From: Bimastos eiseni
Taxonomy: Eukaryota > Annelida > Clitellata > Crassiclitellata > Lumbricidae
Direction of reading: 5' to 3'
DNA length: 64,000 nucleotides
NCBI GenBank assembly: GCA_959347315.1
Contig: OY365810.1
Span: 22,648,906-22,712,905 of the forward strand
Position numbers and translations under genes: made by a program. Under the pieces are notes generated by a model. It saw nothing but the letters and a program-made list of their open reading frames with translations. It was not told the origin of the DNA and did not search any database. Within the stretch, counting starts at the first letter, position 1, and the number at the start of each line of letters is the position of its first letter. Shown here one piece after another: positions 1-64,000 of the stretch.

Positions 1-47
1 AGGTAACTGTTCCAATCATCGTCAAGTGATTAATGCTAAGATTGACT

Positions 48-1333
48 CTAGTATCCATATCCGTGGTTGCGTCCATGGCCATCGTAGCCATAGCCACCAT
101 ATCCATGGTTACCGTAATTTCCGCCAGTTCCTGGCACGCCTTCCCAACGTGCAGTTCCGATTCCAGAACCGACGTGTTCAGCTACGTTGTTAACGTGCAG
201 TTGACGTGCAGAATTTTGATAGTTGGAAGCAACACCATCTGGCCTGTTAATGCAAAAGTGCGAATAGTTAGGATTTTTTGATCTTTAGCAGATATTTGCA
301 TCAAATCCTGATTTGACCGATTATTCAGTACACACATTATTATTCAACCAATAGAATTGGCAGGATTGTATTGAAAACCCTGGACGAATTGCACAGGGTG
401 TAGCGTGATCTCAGCAGGACAATTCCTCGAGACATTTCACCCATTGGCTTTTATACAAAACTAAATACTAAGCAATTTGTTCATTTAAACTGGATTCACA
501 GGATTACACACTATTCTTATGTAGGCTACTACCTTCACGCCATCGCAGCAAATTGGCTGCATGACTATCAATAAGCAATCCGATATAAAACCAGCACTTT
601 TATATGCACGTTTCATTGAAGATGAAATAGTGTGCTTTCAGACAAGTTAGATTGGCAGTCAGAAAGCAACAGCCTAGAGTAGGAACACTCTCGATGTACT
701 CGTATGCTAGAAGAAATATTTGCATCAAATAATTTGAAAACTGTTTAGACGGAGTACATGTTCGTGGTTCATGTCTTATTATTGAATTAGAGTTAAGTGC
801 CATGGCCTTGGGCACAGTTTACAGTTCCTCGAGTTTTATGAGGAGATAAGTCATACAAAGCAATGCCCAGAGGATTAACCGAGATGATTAGTATCTGAAA
901 CAATGTCCGGGTTCCAATTTTACAAAATAACTCAAACAAAGTCTTTAAAAGGGGTTTAAAAATGCAAAGAGCATTGGTGGTCTTTATACAAATTTAATGA
1001 TAGATTTTATCAAGGCGCGGCGAAAATGTCGGTTTCAAACTTTGAATTTCAAGAAATTTTATTTGAATTGGATTCAGTACATTTATAAATGACGCTTTTT
1101 CAATAACATGGTTTATTACAGTATACTGGCAACAAATAATAAAATACAAAAAAGTAAAAATGTCCTTATTTAAAAATATTTTGCAGGCATCCTGAATTTT
1201 AGATGCAGAGGTTGTGATGTTGTGCTTACACGTGTCTGAGTCCGGGCTCATAGTGATCGTACGAAGTGGCTTTGTCATACCCAGCGAAGACAATAGTCAC
1301 AGTAGCAACAAATAAAACCAGAACGACCTTCAT
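48..1333 (-). CDS. Peptide gene 1: secreted Gly/Tyr/His-rich peptide, type B (99 aa)
   Basis: Two exons on the minus strand, complement(join(48..243,1230..1333)), 104 + 196 nt. Exon 1 encodes a signal peptide (MKVVLVLFVATVTIVFA, likely cut before [18 protein letters not shown]). The donor is GTAAG, the acceptor is TTAACAG, and a Val codon is split 2+1 by the 986-bp intron. Exon 2 starts PDGVASNYQNSARQL, continues with [12 protein letters not shown] and ends in Gly/Tyr/His/Asn residues (NHGYGY, stop TAG). The C-terminus lacks the AGY ending of type A genes. No known family recognised; a secreted structural, adhesive or antimicrobial peptide is possible but not shown. Its partner, gene 2, starts 519 bp away on the other strand. 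Its TATA element is degraded to TACAAAAGG at 1413..1421, so expression may be weak. Confidence 0.85.
728..860. repeat. Dispersed repeat, inverted copy of 3653..3787
   Basis: About 130 bp inside the intron of peptide gene 1 that reappears in reverse orientation at 3653..3787. Shared words include CATGGCCTTGGGCACAGTTT and its complement. The two copies bracket the gene 1/gene 2 pair. I do not see termini that identify a transposon class. Confidence 0.75.
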
Positions 1334-1852
1334 CTTGTTCTCTCAGCGGTTGATGGTGACTTAGCTACGAAACGAAGTCGAACTGAACTATGACAATGGA
1401 CATCACAACGGTCCTTTTGTACTTGACGATTCGCTTTCACATACACAAGCTTTGTATGACAGATAGTGAGAGAAACACATTCAGAAATACAGACAGACGG
1501 ATAAGCAAACAGACAGAATCTACATGGAGCAATAGTCGAATATAGGGTCAAGCTCTCATTTTCATGTCAAAAACATTAATACAAAGGGCACATAGTTATA
1601 CATTTGCCTCGGCAGTGGGCCAATTGCCGCCATCAGTTGCTGACAATGGCGTGATATTCTCCGCTTATGCTTATGTCTCTGTTTGTCCTTCTCTGTCTGT
1701 TTCGTATGCGATGCATGTGGGAATGCATAGCATTGAGCAGATGTTGCTGTCCAGTGGCCCTATAAAAGGTCCGTCTGCTGTGGTAAGTTATCACAGTTCA
1801 GTCTGCCTTCGTTTCGTCGACAAGTGGTAACTTACCGTCTACAGAACAAGTC
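1334..1852. promoter_or_regulatory. Divergent promoter of peptide genes 1 and 2
   Basis: 519 bp between the two start codons. The gene 2 side has TATAAAAGG at 1761..1769 and a likely initiator, TCACAGTTCAG, beginning at 1791. Upstream is a block repeated before other type A genes, with CGTATGCGATGCATG, GAATGCA and CCAGTGGCCC. The gene 1 side has TACAAAAGG (1413..1421, read on the minus strand), then the type B leader CATAGTTCAG. Leader sequences of A and B genes differ but both contain AGTTCAG at the expected transcription start. Function is inferred from position and conservation. Confidence 0.75.
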
Positions 1853-2843
1853 ATGATGAAGGTCCTGTTGGTATTACTCGCTGCCACCGTGGCTGCTGTC
1901 TTCGCTGGATACGACAACACTGCATCACACGGTCACTACGAACCAGGACTCAGACACGTGTAAGCTCAACTTTTTCAGGAATATAATTAAAAGGTTACCT
2001 ATTCAGTGGACCTCGAATTCAAATTAACCTACAATTAAGAAACATGAATAAAGTCGTCCGTAATTAAATGTAATTTCTCTTCTATGTGTGTATTTCACAC
2101 ATAAATATATGATTGTGACTTTGGCTTTCAAAAATTTTTAATTCTGGTATACATATATCTATGTTTAATTTGTTTAATTGTTTATGCTAAATGTACTCTC
2201 CTTTCATAATTCCAGATGTTGAGGATGTTCGTTTCAGCAACGCACTGCTTTGTCAAAATCGATTTCTAATGCATAATTATTGCATCATGAGAAGATATAG
2301 TATCCATCATATTCGCATCCGTGATTGCGACCGTGTTCATCATATCCGTTCAGTTCGATAGCAACCATACGAATTTGGATTATATAAAGACTATTGATTC
2401 ATTGTCGCAAAATATATACATATAAATCAAATTATAACTACAGGTTGGCCATTATCCTGCTCATTTTAACTGGTCGCTTAGTGCACTTTGTGTCTCGAGC
2501 TTGTCTTCAGTCTTGACTAGGCAAATAAACAATGGTAACTGTAAGGAACTCATAAGAAATTAAGTTTTTAAAAGACATTGACTCAGTCAATAGAAATACT
2601 GCCTAATTGCTTATTACTTTTTGAATAAACAGGCCAGATGGCGTTGCTTCCAACTATCGAAATGCTGAGCGTCAACTGTACGTTGATCACGTGGCTGAAC
2701 ACGTCGGTTCTGGAACCGGAACTGCTCGGTGGGAAGGCGTGCCTGGAACTGGTGGAAATTACGGTTACCATGGATATGGTGGCCACGGACACAATCACGG
2801 ATACGGACATGGCGACAATGGATATGGATACGCTGGATACTAA
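1853..2843 (+). CDS. Peptide gene 2: secreted Gly/Tyr/His-rich peptide, type A (105 aa)
   Basis: Two exons, join(1853..1959,2633..2843), 107 + 211 nt, reading frame intact. Signal peptide [18 protein letters not shown], then [18 protein letters not shown]. The first of two adjacent ATGs is taken as start; either would work. The intron is 673 bp with donor CGT|GTAAGC and acceptor AATAAACAG|GCC. Exon 2 encodes PDGVASNYRNAERQLYVDH, a conserved [13 protein letters not shown] segment and a tail of [16 protein letters not shown] plus GYGYAGY. This is the long exon-2 class, with a DNGYGYAGY extension. An AATAAA lies at 2875..2880. The intron carries a small relic of another exon 2. Mature peptide about 87 residues, probably secreted; role unknown. 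Confidence 0.88.
2297..2352 (-). pseudogene. Fragment of a peptide-family exon 2 in the intron of gene 2
   Basis: The plus strand reads AGTATCCATCATATTCGCAT and then CCGTGATTGCG. This is the decayed complement of the 3' end of exon 2 (compare 23462..23520). It is preceded by GAGAAGATATAGTATCC-type 3' flank, as downstream of gene 7. The orientation is opposite to the host gene. Too short and altered to be coding. Confidence 0.65.
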
Positions 2844-3582
2844 ATTTCTGATATGTTGACAGGTGGAAATGAAAAATAAAATGATATATTGGATTATCCC
2901 CGCAAAACTACTGAACTGTGTACAATTTGGTACATTGATAAACCTATGTTTAATCAGTCAGTTTCGGTGGTGGCGATTTAAAAAATTATGTTTGAATCAC
3001 ATTTAGACGAATAATGCAACTAAATACAGCCTCATGGTTGTGAAACAACTAACAGCTAAACTGGCTGGTGAGATATTATAGAAACTGACAAGCAACTTAG
3101 CACTAGCACCATCTTCAGCAGCTTCACCTTTGCATTACATTCCATTGATTATAAGCCTTGAGACTACTATATTCACACCATCTTTAATAGCCCGCATCAC
3201 ATGACATTGCTTGTAGGCCACAGATATCTTCACATTCAGCTGTTTTCTTATAAAAAAGGCTTTGTCATGAATCATTGATTCCTTGACCATTAGGTAGAAT
3301 CAACTTTGGCTGCTTGCCAGTTATCTATTGTCTTTCTTGACAAGTTATATAAATAAACTGCCCAATAATGTACTTAAGTTTTCTCATACTCCATACTTTG
3401 ACCTCCAACTTCTATGGAATCTTTATGGAATTAGACTCAATGATGAACAAACACTTAGACTAAAATTCTACCTAAAGCGATCATCGAATTGAGACAATTT
3501 GCTGCGTTATAATTCCTTTATAGGAGTCACCTGATCTGATAAGATAAATAAACAGCTCAAGCTAATGATGACGAAGAGTGTC

Positions 3583-3616
<34 letters not shown>

Positions 3617-4929
3617 CACCTGTTTCAGATGGCAAAAAGGAACGAAAGACATACTTTGTATGACTTCTTTCCCATAAAGCTCGAGGAACTGTAAACTGTG
3701 CCCAAGGCCATGGCACTTAACTCTAATTCAATAATAAGACATGAACAACGAACATGTATTCCGTCTAAACAGTTTTCAAATTATATCAAATTTTACGATG
3801 CTGGTCAATGAAGCAAGGTTCTGATGTCGAACGTGCTTATGTAGGTAGTCTACATAAGCACAATGCAAAGCTCATTTCTTATACAAAACACACATTTGTT
3901 GCAAAGCTGAGAATCCTATGATCGATTCTGACGCTCACTGCACAATAGTAAGCTAATCGAAAAAAAATTATGATGAGTTCATTCTTCTTAGATGGCTTAT
4001 TGAAAATGCCAGGGTTATATATTATTCAAAGTAGCGTTTTATTACGCGATATGAGACGATTTCTTACTCAAAATTCCACTAGACAACATATTATCATGAA
4101 AGTCATGTCTCTGTAATTAAATTTGTATTTTCTTATGTGGTTCAGTAAGGTTCTAAAAGTTGCAGCCAAATGTGTGACACGAATATTACACTGAAATTAA
4201 TTAATTGGCTACAATTTCGAAGAAACTATCAAATGCTTTGATTGTCATTGAATAATGAGCCTACACGGGCCTATACACTACATGTAAAAACTAAGGCCCG
4301 CTTCAACTTGCGATGGTGCATTGGCTGTCTCTTGTATAGCTGCTCAGGATTATCAATGGCAGAGGTGTCAGAGAGCCAGCCAGCTAGGCAATTATTGCCC
4401 GCCAATGATGTTTTTATGACTCACAGATCATTGGCTAAAGACCACATTATTTGAGAATCAAAGTTTAAATTTGTCATTTTTAGGGTTAATAAACTTTCAT
4501 TGATCCTTGAAAACTTGATGAAAATAAAGATCAAAATTAAGATTTGTGAAGAATAATTTAACTGCTTGTGTGCTAGAAATGTACCATTGAAGATTAAGTT
4601 TGCAATACATTTCTCAACAAGCCCCATTTCAGATCTCTACCCCATTTTGCTCAGACTGGAAAATCTTACTACTGGCTCGCCATTGACAAAAGATTTGACA
4701 CTTCTGATCTATGGTTAGCGTCCCACAGTAGTGGGCCAACATGGAAGTGGACCAGTTTCCCTGGTACCATTTCTCCATAATAGCAATATCTTTGTGTAAA
4801 CCTTTGCGTGCTCATTGCTAGTCAAGCCTCACGTTGTTCGGGTAAAATCCGAGTGGGAATGGAGTAAGTGGATCTTTAAGAAGATGTTGCAGCCAAGTGT
4901 GTGTCCCATTCTTTCTGAACTCTATTATG
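2844..4929. other. Gene-free spacer: type A 3' flank, (AT)n and dispersed repeat
   Basis: Contains the shared type A 3' flanking segment (about 2960..3480, also seen behind genes 4, 5, 7 and 9), an (AT)15 run at 3584..3613 and the inverted repeat copy at 3653..3787. From about 3790 to 4929 I see no gene or recognisable element. Confidence 0.6.
3653..3787. repeat. Dispersed repeat, inverted copy of 728..860
   Basis: Reverse-oriented counterpart of the repeat inside the intron of gene 1. It sits beyond the 3' end of gene 2, so the gene pair is enclosed by the two arms. Confidence 0.75.
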
Positions 4930-4969
4930 CAGTATTGTACGGAGCCCCTAAAGGGACATGAAAGAAGAA

Positions 4970-5262
4970 TATTTTATCTCGTGCGCACGAGATACAAACT
5001 CGTGGGCACGAGATAAAAATTCGTTCCCACGACTTACTAAGTCGTGTGCACAAGTTAATATGTCGTGGTAACGAGATATTAACTCGTTCCCACGACTTAC
5101 TAAGTCGTGGGAACGAGTTAATAACTCGTGCGCACTACTTAATATCTCGTGCGCACTACTTAATATCTCGTGCGCACGACTTAATAAGTCGTGCGCACGA
5201 GTTAGTAGCTCGTTCCCTCGACTTAATAAGACGTGCGCACGACTTATTTGACCAATTACGTC
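4970..5262. repeat. Left array of CTCGTGCGCACGAG palindromes
   Basis: More than a dozen tandem units of about 20 bp alternate CTCGTGCGCACGAG or CTCGTTCCCACGAC with a TTAATA/TTACTAA linker. Each unit is self-complementary, so the array could fold into serial hairpins. Frames across it are open only because the repeat lacks stops. Confidence 0.85.
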
Positions 5263-5689
5263 TGTGACGTAAACAAACTTGTATTTTGGGGATATAATGG
5301 CGTCGTTGCAACAATTGGCAACGAAGTAGTTTGAAATGGGATAACGGCGATTTATAGTTTTAGAGTCCCAAATTCCAACAACTCATAAGATAAATCGCCC
5401 GGATAACTTTATCTGATACTGTCAGTATTTTGGAAATGGCAAGCAAAATAAATATGAGCGAGACACTTGAAGTTTGAACTGGCAGTTCGTCGTCGTGGAC
5501 TCGCGGTGGATGTAGCTCTGTCAATCTGAATATCATTTTCATTTTCGCCTTCAGAGTGATACCCCCAGTCTGGCACACACTCAGCGTACAAACGGCCTCA
5601 CAAATAACATTGCAGCTATAATGCCTTTCTTTATAGGCCTAAGTCTTTCACACCACATATACACCTCTACTACCACTCGTAATCGCAAT

Positions 5690-5800
5690 ATCCAAACTTC
5701 TAAAGCGCCGCTTGAAAGCTAAGCGCAGGGCACCAGCTTATTCACTAGGGCTGCGTCAAATCGAAAGGGTTGTTCAAAGGATAGTCCGTGGGAGGTCAAA
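5690..5800 (-). mobile_element. 3' tail of a non-LTR retrotransposon family
   Basis: Read on the minus strand, CCTTTGAACAACCC, GATTTGACGCAGCCC and GCCCTGCGCTTAGCTTTC match 46319..46440. Endings of the same type (CGCC...TTTAGAAGTTTGGA) also occur at 56155..56230. Only the 3' end is present. Confidence 0.65.
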
Positions 5801-6010
5801 GTTCGGTTTCCAGGAGGTCAGCAGGGAGGCAAAGTAGTTGTTAAGGAGTGTCACGCGCGAAACTTAGGACGATGGCGCTATATAAACGTCATCGAACGGC
5901 AGCACAGGCGTGGGAGGACTACGAATGAAGACGTCTATCTGACACATGAGATGGGAGACATCAATGGGTTTCGCCCGAGGAGGCAGACGGTCTCAATACA
6001 GACGGCGAGA

Positions 6011-6214
6011 AATATGCAAATAGCAATGGAGTGTCAAACAACGAAACCCGACACCGCGTGGCAGATGTCAGAAACGCCTACCCCTTCCATCTCTACGACC
6101 CACAGACAAGAAACCAAGGAATATGCAAATATGAACGAAGTGTCAAGCAGCGAAACCCGAAACCTCGAGGTGTACGCCTACCCCTTCCATCTCTACGACC
6201 CACAGACAAGAAAC
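6011..6214 (+). repeat. Tandem duplication of about 109 bp
   Basis: Two adjacent copies start AATATGCAAATA and share GAAACCCGA and GACCCACAGACAAGAAAC. An 89-aa frame crosses both, but the duplication preserves no recognisable protein, so I treat it as non-coding element sequence. Confidence 0.8.
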
Positions 6215-7044
6215 TCATGAATCAGTTTAAGATTTGGCCTGGACCGGCTGGTTGACACGGATCATGAATAGGGAACAATTCCGATACTAACGGTGCAATC
6301 TGTTAGGCGGTATGACTGTAGTAATGGAATTCAATGACACTAATAAGGCCCAGCATAACAGGCGCTCGTCAAACAGTAACTGGACGCCCCTAGGGATCTG
6401 ACGTTACGCCAAGACCCGACCAACCAGGGTTTAGTAATGGTTTCTGAAGGTGACCTGTCGTCCAATAGAGATACGAGTTTTGCGTTTGGGATGGCGAAGG
6501 AAATCGCCTCTAGAAGGATTGATATAGCGTAGTTAGCAAAGGAACTGGGACTTGTTTCGGAACTGAGGGAAACGCTAGCTCGTTCTGACGATAAGGGTAA
6601 TCAACGTACTTTGGGAACCCGGTCTCCAACGTAAACCAGGGAAACATTTCAAAAGGACACTAATAACTCCAGTAAGTGTAGATAGGATGAGTGGTGTGTA
6701 TATATAATTAAATATACATATTAAAACCATCAAGTGTGTCGTGTTGCTGAGCTTGGTGATAGAGGAAAGAACCAGCGGGTACTCTCGTCATCTAGAAGAA
6801 GGAGTTGACGAAAGTGAAAAACGCGACAAGGAGGGTGTCGCTTTCGCCGAGGCGTGACAGGTGGAATGTCAAGTAATGAGTCTAGGTAAGAGATTTTGAA
6901 CAGATGGGATTTAAGCTTAGAATGGAAAGCTCTAATCACTCTATCGTAGACACTGTTTCGTTTATAGAACTACATATGTGTTTCCCCATATATATCAAAA
7001 AAGAAGTTTTTTTACGTCACCGAAAAATCGGCCTGATATTGGTC

Positions 7045-7210
7045 AAATAACTCGTGCGCACGAGTTAATAAGTGGTGGGAACGAGTTTGTGTCTCGTGCG
7101 CACGAGTTAATATCTCGTTCGCACGAGTTAATAAGTCGTTCTAAACTTACATATCACCTTTTCAAAAACTCGTTCGCACGAGTTAATATCTCGTTCGCAC
7201 GACGTAGAAT
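7045..7210. repeat. Right array of CTCGTGCGCACGAG palindromes
   Basis: The same unit type as 4970..5262, near the opposite end of the element, shorter and interrupted by unrelated bases at about 7140..7165. Confidence 0.85.
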
Positions 7211-7604
7211 ATTTATCTTTCATGTCTCTTTAAGGGCTCCCTAGTACTGTGCTTTTTTCGGTATGGCCTTGGAATCTTCGGCTAATGCCTTGAAATTCTC
7301 TGACCCCATTCTATTTTACTATGAAATCTGCCTCTTTTGGCCGAGGTTAGCCTGGAAGTGCCTCCGAGAAGATTAATATCTTGAAGGGACCCTATGTCAA
7401 GTATCATTGATTCATTTATTAATGTCCTCAATCAATTTCTTGTAGTTTCATCCCTGACATTGCCGAGAAAGTGAATTGACACCAGACGAAATATGCTGCA
7501 GCATTTAACTTGAAATTCAACTGTGCTAAATGCCATCAACCTATGCACTCAATGCGTAATGAGACTGATATGCAACGATCACTCGTCATCATGTCAGAAA
7601 TTTA

Positions 7605-7808
7605 TTATCCAGCGTATCCGTATCCATTGTCGCCATATCCATATCCGTGATTGTGTCTATGATCACCATATCCACGGTAACCGTAATTTCCTCCAGTTCC
7701 AGGTGCGCCTTCCCATCGAGCAGTTCCGGTTCCAGGACCCACCTGTTCAGCCACGTGGTTAACATACAGTTGACAGCATTTTGGTAGTTGGAGGCAACGC
7801 CATCTGGC
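7605..7808 (-). pseudogene. Orphan type A exon 2, frameshifted
   Basis: A full-length copy of the long (211-nt) exon-2 class, with an intact acceptor (GACTAAACAG|GCC) but only 204 nt. A 4-nt deletion after PDGVASNYQNA shifts the frame, and the last Tyr codon is lost (GGA TAA TAA). No exon 1 of its own exists: upstream on the same strand come gene 3's exon 2 and then its exon 1. It could only be reached by exon skipping from gene 3. Read out of frame it stays open to its end, but this is a property of the Gly/Tyr-rich sequence in every copy. Confidence 0.8.
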
Positions 7809-8382
7809 CTGTTTAGTCAAAAGGTTATGCAGCATTTCTATTGACTAAGTCGAAATCTTGTGCAAACTTCATTTTTCTAGAATTTCTAACTGTCAATATC
7901 CTTTATTTGCTTTGTCAAGACTAGGCTGTCAAAAAGATAATTAAGAAAACCGAGCAATCAAAAAACGGTGATCTAAGGCCTATATGAAGTTGCTACTAAT
8001 ATTTGTTGTTAAACAAAATGGTTCTCGTAAACAAAGCCATTCAAAAAAGTTTCACTGTTCACTGGTGTGTTCAGCACCTCAAAATTAGTAAAGATTTGCT
8101 ATTTTCATGTAGAAGGCAATTCTTGTGATTCACAGACGAGATGGAGGCTTTTGGGGCCGGATTTCTGAAGTATTATATATATACATATATATATATATAT
8201 AAGATGGAATGGTAAATCATCTGGTTAAGTTTCAATTTGAATCGGAAACAGCATAGACACATTTATTTTAATTTGATATTAAATCAAAGAGACATTTCAG
8301 GTTGCAATTTTCTTTCTAGGATTAGTCCGAGGTACATGTAACTGTTCCAGTCATCGTCGAATGATCTAAGCTAGGATAAATC

Positions 8383-9144
8383 CTAGTATCCATATCCGTG
8401 ATTGCGTCCATGGCCATCGTAGCTGTGTCCACCATATCCGTGGTAACCGTAATTTCCGCCAGTTCCTGGCACGCCTTCCCAACGAGCAGTTCCGGTTCCT
8501 GAGCCCACATGATCAGCCACGTGATTAACGTACAGCTGACGTGCGGAATTCTGATAGTTGGAAGTTACGCCATCTGGCCTGTAAACGCAAAAGTGCGAAT
8601 CGTCGGGTATTCAAAACCTTGGAAGGATATTTATATCAAATCCTAATCTTAGAACTGCAGATTCCTCAATTCAAAAATTAATTCAAACTATAGAATAGTC
8701 AGGATTCTATTGGAAATTGGAACCCTGGACGTGTTTAATGGGGTTTCTGATTTTTCTGTGACTAAAGACTTACAAGATACTTAAAAGATGGTTAAATTAT
8801 TGTCCTCAAACATACGTGATGATGACAAGGCCGCAGCAAGCATGTTCTTAACAAACTTTAAAAAAGAACAGGTAAAGTAATACTATAGGAGCATTAGATG
8901 ACCTTATTTCAAAACCAGTTTACACGTATAATGAATGTGGCACGGTGGCTGATTGGTTAGAGCGGTCGACCCGTAACGATATCAATTAACAGTTGTATTG
9001 TAATGCATTGTAATAGCTGCAGTGGTTGTAATGTACTTACACGTGTCTGAGTCCGGGTTCGTAGTGATCGTACGAAGTGGCTTTGTCGTACCCAGCGATG
9101 ACAACGGTAACAGTAGCAACGAACAAAACCAGAACGACTTTCAT
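8383..9144 (-). CDS. Peptide gene 3: secreted Gly/Tyr/His-rich peptide, type B (99 aa)
   Basis: Complement(join(8383..8578,9041..9144)), 104 + 196 nt. Signal peptide MKVVLVLFVATVTVVIA, then [18 protein letters not shown]. Exon 2 encodes [31 protein letters not shown] and an ending HSYDGHGRNHGYGY, stop TAG. The 462-bp intron is the shortest of the family and contains the stump of a SINE that is intact at the same place in gene 8. Exon 2 and 3' flank are nearly identical to gene 8, so genes 3 and 8 are recent duplicates in opposite orientation. TATA box at 9227..9235 (minus). Gene 4 starts 565 bp away on the plus strand. Function unknown. Confidence 0.87.
8938..8982 (+). mobile_element. Truncated tRNA-derived SINE in intron of gene 3
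   Basis: GGCACGGTGGCTGATTGGTT followed by AGAGCGGTCGACCCGTAAC matches the A-box head of the SINEs at 25285..25475 and 29545..29700. Everything after this head is deleted. Flanking intron words (ATGAATGTGGCA on one side) match the flanks of the intact copy in gene 8, so this is the same ancestral insertion. Confidence 0.75.
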
Positions 9145-9709
9145 CTTGTTCTCTGATTGGTTGATGTCAACTTAGCTACGAAACGCAGTCGAGCTGAACT
9201 ATGACAATGGACTACATCAGGACGGTCCTTTTATACTGAACCATGACGATTTGCTTTCACAGACACCTACACAATTATTAAGCTTTATACGTCAGAGTTA
9301 GAAATAGTGTGAGAGATGGTCGAGGAGACAAAAAGACACAGACAGTAAGAATCCACTAGAAAAACTATTCTGGTGCAAGGCCATCATATTTGTGTAACAT
9401 TCATAACAAGCGGAGCAGTGGTGCAAAGGCTCGTAATATACGTTTGTTGTAGCAACTGCAACCATCCGTTGCTGACAATGCGTATGTGTGTGCCAACGAA
9501 ACTTCGTGTCTCTCTCCGCGTCCGCTTAGGTCAATGTTTGCCCTCGTCTGTCTGTTTCGTATGCGATCTATGTTGGAATGCAAATCATTGAACAGATGCT
9601 GCAGTCCAGTGGCCCTATAAAAGGTCCGTTCTGTTGTGGTCATTTGTCACAGTTCAGCCCGCTTTCGCTTCGAAGACAAGTGGTAAACTTACCGCATACA
9701 GAACAAGTG
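9145..9709. promoter_or_regulatory. Divergent promoter of peptide genes 3 and 4
   Basis: 565 bp. Gene 4 side: TATAAAAGG at 9616..9624, preceded by CCAGTGGCCC and the conserved type A block with CGTATGCGATC and GGAATGCAAATCATTGAACA. Gene 3 side: TATAAAAGG on the minus strand at 9227..9235, followed by the type B leader. ATTTGCATT on the minus strand resembles an octamer site, but this is only a resemblance. Confidence 0.78.
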
Positions 9710-11073
9710 ATGATGAAGGTCCTGTTGGTTTTACTCGTTGCCACCGTGGCTGCTGTCTTCGCTGGATACGACAAAGCTGCATCATACGGTCATTACGAAC
9801 CCGGACTCAGACACGTGTAAGCATCACTTAGGCCTAGGGGTGTAACAAGCGGGGGGCAGAGGGCACCGGCCCCACAGTTTTGAAACTGGGGGCCCCAGTT
9901 TTAGTACTCAGTGCCCCCATGTACCCCAAATCGGTTTTTTATGTTTCTTCAATGGCTGTTTAAAATGACTTTTGTTAAGATAATTTGTTCCCCCCACTTT
10001 TCAAATTGGGGGGGTTGTTGCAAACTAACTCAAATAGTGGGAGGGGGAAAAAAATTCTTTCCGCTTCGCGCAATATTTCATAAATTATGCCCCCCACTTT
10101 TCAAAATCTTGTTACACCTCTACTTAGGCCTTCTTATCAATTTTATAGTCGTCAATGAGCGCTGGATTCATAATAACATATGACAAAGAAACAAGAATTA
10201 TTGTCCCCCTGCATTATGTTTTTATTCTATGTATGCCTGTGCTATCGCAAATCCTTTTATAATATTGTGATTTTTTAATCTGTCAAGAATGCATACAACG
10301 CAGTTTGTGGAAATGGTCGCTATTAGGGCCTAATTAGATGACGAACTTTCAAAATAAGAAAATAGGCTAATTGATCTTGATTGCAAATAATTTTGATCAG
10401 TCCTACATAGTATGACGTAATATCTTCGTTTAATTTTTAAACTGGCAAACCGCGATGTGATCATTTACGAATGATGATAAATAATTGATGATGACAACAC
10501 CTATTTCATTTATAACATTTAAATATAGGCACATATGTAGGCTAAGTCGCACGCACGCCTTACATCTAATTGAACCACCCATTGCCATCGCCTAACGTCA
10601 ACCTTATGCGAAGCAAAAATCTTCCTCGCTTTCTTTGCTCTGCACGCCAAATTCTACCGATTTGACCTATTCTACGAGCCTCCTTCAGCTTAATTTAAAA
10701 TAGAATCACGCTGAAGTACAATATAAGCGTCACACAATCGATTGTTGCCTGGTCGCCTCATTTTATCTGTGCTATAAGCTAGTTTTCACTTAACAAATTA
10801 TGTTAGCAGTTAAAAACTTTTATAAAACAATGTTTCTAAGACACACAAATTGGGATAATTGTTTTTATTGTTCGACTAAACAGGCCAGATGGCGTTGCTT
10901 CCAACTACCAAAATGCTGCACGTCAACTGTACGTCAATCACGTGGCTGAACACGTGGGTTCTGGAACCGGAACTGCTCGGTGGGAAGGTGTACCTGGAAC
11001 TGGAGGAAATTACGGTTACCACGGATACGATAGCCACGAACGCAATCACGGATACGGATATGCTGGATACTAA
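9710..11073 (+). CDS. Peptide gene 4: secreted Gly/Tyr/His-rich peptide, type A (98 aa)
   Basis: Join(9710..9816,10884..11073), 107 + 190 nt. Signal peptide [18 protein letters not shown], then [18 protein letters not shown]. Exon 2 encodes [35 protein letters not shown] and a short tail, HGYDSHERNHGYGYAGY. This is the short exon-2 class, lacking the GDNGYGY extension of gene 2, and it has a unique SHE in the tail. The 1067-bp intron is enlarged by a hAT-like MITE inserted 10 bp after the donor GTAAG. Splicing may still work because the donor itself is intact. Confidence 0.87.
9835..10122. mobile_element. 288-bp hAT-like MITE with 8-bp target duplication
   Basis: Terminal inverted repeats TAGGGGTGTAACAAG and CTTGTTACACCTCTA, flanked on both sides by CTTAGGCC (9827..9834 and 10123..10130). 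An 8-bp duplication and ends of this type are typical of the hAT superfamily. Interior is G-run/C-run rich with no transposase. A second copy lies at 31856..32146. Confidence 0.88.
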
Positions 11074-14000
11074 GCTTCTGATGATGACGACAGATTAAAG
11101 TTGAAATATATAATGATATTCTGTATCTGATAACAAAACTACTTAACTTTATACAATTTTGATCATTGAAAACCTTGGCCTAATAGATAAGCATAGACGA
11201 TCGCGATTTTGAAAATTTCAAATGATTGATGTCTAGATAAAATATAAAATAAATCAAACTCTGTTGTTGTCAAATATCCAATTGCTAAGCTGGCTGGAGA
11301 TATAATTATAGAGAATCACAAGCAGCTCAGCACCAACGCAATCTTGAGCGGCATAAAATTGCATTAGATCAAAATTGTATCATATCTAATTGTGAACCAT
11401 AAGTATCTTCATAATATGAAGATATTTAAAATCTCTTTAATATTATTAAAGAGGAGTCCTGTAAAAAGGATTTGTCTAGAACCGTTGTCATTGGTGAGAA
11501 TCAATGTTGCGTTCGATGTCAGTTCTCTAACTTCTTCTATTCAGGACTATTCGATTTCAACTGATTTGCAACCTGTTTGAGCTTGAGCAGTTTCACTTAC
11601 AGTTTAAAAAAAAATCGATTTTAAAACATTTTTAATAATGAACAACGACGACTTTGACTTTAGTTTTAGATAAGGGGCCGTTCACATATTATATAGCGCA
11701 AAAAACCTCAATTTTTGACTCACCCCTACCCCTAATAATGTTATATAACAGCAGCTGTGACTCCTACCCCTATATTATACAACAGATATGCTACCTACCC
11801 CTACCCTACCCCAGTGTATAAGCACATTAAAAGACATACCATCGACATAATTGCATTGCAAAATTTGAAACTTTTATAAAAATACAATGTTAATTAGCGC
11901 TTTAATAGTGACTAGATTATGTTAGTTAGTACTGTAATTTAGTTACTATACTATGCAAATTAGCACATTAATCGTTTAATACTAGAAATTCACGATGCAT
12001 TAGTAAAGTTAACTAATACAGCATGAAGAAAGCATACCTTTAAAAGAGTTCAAACCACATTAAAACCCTCTAACATTTATAGAACTTAGGCCTAATTAGC
12101 TTAATAATCGGACTTTTAATGGCGCTAAATTCACTTGTATTAATTACGGTAACTAATTGGGTAGTCTACGATTGTCACCATATATCTACATGCAGGCCTA
12201 CTAATACAGTATGATAATACATGGTAGTGACATAAATCCTATCTAAAAACTCAATTTTTCCCCTCCTGTTTTGCACTAGAAATGAGGATTACAATATCAC
12301 ACAGAATCGATTGGATTAATATTGCACTAACAGGTATTTATCGATAAGTTCGCGGTACAACTCCACCTATTTAATAGCGTATGATACAGAGTGTATGTAT
12401 ACTACACCTACAATTGGGCATTTAAGCAAACATATAAACTATTTACACATACTATAGAAAATGAAATCAAACATCTTGATAATATCTACCGAAACAATTA
12501 TTTCAAGTGAAATAATTTTTATTTAAACCAGAATTAAAACAAGTCACAGAGAATTGAATTTAAGAGCTTTTGAAGCTATGCACAAGAAATTGTTAAAATT
12601 GTAAACAGGAAATTGTTCAAAGTGGGTTTATAAAAAATAAGTAAGAACGTCAAATCAATTCGCAAGGTGTCAGCTGACGGTGCAAGTTTTGGTTGGCAAC
12701 GTATTGTGAACTTCCATTAAGCAATGAAGTTCCGTGGTACATGGAATCTCCAATTGACAGGCATAATATCATAAGCTGAAAAAAGTTTGTTATATAACGA
12801 AACCTTCGACCCACTTTGAACAGTAAAAATAGCGATGATGAAGAAGCCAAATGTAATTGAAACTGTCGGTAATGCTTAGCAGCAGCACATCGTGTTTTGT
12901 GACAAAGTGACATAGCGCAATGTAATGACCCTCCTTATTGCCGTGAATTGATGCTTCCTGTATATTTTATTTCATTATAAATACGACAGAAGTCACGAAA
13001 CTAAATTGTCCGATCACAATGACGCATAGAAGTCTCAATAAACTTTAAATAGAAGACCCTCATAGATATTTTTCAGTACTATAGGAGATTCGAAGTTATA
13101 GCTGTTCAAAATGCCGAGGCATCTTTGTAAATTTGAAATAGACTGTATTGGATTCAAGATATTTAATCGAGCGTGAGATAATCACGTGACACTCAAACAA
13201 CGGCATTAAAGGCAGATTAAAAAAACTCGTTTATTGTTATCCAACTTGGATCAACACGAACACAAAATAAAGTACAAACATGTGACTTAAAATTAATAGG
13301 AGCAAACGTTGCTAAAGGAGGAATAGCAAAACACAACTTAACAGGATGAACGATGGATAACATGGAGGATCCAAAGGAGGAATATCCCGCTAGAGGGAAC
13401 TCCAAGAAAGTTTTCAAAATACTTGTATTCACTAATCACCTGCTAATCACCAGACGGGCAGCGAAGAACCTGCTTAGATTACAGATAATATGTGTCAGAG
13501 AAGGAAGTGAGTAAGTAAGTGAGCATTGTTATCAAATAAAAAGGTAAAAAATAGAAAGAATAGAGAAAAATGCATAACATTCTTAGCTGAACTTAACTAA
13601 GAATCATTAACACACGGCGGAAGAATATGGGGAGACGAATTTATAGGATGGAAATCAATAGCATTCTATAAGGAACATACTAATACTAGTGAGGAAACGA
13701 AGAGTTCCAATGAAATAGGAATTAAAATGTACTAATATTATGAACATCAAAGCTAGTTATTAACAACTATCGGAATCTAGCAATTACTTACGGAGTAAAA
13801 TTGTAGATGAGGTTATATTTCGAATTCTATGGTGATCAAAAGTATAGCAAGTTCCAGACTCTAGGCCCAGCGACTCACAGAGAAAAACTGGTATTAGTTC
13901 TAGCAAAATACGGCCAATAATGATTGGACGAGTGAGTGGGGTAATCATGAATTTCTTCCGCCTTAGTAAAATATTTAATAAAAGCTGATGGGAGACTGCT

Positions 14001-14094
14001 GAGAACATAAACGTAGGTATTTGAAAGGTGGTAATTTGCTTTGTTCCAAGTATACGGTGTTGTTTAAATAACGGTGCAGATCGAGTCCAGTGGG
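11074..14094. other. Gene-free spacer
   Basis: The first 300 bp is the shared type A 3' flank (CTAAGCTGGCTGGAGATATA at about 11285). Around 11673..11830 is a block starting GGGGCCGTTCACATATTATA with CCCCTACCCC runs that resembles one end of a MITE, without a clear partner. The rest is AT-rich, with only short frames and nothing recognisable. Confidence 0.5.
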
Positions 14095-14620
14095 TTACTT
14101 CTTAAATAAATCAAAGAGTCTTTTTCGAAAGTTTTCAAGTTTGACTAAGTAGGAGGGATAATTTGAGGCCCATACCAAGTAGTCGAAGTATGGATGAATC
14201 ATAGTGAAGTAGAGTTGCCTGCGTTTTGCTATTGGTTGTTTATTGGAGACTCCTCGTAATGTACCAAAGTTTTTGGAAGCTTTCACCGAGAAATGGTCAA
14301 TGTGACTTTACCATTTTAAATTAGCGTCAATTTGTATTCCCAGAAAGTGAGTAGAGGAGGTTTGGGTAAGCGGAGTACCATTAAATGTGAGCAAGACATT
14401 TACAGGTATACATTTCCTATGGGAATTAAATAATATAAAACTGTTTTTTCTATGTTAATTGTTAATTTATTGGCTGTGAACCAATCAGATACTTTTCCCA
14501 TTTCAAATATTAGCGCATCAATTAAGATTTGGTAAGAATAGTGGGAATAAAACAGATTCGTATCGTCAGCGAAGAATAGTCAGATCGGGCCTATTTCGGA
14601 TGGATCGGGTGTGGTGAGGT
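14095..14620 (-). pseudogene. Decayed CR1/L2-like reverse transcriptase fragment
   Basis: On the minus strand, translated pieces include FFADDTNLF (the catalytic FADD box, near 14570), DWFTANKLTINIEKT and then YFTMIHPYFDYLVWASNYPS. These are the palm-to-thumb motifs of a jockey/CR1-clade reverse transcriptase. Stops and frameshifts separate them, and the 5' part and endonuclease are absent. Confidence 0.75.
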
Positions 14621-15239
14621 CATAAAAATTGAACCCATGGACAACTCTGTTAAAGCCGCTTATATTTTCAGGTATCTTACACAATGAATATAGTTCAATC
14701 TCCTATTATGCCGAACTGCGCACCATTATTTTGTTCACTAAACTGTTCTTCCAGCAGAAGATAATAAATAGGTGATAAATGCTATAAAGTGTCCGTAAAG
14801 CGCCATGACCATAAGACTATCGAACACCTGATCAAAAATGGGAATAATAGACTCTAGAAAGTTTGCATTTAAGTAATAATTACATCTTCTTAGGCTTTGA
14901 CGAAGTCTCAGTGAGGATTCTCGTTTATTAGTAATAGCCTGCAAGGTTGGTTCAACGCATCCTAGTTACATGATATTTGATTAGCATTTAACTGATCTTT
15001 AGTCAAATATGGGCATTTTAGTGAAAAATAGTCATATCTTGGCGATTATTTTAGTCCTTGAGCATGAACGTGAATACTTGAAAACATCTTTGTTAATGCC
15101 TCTCTGGGTATACACAGAGGCTCAGCCTATGATCAAAATATCTGTGCAGTTTATCATTTTGAAAGTTCTAACCGGTATTGAAATCGTATCCAAATTAAAC
15201 AAATCGTATGTAGCTAAAACACATCCGCAAGACGGGTAT

Positions 15240-16445
15240 GGGGACATACGGGTATCGATCATAAGACGATCAGAGATTGATTCATCATAGGTCGTTTGGT
15301 CACAGGGACCATTGGTCACAGGGACGATTGGTCTGACCAATCGTCTCTATGACCGACAGTCCCTATGACCTGTTTGGTCATAGGGACTATCGGTCATAAG
15401 AGGATTGGCATAGGGACGAAGGGTCGTATGTTCAAATATTGTTATCATTAGTGGATCGAAGCAGCCACCATATGAACTTTCCGTGATTCACTTCCAAATG
15501 CCCGAGTGTCAGGTTGTTGCTCTTACCTAACACAGAGTATTTTGAGAAAAATTAATGAAATTAACAAAATAGGATTGAAAACGGTTTACGAAAACAACGA
15601 CGTCGTGCGTGGTTTCTTCCGCTGCGCTTGTGATTCCGAAAGACGCCATAGAATCGTTTAAATTCTAATCGTATCTGTGCCAGTAGTCGATGACATGGAC
15701 AAGCTGATCTCATATTTCGAGCGCACCGACTGACATTAGGGGTTGTCGTTTAAGAGGTCGTGGCACAAATTATGGACCACCGCAGTTCGACATCGAACTA
15801 TGGAATCATCGAGATGTGGATGCGGAGGGAATAGCACGAACGACTTACACCATGGAAGGATGGCAACACAGACTTCAAACGCAATTCCAACGTAGCAATC
15901 CTACAATGTGAAAATTCCTCTCTCTATAAACGATTGCATGAAGCAGGAAGCAGCATTCTTCCAGGGTGTGCCGGGAATTGAACAACCAAGTGCAAAGAGA
16001 TATCGCCTATGATTATCGTGTCATGCGAGCTGTTGCTATTTATGGGAAAACCCAAACCCGACATTCTAACTTATCTGCGAGCCTTGTCTTATAATATGTT
16101 TTTTAAGTAGTAAAAATTATTCCTATGTTCTACAAACTCTCATGTAGTTTTTGTATATGCCCTATGGCTTTGTGTTTCTTAGTTTTCAATAAATAGACCT
16201 ATGTGCGTTTATGAACTCTAGTCAACTTTATAAACTTTAATAACTCTAAATGAGTTGACTATGACCAATCGTCCATATGACCGATAGTCCCTATGACCAA
16301 TTGACCCTATGGCCAATAATCCCTTTGACAATCGTCCCTATGATGGATAGTCCCTACGACCAATTATGACCATTCGACCTATGACCGATCATCTTATGCC
16401 CAATCATCCTATGCCCAATCGTTCTATGACCAATCATCCCAGATC
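15240..16445. mobile_element. Decayed Mutator-like element with palindromic-array ends
   Basis: The left end (15285..15430) and the right end (16260..16440) are inverted arrays of an approximately 18-bp unit, GACCAATCGTCCCTATGACC and variants. Between them is a translated relic of a FLYWCH/MULE-type transposase. The architecture matches 4930..7249, but the repeat unit differs. No target duplication could be fixed because the ends are diffuse. Confidence 0.65.
15690..16060 (+). pseudogene. Relic of a FLYWCH/MULE-type transposase C-terminus
   Basis: One frame reads NYGPPQFDIELWNHRD, then RTTYTMEGWQHRLQTQF and RSNPTM followed by an in-frame TGA where the family usually has Trp. It then runs INDCMKQEAAFFQGVPGIEQ and KRYRL. 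The order (WN, then TTN-type, then E-W-H, then a HPT-W position, then KQE and RYR) is that of proteins with N-terminal FLYWCH fingers and a MULE transposase domain. Upstream LISYFERT fits the same model but is broken by stops. Confidence 0.65.
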
Positions 16446-16449
16446 TCGC

Positions 16450-17440
16450 AAGATGATATAGCAAAATACTAATCTTAGATAGTTCAACACATTCGAAATT
16501 CCTTTCAATACCTCAACGTTTTAAATAGTAGCTCATGCTACAATATAATTGAACTATGACGATCTGTCCATTTGCAAGTTTCTTCTACAGAGGATTGAAT
16601 GCATTATTTTCTCGAACAGTTATCTTTCGTGATATAGGCCTATTTTGTAGCCAAATTATATTTTAAATATTCTAGAGGTTTAAATAAATTGTAAGGAAGA
16701 AAGAAGTTATTACGCAAAGTCACAAATAACATAACGAAGTGCAGTGTAAGATTTCTTTGAGGGTTCCCATTTGATCGGTCCTTCTTAATAATCGTCATTA
16801 TGTGCTGTTCTAATCAAATAGAATGCTACATATAACGCCGTTTTCGTGAAGCAAAAGACCACGGTCAACAACCACCTTAGGTGTTACAGTATTCAAAGTC
16901 ATAGTTCAGCTCAAAGCTGGTCCCAAAGTCGACAAATCAGATAAACTATCATTAATGAGGTCAAGTTCGGACAGAAAGCAAGCTGAAACAGATAATCGAG
17001 TAGTCAAAGAATCGTAAAAATATTTACACAGAGCCAAAATTGATTTCAACTCATTACAATTGTTTCAGGAGTAGACAACTTTCACAAGCCTCCACTGTTA
17101 TGTTATATGGAGATACTAGTCTGATGTCTTACAAATATTGCTGTGTAGTCTAATGCAATGGTGATGCAAGGGGTAATGATGGTGCTGGTGCTAAGTTGCA
17201 TATCGGTTTCTATATCTCACCCGCCAGAAGAGATATTAGCTATTTGACGATAATGAAATTGTATTTAGTTATTTTTTTTATTAGACGTTATTAATGTAAA
17301 AAATTTAAAAATCTCAACCAACGAAACGCATTTATTAAAGCGAGGTTTTTCAATGATCCCAATTGCACACAGTTCAGTAGCTATGTGAGAAAATACAGCA
17401 TATAATATTATTTTTTATTTCCTTCCATCATCATAATTTA
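16450..17440. other. Spacer containing the duplicated 3' flank of gene 5
   Basis: From about 16,900 the sequence matches the flanks of genes 7 and 9 (GACAAATCAGATAAACT at 16935 also occurs near 31520). Nothing coding is seen. Confidence 0.55.
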
Positions 17441-17450
17441 TGTCAGAAAC

Positions 17451-18334
17451 CTAGTATCCAGCGTATCCATATCTATTGTCGCCATATCCGTATCCGTGAT
17501 TACGTCCATGACCGCCATATCCATGGTAACCGTAATTTCCGACAGTTCCAGGCACACCTTCCCACCGAGCAGTTCCGGTTCCAGATCCGACGTGTTCAGC
17601 CACGTGATTGACGTACAGTTGACGTGCAGCATTTTGGTAGTTCGAAGCAACGCCATCTGGCCTGTTTTGTCATAACGTAATAAATAATAACATCATATTT
17701 CAATATATTAAGTCAATTTCTTTTAGAGATTTCATTGTGTATGCGTTCTTAACTATTAATATTGTTAGTTTGCTTAGTCAAAACGCAGAGTGAACAAAGC
17801 GGAAAGTCAAAAAGCGCAGGATATCTACCTACTTACATGCAGTTACGAGCCAATCTGAGTTATATTTAAAGGATTTGCGATAACGATCTACTGATTTTTT
17901 AATAATCCAAATTCATCTGTTTGCTATCAAACGTTTAAATGATCACGCATTAGAAGTCTGATTTTATAAGACAATACGTTGATGTAACGAATATCCTCGA
18001 CATCTTGTATAATGAATACAGAGTATTTAGCAAAAAACATGGAGTTGTTGCTCTGTATACATTTCTACATAGCCCAAAAGATGAAAGTAATCAAAGTATG
18101 CCGTGTATTCATTGATCTAAGCTCACATTAAATTACGGCAAATTTAATTTCTATTTCTCAATCGAAGATTAAAATGAATCCTGGTCTATTGAATATCATA
18201 GAAATTAATTGAATCAGTTGAACTTACACGTGTCTGAGTCCTGGTTCGTAGTGACCGTAGGATGCAGTGTTGTCGTATCCAGCGAAGACAGCAGCCACTG
18301 TGGCAACGAGTAAAACCAACAGGACCTTCATCAT
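17451..18334 (-). CDS. Peptide gene 5: secreted Gly/Tyr/His-rich peptide, type A (105 aa)
   Basis: Complement(join(17451..17661,18228..18334)), 107 + 211 nt. Signal peptide [18 protein letters not shown], then [18 protein letters not shown]. Exon 2 encodes [35 protein letters not shown] (Val replaces the usual Gly) and the long tail GYGDNRYGYAGY. Intron 566 bp. TATA box at 18422..18430 (minus). The arrangement is head-to-head with type B gene 6, the mirror image of gene pairs 1/2 and 3/4. Nearly identical to gene 9 in exon 2. Confidence 0.88.
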
Positions 18335-18867
18335 CACACTTGTTCTGTAGACGGTAAGTTTACCACTTGTCTTCGAAACGAAAGCAGACTGAACTGTGAT
18401 AACTTACCACAACAGAACGGACCTTTTATAGGGCCACTGGACAGCAACATCTGTTCAACCTTGTGCATTCCAGCATGCATCACATGCTAGACAGACAGAA
18501 AAGGACAGAAGCGGAGACGGACACGAAGTTTCGTGGGGACATCTATTTACACGCCATTGTCAGCAACTGATGTCTGAAGTGAGCACACTGGCGAAGCAGA
18601 CTATAACTATGTGCCTATTGTATCCTTACATGCAAGCAATCAGTTGACCTTCTAATTATCCGAATATTGTCACAGATGGAGTCTGTCTGTCTGTCCGTCT
18701 GTCTGTCTGTCTGTCTGCCTTTCTGATTGTTTTCTCTCTATCTAAGTGCATGTGAGAGCGAATTGTCGTCGTCCAGTATAAAAGGACCATCGTGATGTAG
18801 TCTATTGTCATAGTTCAGTTCGACTTCGTTTCGTAGCTAAGTCGCCATCAGCCGCTGAGAGAACAAG
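18335..18867. promoter_or_regulatory. Divergent promoter of peptide genes 5 and 6
   Basis: 533 bp. Gene 5 TATA at 18422..18430 (minus strand TATAAAAGG) with CCAGTGGCCC just upstream. Gene 6 TATA at 18777..18785 (plus), followed by the type B leader GTCATAGTTCAG. A (GTCT)n run occupies about 18680..18716 between them. Confidence 0.78.
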
Positions 18868-20253
18868 ATGAAGGTCGTTCTGGTTTTATTTGTTGCTACT
18901 GTGACTGTTGTCTTCGCTGGGTATGACAAAGCCACTTCATACGATCACTACGAACCAGGACTCAGACACGTGTAAGCACTAAGCACAACATTATATCCAC
19001 TGCAACTAAAATCCAAAATGTGCGCAAAATGTTCTTAAATCGAGGATATGTTTTCTTCATTACATTCTGTTATTTGCTGTAACCGCGAGGCAAGGCATCA
19101 AGTTATTGAGAAACATTCCCTATATCAAACTATTTAATTGAAATCAAATGGAATTTCAGTTAATTTTAATTTAAAAACTGACACTTTCGTCGAGTCTTGT
19201 ATAAAGATAATTGACCTTGCATTTTTTAGAACCTTTAATTAAAGATTTTTATGTCAGAATTACGCTTGTCCAATTTTCAAATTAGGACCCGAATATTGTT
19301 CCTGGCACTATTCCTCTCGGTTCTTCCTCTGGAATAGTTTTCGGAATGAGGTCCAAAACAAGAAAAAAAACAATAAACTTATGAAATAGAATATAACTTA
19401 TTTAAGAAATATCTATCTAATGGCTAACTAGTGACGTTGTTTAATGCATTTCATGCTAAAAATAAAGCGTCATATGAGACGTAGGCCTACGCCACCGTAG
19501 ACTCAATCACTGTTCAAAGTGCTTATGATTTGCAAAGAAAAAGTATAAGTACTAATGCATCTATTTGATTTCACGAAACAGCCCGATATAAGTAAATTGT
19601 TCTAGACTACGAGCACATCGAAAGTAGGCCTATTCCATATCTAGACAAGGACATTTTGTTTTCAAACGACTCTACTGTAAATGATTTAACTTTTGTAATA
19701 GCTCACTATTCATGTGTAACCTCGATGAAACGTGCTTAATGCCTAGGACACGTGATATACACGTGATGGTTATATCCCGTCACTTATTGAGTCATGCAGA
19801 CAATAACATTTGTAGCGATGGTGTGAAGCTCGTACATTAAAATATTGTGAATCAGGTTTAAGTGAACAATTGTATAGTTTTTTGTAAATGAAAGTCAATG
19901 AGTAAAATGTATTGAGGAATTGTCCAGGAGAAGCTAACTAAGTCCCGTTCAATTCGTCCCGAGTTTTTAACACAATACCGCCGATTCTAATGTCTGATTA
20001 AGAATTTGTTGACTGATTAATCAGTGAGGATCGGCTTTGATGCAAATATCTCTGCGTTGACAGGCCAGATGGCGTTGCCTCTAACTATCAAAATGCTGCA
20101 CGTCAACTGCACGTCAATCACGTGGCTGAACATGTGGGTTCCGGAACAGGAGCTGCTCGTTGGGAAGGCGTGCCTGGAACTGGAGGAAATTACGGTTACC
20201 ACGGATACGATGGGCACGGACGCAATCACGGCTACGGATATGCTGGATATTAA
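18868..20253 (+). CDS. Peptide gene 6: type B exon 1 joined to type A-like exon 2 (97 aa)
   Basis: Join(18868..18971,20064..20253), 104 + 190 nt. Exon 1 is type B: MKVVLVLFVATVTVVFA, then [18 protein letters not shown]. The 3' part of the 1092-bp intron also resembles type B introns (TTTGATGCAAATATCT). Exon 2 however ends NHGYGYAGY like type A, and its 3' UTR starts AAATTTCT as in gene 2. Seventy bp further on lies a truncated type B exon 2 with type B 3' flank. The simplest reading is a recombination that placed an A-like exon 2 in front of the original. The frame is intact and the product should be secreted. Confidence 0.85.
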
Positions 20254-20322
20254 ATTTCTTCAACCTTCAACTAAGACATTTAAAAGAGCAATTTATGTAG
20301 TAATCAATAAATCGACGACTCA

Positions 20323-20427
20323 GCTCGTTGGGAAGGCGTGCCCGGAACTGGCGGAAATAACGGTTGCCATGGCTATGGTGGACCCGGCTACGATGGCCAA
20401 GGACGCATCCACGGATATGGATACTAG
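20323..20427 (+). pseudogene. Truncated type B exon 2 behind gene 6
   Basis: Starts abruptly at the codons for [11 protein letters not shown] and runs to HGYGGPGYDGQGRIHGYGY and TAG. The first 90 nt and the splice acceptor are missing. The downstream 250 bp matches the 3' flanks of type B genes 3 and 8 (AACAGTTAC, CCTCCATCTCGTCTGT). It is the likely former exon 2 of gene 6. Confidence 0.8.
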
Positions 20428-23400
20428 GGCTTATCCTAGATAAATCATTTGACGATGCTTGGAACAGTTACACGTACCTCGGACTAATTATAGATATAAA
20501 ATTATAACACGATAGGATTAATTGATTTTACAACAGACTGGAAGCAGTAGGTCTGTGCTGTTGTCCAATTCAAGTTGAAGCGGAACAAAATAATTACGAT
20601 GGCATCAATTATAATACTTCAAAGATTTAGCTCAAGATTACCTCCATCTCGTCTGTCAATCTCATTTGTTCGTCATTTACCCTCCATCGTATATTATTTT
20701 ATTTGCTAGTGAAAGCGAAGCTTTCAAAGCCATCATATCCTAATTCCGTAAAATAAGTGGGTCTTGCATTGTACTTACTAAAGCTACCAACTTATTCGAA
20801 AACAGAGCCTATGCTGGAACAAAATAATTAGACCCGAATCATGACATTATTTGAAATAGAGGTTGCAATATGGAAGTATTTGCACAATTGTTTTAAAACT
20901 GATAAATGACTTAAATGTCTGGCTTAAAAATATCCTTCTCATTTTTTCTGGAAGTACGTTTTTCTTTTTCTGGAACATTGCACATGTTGCATCTGGATCA
21001 TTTCTAACCATAATCCAGAGTTTCCCGCTGCATTCTCACAACTTCATTGGCCAGTATAAAAAAGATATTATATAGGCCTACTTGTACGTTGAAAAATATT
21101 TAGACCCAGTACAATCTAAAGCCCGCAAGGTTATAAAATGATGAACTTAATTATACATTTGAATTTAATTATTTAAAAAAACACAATTTTGTGTAATTTG
21201 GCTTTAATTGCGTGGACTGACACTGGAATTCATGAAATATAGTAGAATATGGGGTAATAGGTTGGAGTATATACACAAGCAAGTCCTACTTTCAGTTTTC
21301 CGCTCATGACTTCTTTAATCAAGAAGTCAGAGAGCGGACGCTTTGCATCCAAACCTATGTTGGAATCGTGTAAATAATTACTTGAACCGTGAAAATCCCC
21401 AAACTGAACAAAGATTCTATATCCTTGTTGATACAAAATGTGTGCTCTCTTCTCAAAGGCACATTGAAAGAATGTGAGCAACTATTAAAGATTATAAGGT
21501 ACGGAAGCGTTCTGTATTATGTGTTAATTGGTCGTCAGTATTTTTGTCCAGTATCAATAAAGGTAAATCCTCTTAGTCATGGATTTTGAGGTGTAGCCCG
21601 GTTCATGGTTGAATACAATGAAATGAAGTATTTACAATGGAAAATTGACCCATAGCAGTCATTGAGGAGGGGGCATGTTCTAAATGCCAGTCAGTGAATC
21701 TGCGTGTGCAAACGATATTGCTTAGGTGGCAGTTTGTTGAGGTGTCCTATTACATCTGGTAGTCATCATCGCTAGTTTGAGCTGTTCATTATCCTATCAG
21801 ATCAGATGATTCCAATAAGGCAGTTGTCATAAAGAAAAAGGCCTCAATCGATGATTGCTTTATGAAGTAGTCAGAGTGGTTGTCCCTTATATAGTGTCTA
21901 ATTCTGAGGACGGAAAATCATAGAAACTGGAGGTCAAAGTATGGAGTGTAGGCAAGCTGATATCAGAATTTTAGAAACTGTCTTGAAGTGAAAGTCTTGT
22001 GCTGTCTCGAACAAGCGGTCTTGATCAGTTTCACGTTAACTGTCTTACAATTTTGCGCTAGAAACTGAAACCGGAATTTACGAGAAACGGTAATTCTGGT
22101 TAACGCGCGAGTCACGTGATACTGAAATCAATTCAATTGTCTTAAAGTGGAAAAATGTCTGAGAGAGAACCTGAAATTGTGGAGTTTGCGTTTTTGAAGT
22201 TAGGCCTATTTACAAACAATAGCTATTGGCTATTAGTTTGTCATTGATGCAAAACCACCATAACCGAAACGATCGGAACAACTTCGAGTTTCTCTGGGTG
22301 AGTAAGGATATGGGCAAATTTATAATTTCGTTTGGTATTTGGTATCGAATTTGCTTGTTTAAAATCGTCTAGAAGATTTCAGACGTGCTTTCTGTATACT
22401 ATTCAGAAGATAGGCCGAAGAATAAATATTGAAAAAGATAAAACTCGGCAATATAAAAACTATTCTTGGGAATTGGTACAATATACATTATAATTAAGTT
22501 TCAAATTGAAATTACAAATGAACCTTATTCCCGAAAACTGATACATTAATATTTTACAGCCTTTTATATAGGATCACTTGTCTTTTACTGTCTCGAACTG
22601 TCTTGAACCTAGTGTCTCGGTCTCGGTACCTCACTGTCTCGGTCTCGGTCTCAGCATCTCACTGTCTCGGTCTCGTCTTGGTCTTGAAGTTTAAAGTCCT
22701 GCATACAACACTGGCTGAAATAGATTGCTGGCCTGTTTAAAACGAACAGTCCTGAAAGACATAAGAGAACTGACAAAGCTGAGTGTGAAGATACTTAGGC
22801 CTATGACCTACACACAATAGTATGTAATGCATGTTGATGAAAATGGTGCTAGTGCGAAGTTGCTTGTCAGCTTCCATATCTCAACTTAGCTAGCCTAGCT
22901 GCCAATTATTTGACAACTATGGAGTTGTGCGCAAATGTAGTTTAGTTATTTGCCTAGATTTGATTCGTTCAAAATATTCAGTCGCGAACATACAACTTAT
23001 TTCAAAACCATTTTTATTATTGAGACATCGATCGAAACATTACAATTTAACATACATGATAGAGTCATTCAGAGTCTTAACATCTCGGTGTGATGCTCAG
23101 CAATGGGTATTCCAAAAAGAAACATGTCACGCTAGCGTTAACTATGGATTCTCTTTTACTCAATGGATAAGATAGATGGCGGCATGTTCTATCTGCTTAC
23201 CAAGCAACAGTTTTATGAGATGACAAAACAGGTAACAACTTAATTAAATAAACAGCAATGAGCAGATTATCTTAGAAATTATGTTAGAAATTAGGAAACA
23301 CTGAAAGAATGAAAAAAGAAGGAGGAGGAAGAAAGAGGAGAGGAAATTTAATAAGTTAAGGTCTTTCAATAATCCAAATTGCATACAATTCAGTAGTTTT

Positions 23401-23460
23401 GTGAGAAGATACAGTATGTCATTTTATTTTTCATTTTCATCAACCGTCATTATCAGAAAC
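20428..23460. other. Gene-free spacer between genes 6 and 7
   Basis: 20428..20680 is type B 3' flank. From about 21,880 to 23,400 is the type A 3' flank of gene 7 (GGAGGTCAAAGTATGGAGT, as complement near 3395). It is interrupted at about 21,960..22,710 by an insertion carrying GTCTCG repeats. No coding sequence seen. Confidence 0.55.
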
Positions 23461-24548
23461 TTAGTATCCAGCATATCCGTATCCGTGATTGCGTCCGTGT
23501 CCATCGTATCCATGGTAACCGTAATTTCCACCAGTTCCAGGCACGCCTTCCCACCGAGCAGTTCCGGTTCCAGAACCGACGCGTTCAGCCACGTGATTAA
23601 CATACAGTTGACGTGCAGCATTTTGGTAGTTGGAAGCAACGCCATCTGGCCTGTTTTGTCAAAATATAATAAATAATTATTTCTCATTTTAATTAACTAA
23701 ACCAGTGTCTCATCCAATTTTTCTTCATATTTGTTTAATTAATTACTATTATTGGCCTGTTTTGTCAAGACCAGCTCGTAACACAGATGAAACTTAGCGA
23801 ACAGTCAAATAGCACTGGCTCAAGGCCTGAAGCTACAATTAGATATCATCTTAAAATAAAATTGTTTGGACCATGGAATATTCCTATTGGTTACGTGCAG
23901 GTTGACTAGTCCTTCTTTCGCCAAGCGATGGTGTTTGTTCAGTTTTATGTATCACGTGATGTGTGCCTACAATTTAAATTCCTATAACTTGCCATCATTC
24001 GCTAACGCTGTACTTATTTTGATTCTGCGCAGTTTAAATCCATAGAAATAGATAGTAAATAATTATTTGGAGGATTAATTAAAATCGTGTATCATTCAGG
24101 CTCTTTCGCGTCGTTATTCTTTATATTGAAACTGTTCATGCAAATTATGTTATCGTAACACTCAGCTAATGTAATAAAGTTGATCGAGTTGACCAGAAGT
24201 TTTTTGTGGAACATGTATAACTACATATATATACTTTTCTAGTCAATATGAATATATAGCTATAGACATCTTAGCCCTACAGCGACGGTGGCTGTAACAA
24301 ATGTGCTCACTAATCCACTATGAAATATTGCTTCCTAACATCAGGCATTGATTCCCAATGATAGGCCTAAGTGAATTTGAATCCAGAGTCCATAGAATGC
24401 TCTTTATATAATAATAATATTAATGATTAAGAAAAGCTCACACGTGTCTGAGTCCGGGTTCGTAGTGACCGTATGAAGCAGCTTTGTCGTTTCCAGCGAA
24501 GACAAGAGAAACGGTGGCAACGAGTAAGACCAACAGGACCTGCATCAT
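23461..24548 (-). CDS. Peptide gene 7: secreted Gly/Tyr/His-rich peptide, type A (98 aa)
   Basis: Complement(join(23461..23650,24442..24548)), 107 + 190 nt. Signal peptide [18 protein letters not shown], then [18 protein letters not shown]: Gln at position 3 and Asn in place of the usual Tyr are unique. Donor is GTGAG rather than GTAAG. Exon 2 encodes PDGVASNYQNAARQL, VAERVGSGTG (Arg, as in gene 10) and the short tail HGYDGHGRNHGYGYAGY. Intron 791 bp. TATA box at 24633..24641 (minus). Head-to-head with type B gene 8. Confidence 0.87.
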
Positions 24549-25110
24549 CAATTGTTCTGTAGACGGTAGGTTATTACTTGTCTTCGAAACGAAGGCAGAC
24601 TGAACTGTGACAACTGACCACAACAAATCGGACCTTTTATAGGGCCACTGGACAGCAACATCTGTTCAATGCTTTGCATTCCAACATGCATCGCATACGA
24701 AACAGACAGAGAAGGACAAACTGACATAAGCGGACGCGGAGAAAGACTCGGAGCGTCGTGGGTACATCAATTTGTACGCCTCTGTCGGAAACGCATAGCT
24801 ACATTTGGTTCACTGCCAAAGCATGCGCATTACAATGTGCTATTTGTTGCAATGCTTAGTATGTTATGTAACATGTCACGAATCATATGGCTTTGCATCC
24901 GACTATTGTTACAAGTAGATAGCCTACTGTCTGTCTGTCTCCTTGATCTTCTTTTACTATCCCCCTAACTCTGACATAAAAGAAACTAGCGTATGTGAAA
25001 GCAGGTCACAGTGATTCTGTATAAAAGGATCGTTCTGGTGTAGTCCATTGTCATAGTTCAGTTTGACTTCGTTTCATTGCTAAGTTGACATCAACCGTTG
25101 AGAGAATAAG
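24549..25110. promoter_or_regulatory. Divergent promoter of peptide genes 7 and 8
   Basis: 562 bp. Gene 7 TATA at 24633..24641 (minus), with CCAGTGGCCC and, beyond it, GCATTCCAACATGCATCGCA and CGAAACAGACAGAGAAGGAC, the fullest copy of the conserved type A upstream block. Gene 8 TATA at 25020..25028 (plus), then GTCATAGTTCAG. Confidence 0.78.
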
Positions 25111-26107
25111 ATGAAGGTCTTTCTGGTTTCCTTTGTTGCCACCGTGGCTGTTGTCTTCGCTGGGTATGACAAAGCCACTTCATACGATCACTACGAACCA
25201 GGACTCAGACACGTGTAAGTACATTACAATCACTGCAGTTATTACAATGCAATACAACTGTTGAATGATACCACCCTTTAGTTTAGTTCAGAAGTGCATA
25301 CACGCCTCAACGGCCCAATTGCAGTCGTACTGCAGAGCAATTGTGTGCTAAGGACTTGCTCAAGGTCCTTACACAATGACGCTTCGGACGAGAGTCGATC
25401 CCGCTCACTCAGGGCACACGGAGCGTTACCGGCCGACCGCTATAACCAATCGGCTACCATGCCACATTCATCATATGTGTAAAATAGTTTTGAAATAAGG
25501 ACATCTAATGCTCTTACATATGATATTATTTTACCTGTTATACACTATGCGGTTGATATAAAAGAAAACCAATTTTGCACAATTATTGCGAATCGAAATT
25601 AAATCAATTTTCAGGTAATTGAGATTTAAAGTCTGTTAATAAAATCTTTGCTGCGGCCTTTACCATCATCATGTATGTTTGAAGACAATGATCTAAGCAT
25701 CTTTCCAGCAAGTTGTAAGTCTTAAAAGCCAGACATATCAAAAACCCCGCTAAACACGTCCAGGGTTCCAATTTCCAATGAAATCCTGACTATTTTATAG
25801 TTTGAATTATTATTTTTGAATTGAGGGATCTGCAGTTCTAAGATTAGAATTTGATATAAATATCCTTCCAAGGGTCAGAATACCCAACGATTCGCACTTT
25901 TGCGTTTACAGGCCAGATGGCGTTGCTTCCAACTATCAGAATTCCGCACGTCAGCTGTACGTTAATCACGTGGCTGATCACGTGGGCTCAGGAACCGGAA
26001 CTGCTCGTTGGGAAGGCGTGCCAGGAACTGGCGGAAATTACGGTTACCACGGATATGGTGGACACAGCTACGATGGCCATGGACGCAATCACGGATATGG
26101 ATACTAG
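25111..26107 (+). CDS. Peptide gene 8: secreted Gly/Tyr/His-rich peptide, type B (99 aa)
   Basis: Join(25111..25214,25912..26107), 104 + 196 nt. Signal peptide MKVFLVSFVATVAVVFA, then [18 protein letters not shown]. Exon 2 encodes [31 protein letters not shown] and the type B ending HSYDGHGRNHGYGY, stop TAG. The 697-bp intron contains a full SINE in reverse orientation. Exon 2, intron and at least 250 bp of 3' flank match gene 3 in inverted orientation. Confidence 0.88.
25285..25475 (-). mobile_element. tRNA-derived SINE in intron of gene 8
   Basis: On the minus strand it begins GGCATGGTAGCCGATTGGTT, with a B-box-like GGATCGACTC about 50 nt later and a tail containing AAGGACCTTGAGCAAGTCC. 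The same insertion survives only as a 5' stump in gene 3. Confidence 0.8.
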
Positions 26108-28085
26108 GATTTATCCTAGCATAAATCATTTGACAATGATAGGAACAGTTACCTCGGAATTTCTAATTCTAGAAAGAAAATTGCAACCTGAAATGGCTCG
26201 TTGATTTAACAACAAATTAAAATAAATTTGTCTGTGTTGTTGCCGAATTCAGATTGAAACCGAACCAGATGATTATCACTTACCATAGCATCATATATAT
26301 AATACTTCAGAAATCTGGTGCAAATTGCCTCCATCTCGTCTGTGAATCGTCGTTCTCCCTCCATCCTGCAGCAGTTCACTAGTAAGTGAAAACGCAATTT
26401 TCAAAGCTATCATGTCCTGATTTCACTCCCAAAACCGCTCCAATGCTCCAACATCAAAGATCTCCTTCGCAGCATCGGTTACAGCGACTAGCTTTATCCC
26501 TGTACCTAACTTGATTCCGAAGTAGAACTTTACTATTATGAACCTTACTCGATTTTATGCTAGGTTTTAACTAGTCCTCTGAAGATGATCTTGTGTTGCG
26601 CTGAGATATTGGTTGACTTGTGTTATATCAGGCCTACCACAATAACCAGACAACAGGAGACGATGCTTAACTTAAGACCGCATCTTTCAAGACAGTCCAG
26701 GAGCCTCGCCTATGTGGATTCCACCAGGTGGAACAGCCTCTCCTTTCTATTCGGGAAGAACTGGTCTCTCTTACCCATGCCGCCATCCGCAAGAGCCTTA
26801 AGACTTTCCTGTTCTACGTCTATAGCTTTGTGTTGAGTCGCTAGCGCCTCTGATTACGAGTGGCGCTATATAAGCTTTCAATTACAATTACAAATAACAC
26901 AGATCAATTTACATGTATCTTAAACATAAATTAACCATTGGATTGGTAAAAAAATATTATAAATGCTGGGTTAAATCAGAATCTCTATTGATACTAGATT
27001 AAGCAGAGTTTACGCTGCTCCTTGCTTAACGGACAACTTGAAATTACTTTAAAATTTTGAGGTAAATCATTTCATGCGGATTGGCCTGTTACCTTCATAG
27101 CGAATTTATGGGTGTTCGTTCTGACATATTTACATCCATGCACATTTAGGTTTCTCGCATGATGGGATAATTAGCGGAGATTTTATTTGATGAATATTAT
27201 ATATAAATTTGGGCTAAAGTTTGATCGGCGTTCAGGTATAATGGTAGGCCCATTACATCGCGAAAATTCTTTTAAGGAGAATAATTATGTAGACTCGTCC
27301 AAAATATTCTGACGCATAATAATCGGTTCAGATCAAATTATAATATATTATGTTAAATCGTTAATTGTAATCATTATGTGTACACATTTTTACCAAAATC
27401 AGTAAGAATAAAACATGGAAGTATTGGGCTCCTGTCGGAGTATTTCCCGTTTCTGATTTGAACGCAATAAAATGCACAATGCATATGGGATGAATTGAAC
27501 CATATCCAAGGAACGTGTGCAAAAGTTGAATCAGTTAATCTAAGTGTGCAATCGGAACTGCTCACCTGCCATGCTCAGCATGACGAAACATATTTAAGTA
27601 GTATATATCATGCAGAAGATCTGGCAAGGAAATCTTTAAGCGCCGCGATATGATACGCTAGGACTATTCCAGCGTTAAATCATTTGTCGGGAAAGAAGTT
27701 ACGCATTAATCCCAATGTTTAAAATGGGCGGGAACGCGTGGTGACGGTGTTCCCACTGCTCTCGAAATTCTGTGCAATAGAACCCGGGAAGCATGCGTTC
27801 CAACAAAACTGTGCTTCGGAACGCCCACTCAGTAACGACAACTGAGGCCTAAGTCACAATAATCAGTTAGAATGTATTATTACAGTTGGCTCGCTGTGCG
27901 CTTGTAAACAGCTCTCCAGGACATTGGATTGTCAACGTTCATAGGCCTACTTTCATTTATTTTGGTCGTTAATTGCCCTGCGGAAAGCGGAACAGTAGGA
28001 GATCAGATTAAGGATCGAATGAAATCCGAAGTCATTAGATGAAATTGCGGTAATTGACCCCACCCGGTGCACTCAGAGATGAGTA
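26108..28085. other. Spacer: type B 3' flank and retrotransposon tail
   Basis: 26108..26400 matches the 3' flanks of genes 3 and 6. 26600..26880 (plus) is a CR1-like 3' end, with a frame containing EELVSLTHAAIRKSLKTFLF and then GTGGCGCTATATAAGC. From 26,900 to 28,085 I see nothing. Confidence 0.55.
26600..26880 (+). mobile_element. 3' end of a CR1-like non-LTR retrotransposon
   Basis: A translated C-terminal reverse transcriptase tail (RKSLKTFLFYVYSF) is followed within 80 bp by GGCGCTATATAAGC, an ending shared with 45655..45770. Only the last part is present. Confidence 0.6.
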
Positions 28086-28663
28086 TCAGAGGTCGCGAAG
28101 ATAGGAAGAGGCGCGATCCAGCGAGGACCACCAGACCAAATCTGTGGTAAGAGATTGGCTGCTGGAGGGGTGGTTAGTGGAGCGCATCCAGCATATAACC
28201 GGAGAAGGGACCTGACCATCACTAACCACATTTCTTAATGCGTCCCACAAGACTTGAGGCACTGCACCCGGTCCAGGCAGGCACTGCAACCGCCCAGCTG
28301 GGAGACTGACATATAGTGAGCAGTAGTAATCTGATGAAGGAGTGTATAATAAGACTATAAGTGTAGCCGTGGCGTCTAGAGTTAGCGAGCAAGTAACAAT
28401 GTGGAGCTGACGCAACTGGACTAGTATGAATCACGGCAGAGAGGTGACTATGAGAAGAAAAAGTAAGCCCTTGGTCCAACGTGATTCCAAGGTCTCGGAT
28501 AACAGAGGAAAATATAAAGAGGGGAGTCAAAATTAATGGCGGCTAGATCTAGCTTCATAAGCTGCTGCCGAGTGCCCGGCCAGAATAATTGGGGTTTTGA
28601 CGGGTTGAATGGACAGCTAATACGGATTGGTAGAGTGCTCGATGTGCGTTGGATGGCTTCCAT
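28086..28663 (-). pseudogene. CR1-like reverse transcriptase fragment
   Basis: Overlapping minus-strand frames give INPSKPQ-like residues (NPSKPQLFWPGTRQQ), RDLGITLDQGLTFSSH and then ICQSPSWAV. These correspond to the region after the palm (NP.KT....G, LGV.LD..L.F..H) in CR1-clade enzymes. Frameshifts separate them. Related in sequence to 38258..39171. Confidence 0.7.
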
Positions 28664-29544
28664 TTGTAGAAGTGTTAGAGCGATTTGATAAACCTACAGT
28701 GCATTGCACAATAATTTCAACCACTGATCAGATAGTAAAAGAGCTGATTCGTACCTATCTAAATTGGTCAAGAAACTGACTAAACCTGTTTTCATGAAGA
28801 ATTTAGGAATCGTGTATGATTCCTGGAAGAGTTGACCTTATAAGCAGGAGGCTGGTATCACTCTTCCTGTTTACTCATCACCTCCTGACAAGACAACTGC
28901 GAGTTCTTTGCAGCTAGAAACGAGTTGCTATACTACTGCAGCTTTTCAGGCGTTAAACGCAGGAACGTATACAAGGGCGTAACGTTTGCTGCTTGCAAAG
29001 AGAGAGAAATTCACCAAAGCCAGCTTTACAAAACATTGCTGGACAACAAGACAAGAGACATTGGCACAGAAGAATCTATGTTGTTCTATTACCTCTCTTT
29101 ATCCCAATGCTTAGCCAAATCATCTCGCCTCTGAGCATGGTGAGAGAACCTGCCACTTTCTTCAATACACTGATTTTATAAGTAAGGTGATCAAGATCTT
29201 ATTGAAGGTTGCATTGTTCATAACAGGAGCTTTGACAGCAGAATAACATTAGAAAAGGAATATTTTTTTAAGTTCATGGCCGACACTAGGAATTAATTGG
29301 TTAAAACGTGGTGGCCCTATCTGATTAAGTGCACTAGAGGGCAGAGCCCGACAGACAGGCGATTTCAGAACTCTGAGGGCATGAAGCGATCCTGAACATG
29401 TCGCCACCACTCAGTAAGATCTATTTCTGCATTCGTGGGTCTGTGCTGATCACACTCCTAATACGATGAGGATCACCTAATTCCAATAAGAATGGTGGCG
29501 GCACTATTAAGCAAAACTTCCATGCAGTTTTAAACATATGCCGA

Positions 29545-29700
29545 TATGTGCGGCACGGTGGCTGATCGGTTAGAACGGTCGGCCTGTAACACTCAGTGTG
29601 CGCTGAATGAGCGGGTTCGACCCTCGTCAGTCACTGTGTAGGGACCTTGAGCAAGTCCTTCGCGCGTGTGCACTTCTGAGCAAAAGATGTTGGAAGAAGG
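29545..29700 (+). mobile_element. tRNA-derived SINE
   Basis: GCGGCACGGTGGCTGATCGG, then GGTTAGAACGGTCGG and a clear B box, GGGTTCGACCC, at about 29611. The tail has GGGACCTTGAGCAAGTCCTT and CACTTCTGAGCA. It is the least altered copy of this SINE family in the window. Confidence 0.8.
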
Positions 29701-30065
29701 GCGTAATAAAATTTCAAGAATTTCAATTTCATTGTAAAATTTATGCAATGTTTGATTTTTTTATAATCGCCTAAAGACGAATGCATATATTCACCTTTAC
29801 AGAATTTCAAATGAATTCGGCAAGTCCTAACTATTACTAAAGTTTCCAAACGTTTGACTATGTGGTCATAATATGAGAGATCATTGAAAGATTATAAAAA
29901 ATATCACATGAAAATTCTTCATTAAATTTTATAGGAACGTGAGTATCCTAGTATTGTTATCGTGTGGTTGAATTAGCTTTGCAGTCATTGTCTTCAAGTC
30001 CACTAATAGACAACATAGGCCGGACAGCCTGATGTACGAGGGGCGATAGAAGCATCCTTGTGGAT

Positions 30066-30218
30066 ATACTAGGACGAAAAGGCACAACCAATACCATGTA
30101 CTCAGTTAGCCTACCCATCACCCGCTTAATGCAACATCCATAGATTCTGTTACATTAAGCGGGTGATGGGTAGGCTAACTGAGCACATGGTATTGGTTGT
30201 GCCTTTTCGTCCTAGTAT
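30066..30218. repeat. Near-perfect hairpin with 66-bp arms
   Basis: Arms at 30066..30131 and 30153..30218 are reverse complements with about one mismatch (GTACTCAG versus GTGCTCAG); the loop is 21 bp. The two outer ends read ATACTAGGACG and CGTCCTAGTAT. Such a recent palindrome fits a foldback MITE, or a precursor of double-stranded RNA. Confidence 0.88.
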
Positions 30219-30221
30219 AAA

Positions 30222-30333
30222 TAACAAGATTTGGTATTCCCAGTGCCCATAATATTATTATGGTCCGCCCAAGTCAGACTTTCGTCGACACATGCACCAA
30301 GATTGGCGCACTGGGAATACCAAATCTCGTTAG
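30222..30333. repeat. Second inverted repeat adjoining the hairpin
   Basis: AACAAGATTTGGTATTCCCA at 30222 pairs with TGGGAATACCAAATCTCGTT ending at 30333, with about 60 bp between the arms. It starts 3 bp after the first hairpin ends. Confidence 0.75.
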
Positions 30334-30781
30334 TTTGAAGAGGAAGACGAACATTTATTGACATCCATGTTCTAATTAGCTTTTGATTCATGGGTGAAGT
30401 TAACTTAACCTCAAATCCAATGATAATGATTAAAATAATATGGACCAAATTAAGAAATGTCCTTGTTACCTCAAAAAACGCACCTATAGAGAATTGCTGT
30501 GATCAACTTTTATTGACGTTTAACAACAACAACAACAACGTCTTTTTATTGCACCCAATGAGAATAACAAGGAACAGAAACAGTAAACAGCAAAAAGCTT
30601 TAGCTGGGAACAACAGGGAGGATGAAACCCAAATAGGATCTAAGTCCCGTTAGCAGGGCTACCCATGTAATAACAAGCATTTCGGCAGTTATTGAGATTA
30701 GTACCGCAGAAGTAATCTTTTACCATCTCTTAACGAATTAACTAAGATATGACATAAATATATAGTTGATGCACACATTAG

Positions 30782-31355
30782 CTAGGCGACACCATAAAGT
30801 ATGTGCTCCCGGTAGGATTTCTTAAATGCAACAATATTAGGTATTAATTTTATGTAATCTGGAATATCATTCCAAGCCTTAGGACCAGCATATTTAACTG
30901 AAAACATTCTAGTATTTGTTCTAGCATAAATAGAACTGTAATCAAGATCAGGGGAAGAACGCAGCGAGTAGGGATTGAACTCAGATATAGATAAGAAATA
31001 TCTGTTGAATACAGGAGGCAACTGATTACTATTTTATTTGTACATAAATTCAACTGTCTGACAAATAGTTAATTGATTAATCTTTAGCAAATCTGTCTGC
31101 TTGTAGATGAGATCAGCATGAACAGAAGAAGAGCAACCACCAATGATGCGAACTGCTCTCTTTTGAAGAGCAGTTAATTGTTTTAAGCCTTGACGGATAA
31201 TTGGATGGCCAGACGATATTACAATACCTTAAATAGGGGTGTACCATTGTATAATACAAAATTTTCCGTATGTTGATCGGCAATAGATGAGCTACTTTAG
31301 CTACTTGCGAGGAGAGAAGTGCTATATTCGAGAAGAGAAGTGCTTGGTTCATCAA
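30782..31355 (-). pseudogene. Non-LTR reverse transcriptase C-terminal relic
   Basis: Minus-strand pieces include MVHPYLRYCNIVWPSNYPS (31,200s) and further down ARTNTRMFSVKYAGPKAWND and IPDYIKLIPN, ending near 30,785. They match the C-terminal half of the better preserved copy at 43015..43803. Broken by several frameshifts. Confidence 0.78.
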
Positions 31356-31855
31356 TTCTACAGTCTAACTCTATTGTCACCTACACTCATAGTCATTTGA
31401 AGTTTCATTCTTACAAATGTGAATACAGTTAGATTTCCAATAATCACCATAAATTAGCTCGCTAATTAGCTTCTTCAGCAGAATTCTGTTGTTCATTATA
31501 GAAGTTAACTCTAAAATCGACAAATCAGATAAACTGGAAGTCAGGCTATGTAGAGTAAGCAAGTTGAAAATATCACTGATTAGTCAAAGAATATTTCTGA
31601 ATGATATAATGGCATCGACAAAGAGCCCAAAATTGACCCAAACTAATGACCAATGATTCAAGATTAAGCCGTCTTTCCAGTTTTGTATGACGATCTATAT
31701 GGCCCACAAATATAAAGATGCCGTAGAGGGACGATAACATACTGGGCACAGAACCGAGGACCAAAATTCAATTCCCCTAATACCACGTCATGTTGACTAG
31801 CCCTTCTAGCGCTGGGCGTAGGCGTTAGAAATAAGCTGTACAACTTAATGGATGC

Positions 31856-32146
31856 CAGGGATGCAACAAGCGGAGGCAGGGGGCACCGGCCTCCCCAGTT
31901 TCAAAACTGGAGGGGCAAAGCCCCCCAGTTTTAATGCTCAGTGCACCATGTACCCCAAATCGGTTCTTTTTATGCTTCTCCAATTGTTTTTTAAGATAAA
32001 TTTTGTTAAGATAATTTGTGCCCCACATTTTTCAAATTTCTAAGGGGGTAAAATTTAAAAAGGGGGGAGGCAAAAAAAAAATTCTGCGTCGCGCAAAATT
32101 TGAGAAATTATACCCCCCAACTTTTCTAAACTTTGTTACACCTCTG
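31856..32146. mobile_element. 291-bp hAT-like MITE, second copy
   Basis: Begins CAGGGATGCAACAAG and ends CTTTGTTACACCTCTG. Flanking 8-mers ATGGATGC (31848..31855) and ATGGACGC (32147..32154) differ by one base and look like the target duplication. Interior matches 9835..10122, including CATGTACCCCAAATCGGTT. Confidence 0.85.
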
Positions 32147-32334
32147 ATGGACGCCATGCATGGCTTCGGTCAGGTAAATTCCACTTCTGTAATAACTTGC
32201 AATCATTCGCTGATAGGACTACTATGTGTGTAATCATACCAGGCTGTTGAGTGTTGATAAAATCAAGCGAATGCAAATAGGAGAGTTTATGCATCGCTAT
32301 AATTATGGCTTATTAGTTATTACCACATGTTTTT

Positions 32335-32620
32335 AATAACTTATTTGGCCTCACCTCTGATCGCCACTCCTATCAAACAAGAAACTCAACATCCTATGGC
32401 CCTCTTTATGCACACACAAAATTAATACTTGGTTGCTTTCCAATTTGCTGGATCACAGTTATGGAATCTTCTCCCAACATCAGTCAACACCAACCAAATG
32501 TTAGATTACTTAAAAATAAACACCGCCCCTATTTGCTTGAAGACACCTTTAAGCATTGACTGTTTATGTCTGTTTTCAGAGGATGCTTAGGAGCAACGAC
32601 GCAGTTAAAACACTAGTTAA
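32335..32620 (+). pseudogene. Non-LTR reverse transcriptase C-terminal relic
   Basis: Frames give SDRHSYQTRNSTSYGPLY and, after a shift, AGSQLWNLLPTSVNTNQ. This is the usual ending of L2/CR1 enzymes (TRN, then G...WN.LP). A third copy of this C-terminal type, in the opposite orientation to 30782..31355. Confidence 0.68.
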
Positions 32621-33121
32621 GATTAACATCTATCTATGTTTAGTTATCTGATTTGCGAATTTTATTAATAGCCCATCGCCAGTTTAATAATTCTATAAAG
32701 GGGCCCCTTTAGGTTACTCTGTGTAACCAGAAAATTCTTTTATTTCTCATTTTCTCGTGTTTTTTGGTTACCAACTAAAAAAATTAAACGAATATTCTTC
32801 TTCATCTTCTTTTTCTTCTTCCAGTTATTGCTATAATTATGCAACACAATAATGACGCTTACGCAGATGGTGTTGTTAAGTTGATGGTCATTATCAATAT
32901 CTCATCCGCCTAGTATAGTTGTTAGCTATTTGACAACTACAGAGTTGCATTTGCTTTGATTATTTCCCTACAAGTGTTTCATTTAAAATTTTAAAGAACT
33001 CGAATACTGATTTATTGAATCATTGTTTTTAAAGAGCCAAATTGTATACAGTGAAGTGGTTTTGTGAGAACATACAATTTTTTATTTATGTTTTATTTGC
33101 ATCAGTCGTCATATCAGAAAC

Positions 33122-34755
33122 TTAATATCCAGCGTATCCATATCCATTGTCGCCATATCCGTATCCGTGATTGCGTCCATGACCGCCATATCCATGGTAA
33201 CCGTAATTTCCGCCAGTTCCAGGCACACCTTCCCACCGAGCAGTTCCGGTTCCAGATCCGACGTGCTCAGCCACGTGATTGACGTACAGTTGACGTGCAG
33301 CATTTTGGTAGTTGGATGCAACGCCATCTGGCCTGTTTAGTCAAAAAGATAATAAAAAATGATCTCGTATTTTAGAATATAAAGTAAATGTCCTGTAACG
33401 ACTTAATTTCTATCTGAGTTCCTGACTAGCAATTTGTATGTTTCGTCAGGACTAGCTCGGTTCACAGATGGAACTAAACTAACACTCAAATGCGCTGGTT
33501 CTTGGCCCACTTTAGCTACAACAGGATCCTAATTAAATTAAAATCGTGTGATTCCGTAGAGTAACGGATAAGACACTGGCCTGCAGAGCAGAGGAAGCAA
33601 GTTCGATCACCGCTCCTTAGAGTTGATTAGCCCTTCTTTCATTTCGCAGTGGCGTTGGCTATGTTCCAAAATTCTATGTTCCAAAATATTTTGCATAATT
33701 GTTTTTTAGTTTTTGAAAGTGCATAATTCTAAATATGTTGTCGCAATACTCAGTCAATTTTACTAATGTTGCTAATTAAGTCATAAAAATATTAACTTTC
33801 CATGATCAAGCAAACGAATGCAAATTCAACAAGAGCGTGAGCTTCCGTAACTGGAAACCTCAACATTCAAATAATGAAGGTGAGAGTAGTTAGTATAAAC
33901 ATAGATTTGTAACAGAACACACAACTCAAATTCATAACTATAAAACTATTAAAAATAAAAAAATTTGTTAACTACAAACTGAAACATTCATGTAATAAAA
34001 CAACCACAACTTAGTATCCCACACACTTTTAAATAATTAAATTTTTCTCTTCAACCAAGTAGCTATTATCATCTTTCAAGAAGCGCCCCGGATCTCTGTT
34101 CTCCATGCGACTAGGAACACTAAACTTGCGTCATATGCACAGAATTGGAATTTGGACTTGTCATCCCACTTCCAATGCGCTTTATTCCTAATGTGTGTCT
34201 AATAGGTGGAGAGTAGCTATTCGGAACTAACATGGATGAGATGTGAGTGGGAAGGAATGACCAAGTTACTACTGGACGGTTCCATCTATGACACACAAGA
34301 CAAAAATCCTCTGCACTCTAGTTCTGGGGTTGGTATTGTTTAAAATGGGATGACTCGTGTGCAACAACAGTCCTTAGGGTAGTGTATGTTATTAATTAAA
34401 TTTAGTTAATATTTTTCTGAGAGTATCTTTTGTACATAGGCCTACTTATAATTCTAGTTCTAATAACAACTATTTTTATATATTGTTCGTTAAGCCAAAA
34501 TTATAATAGGCCTATATATTCTGGTGAAACAAACTATGATAAACGGCAAGAGGCATAAACTTCATTTTTTCATAGCTAAATAAATTCTTGTTTCTTTGAA
34601 ACCGTAGTACATACATTTTATTAAAATTGATAAATAAGTTTAGCTCACACGTGTCTAAGTCCGGGTTCGTAATGACCGTACGATGCAGCTTTGTCGTATC
34701 CGGCGAAGACAACAGTCACGGTGGCAACGAGTAAAACCAACAGGACCTTCATCAT
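33122..34755 (-). CDS. Peptide gene 9: secreted Gly/Tyr/His-rich peptide, type A (105 aa)
   Basis: Complement(join(33122..33332,34649..34755)), 107 + 211 nt. Signal peptide [18 protein letters not shown], then [18 protein letters not shown]. Donor GTGAG. Exon 2 is the long class, PDGVASNYQNAARQL to GYGDNGYGYAGY, almost identical to gene 5. The 1316-bp intron is the longest in the family and contains a tRNA-like SINE at 33545..33650. No type B partner is found within 3 kb upstream, so this gene is single or its partner was lost. Confidence 0.87.
33545..33650 (+). mobile_element. tRNA-like SINE in intron of gene 9
   Basis: GATTCCGTAGAGTAACGG, a B-box-like AAGTTCGATCACC, then TTAGCCCTTCTTTC. 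The tail word (T/G)ACTAGTCCTTCTTTCGC recurs at about 23910, 31790 and 49540, marking a second SINE family. Confidence 0.6.
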
Positions 34756-34890
34756 CAATAATTATTGTTCTGTAGACGGTAGGTTACCACTTGTCTTCGA
34801 AACGAAAGCAGGCTGGACTGTGATAACTGACCACAACAGAATGGACCTTTTATAGGGCCACTGGACATCAACATCTGTCGAACGCTCTAC
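34756..34890 (-). promoter_or_regulatory. Promoter of peptide gene 9
   Basis: TATAAAAGG at 34846..34854 on the minus strand with CCAGTGGCCC upstream. The upstream conserved block is already degraded beyond about 34,900, where GTATTGCCTGAGAGAC replaces the usual CGTATGCGATGCATG region. Confidence 0.72.
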
Positions 34891-37800
34891 GTATTGCCTG
34901 AGAGACAAAGCGAAGCCGAGGCGGACACAATGTGGTATTTCAAATGCCTACGTAGACCCGTCGGATGTGAACAGCTGGCATGGCAACGTGCCATTACCAA
35001 CACAATTCATAAAATACCATTGCATAGATGCAAGGGTGACTTAGTCATGTATGACATTGTTTTTTTCAACCAGCCAATCGAGTTGTCACTGTTGATGGTG
35101 TATAATGCCGATTTTGTGGCTGTTTCAGCCATCATGTAAAAATCTAACCGGAAATACTAGCATACTTAAAACAAATGCTTAGAAAATGGCATTGACCCTT
35201 GTGCAATTTTAATTAAAAATCGAAACGAATACTATAGTAGAAATTGCCTCGGCAATTGCTATAATTTAGAAACTTTTTTACTATAATGGTGTAGTCTGAT
35301 TAATTAGACACTTGCACTCGATATTTAAACAGTTATTCGCCACTGTTAGGCAAATTTTCAAGGCAGTATGTACTATGTTTTATATAAGTTTCGATTTCGC
35401 TGTTTTGATAAGCTTACAAGTGACGCCTTCCAACGTGTTTTGAACGCTATACCAGATCTTACAAATCGACTGTTACGCCTAATAATGGCCTATTTTGTCT
35501 GTGACGTGTACATTTATTATCACTTATTTGCTTAATCTAATATGCGTGAGAAAAGATTTTAGATTGGTTTAACGTTAATTTTGTTTTCCATCGGTGTCGT
35601 ATAGTCATGAAATACCCATTAGAGTTATGAACGTACCTAATGGTGCAATGCTTGTTTAAAGCAATTCATAAAATGATTCAGCCAAGATCCGATTTATCCA
35701 TCAGAATCGTTCAACAAAGCAATGGTAATGTAAGTATTCTAAATTACTAATTCGTTTTAGATTGAGATACCAAATGATCATATCACACTGCAGGATAAAA
35801 TCGATCCAACAGAGATTGAGTGATCCATCTGGCTACCAACCATTACATAACATCCCTTTCTGTGTGCTCGTTATACTTCTTGAGAGTTTCGTCAAACAGA
35901 TTAAATATACGTTAGGCCTACCTTCACAAATTGGGCCTTTCAAGGACTAGTACTTTATACTACAACTAATGAAGTACAATTGTGTCAATACTATATGGAT
36001 GACCTTGACGATGATGATTATTCGCTTATTAGAAAAACTCGCCTCAACCGATTACATAAATCAGATTAGATAGGAGATATTACTCATAGTGTTATTCAAC
36101 TAGGGAGACCAACAGACACTCATGCTCTTGCACTTTAGAATCGTATTCCAGAAAAGCACTGCTACAGAGGAGTTTTATTTAATTGAAGAGCCTACTGAAT
36201 TTCGCAATTGGATAACCAGGTCATCAGACGCGTTCCTCTGAGAAAATAATGATTGAGACAACATCTGACCTGTAGGATATTTGCCATCACGGTATCACCA
36301 ATATCTTTGAGTGCAACAAACAATTAGCCACTGCAGATGCCCTCTTCTGCCTCCAGTTCGAACATGCAAATTTACCAGCAATAATTATTGTGGTTTTGAT
36401 ATTTATTAATTAATTCAAAACTAACTCGTATGCAGTAAGACAACATGATGTTATTATAACAGATATAGCAAGTTTAACAGGAGTGGCTAGTCAAATTTAA
36501 TTATAATTTATGGCAACCTGTAAGTCGCAAATTTCACGCTTACTGTTCATTTTACAAATTTACAGTCGGCTTCTAGTTAGTGAAAGCCTGAATTAACTTT
36601 ATGGGACTATTGGGTATCGAACCCGCGTCCATCTGGACAGCGTGTTACCATTCCACCATATCCCAGCAGCAAAGTCAAAGTTTTCATAGTTGGCTTTCTC
36701 TCTGTAGAAATCTGTTTTCTCTGCAGCATGCTGTGGCTATTTGTCAGCCCTTAAATGGTTTGAATAGATTTCTGCACTTGACATGGTATACAATATGATC
36801 TTTTCACATGGTCGTTCATGACGTATTGTTGAGATGGATCATGGAGGCACCGTTCTAAACAAGTGCCACAGTTTCTTATCTATTTATGTGTTACTGCTAG
36901 ATCATTGGTTGTTTCTTCTCATTTTAAGTCATCACAAACGATCAGGACAAACTTTATAATATTATGTCGGTTAAACCGTTTGATGCAGTTCTGGACGTAT
37001 GCCAGAAACTGGACAAATACTAGTTTCTATTGTTTTCAGCATCTTGACTCCTTATATTGTAAATTTCAGTCCTTAATCGAACTTACAAAATTTAGTAAAA
37101 TCACAATATTGATGACATCACTCACACGCACAAAAATGTGGAACGTCTATTAAAAGTTTAGGCATTTCGTGCTATTGATGAACTTGTGTAAACTTAAAAA
37201 GTAGACCAAATATGGTTTAATATTACGCATAGGCTATAATTGTGCGCAGTAGATAACCCACCAATTCTTGAATGTTACCTTAATTTTCCACTCAACTCAA
37301 TGGGTGACTCGCCTTTGTGCAGTGTGCCCTGGCACATGGGTTTATCGCCACCCATGTGGTTACTGCATATTAGGCCCCAGGAAAGAAAGAAACTAATCAT
37401 ACGCAACTGCAGAATATTCAAATACGCAAAAACCTCCCTGAGCGAACATTGAACTTCAATTGAAACTCATGTTGTCACAATCATTTTCTAAATGGCTCTT
37501 CCCGGCCACATAGAGGCTAGGCCTTTTGCAATGTGGCAGCCAACATTGTTGTAAGGCCACCTATGGTCCAAGTTCGACTCCTGCCCACCGTTTAGGGAAG
37601 GCCAGATAATTTGTTTGACAATATTAAATAATTTTATCCTGCACTTTATTTAATTCTTGCTTCATTTTCTGGGCTATAACAGGCGTAGTTTTGTTATGGT
37701 GATAATTGAATTTTAAAATGCAATGTTCACATCAATTTATTATTGTACATGTATCATACATCTGAGGTGACATAATTGACTGTCAGAATGGTCGGAGCTT

Positions 37801-38257
37801 TACAGTGGACAATGGACATATTTCGTGTGATAGTAGAATTATTCATGTAATTCCTGGTCATCCTTCGCCGCCTCTCTACCAAGTTGTATCACCTATTTGA
37901 AAAGGCTTTTCATCTGAGCTAGAATATCTGCCTGAAAAGGCTACTTCTCTTAGCGTGTTTTGCCGTCTGCTGGTAGCCCTAGATGTTGACGCAAATAGGT
38001 AATCGTATGCAATAATGGGCATCGATTTAATGACTGGTAAATTATTAAAGTGTCATTATAGATGTCTTAGCATAGCGATGAATATATAAATTGTAATACA
38101 TTCTGGAACGGAAAAGTCAGATAATGCAAATGATAAATAATTATGACGATTATAGTCAGTTTAATCATCATTGTGACAGCTAAAAACAAGTCTTCGTTAT
38201 TGTATTTCCTAAAGCAATCAATCAATGTGAATTTGATATAGCGGCCCTTCAAGGTAT
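34891..38257. other. Gene-free spacer with two tRNA-like SINE heads
   Basis: At 36600..36665, the minus strand reads GCTGGGATATGGTGGAATGG, then GCGGGTTCGATACCC, which is tRNA-like. The acceptor stem does not pair well, so it is a SINE head or pseudo-tRNA rather than a gene. A similar B box (CAAGTTCGACTCC) is at about 37566. Nothing else recognised in this stretch. Confidence 0.5.
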
Positions 38258-39171
38258 TCACTCAGAGGCGCTCCCGGTCGGACTAGGGCTGAAAAAGCCG
38301 ATTACAATTAACAGTAAAATGCATGCGAGGAATTTCTCGGCAAGAGGCGTAGCTCTCGGGGAGCCCATTCCAGATGGTCGGGCCAACCACTGAAAAGGCC
38401 CGACGTTGCATCGTTGTGGTAGGAGCGAAAGAGACAACCAGGTCCCCATGGGCAACAAACAGAACGTAGTTGGCGTCGGTCACTAGTGGCTTCAATGGAC
38501 CGACTCAACTAGAAGTGAGAGAACGAGAAGCCACACGCAGTTGACGCATTTGGTAGAAGCAGCTGCGAGAGACGGCATTTACGTGCTTCGTGAAGGTGAG
38601 CTCTGGGTCAAGAATGACCCCCAGGTTGGTTCCGAACAACGGAGGAAAAGGTGAAGAGAGGAAAGCGGTTTGAGAGAGCATCCTAGTGCCAAGCCATATA
38701 AATTGCGTTTTAGATGGATTTATCCGAAGTCTATTTGTGGATATCCAAGATCCAAGAGTGTCAATAGCTGCCTGCATGGATTGGACAGCAGCGGGCGCAG
38801 CAGACGCCTGTCAATGAACATAGGCCTGAGTGTTCACAGCATAAATTTGATTAAGGATTTCACACGAGGATAGGAGAACTCCTACTTCTGAACTGCATAG
38901 GAGATACAACAAGGGGCTCAGTACAGATCCCTGAGGTAGTCCATAAGGTACAGGAGCCCAGTCAGATCTAGATGAGCCAGAAATGAGAACACGAGAAGTG
39001 CGAGAGGCCAAAGGTAGTAGAGGGGCGGAGTAAAAGAATATCGTGGTCAACTGAATCAAAGGCAGCACTTACATCAAGCAGGGCGAAGAGGGTTACCTGG
39101 GACCTGTCTATGACGGTATAGAAGTCAGACGGTAAGCGGACCAGCAAATTCTCCATAGAATGGACATGCAT
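38258..39171 (-). pseudogene. CR1-like reverse transcriptase, frameshifted
   Basis: Successive minus-strand frames read LFALLDVSAAFDSVDHDILL (palm motif A), YGLPQGSVLSPLLYLL (motif B), then LRINPSKTQFIWLGTR and LGVILDPELTFTKHVNAVSR. The order is right for a CR1/jockey-type enzyme, but it takes at least three frames. The FADD box is missing in a deleted stretch near 38,830. The 3' tail (GCGCCTCTGAGTGAATACC) reappears in decayed form at 61885..62230. Confidence 0.82.
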
Positions 39172-39196
39172 TCAGCCAATAGACCTATATCACGCA

Positions 39197-39440
39197 TTGT
39201 GTTTATCCCTAATGCCAGCAAATGCTGCACTGGATCAACAAACATCCGGTCATTTATCCGGTACGATTCTGAGCAGCGTTGTATATATTTTTTCAGAGGT
39301 GTTGTTGCCGGTTGCGCGGACGATTTGTAATTCGCTGCACTGTCTAGCTGCGTTCTGTCAGTTTCTAATGTTAATCATAACTGAACTTAAAACGCACGTG
39401 TTTCAGCTGGCTAACCTTTCGTGACTTGTCTTCGTGTGTC
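39197..39440 (+). pseudogene. Short reverse transcriptase C-terminal tail
   Basis: A 75-aa frame ends LLPVARTICNSLHCLAAFCQ, then LKTHVFQLANLS. KTH.F near the stop is typical of jockey/CR1 enzymes. Low complexity and short, so assignment is tentative. Confidence 0.4.
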
Positions 39441-40051
39441 ACTAACTTACCATAATTAAATTGACCTGCTTCTCTTATTTACTGTGACTTGGATTTCAAT
39501 GTCACTTGAACTGACACAATCGAATGTGTACTGTGATAACGACGTCACAGAAGTCTGAAGGTTAGATTGGATCACCGCAAGAGCAATTACAATATCCAAT
39601 ATGGCTTGGAAACGGTGCATCCATATGGTGTGTGTATTCACTATAAATTATTCACAGAAAGTGCAGTTGGGCTGTCTACAGCAGTTCGCGTGTAATGTGC
39701 ACGGTGCAAGAATGGGAAATATATGAGACAAGATAATCTGAGGTTTAGATATTAATAATATCATTTAGATAGTTAACAAGACAATTGGTGGTAAAAGGGT
39801 GAATTAAAAAAGAGTTCAGGTTGCTGAAGTAAACGGAACACATCAAAGACCTACCATGTGCGCATACCTGCTTTTTGATGACTATACAGTTCTATTTCAA
39901 CAACAATTTAGGTATAAATGAGAGATCAACATGGAGATTTGTACAAGATTGACCTTTATTTCTCATATCAATCAAAATGGTGACAAAGTTTCAGAAGATG
40001 GAGTCTATCACATCTCCATCTTTCAATATCATCAGTCTTAGAAAGCGAAAA

Positions 40052-41118
40052 TTAGTATCCAGCGTATCCATATCCATGGTTGTGTCCATGACCCCCATAT
40101 CCATGGTAGCCGTAATTTCCTCCAGTTCCAGGCACGCCTTCCCACCGAGCAGTTCCAGTTCCAGAACCGACGCGTTCAGCCACGTGATTAACATACAGTT
40201 GACGTGCAGCATTTTGGTAGTTGGAAGCAACGCCATCTGGCCTGTTTTGTCAAAATAACGCACCATTAATAATACAGTTAAAACTTACAAGAAGTATCAC
40301 ATAGTCATGATCTAACAAAAGCTTGTACAAATTTAAGCGACAAAATATTTGCCGATTAACACCCATTCATATAATATGCGTTCCAATGCAAATGAAACTC
40401 TTTTGTCCTTCGTCCAGGGCAATCCTGGGCTACCGCCTGGACGAGTAACCAGATTCCACCCTTAAGCTTCGTTCTCACAATCGAAAAATACTTCGCTGTG
40501 ATTCGTGGACCGGACAGAAATTTTTAGCAAGGCTAATCCTTTCTAACAATTACTTGCAACATTTAACTTGATTCATTTCAATCATCAACTCAATTATTAT
40601 ACATTTTCAACTACCTATTATTACTTCTATGTAATATAATTATTGCCTCTTTCTATATATGTCTCCTCGTGCGTTTTAAACTGAAGAAGTAAAGCGTATA
40701 GGGTTCTCTTTCTATTCCATCATCCAGCATTTTCGCCACTGGCTTTCTTGCGGTGTTACCTCTGGATTTCTGCCGTGGCTTGGAAATATACCATGGAACT
40801 TGGTTTCATCGAGCCTATTTTGACTAAGTATCGTTAAGTAAGCTAGTGATCCCAATTTGGCTTTTGTAAATTTTAAAGGAATGCTTACTTTTACTCAAAA
40901 ATATTTCTTATCACATTGAGGCCTTATAAAACGTAGCCATTCCTAACTTAAAACGTAGATACTGAATCTCTTACTAATTATCCTTAGAATTATACTTTTT
41001 CTGTTAGTTGAGCTTACACATGTCTGAGTCCGGGTTCGTAGTGACCGTATGATGCTTTGTCGTATCCAGCGAAGACAACAGCCACGGTGGCAACGAGTAA
41101 AACCAACAGGACCTTCAT
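40052..41118 (-). CDS. Peptide gene 10: secreted Gly/Tyr/His-rich peptide, mosaic A type (96 aa)
   Basis: Complement(join(40052..40241,41018..41118)), 101 + 190 nt. The signal peptide is type A ([17 protein letters not shown]), but the single Met and the leader GAGAGAACAAG before it are type B. One Ala codon is missing, giving [17 protein letters not shown]. Exon 2 is the short class, with VAERVGSGTG as in gene 7 and the tail [13 protein letters not shown]. Intron 776 bp. TATA at 41200..41208 (minus). The mixture suggests gene conversion between the classes. No partner on the other side. Confidence 0.86.
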
Positions 41119-41260
41119 CTTGTTCTCTCGGCGGCAGATGACCAGTTAGCTTCGAAACAGAGGCAGATTGAACTGTGACAACTGACCACAACAGAAGCGC
41201 CTTTTATACTGGCCATCAGCAACCATTCGACTCTGAACTGTCACGTATTTCGTGCGATGA
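41119..41260 (-). promoter_or_regulatory. Promoter of peptide gene 10
   Basis: TATAAAAGG at 41200..41208 (minus). The leader resembles gene 11 (GGTCATCTGCCG) and type B genes (GAGAGAACAAG). The long type A upstream block is absent. Confidence 0.7.
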
Positions 41261-41798
41261 AGAGGGAGAGAGACGTATACACACCGAGCATATTAGGCTG
41301 CAGTAGGAACATACACAGAGCAACATTGAGCTGTTTCGAATACGTAAGAACCGTTGACAACAATCGAAAGTTGGCAACATGTCATCGTTTGTACAGTTCA
41401 CACAGTGTGTTTACACCGATGTGCCCATGATAGGGTCTATATCAAGTATTTATGATTGATTGATTGATTGATTGATGTCACAGTTTGACGCAATAAGCTC
41501 GCTGTCAATTAATAGTAAGCCACAACTATGTATAAACAATAATTTGAAAATGACATAAACATAGTTGACGAAGACAGGTTAGTGCCAAAGTCAACGCCAA
41601 AGTTGCGAGCAGAAACAATTAACTTAATTTATAAATTCCCTAGTATAAACCATAGTCCGATGCTTCGCCACTCGTTAGCCGATAGCCCCTTTAGTGTGTT
41701 GCTGAAAAAGATTCCAGTGGAGGAAAATGGTCTGAACGGGTCAGGATTTCCTCTGCACCATTCGTTGCATTCCTGAGTACGTCATACATGTGCAATTT

Positions 41799-42204
41799 TG
41801 GGCTTACTTATAGTAGTCAGGACTCAAACTTACGCATAGTATTTTTGATCTTTTGGTCCGCTGCCATTGGTGAGAACGAAATACTTCCTGCGCGTGATTG
41901 ACAAAGGGAGTAAGTAAAATAAATCTTCGTATATGTCTAAAACTACACTAACCCTAACACTAACCCTAACCGGCCCTCACGATGCTTAACCTGATCCTAA
42001 ACGACCTTCACGATGCTTAAGCTGACCCTGACCGACCCTCACGACGCATAATTATAACAAATTATAGGTTTTACTGTGAGCGTGTTTTATCATTGTACTA
42101 CAATTGCTTGCGTTCTCATTATGATATGTAATCTGTGTCCACATACAAGTCACGCCTAAAATATTATGCGTAAGTTTGAGTCCTGACTATTATAAGTAAG
42201 CCCA
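41799..42204. mobile_element. 406-bp MITE with about 50-bp inverted ends
   Basis: The left end TGGGCTTACTTATAGTAGTC continues AGGACTCAAACTTACGCATA. The right end is its complement, finishing TATAAGTAAGCCCA at 42204. The interior has CCCTAACCCTAA-like and CGACCCTCACGA repeats and no frame. Superfamily unknown; target duplication not evident. Confidence 0.82.
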
Positions 42205-43014
42205 ATGGTGTACATGTATATAACGCAACTAATAATTTAAAGTTCTACTAAACAGATTGGGCATAATACATTATGACGATAGTATGCATTAGGTCAAGTA
42301 ATTATGGTTTGCTAATTAATAGTTTGGCAATCATTACAAAATATTCTGCTATTTAACACGAATATTCATTAAGAGCACGCTGCCGTTGATATTTCACTCT
42401 CACATAGCTACGTGTATAAAGGTTCAGAACATCAACTGGTTTGACCCCAAGTCTCACTCTGTGTCGTTGTATTATTTTGTAAATTTATTCACTGCCTATC
42501 ACTCCGTCAGTCCATCTGTTGCTATGTGTGATTGCTATAATTGTATGTAAGTCGGTCTCTGTCGATTCATTTGATGACGTTCAAGTTTATTTGGCAAACC
42601 AAAGTAACAAATTACATGAGATCGGCATAACAAACAAACTTTATGATTACACAGGAGACCCAATTAAGGACGGAGGGTCCTGCAGGTTAGGGCCACCAAT
42701 AAATTAGGTGCAAAGTAGTTGAGTATAGAGGCCAATAGGTGAGTAGAGTGTTTGAAAATAACATGGAAGAGCAAAGCTTACCTAATCTTAACTAACGAAT
42801 ATGCAACATTAAGCGAGTAAAGGCACATTGTAAGATAATAGGGATTGCCTAATCAAAGTAGCTGACCACAACCGGTAATTGAAGTAGCTAATGACAAAGT
42901 AAATCACAATTTATCTTATCAGGAGTATTACAGGAACTACTGTAATCAGATTTCTCAATGATGAAGTACACGTATCCCAACGACTGTCATAAGTGAGGTT
43001 GATCGCAGTAATGG

Positions 43015-43803
43015 TTACAATTCACCAGATATAATAGCAGATTTAATCCTGTTTTTGAATGAATGGAAATTGGGAGTGAGACGCAAATTGGCAGAGATAG
43101 AATTCCAGATTCTAGGACCTTTGCACTTAATGGCCATTAGCCTAGTGTTTGTTCTAGCATTAGGATCTCTACTAAGGTGATACAATAATCCTGCATTAAG
43201 AGTAAAATAATCATGGAAGATACTTGGTAGGGAGTTGTGAAAGTACCGATGCATAAAGAGGCTTATTTGGAGCTTATTTATCTGTTCAATTTTGAGCATC
43301 CCTCTAGCTACGAATACTTCACTAGTATGAGCATTATAGTGAATACCAGCCACAAATCTTATTGCTCGTTTTTGAATAACGCCTATCTTATTTAGGGTGG
43401 ATTTGTAGGTAGAGGCCCATATTATTGCACAGTATGTTAGATACGGGTATATTAGCGAAAAATAGAGAGTGGAGCGAGCTTTGGCGGGCAGTACCTTAGA
43501 TAGTCTAGATATGATACCTAGATTTTTTGAAATTTTAACCGAAATGGCATCAATATGTTCTTTCCAAGAGAGATGCTGGTCTACAATAACCCCTAGGAAT
43601 TTAGAAGATGACACTTGAGTTATAGGAGTATCCAATATTTTAATTTCAGGCACGTGGGCTGGTGGTAATTTTCTGTAAGCTCTAAATAGCACAAAGTTTG
43701 TCTTATCTAGATTAAGTGTCAATTTATTAGCGCTGAACCAATTGGAAATATTGGTTAATTCAACCTTAACGTTTAATATGCTTATATGATTGTTCAACTG
43801 CAT
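43015..43803 (-). pseudogene. Non-LTR reverse transcriptase, 262-aa C-terminal part, 5'-truncated
   Basis: The best preserved retrotransposon fragment here, open for 262 codons: ANKLTLNLDKTNFVLF, FLGVIVDQHLSWKEHIDAIS, LYFSLIYPYLTYCAIIWAST, IQKRAIRFVAGI and a C-terminal ARTNTRLMAIKCKGPRIWNS. This is the thumb and C-terminal region of a jockey/L2/CR1-type enzyme. The catalytic FADD box and endonuclease are absent because the copy stops at a (GTCT)n microsatellite at 43804..43850. Open frame suggests recent insertion, but it cannot be active. Confidence 0.85.
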
Positions 43804-43850
43804 TTCTGTCTGTCTGCCTGCCTGTCTGTCTGTCTGTCTACCTGTATATC
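43804..43850. repeat. (GTCT)n microsatellite
   Basis: CTGTCTGTCTGCCTGCCTGT and similar units at the truncated 5' end of the reverse transcriptase fragment. A longer related run is at 18680..18716. Confidence 0.85.
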
Positions 43851-44814
43851 TGGCTATTCTACTTGGATGCAGCCTATCCTCATGTTTCTCTGTCTGTAAC
43901 GGAAGTAGTTTTATGCAATCGTCAGCATTGTACGCGTGATGAATGGTCGAGAGCGTGACAACTGGTCATAACTCTCAGTTGGCGAGGCTGAGACTCGGAC
44001 ATTCTGTACCATCAGCAATCGGCAGGCCATTAAACTGTTCTATGTATTTCAAGAGTGACTCCTGTCGGACGCGTTTCCGGTAGAAGACACCTAACACCAC
44101 GTATAACTCACATCACCAAAGTATTCCGTAACTCCATCCCACATAATATATAATTTGAAAGGCCTATTGTAGCATGCTTTCATTCTAGGCGTTAGTTGAG
44201 CATCAGGGCGCCACGCGTCAAGGCTGCCCTTTTGTCATTGTGCCGGTTGTGTAAATGTTCCAATTTAAGTTTTTTCGTCTTCCTCGTTGATAGTAATGGG
44301 TTTTATTTTTGTCTCCAGGTGTCACAACTTTAGCTTTCAAATACGCTAAAGAAATGCATCGGAACTCAGAGTCTACGTGGAGGACGGCTAGCGACGAATT
44401 GGAGGGAGGACGGTGGGGGGGGGGCATCTGCCTTATATGCTTTCAGAGACTCTCTAGAGGCACTTAAGGAGCGACCGGTCGACAAGCGAATCGCCACGAA
44501 GACGAAATTCGACGCCAGAGGTTGCAGCTAATCCCTCAGCGGTTCGTCCAGGAAGGCGGTCACTTTAGCGACGGCAAGAATCCTCCAGCCGCTAGGGCAG
44601 CGATCTGTAATGAGACCGATGAGAAAAATAACCGTCACGGATCAGAAGGATCGCGACACCAGGTGTCGAACATGATGTTGGCTGTTTGAGATTGACGCGT
44701 AACTCGTCCTCTTATCCAATTCTTACCACAAGTTTTACGTGGAGTCACGTCATTCCTGAGCTAACTATAATTATGTATCTTCGTTTATTGGAAAGAAAAA
44801 TGGTTGCATATACA

Positions 44815-44819
<5 letters not shown>

Positions 44820-44854
<35 letters not shown>
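44820..44854. repeat. (TA)n microsatellite
   Basis: Uninterrupted TA dinucleotides. Frames giving repeated Tyr-Ile here are not genes. Confidence 0.9.
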
Positions 44855-44857
<3 letters not shown>

Positions 44858-45171
44858 TAGTAGAGTTGATCTGTTGGCACTTGGCACAAAGGAGCCAGAG
44901 TGACCGATTGTGACTGGAACCTATTAATTTTAATGTCCTATCGACAGATAGGACTATTGCGAATTCCGGCACAGCTTGCACTCTGGTAGTGCCAGTCCCA
45001 AGCCTAATGCTCCATGTTATCACACAGTGTCGTTAAAGTGAAACTACTACAATAACTATTACGGTATACCGCAGTACACGAGCTGCAGACAGATCTTCAC
45101 CGGACTTCGACGTGTCATGAGGGTCACAAGGTGAATCAAGCCCTAGTTGGCCACACGTCCATCCTGGTCGG

Positions 45172-45579
45172 GTGAGCGGTAAGAGCAAGTATCATCGAGG
45201 TCATACTCTCGAGCAACGTAAGGGGCTGCAACGTGATTATTCTGCCACTATGCAAATAAGTTGTCTTCGATTACCTTTTCAACGCATACACGTTGATTTA
45301 GTGGGGAGTGGCGACCACCCCTCCGTACTGCTGTTATATTCTACCAGTCTCGCCAAGCCACACGACATTGACCAGTTCAGGGTCGATCTGATTTCCTTGT
45401 GTCCGGAAGTGGCTATCATCATCGAAAGTGGAGTTAAAACGCACCACAGCGACTATCCAATATTCCTGATGGGACAACATTTTCAAAAGGAGCGAAAGAG
45501 ACGGCATCTGTATCGTGATATTAAGTGCACACAATCATACAATAGAACGTCGATTGTACTACTGAGCAATTATGAGTGA
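45172..45579 (+). CDS. Uncharacterised 135-aa open frame, possibly from a retroelement
   Basis: A single uninterrupted frame, unusually long for this AT-rich spacer. It contains LPFQRIHVDLVG, which resembles the start of a retroviral-type integrase core (F..IHVD.VGP), but the expected following residues and later catalytic Asp and Glu positions are not found. The remainder (FRVDLISLCPEVAIIIESGV, GQHFQKERKRRH) is not recognised. No promoter, intron or polyadenylation site supports it. It may be chance or an integrase remnant. Confidence 0.25.
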   Translation: MSGKSKYHRGHTLEQRKGLQRDYSATMQISCLRLPFQRIHVDLVGSGDHPSVLLLYSTSLAKPHDIDQFRVDLISLCPEVAIIIESGVKTHHSDYPIFLMGQHFQKERKRRHLYRDIKCTQSYNRTSIVLLSNYE

Positions 45580-45654
45580 AGGACTTGAAACTCAAGGAAC
45601 GTACTTCGTATTCAACTGTCTGAGGTCTGGAAGAGTTCATGAAAACGGATCACA

Positions 45655-45770
45655 AAGCGAGATCTAGTAGGACAACGCTGTATATTACGATGAGTACTGT
45701 ATTAGCGCCTTCGAGAGGTTCTTTTAGGCGCTATATAAATAGCCTGATACATACATACATAAATATACAT
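45655..45770 (+). mobile_element. Retrotransposon 3' tail ending in (CATA)n
   Basis: AGCGCCTTCGAGAGGTTC, then TTAGGCGCTATATAAATAGC and CATACATACATA. The hairpin-like GCGCC...GGCGC ending and a short 3' microsatellite are typical of CR1-like elements. Same ending type as 26600..26880. Confidence 0.6.
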
Positions 45771-46269
45771 GGCAAACAAGTGTTAACTACTGATGCCAAC
45801 GCAGAACGCAGACAAATTACGTTTATTTACAAACAAATAAATATTTATAATAATACAAAGGAGAGAAAACTAAATAAATAGGCGATCGTTTAAAAATAGC
45901 TTCATAGTTGAATTTCTTAACGGAACATGGCAAAGTCTTTGTCGAACGACGACTGAACATCGTGTTATCATGACATCATCAGTCTTAGAGTTCTCGCAAT
46001 TCGGCCTGCCTGTTAAAATGTGTGGTGATGTCACCGACAAATCTTGCCAGACGCCAGGTGGCGTTAAATGCAAATGACGTAATGCATCTCGTTGTCTTTC
46101 GCTTTACTGTTACGCATTGATCCTTGACTCTTCTCTAACTGAAAAATAACACCGATGTCTTATGTTAGAACTTACTTCGTTAACCTTGAACCAAGCGGGC
46201 AAAGTAGCTTACCTCGCTAAGCAATCATCTTTTGAAGCTTAGTGGGACAAGTAACAAAATCAGCGACCT

Positions 46270-46440
46270 GATGGGGTTCAGCCGGGCCAAGGACTCAATC
46301 TGGCATCATCGCTATTTTCCTCGGACCACCCTTAGAACAACCCCTCTGATTCGACGCAGTGCTCATCAATAATCTTGTGTCCTGCGCTTGGCTTTCGAGT
46401 GGCACTTTAGAAGTTTGGACATTACGATTACGTTCATTAT
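46270..46440 (+). mobile_element. Retrotransposon 3' tail, same family as 5690..5800
   Basis: TTAGAACAACCCCTCTGATT, GACGCAGTGCTCATCAATAA and TGCGCTTGGCTTTCGAGTGG align with the minus strand of 5690..5800, ending ACATTACGATTACG. Only the end of the element is present. Confidence 0.65.
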
Positions 46441-46744
46441 CTTTCCTGAATTTCAATTGTCCATTAGACATGTTTAAAATACCAGCGCCTTTCGATTGGT
46501 GGAGTGATTTCGCTAGTATTATTATCTAACTTACACATGACGTCATTTGCCTTCTCGAAGACAGCGGTCAAAACTATTGATAATATTGGGGCAAAATAAG
46601 TAGTAGATTTATTTGTTTGCTATTAGTTTTCGACACTCGAGTCGAATGAAGTCCATAGATGACGGATTATATGAAACAATGCAGTGACTCTTAAGTTAGC
46701 ATCTACCTTAATCGAAGTACTTCCGGTGCAGTTAGGAGAGTGAA

Positions 46745-49700
46745 TTACGTCGAGGTTTGAACGTTGTCAGAATCCTGCTTAGTCGCTTTTCCCTTCAGCA
46801 AGTAAGTCAACATATCTCCTTTTCCCTTCACCTTGATGTTTCCACGACATTCCAAAGTGTAGCCGTGCTGCGTCAAAATGTTGTAGACCTCTTGCGTCAC
46901 CTGCATTGGGTGAGCGACAAGATTCATATAAAGAAACTGGGCTGTAGCCACTATATTGTGATTCGGTGTGATATACGATAGACAATGCATATCACAATAT
47001 ACAACATAAGAAATTATTCTCCATTAAACCTAAGGTAAGCTATAATAATAGTGTAATTGTGAGTGTTTTGGCAGCGGAAAGCTATATATCACAATAGCTT
47101 CTTCTTGTGTCAAATTTGATTCGAAATGCCAGATTAAAATACCTTTAGACAATATTTGTTTTGACTTTAATATTCTTCTATAGGAAAGTTGGTAGTGCTT
47201 TGGATATAAGCCACCCATCCATTTCAATCTCGAAAACATAACCAGCGTTGTAAAGCGCCCTTGTAGCGGCATGGCGGCGTTACGGCGCTCTAGAAACTGT
47301 CCGTTTAATAATAACATCTCTCGATGTTCTTCATCTGTCTCTTTGTACAAATTAGCTTCTAACGCTTGCGCCGACATTTAACCTATTGTCCAATGTACAT
47401 AGTGTTCAATGTACCTATTGTCTAATGTATCTATTGTTCAAAGTACATATTGTTCAATGTACCTATTGTCCCATTTACCTATTGTTGAATGTACCTATTG
47501 TTGAATGTACCTATAGTTCCTAGTCATGGTTGAATTGCGTCACTACTGGCGATTGCATATTGCTGTCCCTCGATAAAAGCGCTTCCATACCTGTATGGTA
47601 CCAAGTTCTCCAGTGCTGTCCATTCGACTGGCTACGTTGACCGTGTTACCCCATATATCATACTGAGGTTTACGTGCCCCGATAACACCAGCAACCACCG
47701 GACCAACATTTATGCCTAGTCAAAAAATGCATATTGTAAAATGCACCGTATTTTGAAAACAATATGAGATAATATTGGTTGCAACTTAAAATGCGCTATG
47801 TCACAAACTGATATGATACTGGAAGAGTACATTTCCAGAACCAATCGAAGTATATTCCAAAACAAACATTGTTTTACTTGGTACTTGTCAATGTGTACAT
47901 TTCGCGCGTTTGCACACGTCTGAATAAAGAGCATACTTACTTACTTAATTACTTACACATGCAGAGAGTCCTCGCGGCATACATTTCATTGCAGAATATG
48001 CAATTCGTTGATGAGTATAAATTAAAAGAGGATAAAGGACAATTCTTTGCGGAACAACATAAGAGATGAATCGGACAAAGAGGGACCTATGGCAACTTGC
48101 TCAGACCGCAATACTAGTATAAAGCACTGTCCAAGAACACTAAGGATATACTTGTACAACTTAAAGGTCTATACCACATTTGCTACTAATTCTTATCAAT
48201 TACCTTCTTTATAAGCCAGAATTTTTTTATGTAAAAAATTATACGTGTGGGTGTGTTTACGTACGTAATCACTACCATTTTTTCCCATTATCCATACGAT
48301 ATGGACGGTATTGGCAAAACAAGTCTCTGTGATAGTCTTGCAGAAATCAACAAAAAGACATGTGACTATGCTAGTCATTCTAGCGTGAATATCGGTTCAA
48401 AACTGTAGATGTAGTTTGTTGAATTGTCAACCTATTTACCGATGCGCATCTGGAAGTTGTTGAAACAGTGAACGTTGACGTATTGGAGTTGGTCGCGAAT
48501 TGCGAGTGCGTATTCAACGATGGCAAGGACATGTTGGTTGTCTGCGTAGCTCGTCTTTTCCGTCAAACCAGAAGCCGCCATGTAGGTGGCGCCAGTTGTC
48601 TTTATCTTCTCGATACATTGAAATCGTTCCTGGCCGAGAATCTGTTAATCAAGCAAACCTTTGGTAATAGCTGCTCATCATCTTACCCTCAACATAGATA
48701 ACTATAATTATTCCTTATAAACGACTACAGTATTTATCGAGCGAATGATCAGAGAAGCTTAGATAGAGTTATTGATTATTTATTACACGTCTGAAGTATC
48801 AGCGTTATTCCTGGGAGTCGTGTTTCATAGACTGATAAGTAGGTCTAATTCAGATGAGTAGCATATACTATTAAAGCAGTTCGAGCAATGGGGCGTAACA
48901 TGTCCTTAAGGGTCCTATGAAATTTCACTTAATTCGTTGGTTTTAGACGCAGTAATTAAAATGTCTATAATCCCAACAACTCTTGAACAATTTGTGCGAG
49001 AGTTGAAAGAATCTTCATGACGAAACTCAGCCATTTTCGCACATTTCTTAAAGTTTTGTAGCAACTTACATTATCGGTATATTTCATACATTTGTTCCAT
49101 CAATTAGCATAATAAAATAAAATAAAAACGGACGCAGTATGTCGTCACCAACTGAGTTTCAACCTTCTAAAAATATAGGCCTACTCTGCATTGCATTTCT
49201 TCTCATTCCTGGAATCATATTAAGAATGTCACACACTTGGCTGACTTCGTAAATTTAGCTACAGTGAGGCAAATAAATGTCAAAGAAATACTCCTCTCGA
49301 CTGATTACGAGTCTCACTGAGTCTCACATGATCTGATATTGTTTCTATTACTCGCAATCTAACACTGGGAACATTTCACCAACATTTCTTTTCAATGAAT
49401 TGACAGACCTGGAAAGATACTAATTTGCCTATTTGTTTGCAATACCTATGTGAGACTCACAGGAAGGCCTAGAGTAATGGTGAGCACACAGGGAGCAGAT
49501 ATGAAGAACCGAGTTCGATTCTCGTAAGGTTAATTAGTCCTTCTTTCGCTAGGCGGCGGCTATTGTCAAAATGAGATGCATAACGTAATGGGCGCCTTGC
49601 ATGACTGCGAAGGTTAGATTCGACTCCCGTGATAACTTGTCATTGTTCGTACATACTGTAATTGTAATCATACTGTGGTTTGTCAACTTGAAATTAAATG

Positions 49701-52700
49701 AAAATTATCATTATTATTATATCTGAAGAGAAAACGGAATAGAATATCATATGAGTTAAAAGGTTCCGTCTGCACTGACCTCATCGAAGTCTGCGATGAT
49801 TTCGTTGAGAAGCCTCAGACATTCGACGCCTTCGTTGTAATACTCCATGTAGAACTCAAAGAAATTGGCGATCGTTGCGAACATAACGCAGACGTTCTCG
49901 CAGTCCTGGTGATAAAGATCCTGGTTAAACAGAATAAATCATCGTAACTTTAATGCACACTCTTGTCCGCTAAGCGTTCACGGTTCATAAAGAATGAACC
50001 CACTCACAGAGTTAGGCCTAGTAAACTCAAAGACTGAGTGATTGATAGATAACTCTGTAGGCCTAATACAATGAATCTGTAAGTCGCTGCGTTTTGACAG
50101 CGATATTTCGCGTTTCAATAAACGAAGATACAATAGATTACCGCTAATTTATCTCCTTTGTCACGATGGTTCAGAATACTTACGGCGATCAAATGTAATT
50201 TGAAACCAAGACCATGACTTTTTCCTATGACAATGTTTTAATGATGCCTGTGCACGGACTTGATAATTAAATAAAAAATATAAAATATTTTAACCAAGAA
50301 TTCAACATAGTGTCATTTTAAAATCTCTGAAAATCTCTGCTCTATATGATTGTAAAGTGACTGGTAGTCAAACAAGACCTAATGACGCAGTCTGATACCT
50401 TTTCCTGGGCAAAATCGCAGGCAACTAAGGTAACAATGATAGGACTTTGGTGTTTATGAACAGACTGCAAGAATGCGATTTAAATGACGACGAAGATCGC
50501 ATTACTTCATCCTTTTTGTTCTGGCCCTTGAGAAAATGTTCGGCAACATGTAGAGGAAGAATATTAGCAACCAATTTCATGTTGTACGTTCTAAGGGCAG
50601 CCATTTCCTCTTTCTCTTCTTGAGCCTTTTCAGCAAACACAAAAGCAACAGTTCAATTAATAAACAGATTGTAACTGGATCGTTATCAGCTTAGCGAATC
50701 AGACAACGACCTTCAGCAATATATATATATATATGTTGCTTCTTCTCCTCGTCCCCATGCCTTATCTGTCCCATTTTTCCTTTCCTCCTCGCCTCCCCTC
50801 TTCCTCCTGCTGCTTTAACTACTTCCACTACTGATACGACTACTAATACTACTGAACAGAATACCCTTCAACAAATGAATGACATTTCCAGGCTGGCTTC
50901 TAGAGAAACGTTTCAATTTAATGAAATATCGTAGGAGATTTGAATTCAAGAAGAGGAGGTTACGCGACATCCATCTATCTGAGAGAAAGGACACTGAGTG
51001 CAGACACCTGTTGCTTCCAGATGAAGTCGAGTCGGGCCGTTGATTCGACCTGCTGAGCATGGATGAAAAGCGTAACGGTGAAGAGAAGAACCGTAGTCAA
51101 AGAGATCCACTTCAACATATACGTCGTCTCCTCATATCTGTCACATACATCCATATTTATCTTCCACATAATAATTATACATGCGCATGTACGAAAGCCT
51201 GGACATCATCTGCACGAAGATGGCCATTTGCCATGCGTTTATTAAATAAAAGCGGCTATCGATATTCGGCAGTATGAAGAATGTAGGCCTATAGGATGAG
51301 GTCAAGTATGCCCTACCTTTAAAGTCTACAGATCCCAATTTACTATTTCGTTACTGCTTACTTTAACTGATACTTTCGATTATGGGTTGCACTGCAATTC
51401 ATATTTACAGAGTTGCAATAACAAAGGTTTCATCATTTTACAGTGACGATAGATAGCTTCTTAAAATAAGCAAGTTCAAATCATTACGAAAAAAATTAAA
51501 ACTATAGATGTTAACTTATTAAATTTGCAAATATTAAGTTTTAGATGAAGACAATAGAGTTTCAATATATGCTTTTTAAAATCTAAATCAGTCAAAGACG
51601 ATTTTTCTCACTTTAATTACATAAAGACGCCCACACTTGAGGATATTGCAAATCATACACTGAACGCGAGTCATTAAGTAATTAGAAAATTGTGACAATA
51701 GTCAACTTAATCAATGATCAATTTAAAGAAATTAGTCGATGTCATTCCGGTCATTCAAGATAGTTGCAATACTACATCTCGCTATATATGATAATACCTC
51801 TGAGATTATCACCTTAAAGATAAATTGTCGATGCATCGGGAGTTTTAGAAAGAACATATTCAGAGCCTCGCAAAAGCAACAATAATAGGCCACTTATGAA
51901 CTAATTTGTCTGTGTAAATGGACTTGTGTTAGGCTACTTATCTTGTAATTGCTGTGCAAAGTTAGGCATGCACGTTATCATCATACTTTGTTTCAATCGC
52001 GGGCTACTAGCAATAAGCTGAATAATACAGTTTATTGTGATCCCTACAACTTCTACATTGTATGCCTTTCTTCCACAGGTGCCCATATTCCCATAATGAG
52101 TTTCTGCTAGAACGCTCTGAAGTAGAATTTGTGCGGTCTGTGTCCAATAGAATTTCATTGTCGACTAGCTTTCTCTTGAAATCCACAATTGATTGACACT
52201 TTATCCATAATGATTAAAGCGAAACATCTAGGTTTAACCAAGTCTGCATAGCGAAAGAAGAACTATTCTATTCAACCTTACGGGAATGCGACAATCGAAC
52301 TCGGTTCTTCAGCTCCACACCCGAGTAATGGCAGTGTGTTCTAAGTCGCCCGTTACAATCTTTGAAATTACCTTTCCTTGTTGATAATATGTTATATAAA
52401 CCATTCAATGGTAGATTTGTTATGAGAATTATTACAAGCTATAATTGTACTGAGAATCTGTTTGCATCATGACTTAGTAACAACAAATTTAATAACTGCG
52501 CTTAATCCTAATAAATTTATCACGAACACCTGTGAGAATTTGCAGATCCTTAATCGAGAACGGTTAATGAAGACACCCGAATGAACATTTCTCAACACAC
52601 ACACTCTCATCCACTGACACTCGCTGATGAAAGAAATGACTCTTTAAGCCAGCAATCAATCAATCAACACTCATATATCGCCTATTCAGATTCTTACTCA

Positions 52701-55700
52701 GAGTCTCTCCCGATCCATGATCAGTGGAGAAAGCAGTCTCAAGTGGCAAATGAAACTGCTAGCATGTAACGTTAGGGAGGAGGTGCCTAGCTAAGTCTGT
52801 GCAAGCTGTCGATTAGTCATCGAATGATATCTTTCGAACTAAAATAACTACCCTTTAGCATAATAAGATATTGTTTGCCATATATGTATATATATGTGTG
52901 TGTTTGCTATATATTTGATATATATAATATATATATTGATATATATATATAAGTATACGTATATATATATATATATATATATATGAGAGGAGAGTGTCTT
53001 GTCAGCCTTCCAGTGCAATGATCATGGCAAGAACGATGTTTACCCAAGATACGTGTAGAGAAGAAAGTCTCTGTTGTCGTAGAGTGCAACGTAGACAAAA
53101 TTTGTCAGGACTACGAAGACAACGGAACTGACAACAAGGACAACCAACTTCAGCAGATTGCTCGCTTTTATGAAGACGGCGCTCGATATCATCGCCAGAA
53201 CAACGCAGAACAACGTATACTACGACGTAGAAAACACAGAACCAAACATAAAAAATATATCGTAATAACTTCTTAACCTGTTATTGTTCAACAGTAGTAA
53301 ATAGGCTAATTCAATAACTGTATATTCTTAATTAGCCCCTTTAGAAATGAATGACGACGCATTTCGCTAGCTTAACATAATCATCTTAATGTTCTACGCC
53401 ACTACAAATGTATCTTTACGAATGAAACGTGTAACGTGTGTGCTAAGAAAGCATCATGGCGTAAATATGATGCCTTGTGATACTTTCATACTACTAATTA
53501 AGATTGTTGCCTCTTGACATCTCACGATGTCTGGTAAATTTTTTCATACACATATGTAAATCAATTCTACGTGGAGTCATCCGGTTCTCCGCCTTCCAAT
53601 GTTCTAGTTCCAGAGGAAATGCGCCCCTTAGCAGCTTCTCTGTCCCTTCTCCCATGGTATTTTAGCAACAAGATCTCCACTTGGTACCTCTTGGCAGGTT
53701 TCAAGAAATGTCAAGTTGAGGTCTGGTTGCTAAAATATGAAACACGACGCAGCGCTCGTAAAAAAGCTGATGCCCTGCGCTAAACTCTGAGTAGCGCCTT
53801 CGCGATTACGATAGACGATTAGACAAGCAAAAGAATATTTCCCTGCATACGTACTTCTGGAAAGTGTGAGGTTGCTTCCGACCCAGTACAGTTGTTTATC
53901 TCGACGCCATATTGTATCCCAGAGTTACGCAGCAAGGCGTTCGTAACTTCCGTTTCCGATATGTTGTACATTTTCGCCAGACACCTCTGCAGCTTGGTTG
54001 CGTTAAGTGAAAACTAGGATAAGATATACACAGCAGGACATTTAACAGCCTTCAGGGTAGCAATGGAAACATTAGATAAGACATTAGTATGGCATTTTCA
54101 TGATGATCAATGCATGTGTTAGTATATTTAACCTTTTATGTTAGGCACTGTTAACAGCACAAGTACACCGAGACTCAGCTATTTGATAGTTTTTATAAGT
54201 TTTCACTGCAAGGTAGTTCTCTAAATTTACGGTCTACTGCATCAATGGCCTTTACTTATTGTACCATATTGATAACCATAGTGCTGTAGTACAGTGCTGT
54301 GGTAATTACAAAAGCAGGGCAATCTACCTTAGTTATAGTTGACTACATTCTGACTACTAGTTACTAAAGTAGTTATAACTAATTTTGAACTACTTCCTTA
54401 AAAACCAGTAACATACAGTTGACAGTTGTCTGGTGTACCAGAAAACAAATAGCAATATTAAGCAGAAAAACATATCCAACATTATACATTTACATTAGAC
54501 TCCAAACTCAGCCTGTTGTGTAGATTACTTAAAGCATTATTGATATAAACTTAAGCAATTTTAACAGTGGACTATATCGTGTGCATAATTAAAACGTCGC
54601 TATACAAATATGCCTGTAGCTAATCAATCATTATACACGTATAATCAGATTATCGTGGATTTCTGTACGAAGGTGGGTGTTACTGTGCCTGCAAAAAGAT
54701 AGCCAAACATACTCACTACTGCCTATAATAGTTTTGCCAACATCCGGTGTGACACCATAGATTCAAAGTAGACATAAAGAAAATGTAAATACACTGAAAT
54801 AAGTAAGATTCATATATATATATTACATACCATATCGCTTGAGTTTCGTTTCTTATTTCTTATCTAATCTATTAATTGTTGTGATAATATTTCATGAAAT
54901 TAGTTATGTAAGTCGCTAATTACTGCAGCTAAAACTTTCACATTTAAGCATCGTTAAAAAATATTACTTCACTTAGTTCCAACTACTTGTGACTGCTTAA
55001 ACATAGTCAAAACTAGTAGTTAGTAACTATAGTACTTCAACAATTTCCATTACTGATGATTACTATAGTGGCTGATGTAAGGTAGGCCTTCTTTATCTCA
55101 TTGTTGCGCAGTAACTTCATTAGGACTAACTACATTGACAATTAGATTAGATTGTCATTCGTCCAAGACTTATGAAAATTTCTTCCAGTAGCGTACATCT
55201 CAATAATTCAGTATCTTCATTGACATTTCGGTTACTTCTAACACATTTCATCCGTCAGCTCTTTTCACATTGTCATCATGTCTTCCGCCGAGACTTGCCG
55301 TCGTTGAGTCTGATGTGCCTAGCTATTTTAACAGTGGACTACATCGTGTGCATAATTAAAACGTCGCTAGATGAATGTGCCTACAGATAATAATTATGCA
55401 TGTATAATCAGATGCTCGTGGATTTCTATACGAAGAAAGAAAACCATGTTCGACACAATATTATATATAATACTTGTATATATTATATACACAACGCTTC
55501 CTAACGAGCATAATTCTAAACCAATATGAGCAGGTACGGGTTTGCACTCAGAAGCAGGAGCCAATCATTGTCGATGATAGTGTACAATTCAACTATACCG
55601 ATTTCCGACAATAGTCTAACCGCAAGGTGTAAATGAAACAACGCAGCGTATTAGAACACTGTTGGGTATCAGCCAATTAGAACACCCCAGCTTACTTACG

Positions 55701-58700
55701 ATGCAGGAAAACGATGCAATGAATACTATGACGACTGTTGCCATGGAAACTGTCTGGCTAAAAATTCGATTGGACGCCATTTGAGAAGACAGAGATTTCA
55801 GACTCGTTGCAAGACGCTGTCATCAGAAAACAAAGTATATTATTAAGATTCATATATGTATATATATATATATGTATATAGTTAGCAAAGATGTTAAAAT
55901 ATTATGGGCAGAGACGAAACATTCATTGAAGGAAGTAATTAGGAGACTTACTTCTCTAGTAATTAGGTTCATCGTTACGATATATTTGTCTAGTTCCTCT
56001 GGCCATAATCATCATCTCTGATGTCACTATTCCCTTTCATTGTCATAATTGAACAACTTCTCAATCTTCTTATTGTTTCTGCTTGTTAACTAAATCGCTG
56101 TGAAATTGATCCGTGAATTGCCCAGAAGGCACGACATCTTAATCGAGATCGTTATCGCTAAACCTCTAAAGCGCCACTAGAACACCAAGTTCAGAGTTCC
56201 AGCTTATTAAGAGCGCTGAACCGAACAAGATAGCATCTGTGTTGAACATCTAGTAATTGAATTTGGGTTTTAAACAACTCGACCCAACGAACAGCTGAAA
56301 GCAAATCAATTCCAGACACGTGGTACAAACAGTCGAAAACTTGCCTACACTGCGTCTTTGTAAATCACCTTCACACTGCGTCAACCTTTCCTTTGACCTT
56401 TGCTTCAGAGAGCAAAGGCCGTATAATCGATGCGAAGTGTTTTCAATTCGGAAGTAGGCCTACGTTGTGTGGCATTTTCTCAATGAAGCGCTATAAAAAT
56501 GTAAGTAATCATTACGGTGACACGTATTCAGTGTAGGTGGCAACAACATAGATTTTTGAGAGAGCAGCCACTAACCGGACAGTTTTCAATGGCACTGAGA
56601 ATGCAGAAAGACAGGAGAAGGACCCAGCTGATCGGAAAGACAACGTACATAACTGTCGACCTGAAGACGACCATAAACAAATGCAGGCGCTATGTAAAGA
56701 ACCGACTAAATTACGTGGATGGATGCATTACATTTTATTACGTCATGACAAATCAGCTTGTTTTAGACCGCATATTACGAGAAAGTTCATATATTAAAAG
56801 GAGAATCCGATTCTGCGGTTTATTCTAAGTCCCATAGACGTAATGATAGATTAATTATAAGCACTTCTGATGTCATCTAAATACACAATACAGCGTATGT
56901 ATATGTATTGCAAGACCCAAGGACATTGAATTGCATCACAGTAAGTCGTATTAGAGTATTGCACATCTGGTCAGTTTCAAGGGTTGTATAATTTCATATA
57001 ATATTTATATAATTTTTTCATTACCGAAATTTGACACCGCCATTCTTCCAACATTTTTTTGCTCAGAAGTGCACACACGTCTCGACGGCGCAGTTGCAGT
57101 TTTAATGCAAAGCAAATGTACGGGAAGGACTTGCTGAAGGTCCTTGTATTCACAGTGACCTTCAACTGTGCCACATAATATTGTATACATACGTGTATAT
57201 AATGGCCAAATCTATGTATACACAGTCTCTTGACAGTCCGTACAATACCATTCGATGTCATCGCACTGTTGCGTACTTCGCAGCATGAATAAGAATCACT
57301 TTATTAGGTCATTCAAGCAATATTTAGGAACGGTGAGTCTCAAATCATCGGTGCACAACGTATGTGAAAAGTTTGGTTGTCAATTGTTTGGTCAGTCGCC
57401 CATTGTTTAGTAGCTAGGCCAGTCATAAATCGATATAATTCTATGGCTCCACATCATTCTGGGGTGATCCATGGACATCAGCTGCTGCATTGATCATTAT
57501 ACATGTGCAGATAAATAATTATAAGCTGACACCTGCTTCTTGGAAACTGGAATCCAATCAATCAATTAATCAATCAGTCAATTAGTCAGTCAGTCAGTTA
57601 GTCAGTCATTCAGCAATCAATCAATCAAATCTAGGACAACAACTAGTAATGGCTTTCATCCAACGTCTGAAATACCTAAGATACAAACATTCTATTAACA
57701 AATTCATGTCATAAACAGCTATGAACTAATTATCTGCTCCACTGGTGTAGTGCGAGCTTTATATTGCTCTAAACGATGACAGGTCCATTTGCTACTAAAT
57801 TATCAAAATGGAATCAAGATAGTAGTAGCTCCAGTTGAAAATAAATCGAAGACGAAAGACTGTCTGATGTTTAAGAGACTCACTGCGGAATAATAATCAG
57901 ATGAACGGCGAAGTTAAAAGGCAACATAATGGCAGCGCAAGCCAGGTGTGACTTGAACATGTCGTCACGCATCAGCGCGTACTGAAAAATCAAATCAAAA
58001 GAACGATGGAGTCTGAACAGGTTAATAAATAATTTCCTGAGCAAAATAATCGTCTGAGGAGATGAAGCGCAGAGGCACAAACCCTCAACAACCAACCAGG
58101 GTAAAGACCGAAGAATAATTCATTAGCACAAAATATAGTTTGCGATCTGAATGTGCGAGAACTATCGAAGAAATGAAGCTATTCGTATATAGCAAATGAC
58201 ATAAATTACTATTAGCATGTATGCAAAACAAGTCGCGATAGAAGCATTCATGACTTCTTGTGCACATGTGCTGATCTTATACTAAATCAGAGTTAGACCT
58301 ACATGTACTGTAATACAGAATGAAGATTACTTCTGCACATGTACCTTAAAAAGTGTCTGTTCGGAACCCATGAATTCGTCATAAAAATGCAGACAGGCAA
58401 CTCTCTGCTTTAGCTTAGCACACTAGATCTAATAACATTGATAGTCATATCAATGTTTGTACATAACGTCGCAATTTAGCGCGCTATAGTTTAATGGAAA
58501 ACCTTCTGGAAGGGTTGACAACCGAGAGGTCGAAGTTCAACTTCTTGCCAGATCAGACATTTTAAAGTTTTCTGCTCCACTTTCACCCCTAACCAACTCG
58601 GCCACGATGAGCATGATACTGACAGTACACTGTCAATGGGAAGCCCAGGCGGCTTGTGAGAGGCTTGCGGCACACCATCTTACGTAGTCTGCTATCAAAT

Positions 58701-59156
58701 ACCTTTTATTGTTGCATTACCAGATAAATTCAGTTGCTAACCCTTTGTAACCTTCCGTGGTCTCCTCGCGGGGTCACCCTAAGGGGTTGCTCTTCTTCTT
58801 TATCGTAGCAGTTCAGTGCAATACATGAAATATCTTATCATACTACATTCGTGCTGTAAAAGTCAGTTTCCGGGAAAACTCAGCCTAACGAATGAGCGTT
58901 CTACACTGAAGGCTTTTCTTTAGCTCAAGGCCTAGCAGACGCAGCAGATAATCTGTCACTGGATGGAGGGAGACTGAGAAAGAACAGAATGACCAGGTGT
59001 TGGAGAAAGGGATTAATGAGGGATAGAGAGAGGGGACACACACACACAGACAGACAGACAGACAGAGAAGCACCATTTATAAAAAACAAGAAGAAAGGAT
59101 GGAAGCAAGAAAAACACATGCAGGATGAAAAACAGGCCAATAATTATGTGTATGTA

Positions 59157-59197
<41 letters not shown>

Positions 59198-61452
59198 GAA
59201 GATGAGGACGAATACCCTATAAGGAGAGCAAACAGGTAGGCCAAGGCCCATGCACTGAAATTGGCTACCAAAATAAAGCTCAATTATGTACGGTTTTACA
59301 TTAATGGTCTGACATGAAACACGGGTTTTAATAATGGGCGGAACATTGTTAGTGTCGCCATCATCGGCTCGGACGTGGATTTAATCAATCGAATGAGTGT
59401 CGCTTTACAGGTTCAGGTGCATGCTATCTCAAAGGTGCCATATTATCACTACCAGATGAAGTCGAATGACCCAGTACATTAAGGGCAGCAATCTCGTCTA
59501 GCTCGACAGTTTATCGTGAACCCTGCAACTAACTGTTTCTTTTCCTTGCTACTCCTAAGATCGTCAAGAAAGAACTCTATTAAAAATAATAACCGAATAA
59601 TTACAGTGATGACCATTGTTTGGCCTTCATCGACAAAACGAATAAATATTATTTGTGACGGAATGATTTATTCGTTTGGTGCACGCAGTTCTAAAAACAT
59701 CTGCGAATAATACACATGCCAGACAGTTTGGACTGTCAACACATACAGGAATCTAACACACTGTGTTAGCGACGGCACACTGCTGATATCAAACTGTTGC
59801 AGACATTCTTAGCATCCTTGGTCTGTTGTAATGTCTCTGTCTAAATGCTTGCGTGAGTGTAGTTGCATCTGTCCCAATATCTACACCTCTGTCTGCATAG
59901 ACATATGTATGTCTTGGTCATATACAGCGTCCGTCAGCTTGATATGCAGGTATATGAAACATTGCAATTTCTCTTTATGCCTCTGTCGATGCCTTTGCTT
60001 GTCCGTCTAGTTGTCTCTCTCGCTTGTCGATCACGCGAAGCACGTGTGGTCATAAAGGGTCCAACAGTTGCCTCTGCCAGGTATAAAAGATCCGTTCTGC
60101 TGTGGTCAGTTATCCCAGTTCAGTCTGCCTTTCCTTCGAAGCTACGTGGTCATCTGCCGTCTACAGAACAAGATGAAGGTCCTGTTAGTTTTACTCGTTG
60201 CCACCGTGGCTGCTGTCTTCGCTGGATACGACAACACAGCATCATACGGTCACTACGAACCAGGACTCAGACATATGTAAGCACAGCTTGCCTAGTAGTC
60301 ATAGTTAAGCGAAGTGTACAACAATAACTTTCACCTGTGAGATGTGGAAATAATGTAATAATAGAGTCAGAATTTATTTCGACTGGATGATACTGGCGCC
60401 AATGAATGGCTATGGGTAAATAATCATGATGAAGTAGCTCTAGCATTAAATGACTGATTATACATTTATTTAACGACGAATCCTTACCAAGGATGACCAT
60501 CACATGCTGCTATATATAGAACGCGGTGGCGTAGTGGTATATGTTCTGTGCCTAGCAACTAAAGGGTTACAGGTTCGAAGTCAACTCAAGTCAGTGGGTA
60601 GCGACTTTGGACAAGGTGCTCACCCATAAATTAATTGTTTGTGAGGAAGACAATGGGAAACCACCTCACTCATCTCATCCCCGGGTAGAGAACTTATCAT
60701 CATCATCATGATACTATGTGTAAATGAAATGTGAAAATGGCCCCATTTAAAAACTAAATTCCCCAAATGTTTCTTGTCCTGCAAGTGTGATAAAACAATT
60801 TGTGTGGAGTGAGAGGCAGTGGAAAATGTACTATAACACAAACGCTCTTTTTCATAGCGTTAATTCGTTTTAGATTAATTATAGCTCACTAGTTAAGAAC
60901 TCAGAAAATAATGATGTTGTTGCATCTTTTGACTAAACAGACCAGACAACTATCGAAATGCCGCACGTCAACTGTATGTTAATCACGTGGCTGAACACGT
61001 GGGTTCTGGAACCGGAACTGCTCGGTGGGAAGGCGTGCCTGGAACTGGTGGGAATTACGGTTACCATGGATATGGTGGTCATGGACACAACCACGGATAT
61101 TAAACAAAAAATGACATAGGGTCACGACCTTCCTTTTAAAATAAATAAATCTTCGATTCTTTAGTAAACATATTTTGGAAAGAAATTGTTGTGTTTGCTT
61201 TTGATCGGAATTTCCTTGGAATTTGGCGTGTGCAAGTGTGCACACGACTTTGCTAAGCATCGACCATCGACTTCAATATTTGTAGCTACATTGGCGCTAT
61301 CAAAGTTTTCACTTTATGATTATTATCAGCCTTGATGTTCATATTCCTGTTGTCCTCTATGCTTTATTTGGGAGCATAAACAACACTTTAATTAATTAGT
61401 ATATAATTAATTGATATATAATGATCCTCATATCCATCAATTCTACACTGCA

Positions 61453-61540
<88 letters not shown>

Positions 61541-63621
61541 TTATAGCATTTAGTTTGTCTGCCTCTCTTCTTGCCTTGTACGAAGGCCTTGATTTCAACT
61601 TAGAGCATAATGTGACCCTGTTTGTCTCAGCTATTGGTCTTAATGTTGTAATGAGTCGGACACCAGTGGATTTAACGTTTAGAGATTGTGAAGAAACTTG
61701 TAAGTTAGGAATGTAAATTCCACTCGCCTACGTTTTGTATGATTACGCGCAGAAAATATATTAGCTGCCTTGTACGTTAACTCGCGTATTTCCAGGTTGG
61801 ATTATAATGTATGCATATATGTATGCAATCTATGAATATAATGTGTAGGCCTATGTATCAATCAATCAATCAAGCAGCGGGAACTTAATATATCGAGGGC
61901 CTCTATTCGGTAGCGCTCCGGGTCAAATGTGGCTGAAGAAAACAGATTTAAAGAAGCAGTAATAAGCAGGTATTGAACTTTTAGGGAGAATAGTAAGTTC
62001 TAGTGGATGTCCGTATCAGGTCGTCTGACCTATCTCGGTGTCGCATCATGGAAGTGCGAGTAAATGAGACAACTAAATCACCATGGGGAAGAACAGAATG
62101 CCCGCCGGAAAGTTCAGGCAACAATACAACTCCTGCTGATAGGCTACGGTAGTGCCACAAACGTTTGCAGGCAGGTATATGTCGTAGATTAGCTTTTTAT
62201 TTGAATCACAATAGTGCAAGAACTCTCTTGTGCACCCTTGCTAGCGACTAACGAACATCCTTATCAACACATACGATCGCTAGGAATGAAATATGTTAAC
62301 ATGAAATACAATAGTACGATGACTAAGTGTATTTATATCCCATCACTGCAATGTAATTAGGTCAAGCCTTAAGAAAACCGGAGAGAAGTCACTTATTTTA
62401 GGACGAGCACAAATTTGAAGTGCAACATAGCGGGACATTGCCTCAGAGATTAGAATTAAGATTAAAGATTAGCAGAGGTAGGTATTCCATTGCAGGCGAC
62501 AGTTGGCTCTCCAGGTTAAAACGTATAAATACATGGACAGGTTTAAGTAGCGTTACCTTGGCTTCCATTTCCGGCTTTCGGAAGGTCAGTAAGAACGGTT
62601 TGACATGTTGCGATCGTAGGTGTTCGATGCTTCTTCCGTTGATCGCCTGACCCAAATATTCGTTGACCTCATCATCCGGTTCCTTCACTTCCTGTTTGTC
62701 GCCGAAGCCGAGTCTACAACCGACCAGTACACACATACAGATGCGCCCAGTGTCTCGTGCAATCACATGCATTGATAGATAGATGGAGGGATGGACGGAC
62801 GGACGGACAGACAGACATATAGATAGATAGAGAGATAGAGAGATAGACAGCCAATTTCACGCATCCTAGACAGATAGACATATAGACAGACATACAGACA
62901 AACAGATGGATAGATGGCACCACTCGCGCTGCCCCTCGGATCACTCAGCAACGGTGCGAACTTGTTAGAAACTTGTTGCATCTGCTAATGACGCATACTT
63001 AAATAAATCAAACGTTCTGTATCACTAAATTTCTCGATATAATTTTAAAAAAGCATTAATGGTTATTAATATTTTTCAAGTTATCCAACTGCAAAGATTG
63101 TTCTCAATAAAATGTCACCAATTAACAAACAAAACGAAATTCCATGCTCTGGAATTAATAAAGCCAATAATTCAGAAGCTAATTTACTACACCTGAGGTT
63201 TTAACTTAATACCGTCAGCCAGATATGAAACGCCAACAGCAGTGTCTTTGTAGACTCCACATCACTTGAGATCAATTTCCACTAAAGCAGCTAAATCAGT
63301 CAATTTCAAGCATCCTAGATTCGTCAGTAGGGTCCATCAGCAGGCCATCTTTTGATTGGCACATATGTCTTTGCTAGTGTTTGCTGGAGGAGGCAATTTT
63401 TGATTCACTATGATAGACTGGACAAATTCGCTGGAGGAAATACAAGGCGCACTGTGTGATTCATTGAACGTAAGACACGCTAAGAAATAATTACAGCATT
63501 AAGCGAGAAGAGCTCTACTTTTGGAGCGACTTAACTTTTCCCGAATGGCTTGAGTTGGGTCGTCATCCACTTTCTTCCCTTCTCTTCGTGGTGTTCGAAG
63601 CGGCGATGCATAAGTTCGCTC
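46745..63621 (-). CDS. ADCY5/6: Adenylate cyclase, AC5/AC6-like, 3' thirteen exons (574 aa, 5' part outside)
   Basis: Makes cAMP from ATP at the plasma membrane, normally downstream of G proteins. Exons in transcript order on the minus strand: 63621..63536, 62713..62557, 57981..57884, 56660..56576, 55816..55700, 53986..53855, 53219..53044, 51137..51008, 50625..50506, 49920..49780, 48641..48440, 47715..47591, 46900..46745. All have AG/GT borders and the phases agree, giving 574 codons plus stop. Order: end of C1 ([20 protein letters not shown], residues 53-72 or so), six helices (about 94-310), then C2 (about 328-560). Nucleotide-site residues of C2 are kept: KIKT lysine (428), Asp501 in QYDIWG, Asn508 and Arg512 in NVASR, Lys548 in [32 protein letters not shown] and YTLECRG favour AC5/AC6 over other types. 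C1 with its metal-binding aspartates lies beyond the window. Confidence 0.93.
47030..47377 (-). CDS. Uncharacterised 115-aa frame inside an adenylate cyclase intron
   Basis: Open from an ATG at 47377, in the intron between the last two cyclase exons and in the same orientation. The N-terminal 60 residues look protein-like ([37 protein letters not shown]), whereas the last 40 look like non-coding AT-rich sequence. Six bp upstream of the ATG is an array of 16-bp repeats (47383..47518). It may be the captured first exon of a mobile element. The family is not recognised. Confidence 0.3.
   Translation of the reverse strand: MSAQALEANLYKETDEEHREMLLLNGQFLERRNAAMPLQGRFTTLVMFSRLKWMGGLYPKHYQLSYRRILKSKQILSKGILIWHFESNLTQEEAIVIYSFPLPKHSQLHYYYSLP
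47383..47518. repeat. 16-bp tandem array
   Basis: About 8.5 copies of CTATTGTTCAATGTAC with scattered differences (CTATTGTCCAATGTAC, CTATTGTTGAATGTAC). The period is exactly 16 across the array. Confidence 0.88.
49465..49640 (+). mobile_element. SINE of the second tRNA-like family
   Basis: GAGTAATGGTGAGCACACAG, B-box-like GAGTTCGATTC, then TTAGTCCTTCTTTCGCTAGG. A second TTAGATTCGACTCCCG follows about 90 bp later, so two copies or a dimer may be joined. In an adenylate cyclase intron. Confidence 0.55.
52250..52365 (-). mobile_element. SINE of the second tRNA-like family, reversed
   Basis: The minus strand has GAACCGAGTTCGATTGTCGC and, further on, TTCTTCTTTCGCTATGC, the same order as at 49465..49640. 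Decayed. Confidence 0.5.
52900..52985. repeat. AT-dinucleotide-rich microsatellite
   Basis: Runs of TATATA interrupted by TGATATA and CGTATA, in an adenylate cyclase intron. Confidence 0.8.
53560..53815 (+). mobile_element. Retrotransposon C-terminal and 3' tail remnant
   Basis: A 70-aa frame followed by GCCCTGCGCTAAACTCTGAG and TAGCGCCTTCGCGATTACGA, the tail type seen at 45655..45770 and 46270..46440. The frame itself matches nothing I know. Confidence 0.45.
54565..54671 (+). repeat. Direct repeat, copy 1 (about 107 bp)
   Basis: Starts ACAGTGGACTATATCGTGTG and ends GGATTTCTGTACGAAG. Repeated in the same orientation at 55329..55435 with about 85-90% identity by eye. Confidence 0.82.
55329..55435 (+). 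repeat. Direct repeat, copy 2
   Basis: Same unit as 54565..54671, preceded in both cases by TTTTA. The spacing of about 660 bp and the flanking ACTAGTTACTA-type words suggest duplication with a mobile element. Confidence 0.82.
56155..56230 (-). mobile_element. Short retrotransposon 3' tail
   Basis: The minus strand contains AGCTGGAACTCTGAACTTGG and AGTGGCGCTTTAGAG, the shared ending of the 5690..5800 family. Confidence 0.5.
57057..57170 (-). mobile_element. SINE fragment of the first tRNA-derived family
   Basis: The plus strand reads TGCTCAGAAGTGCACACACG, then GACGGCGCAGTTGCAG and AAGGACTTGCTGAAGGTCC. This is the tail half of the SINE at 25285..25475. The tRNA head is mostly missing. Confidence 0.65.
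60030..60172 (+). promoter_or_regulatory. Promoter of peptide gene 11
   Basis: TATAAAAGA at 60082..60090 (last base differs from the TATAAAAGG of the other genes), then CCCAGTTCAGTCTGCC at the expected start. The upstream block keeps only traces such as CTGTCTGCATAGACATATG. It lies inside an adenylate cyclase intron. Confidence 0.7.
60173..61103 (+). CDS. Peptide gene 11: secreted Gly/Tyr/His-rich peptide nested in the cyclase gene (88 aa)
   Basis: Join(60173..60276,60941..61103), 104 + 163 nt, intact frame. Signal peptide [17 protein letters not shown], then [17 protein letters not shown]. The donor is CAT AT|GTAAG, so the junction codon becomes ATA (Ile) instead of the usual Val. Exon 2 starts [15 protein letters not shown]: the four residues GVAS present in every other member are cleanly missing (12 nt). 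The tail stops early at HGHNHGY. Acceptor GACTAAACAG. The 664-bp intron holds a SINE. The whole gene lies opposite in strand within the adenylate cyclase intron 57982..62556, 19 kb from the nearest relative. Probably functional, or recently so. Confidence 0.83.
60520..60705 (+). mobile_element. tRNA-derived SINE in intron of gene 11
   Basis: Head ACGCGGTGGCGTAGTGGTAT (A-box-like) and B box GGTTCGAAGTC, then GACAATGGGAAACCACCTCA and a (CAT)n tail, ATCATCATCATCATGATAC. A third SINE family, different from the other two. Confidence 0.75.
61455..61538. repeat. Long (TA)n microsatellite
   Basis: About 84 bp of pure AT dinucleotide just beyond gene 11, within the cyclase intron. It gives a false poly-Tyr/Ile frame. 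Confidence 0.95.
61885..62230 (-). mobile_element. Decayed CR1-like tail, related to 38258..39171
   Basis: CGGTAGCGCTCCGGGTC, CGCATCATGG and AATCACCATGGGGAAGAACA line up with 38265..38470 (GAGGCGCTCCCGGTCGG, TTGCATCGTTGTGG, CAGGTCCCCATGGGCAACA). No frame survives. Confidence 0.6.
62557..63621 (-). other. ADCY5/6: C1-side exons of the adenylate cyclase
   Basis: 63536..63621 encodes [20 protein letters not shown] then PTQAIREK, a basic linker after the C1 catalytic core. 62557..62713 encodes [20 protein letters not shown] and [20 protein letters not shown], the conserved end of C1. The Lys codon between them is split 2+1, which confirms the joint. More 5' exons must lie past 63,621; none is visible in the last 380 bases. 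Confidence 0.87.
62770..62915. repeat. (GATA)n/(GACA)n/(GACG)n microsatellite
   Basis: GATAGATAGATGGAGGGATG, GGACGGACGGACAGACAGAC and further GATAGATAGAGAGATAG units, just upstream (in gene terms) of the exon at 62557..62713. Confidence 0.9.
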
Positions 63622-64000
63622 CTGCAAAATATCAATAGAGTCATTATTTCGTGCTGATTGCTGCTATTGGGATAATGTTGCGTTGATGTTTAGGTGGAAA
63701 GAAACTAATGGCTGCCTCTTGGAATTGATCTGTGTATATTGACGCATGAAACTACATTGATTTTATAATAATATTTATTTATTTCTCCTTCCTTTGTTTT
63801 CATGCTCCATTCACCATTGTAAACAAGAAATTTCGATACAGCTGCTTCAAGAGAAGCTAGTCAGTTGCACCTGCTACGTAGAGTGATGTAGGCCTAGATA
63901 AGAACAGAAAGGTAATTAATTAGCGAGCATTACCAACCGAAACATATATCAATGGGGACTTACAGTTAGCAGGCTTTCAATCCCACATGCCAAGTCGAAC

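What the first reader, a model, noticed from the sequence alone, without database searches (positions are those of the whole stretch)
48..26107. Head-to-head pairs, each joining one type A and one type B secreted peptide gene
In four places (1/2, 3/4, 5/6, 7/8) a type A and a type B gene face away from each other across 519-565 bp with two outward TATA boxes. A-A or B-B pairs never occur, although the orientation of the pair is flipped in two of the four. This suggests that the pair, not the single gene, is the duplicated unit and that the two peptides are co-expressed and may act together. The family itself is not one I can name.
Basis: partly seen in the sequence, partly recalled or inferred. 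Interest (0 to 1): 0.82.

Follow-up and report, generated by a model that had tools for sequence, protein, structure and literature searches.

The report
Head-to-head pairs of secreted worm peptides
In an animal genome, probably a segmented worm's, a cluster of small genes for secreted glycine-, tyrosine- and histidine-rich peptides has grown in part by copying head-to-head gene pairs with the region between them, much as silkmoth eggshell genes have.

Summary
The four A/B head-to-head pairs exist at the stated places. They lie in a 148-kb cluster of 20 intact two-exon genes, 11 of them in the window. The two types are variants of one family: signal peptide, conserved core, Gly/Tyr/His-rich tail, no cysteine. 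Profile searches find over 100 relatives; the six with a species name are all annelids. No Pfam, NCBIfam or PDB family matches.

A fifth A/B pair lies left of the window. In these five pairs the whole 522-616 bp between the genes is homologous end to end, so the pair was the copied unit. The claim that B-B pairs never occur fails cluster-wide: three more close divergent pairs encode two B-like peptides each, and three window genes are unpaired. What alternates is the promoter: 8 of 8 close pairs join one gene of each of two promoter classes. Gene A3 carries a converted B-like exon 2, so A and B are not strictly separate.

Best reading: a coexpressed, high-output array for an extracellular material, with architecture convergent on silkmoth chorion A/B pairs. 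Coexpression and the material role are inferred; no expression data were available.

The parts
48..1333 (-). gene A1: exon 1 1333-1230, exon 2 243-48 (99 aa)
1334..1852 (.). intergenic region of pair 1 (A1/B1); TACAAAAGG 1413-1421 (-), TATAAAAGG 1761-1769 (+), central block core 1636-1648
1853..2843 (+). gene B1: exon 1 (1853)1856-1959, exon 2 2633-2843 (104 aa from the second ATG)
8383..9144 (-). gene A2: exon 1 9144-9041, exon 2 8578-8383 (99 aa)
9145..9709 (.). intergenic region of pair 2 (A2/B2); TATA 9227-9235 (-), 9616-9624 (+), central block core 9468-9480
9710..11073 (+). gene B2: exon 1 (9710)9713-9816, exon 2 10884-11073 (97 aa)
17451..18334 (-). gene B3: exon 1 (18334)18331-18228, exon 2 17661-17451 (104 aa)
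18335..18867 (.). intergenic region of pair 3 (B3/A3); TATA 18422-18430 (-), 18777-18785 (+), central block core 18555-18567
18868..20253 (+). gene A3: exon 1 18868-18971 (A type), exon 2 20064-20253 (B-like; chimaeric gene, 97 aa)
20062..20321 (+). converted patch in A3: longest match is gene g4 (260 bp, 89%), ending where A-type sequence resumes at 20323
20323..20429 (+). displaced 3' half of the original A-type exon 2
23461..24548 (-). gene B4: exon 1 (24548)24545-24442, exon 2 23650-23461 (97 aa)
24549..25110 (.). intergenic region of pair 4 (B4/A4); TATA 24633-24641 (-), 25020-25028 (+)
25111..26107 (+). gene A4: exon 1 25111-25214, exon 2 25912-26107 (99 aa)
33122..34752 (-). unpaired gene B5: exon 1 34752-34649, exon 2 33332-33122 (104 aa), promoter class PB, TATA 34846-34854
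40052..41118 (-). unpaired gene B6: exon 1 41118-41018, exon 2 40241-40052 (96 aa), promoter class PA, TATA 41200-41208
60173..61103 (+). unpaired gene C7: exon 1 60173-60276, exon 2 60941-61103 (88 aa), promoter class PA, TATAAAAGA 60082-60090
7602..7808 (-). orphan B-like exon 2 with a broken reading frame
2298..2349 (-). short antisense exon-2 relic inside the B1 intron

Best explanation
The stretch is part of a 148-kb cluster of 20 two-exon genes for one family of small secreted Gly/Tyr/His-rich peptides, most likely in an annelid. Shown: the family, its hydrophobic N-terminus, splice structure and purifying selection; two promoter classes (PA and PB); growth of five A/B pairs by copying a head-to-head PA/PB pair as a unit, with changes of orientation; and a conversion-like replacement of exon 2 in A3. 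Inferred: the stretch between the two TATA boxes (about 340-380 bp in the window pairs) carries common regulatory sites, so both genes fire in the same secretory cells. The pair then raises output of nearly the same product, which is built into an extracellular material (tube, cuticle, mucus, cocoon or eggshell), perhaps crosslinked through tyrosine or histidine. The architecture works like the silkmoth chorion A/B pairs but is unrelated in sequence.
For: Twenty genes with open frames and GT..AG introns. dN/dS 0.13 overall, dN<dS in 190 of 190 comparisons. Mature peptides 71-87 aa, G+Y+H 42-49%, no Cys in 20 of 20, pI 6.2-8.2. P0001, an uninterrupted relative at 85% identity, runs through the exon junction. 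Relatives: 86 hits and 122 hits, 120 listed; all 6 with a species name are annelid, 5 Capitella teleta and 1 Paralvinella palmiformis. Five A/B pairs homologous end to end between the genes, 522-616 bp, mean identity 71%. Homology runs 686-874 bp upstream only in those ten genes. A central block occurs in 5 of 5 A/B pairs and in none of the other ten genes. PA/PB promoter split has support 100 and 8 of 8 close divergent pairs are mixed. Conversion patch in A3. Silkmoth chorion: most A and B genes paired and divergent under a common promoter region, 21 HcA-HcB pairs strictly head-to-head, an inversion, single genes and gene conversion (PMC4639761, passages read).
Against: No expression or protein data. 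The material role rests on composition alone. The middle of the intergenic region (63.5% with gaps counted, shuffled 49.8) is not clearly better conserved than synonymous sites (mean dS 0.41 over all genes) or than the B 3' flank (65.2%, shuffled 52.3); mainly its near-constant length sets it apart from the introns. The PA-side and PB-side trees of the eight pairs disagree and have weak support, as would follow from separate histories or from conversion. Four of 20 genes have no close partner.
Confidence: 0.55

Rival explanations
1. The head-to-head layout is a passive relic: an early inverted duplication made a divergent pair, later copying multiplied it, and each gene has its own sufficient promoter within about 100-200 bp.
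For: Promoter-only homology (98-208 bp) is all that ten intact genes share upstream. Unpaired genes keep TATA boxes and open frames. PA and PB proximal promoters are themselves homologous in reverse (minus-strand matches). The intergenic middle is not clearly better conserved than neutral sequence.
Against: Spacing of the five A/B pairs stays within 522-616 bp while their introns range from 462 to 1114 bp. All 8 close divergent pairs mix PA and PB (random-label p 0.02, copies not independent).
Confidence: 0.27
2. Two-component system: A and B peptides are different partners that must be made together and act as a pair.
For: All five A-type genes in the cluster are paired with a PB gene. The A-type tail is kept in A1, A2, A4 and g8A.
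Against: Partners' mature peptides are 82-92% identical outside gaps in the five A/B pairs. A3 has a B-like C-terminal part. Three close divergent pairs lack an A peptide.
Confidence: 0.1
3. Host-defence peptide cluster.
For: Local multi-copy secreted peptide family with conversion; Gly- and His-rich antimicrobial peptides are known (recalled, not tested). Two dispersed relatives, L023 and L024, have basic mature parts (pI 8.2 and 9.3).
Against: pI 6.2-7.2 in 19 of 20 cluster genes (8.2 in g5), no Cys, strong purifying rather than diversifying selection.
Confidence: 0.08

Closest known systems
Silkmoth (Bombyx mori) chorion locus, HcA/HcB and A/B gene pairs
   Same: Secreted structural proteins in a cluster; most genes are divergent A/B pairs with a common promoter region; arrays of head-to-head pairs with an inversion; single genes and pseudogenes between; gene conversion (PMC4639761 and PMC13409908, passages read).
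   Different: No chorion match among 60 family members scanned against Pfam-A (only one stray weak hit to an unrelated family). No cysteine here, whereas HcA/HcB are high-cysteine. Chorion A and B belong to two branches; here A and B are near-identical paralogues. Host is probably an annelid, tissue unknown.
Capitella teleta hypothetical proteins CAPTEDRAFT_223880, 192779, 207294, 216377, 217383 and Paralvinella palmiformis LSH36_14g08036
   Same: Same protein family by profile search. All six share RQ..VN and a GVPG or GMPG motif. Four begin with a hydrophobic signal-like stretch, and P0051 has one after an internal Met (my reading).
   Different: Tails and N-termini differ; P0133 is a 278-aa gene model. 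Gene order in those genomes was not available here.
Sabellariid cement proteins (Pc-1 to Pc-5)
   Same: Secreted adhesive proteins of annelids; [quoted passage not shown]
   Different: Not compared by sequence here; whether they carry the conserved core is untested.

Membership tests
Undescribed annelid-linked secreted Gly/Tyr/His-rich family (Capitella CAPTEDRAFT_223880-like) | Core with invariant N45, R48, Q49, V52, N53, A56, G60, G64, V71, P72, G73 (P0001 numbering) | tested here: met
   Invariant over 60 aligned relatives. All 11 positions kept in 19 of 20 cluster proteins; B1 has D for N53.
Undescribed annelid-linked secreted Gly/Tyr/His-rich family (Capitella CAPTEDRAFT_223880-like) | N-terminal signal peptide and Gly/Tyr/His-rich tail | tested here: met
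   Tail and composition tested: G+Y+H 42-49% of the mature part. Of 143 relatives, 125 have core and GVPG-like motif; 117 of these have a tail of 15 or more residues, median G+Y+H 0.62. Signal peptide by reading only (hydrophobic N-terminus, cleavage after VFA), no predictor run; helix 2-17 in the model.
Lepidopteran chorion proteins | Sequence homology to the chorion family | tested here: not met
   No chorion match among 60 members against Pfam-A.
Lepidopteran chorion proteins | Arrays of divergent A/B pairs with a common short promoter region, single genes between, gene conversion | tested here: met
   (architecture only; common control of expression not tested).
Lepidopteran chorion proteins | High cysteine content (late HcA/HcB) | tested here: not met
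   0 Cys in the mature part of 20 of 20 cluster proteins.
Cationic or disulphide-rich antimicrobial peptides | Net positive charge or a cysteine framework | tested here: not met
   Net charge at pH 7 from -3.4 to +1.4, positive in 3 of 20 (g5, B4, B6), no Cys, 20 cluster proteins.
Bidirectional promoter pair | Both genes transcribed together from one shared region | not testable with these tools
   No transcript data for this genome; only sequence architecture was examined.

The most novel reading that the evidence does not exclude
An annelid lineage evolved, independently of moths, a chorion-like locus: an array of bidirectional head-to-head pairs for an undescribed family of secreted Gly/Tyr/His-rich proteins that form an unknown extracellular material, in which promoter class rather than peptide type is the fixed asymmetric element of each pair.
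Probability: 0.35. Interest if true: 0.65.

Novelty: new variant of a known kind. Interest (0 to 1): 0.5.

Why it matters
If coexpression is confirmed, head-to-head pairing of secreted structural genes with pair-wise copying has arisen at least twice (moth eggshell and here), which would point to a general way to raise and balance output of an extracellular material. It also gives a handle on a protein family with many relatives but no entry in the family libraries searched, and on what material it builds.

Tried and rejected
Pfam, NCBIfam, PDB sequences, Rfam and tRNA search gave nothing useful. The NCBIfam hit of 2 of 60 members to a Gly-repeat RiPP model and the Pfam Wzy_C hit of 1 of 60 I take as low complexity or chance. 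Scans of the viral and prokaryote genome collections found no relatives. AlphaFold2 of P0001 on a 60-row alignment gave mean pLDDT 57.9, with a signal-peptide helix (2-17), short strands and a core helix (45-58); too poor for a fold search, so none was run.

Paper searches: the conserved peptide strings (0 papers), annelid or polychaete plus residue-rich terms, the named Capitella and Paralvinella proteins, head-to-head plus annelid, secreted and mucus terms, glycine and tyrosine, and a first tunicate guess. I saw no title or abstract start in these listings that names this family; lists were cut (25 of 36, 12 of 18, 15 of 16, 12 of 32) and only open-licence PMC text is held. Passages were read in PMC12621633, PMC4639761 and PMC13409908 only.

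Rejected: that B6 (-) and C7 (+), 19,054 bp apart, are a split A/B pair: both have PA-class promoters. Rejected: that the pairs descend by simple inversion of a two-pair block; the tree joins pair 1 with 3 and 2 with 4, while block inversion predicts 1 with 4 and 2 with 3. A third short block tested upstream was found in pair 2 only. An early guess that the host is a tunicate was dropped. Not done: a genome-wide census with distant relatives and an independent annelid marker test, because the genome search stayed unreachable.
Full report
Observation. Gene models with GT..AG introns and open frames were built for all eight genes and for three further genes of the window, B5, B6 and C7. The outer limits 48 and 26107 are the stop codons of A1 and A4. 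Start codons are 522, 568, 536 and 565 bp apart. TATAAAAGG is exact at 7 of the 8 paired promoters; A1 has TACAAAAGG. Each gene has a short exon 1 (101-104 bp: signal peptide and about 17 mature residues) and an exon 2 with the core and a Gly/Tyr/His-rich tail.

Are they genes? Over all 190 pairwise comparisons of the 20 cluster genes mean dN is 0.053 and mean dS 0.406, and dN is below dS in 190 of 190. P0001, from a 921-base contig, is 85% identical over 90% of the query and runs without interruption through the exon junction RHV-PDGV, which supports the splice. Introns of the five A/B pairs align on average little better than shuffled sequence (A introns 49.1 against 46.3, B introns 49.5 against 47.4), though single comparisons reach 59-60%.

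The family. One search with B1 gave 9 hits. A profile of B1 and 8 of these gave 86, and a profile of 60 relatives gave 122, of which 120 were listed. Six hits carry a species name, five Capitella teleta (P0037, P0088, P0091, P0115, P0133) and one Paralvinella palmiformis (P0051); both are annelids. Over 60 aligned relatives 11 core residues are invariant; 19 of the 20 cluster proteins keep all 11, B1 has one change. Of the 143 relatives listed in all, 125 matched my core-plus-GVPG filter and 18 did not; 6 of the 125 have a Cys between core and C-terminus. No Pfam, NCBIfam or PDB family fits. Several relatives share a contig length (P0029 and P0046, 71,196; P0079 and P0084, 54,685; P0068, P0092 and P0119, 2,242,423), which suggests clusters in other genomes too, though the gene order there could not be seen.

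The whole cluster. The window is G000:C5:22648906-22712905 of a 660-Mb genome. I fetched C5:22540001-22742905 apart from the window itself. The stretch holds 20 genes from 22562031 to 22710008: g1 to g9 to the left, then the 11 of the window. A scan with all 143 relatives found no further member in it; 5,000 bases at 22581906-22586905 read N. Elsewhere the B1 search found single genes at C5:33.56 Mb (L023) and C11:17.51 Mb (L024), an exon at C5:23.92 Mb (L025) and fragments on C7 (L026). L023 and L024 show no second family gene within the fetched 10 kb. The census is a lower bound, because searches with more distant members did not complete.

Pairs. Nine neighbouring gene pairs point away from each other. 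Eight are close: g1/g2 1,821 bp, g3/g4 1,297, g6/g7 776, g8A/g9B 616, and the four of the window; the ninth, B6/C7, is 19,054 bp wide and I do not count it. Five of the eight are A/B pairs, and all five A-type genes of the cluster are in them. The other three encode two B-like peptides each, so 'B-B pairs never occur' is wrong for the cluster. Four genes have no close partner: g5, B5, B6 and C7. Partners' mature peptides are 82-92% identical outside gaps in the five A/B pairs (68-84% with gaps) and 86-95% in the other three.

Two promoter classes. Aligned promoters fall into two groups with support 100. PB has GGCCC before the TATA box in 7 of 9 genes and the TATA box at -95 to -102 in 7 of 9 (g1, g7, B1-B5); g9B (GGCCG, -85) and g3 (different context, -92) join them in the tree. 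PA has the TATA box at -88 to -93, mostly after CAG (A1-A4, g8A, g2, g4, g5, g6, B6, C7). The single-gene outgroups L023 and L024 fall on the PA side, on long branches. All 8 close pairs join one PA and one PB gene; with random labels this has p = 0.02, but the copies are related, so the figure is only a guide. The constant asymmetry is thus in the promoter. A-type peptides are made by 5 of the 11 PA genes.

The pair as copied unit. In the five A/B pairs the whole region between the genes is homologous end to end. Upstream homology of those ten genes to another copy reaches 686-874 bp, while in the other ten it stops at 98-208 bp. The tree of the four window pairs is (p1,p3)|(p2,p4), support 98. 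Short-region trees agree in part (A2 with A4, 92 in promoters and 98-99 in exon 2; B1 with B3, 85) and conflict in part (in exon 1, B3 joins g7 at 90 and B4 joins g9B at 87); trees of the PA and PB sides of all eight pairs disagree and are weak. For the pairs g1/g2, g3/g4 and g6/g7 the two ends match the others in register. Short middle pieces are shared as well: 65 bp between g6/g7 and g1/g2 (78%), 46 bp between g8A/g9B and g1/g2 (76%, E 2.7e-4) and 34 bp between pair 1 and g6/g7 (82%, E 6.6e-5). A common origin of all eight pairs is therefore likely but not shown.

Constraint between the genes. Spacing is 522-616 bp in the five A/B pairs against introns of 462-1,114 bp in the same genes. The middle, with 110 bp cut from each end, is 63.5% identical with gaps counted, against 49.8 for shuffled sequence. 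That is not better than neutral divergence would give, and the B 3' flanks are as similar (65.2 against 52.3). The argument for shared control therefore rests on length and on local blocks. A central GTTGCTGACAATGGCGT-like block is found within 4 substitutions in 5 of 5 A/B pairs and in none of the other ten genes (900 bp upstream searched); a 36-bp B-proximal block is in all five A/B pairs and also above g1 (2 substitutions) and g7 (9); a third block I tried is in pair 2 only. With up to 3 mismatches the 13-base core of the central block is not rarer or commoner than chance in the window (26 matches, 22.9 expected); exact copies are in pairs 1, 2 and 3 only.

Exchange between types. A3 has A-type promoter, exon 1 and intron end, but 20062-20321 is 89% identical over 260 bp to g4, covering exon 2 and its 3' flank, and A-type sequence resumes at 20323 with the displaced half of the old exon 2. 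Exon 2 alone is slightly closer to g1, g2 and g3 (91-92% over 182-200 bp), so the donor is g4-like by extent rather than proven. The A3 protein is a chimaera. A broken B-like exon 2 lies at 7602-7808 (-) downstream of A2, and a short antisense piece in the B1 intron.

How it probably works. Shown: precursors with a hydrophobic N-terminus, purifying selection, pair-wise copying, two promoter classes, a conversion-like patch. Inferred: common regulation, high output in secretory cells, and assembly of the product into an extracellular material. The cluster peptides are mostly neutral to weakly acidic, without Cys, and rich in Gly, Tyr and His, which fits a tyrosine- or histidine-linked material better than a cationic or disulphide-rich antimicrobial; the two dispersed genes L023 and L024 are basic (pI 8.2 and 9.3). 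Since both partners make nearly the same peptide, the pair more likely serves dose and joint timing than a two-component product.

Comparison. [quoted passage not shown] PMC13409908, passages). The proteins are unrelated by Pfam and the late chorion proteins are high in cysteine. I therefore call this an architecture that works like the chorion locus without being a member of it: a new variant of a known kind, in an undescribed family ('undescribed' meaning no match and nothing seen in the listings).

Noticed in passing
window 20174-21931 and G000:C7:452857-454614 (L026:3500-5257): A 1,758-bp stretch from mid exon 2 of A3 onward has a 100% identical copy, inverted, on another contig: a very recent dispersal or an assembly duplicate.
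   Followed up: partly
window 4978-5246 and 7046-7139: Two arrays of a 21-bp unit (CTCGTGCGCACGAGTTAATAA) about 1.8 kb apart, possibly the ends of one inserted element.
   Followed up: no
window 15296-15333 and 16259-16440: Short-period arrays of similar units (TTGGTCACAGGGACCA and CTATGACCAATCGTCC) on either side of about 900 bp.
   Followed up: no
whole window: TAGGCCTA is the commonest 8-mer made of more than two different letters, 21 copies in 64 kb.
   Followed up: no
window 43015-43803 (-): Reverse-transcriptase-like open frame of a retroelement remnant; Pfam RVT_1 only at E 0.058, below its cut-off.
   Followed up: no
G000:C5:22581906-22586905: 5,000 bases read N inside the cluster, in a stretch of about 40 kb without family genes; a gene could be missing there.
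   Followed up: no
L023, L024, L025: Dispersed relatives elsewhere in the genome, L023 and L024 as single two-exon genes. L023 matches P0002 at 87%, L025 matches P0027 at 83%, and window gene C7 matches P0003 at 100% over 35 residues, so near relatives of this worm are in the searched data.
   Followed up: partly
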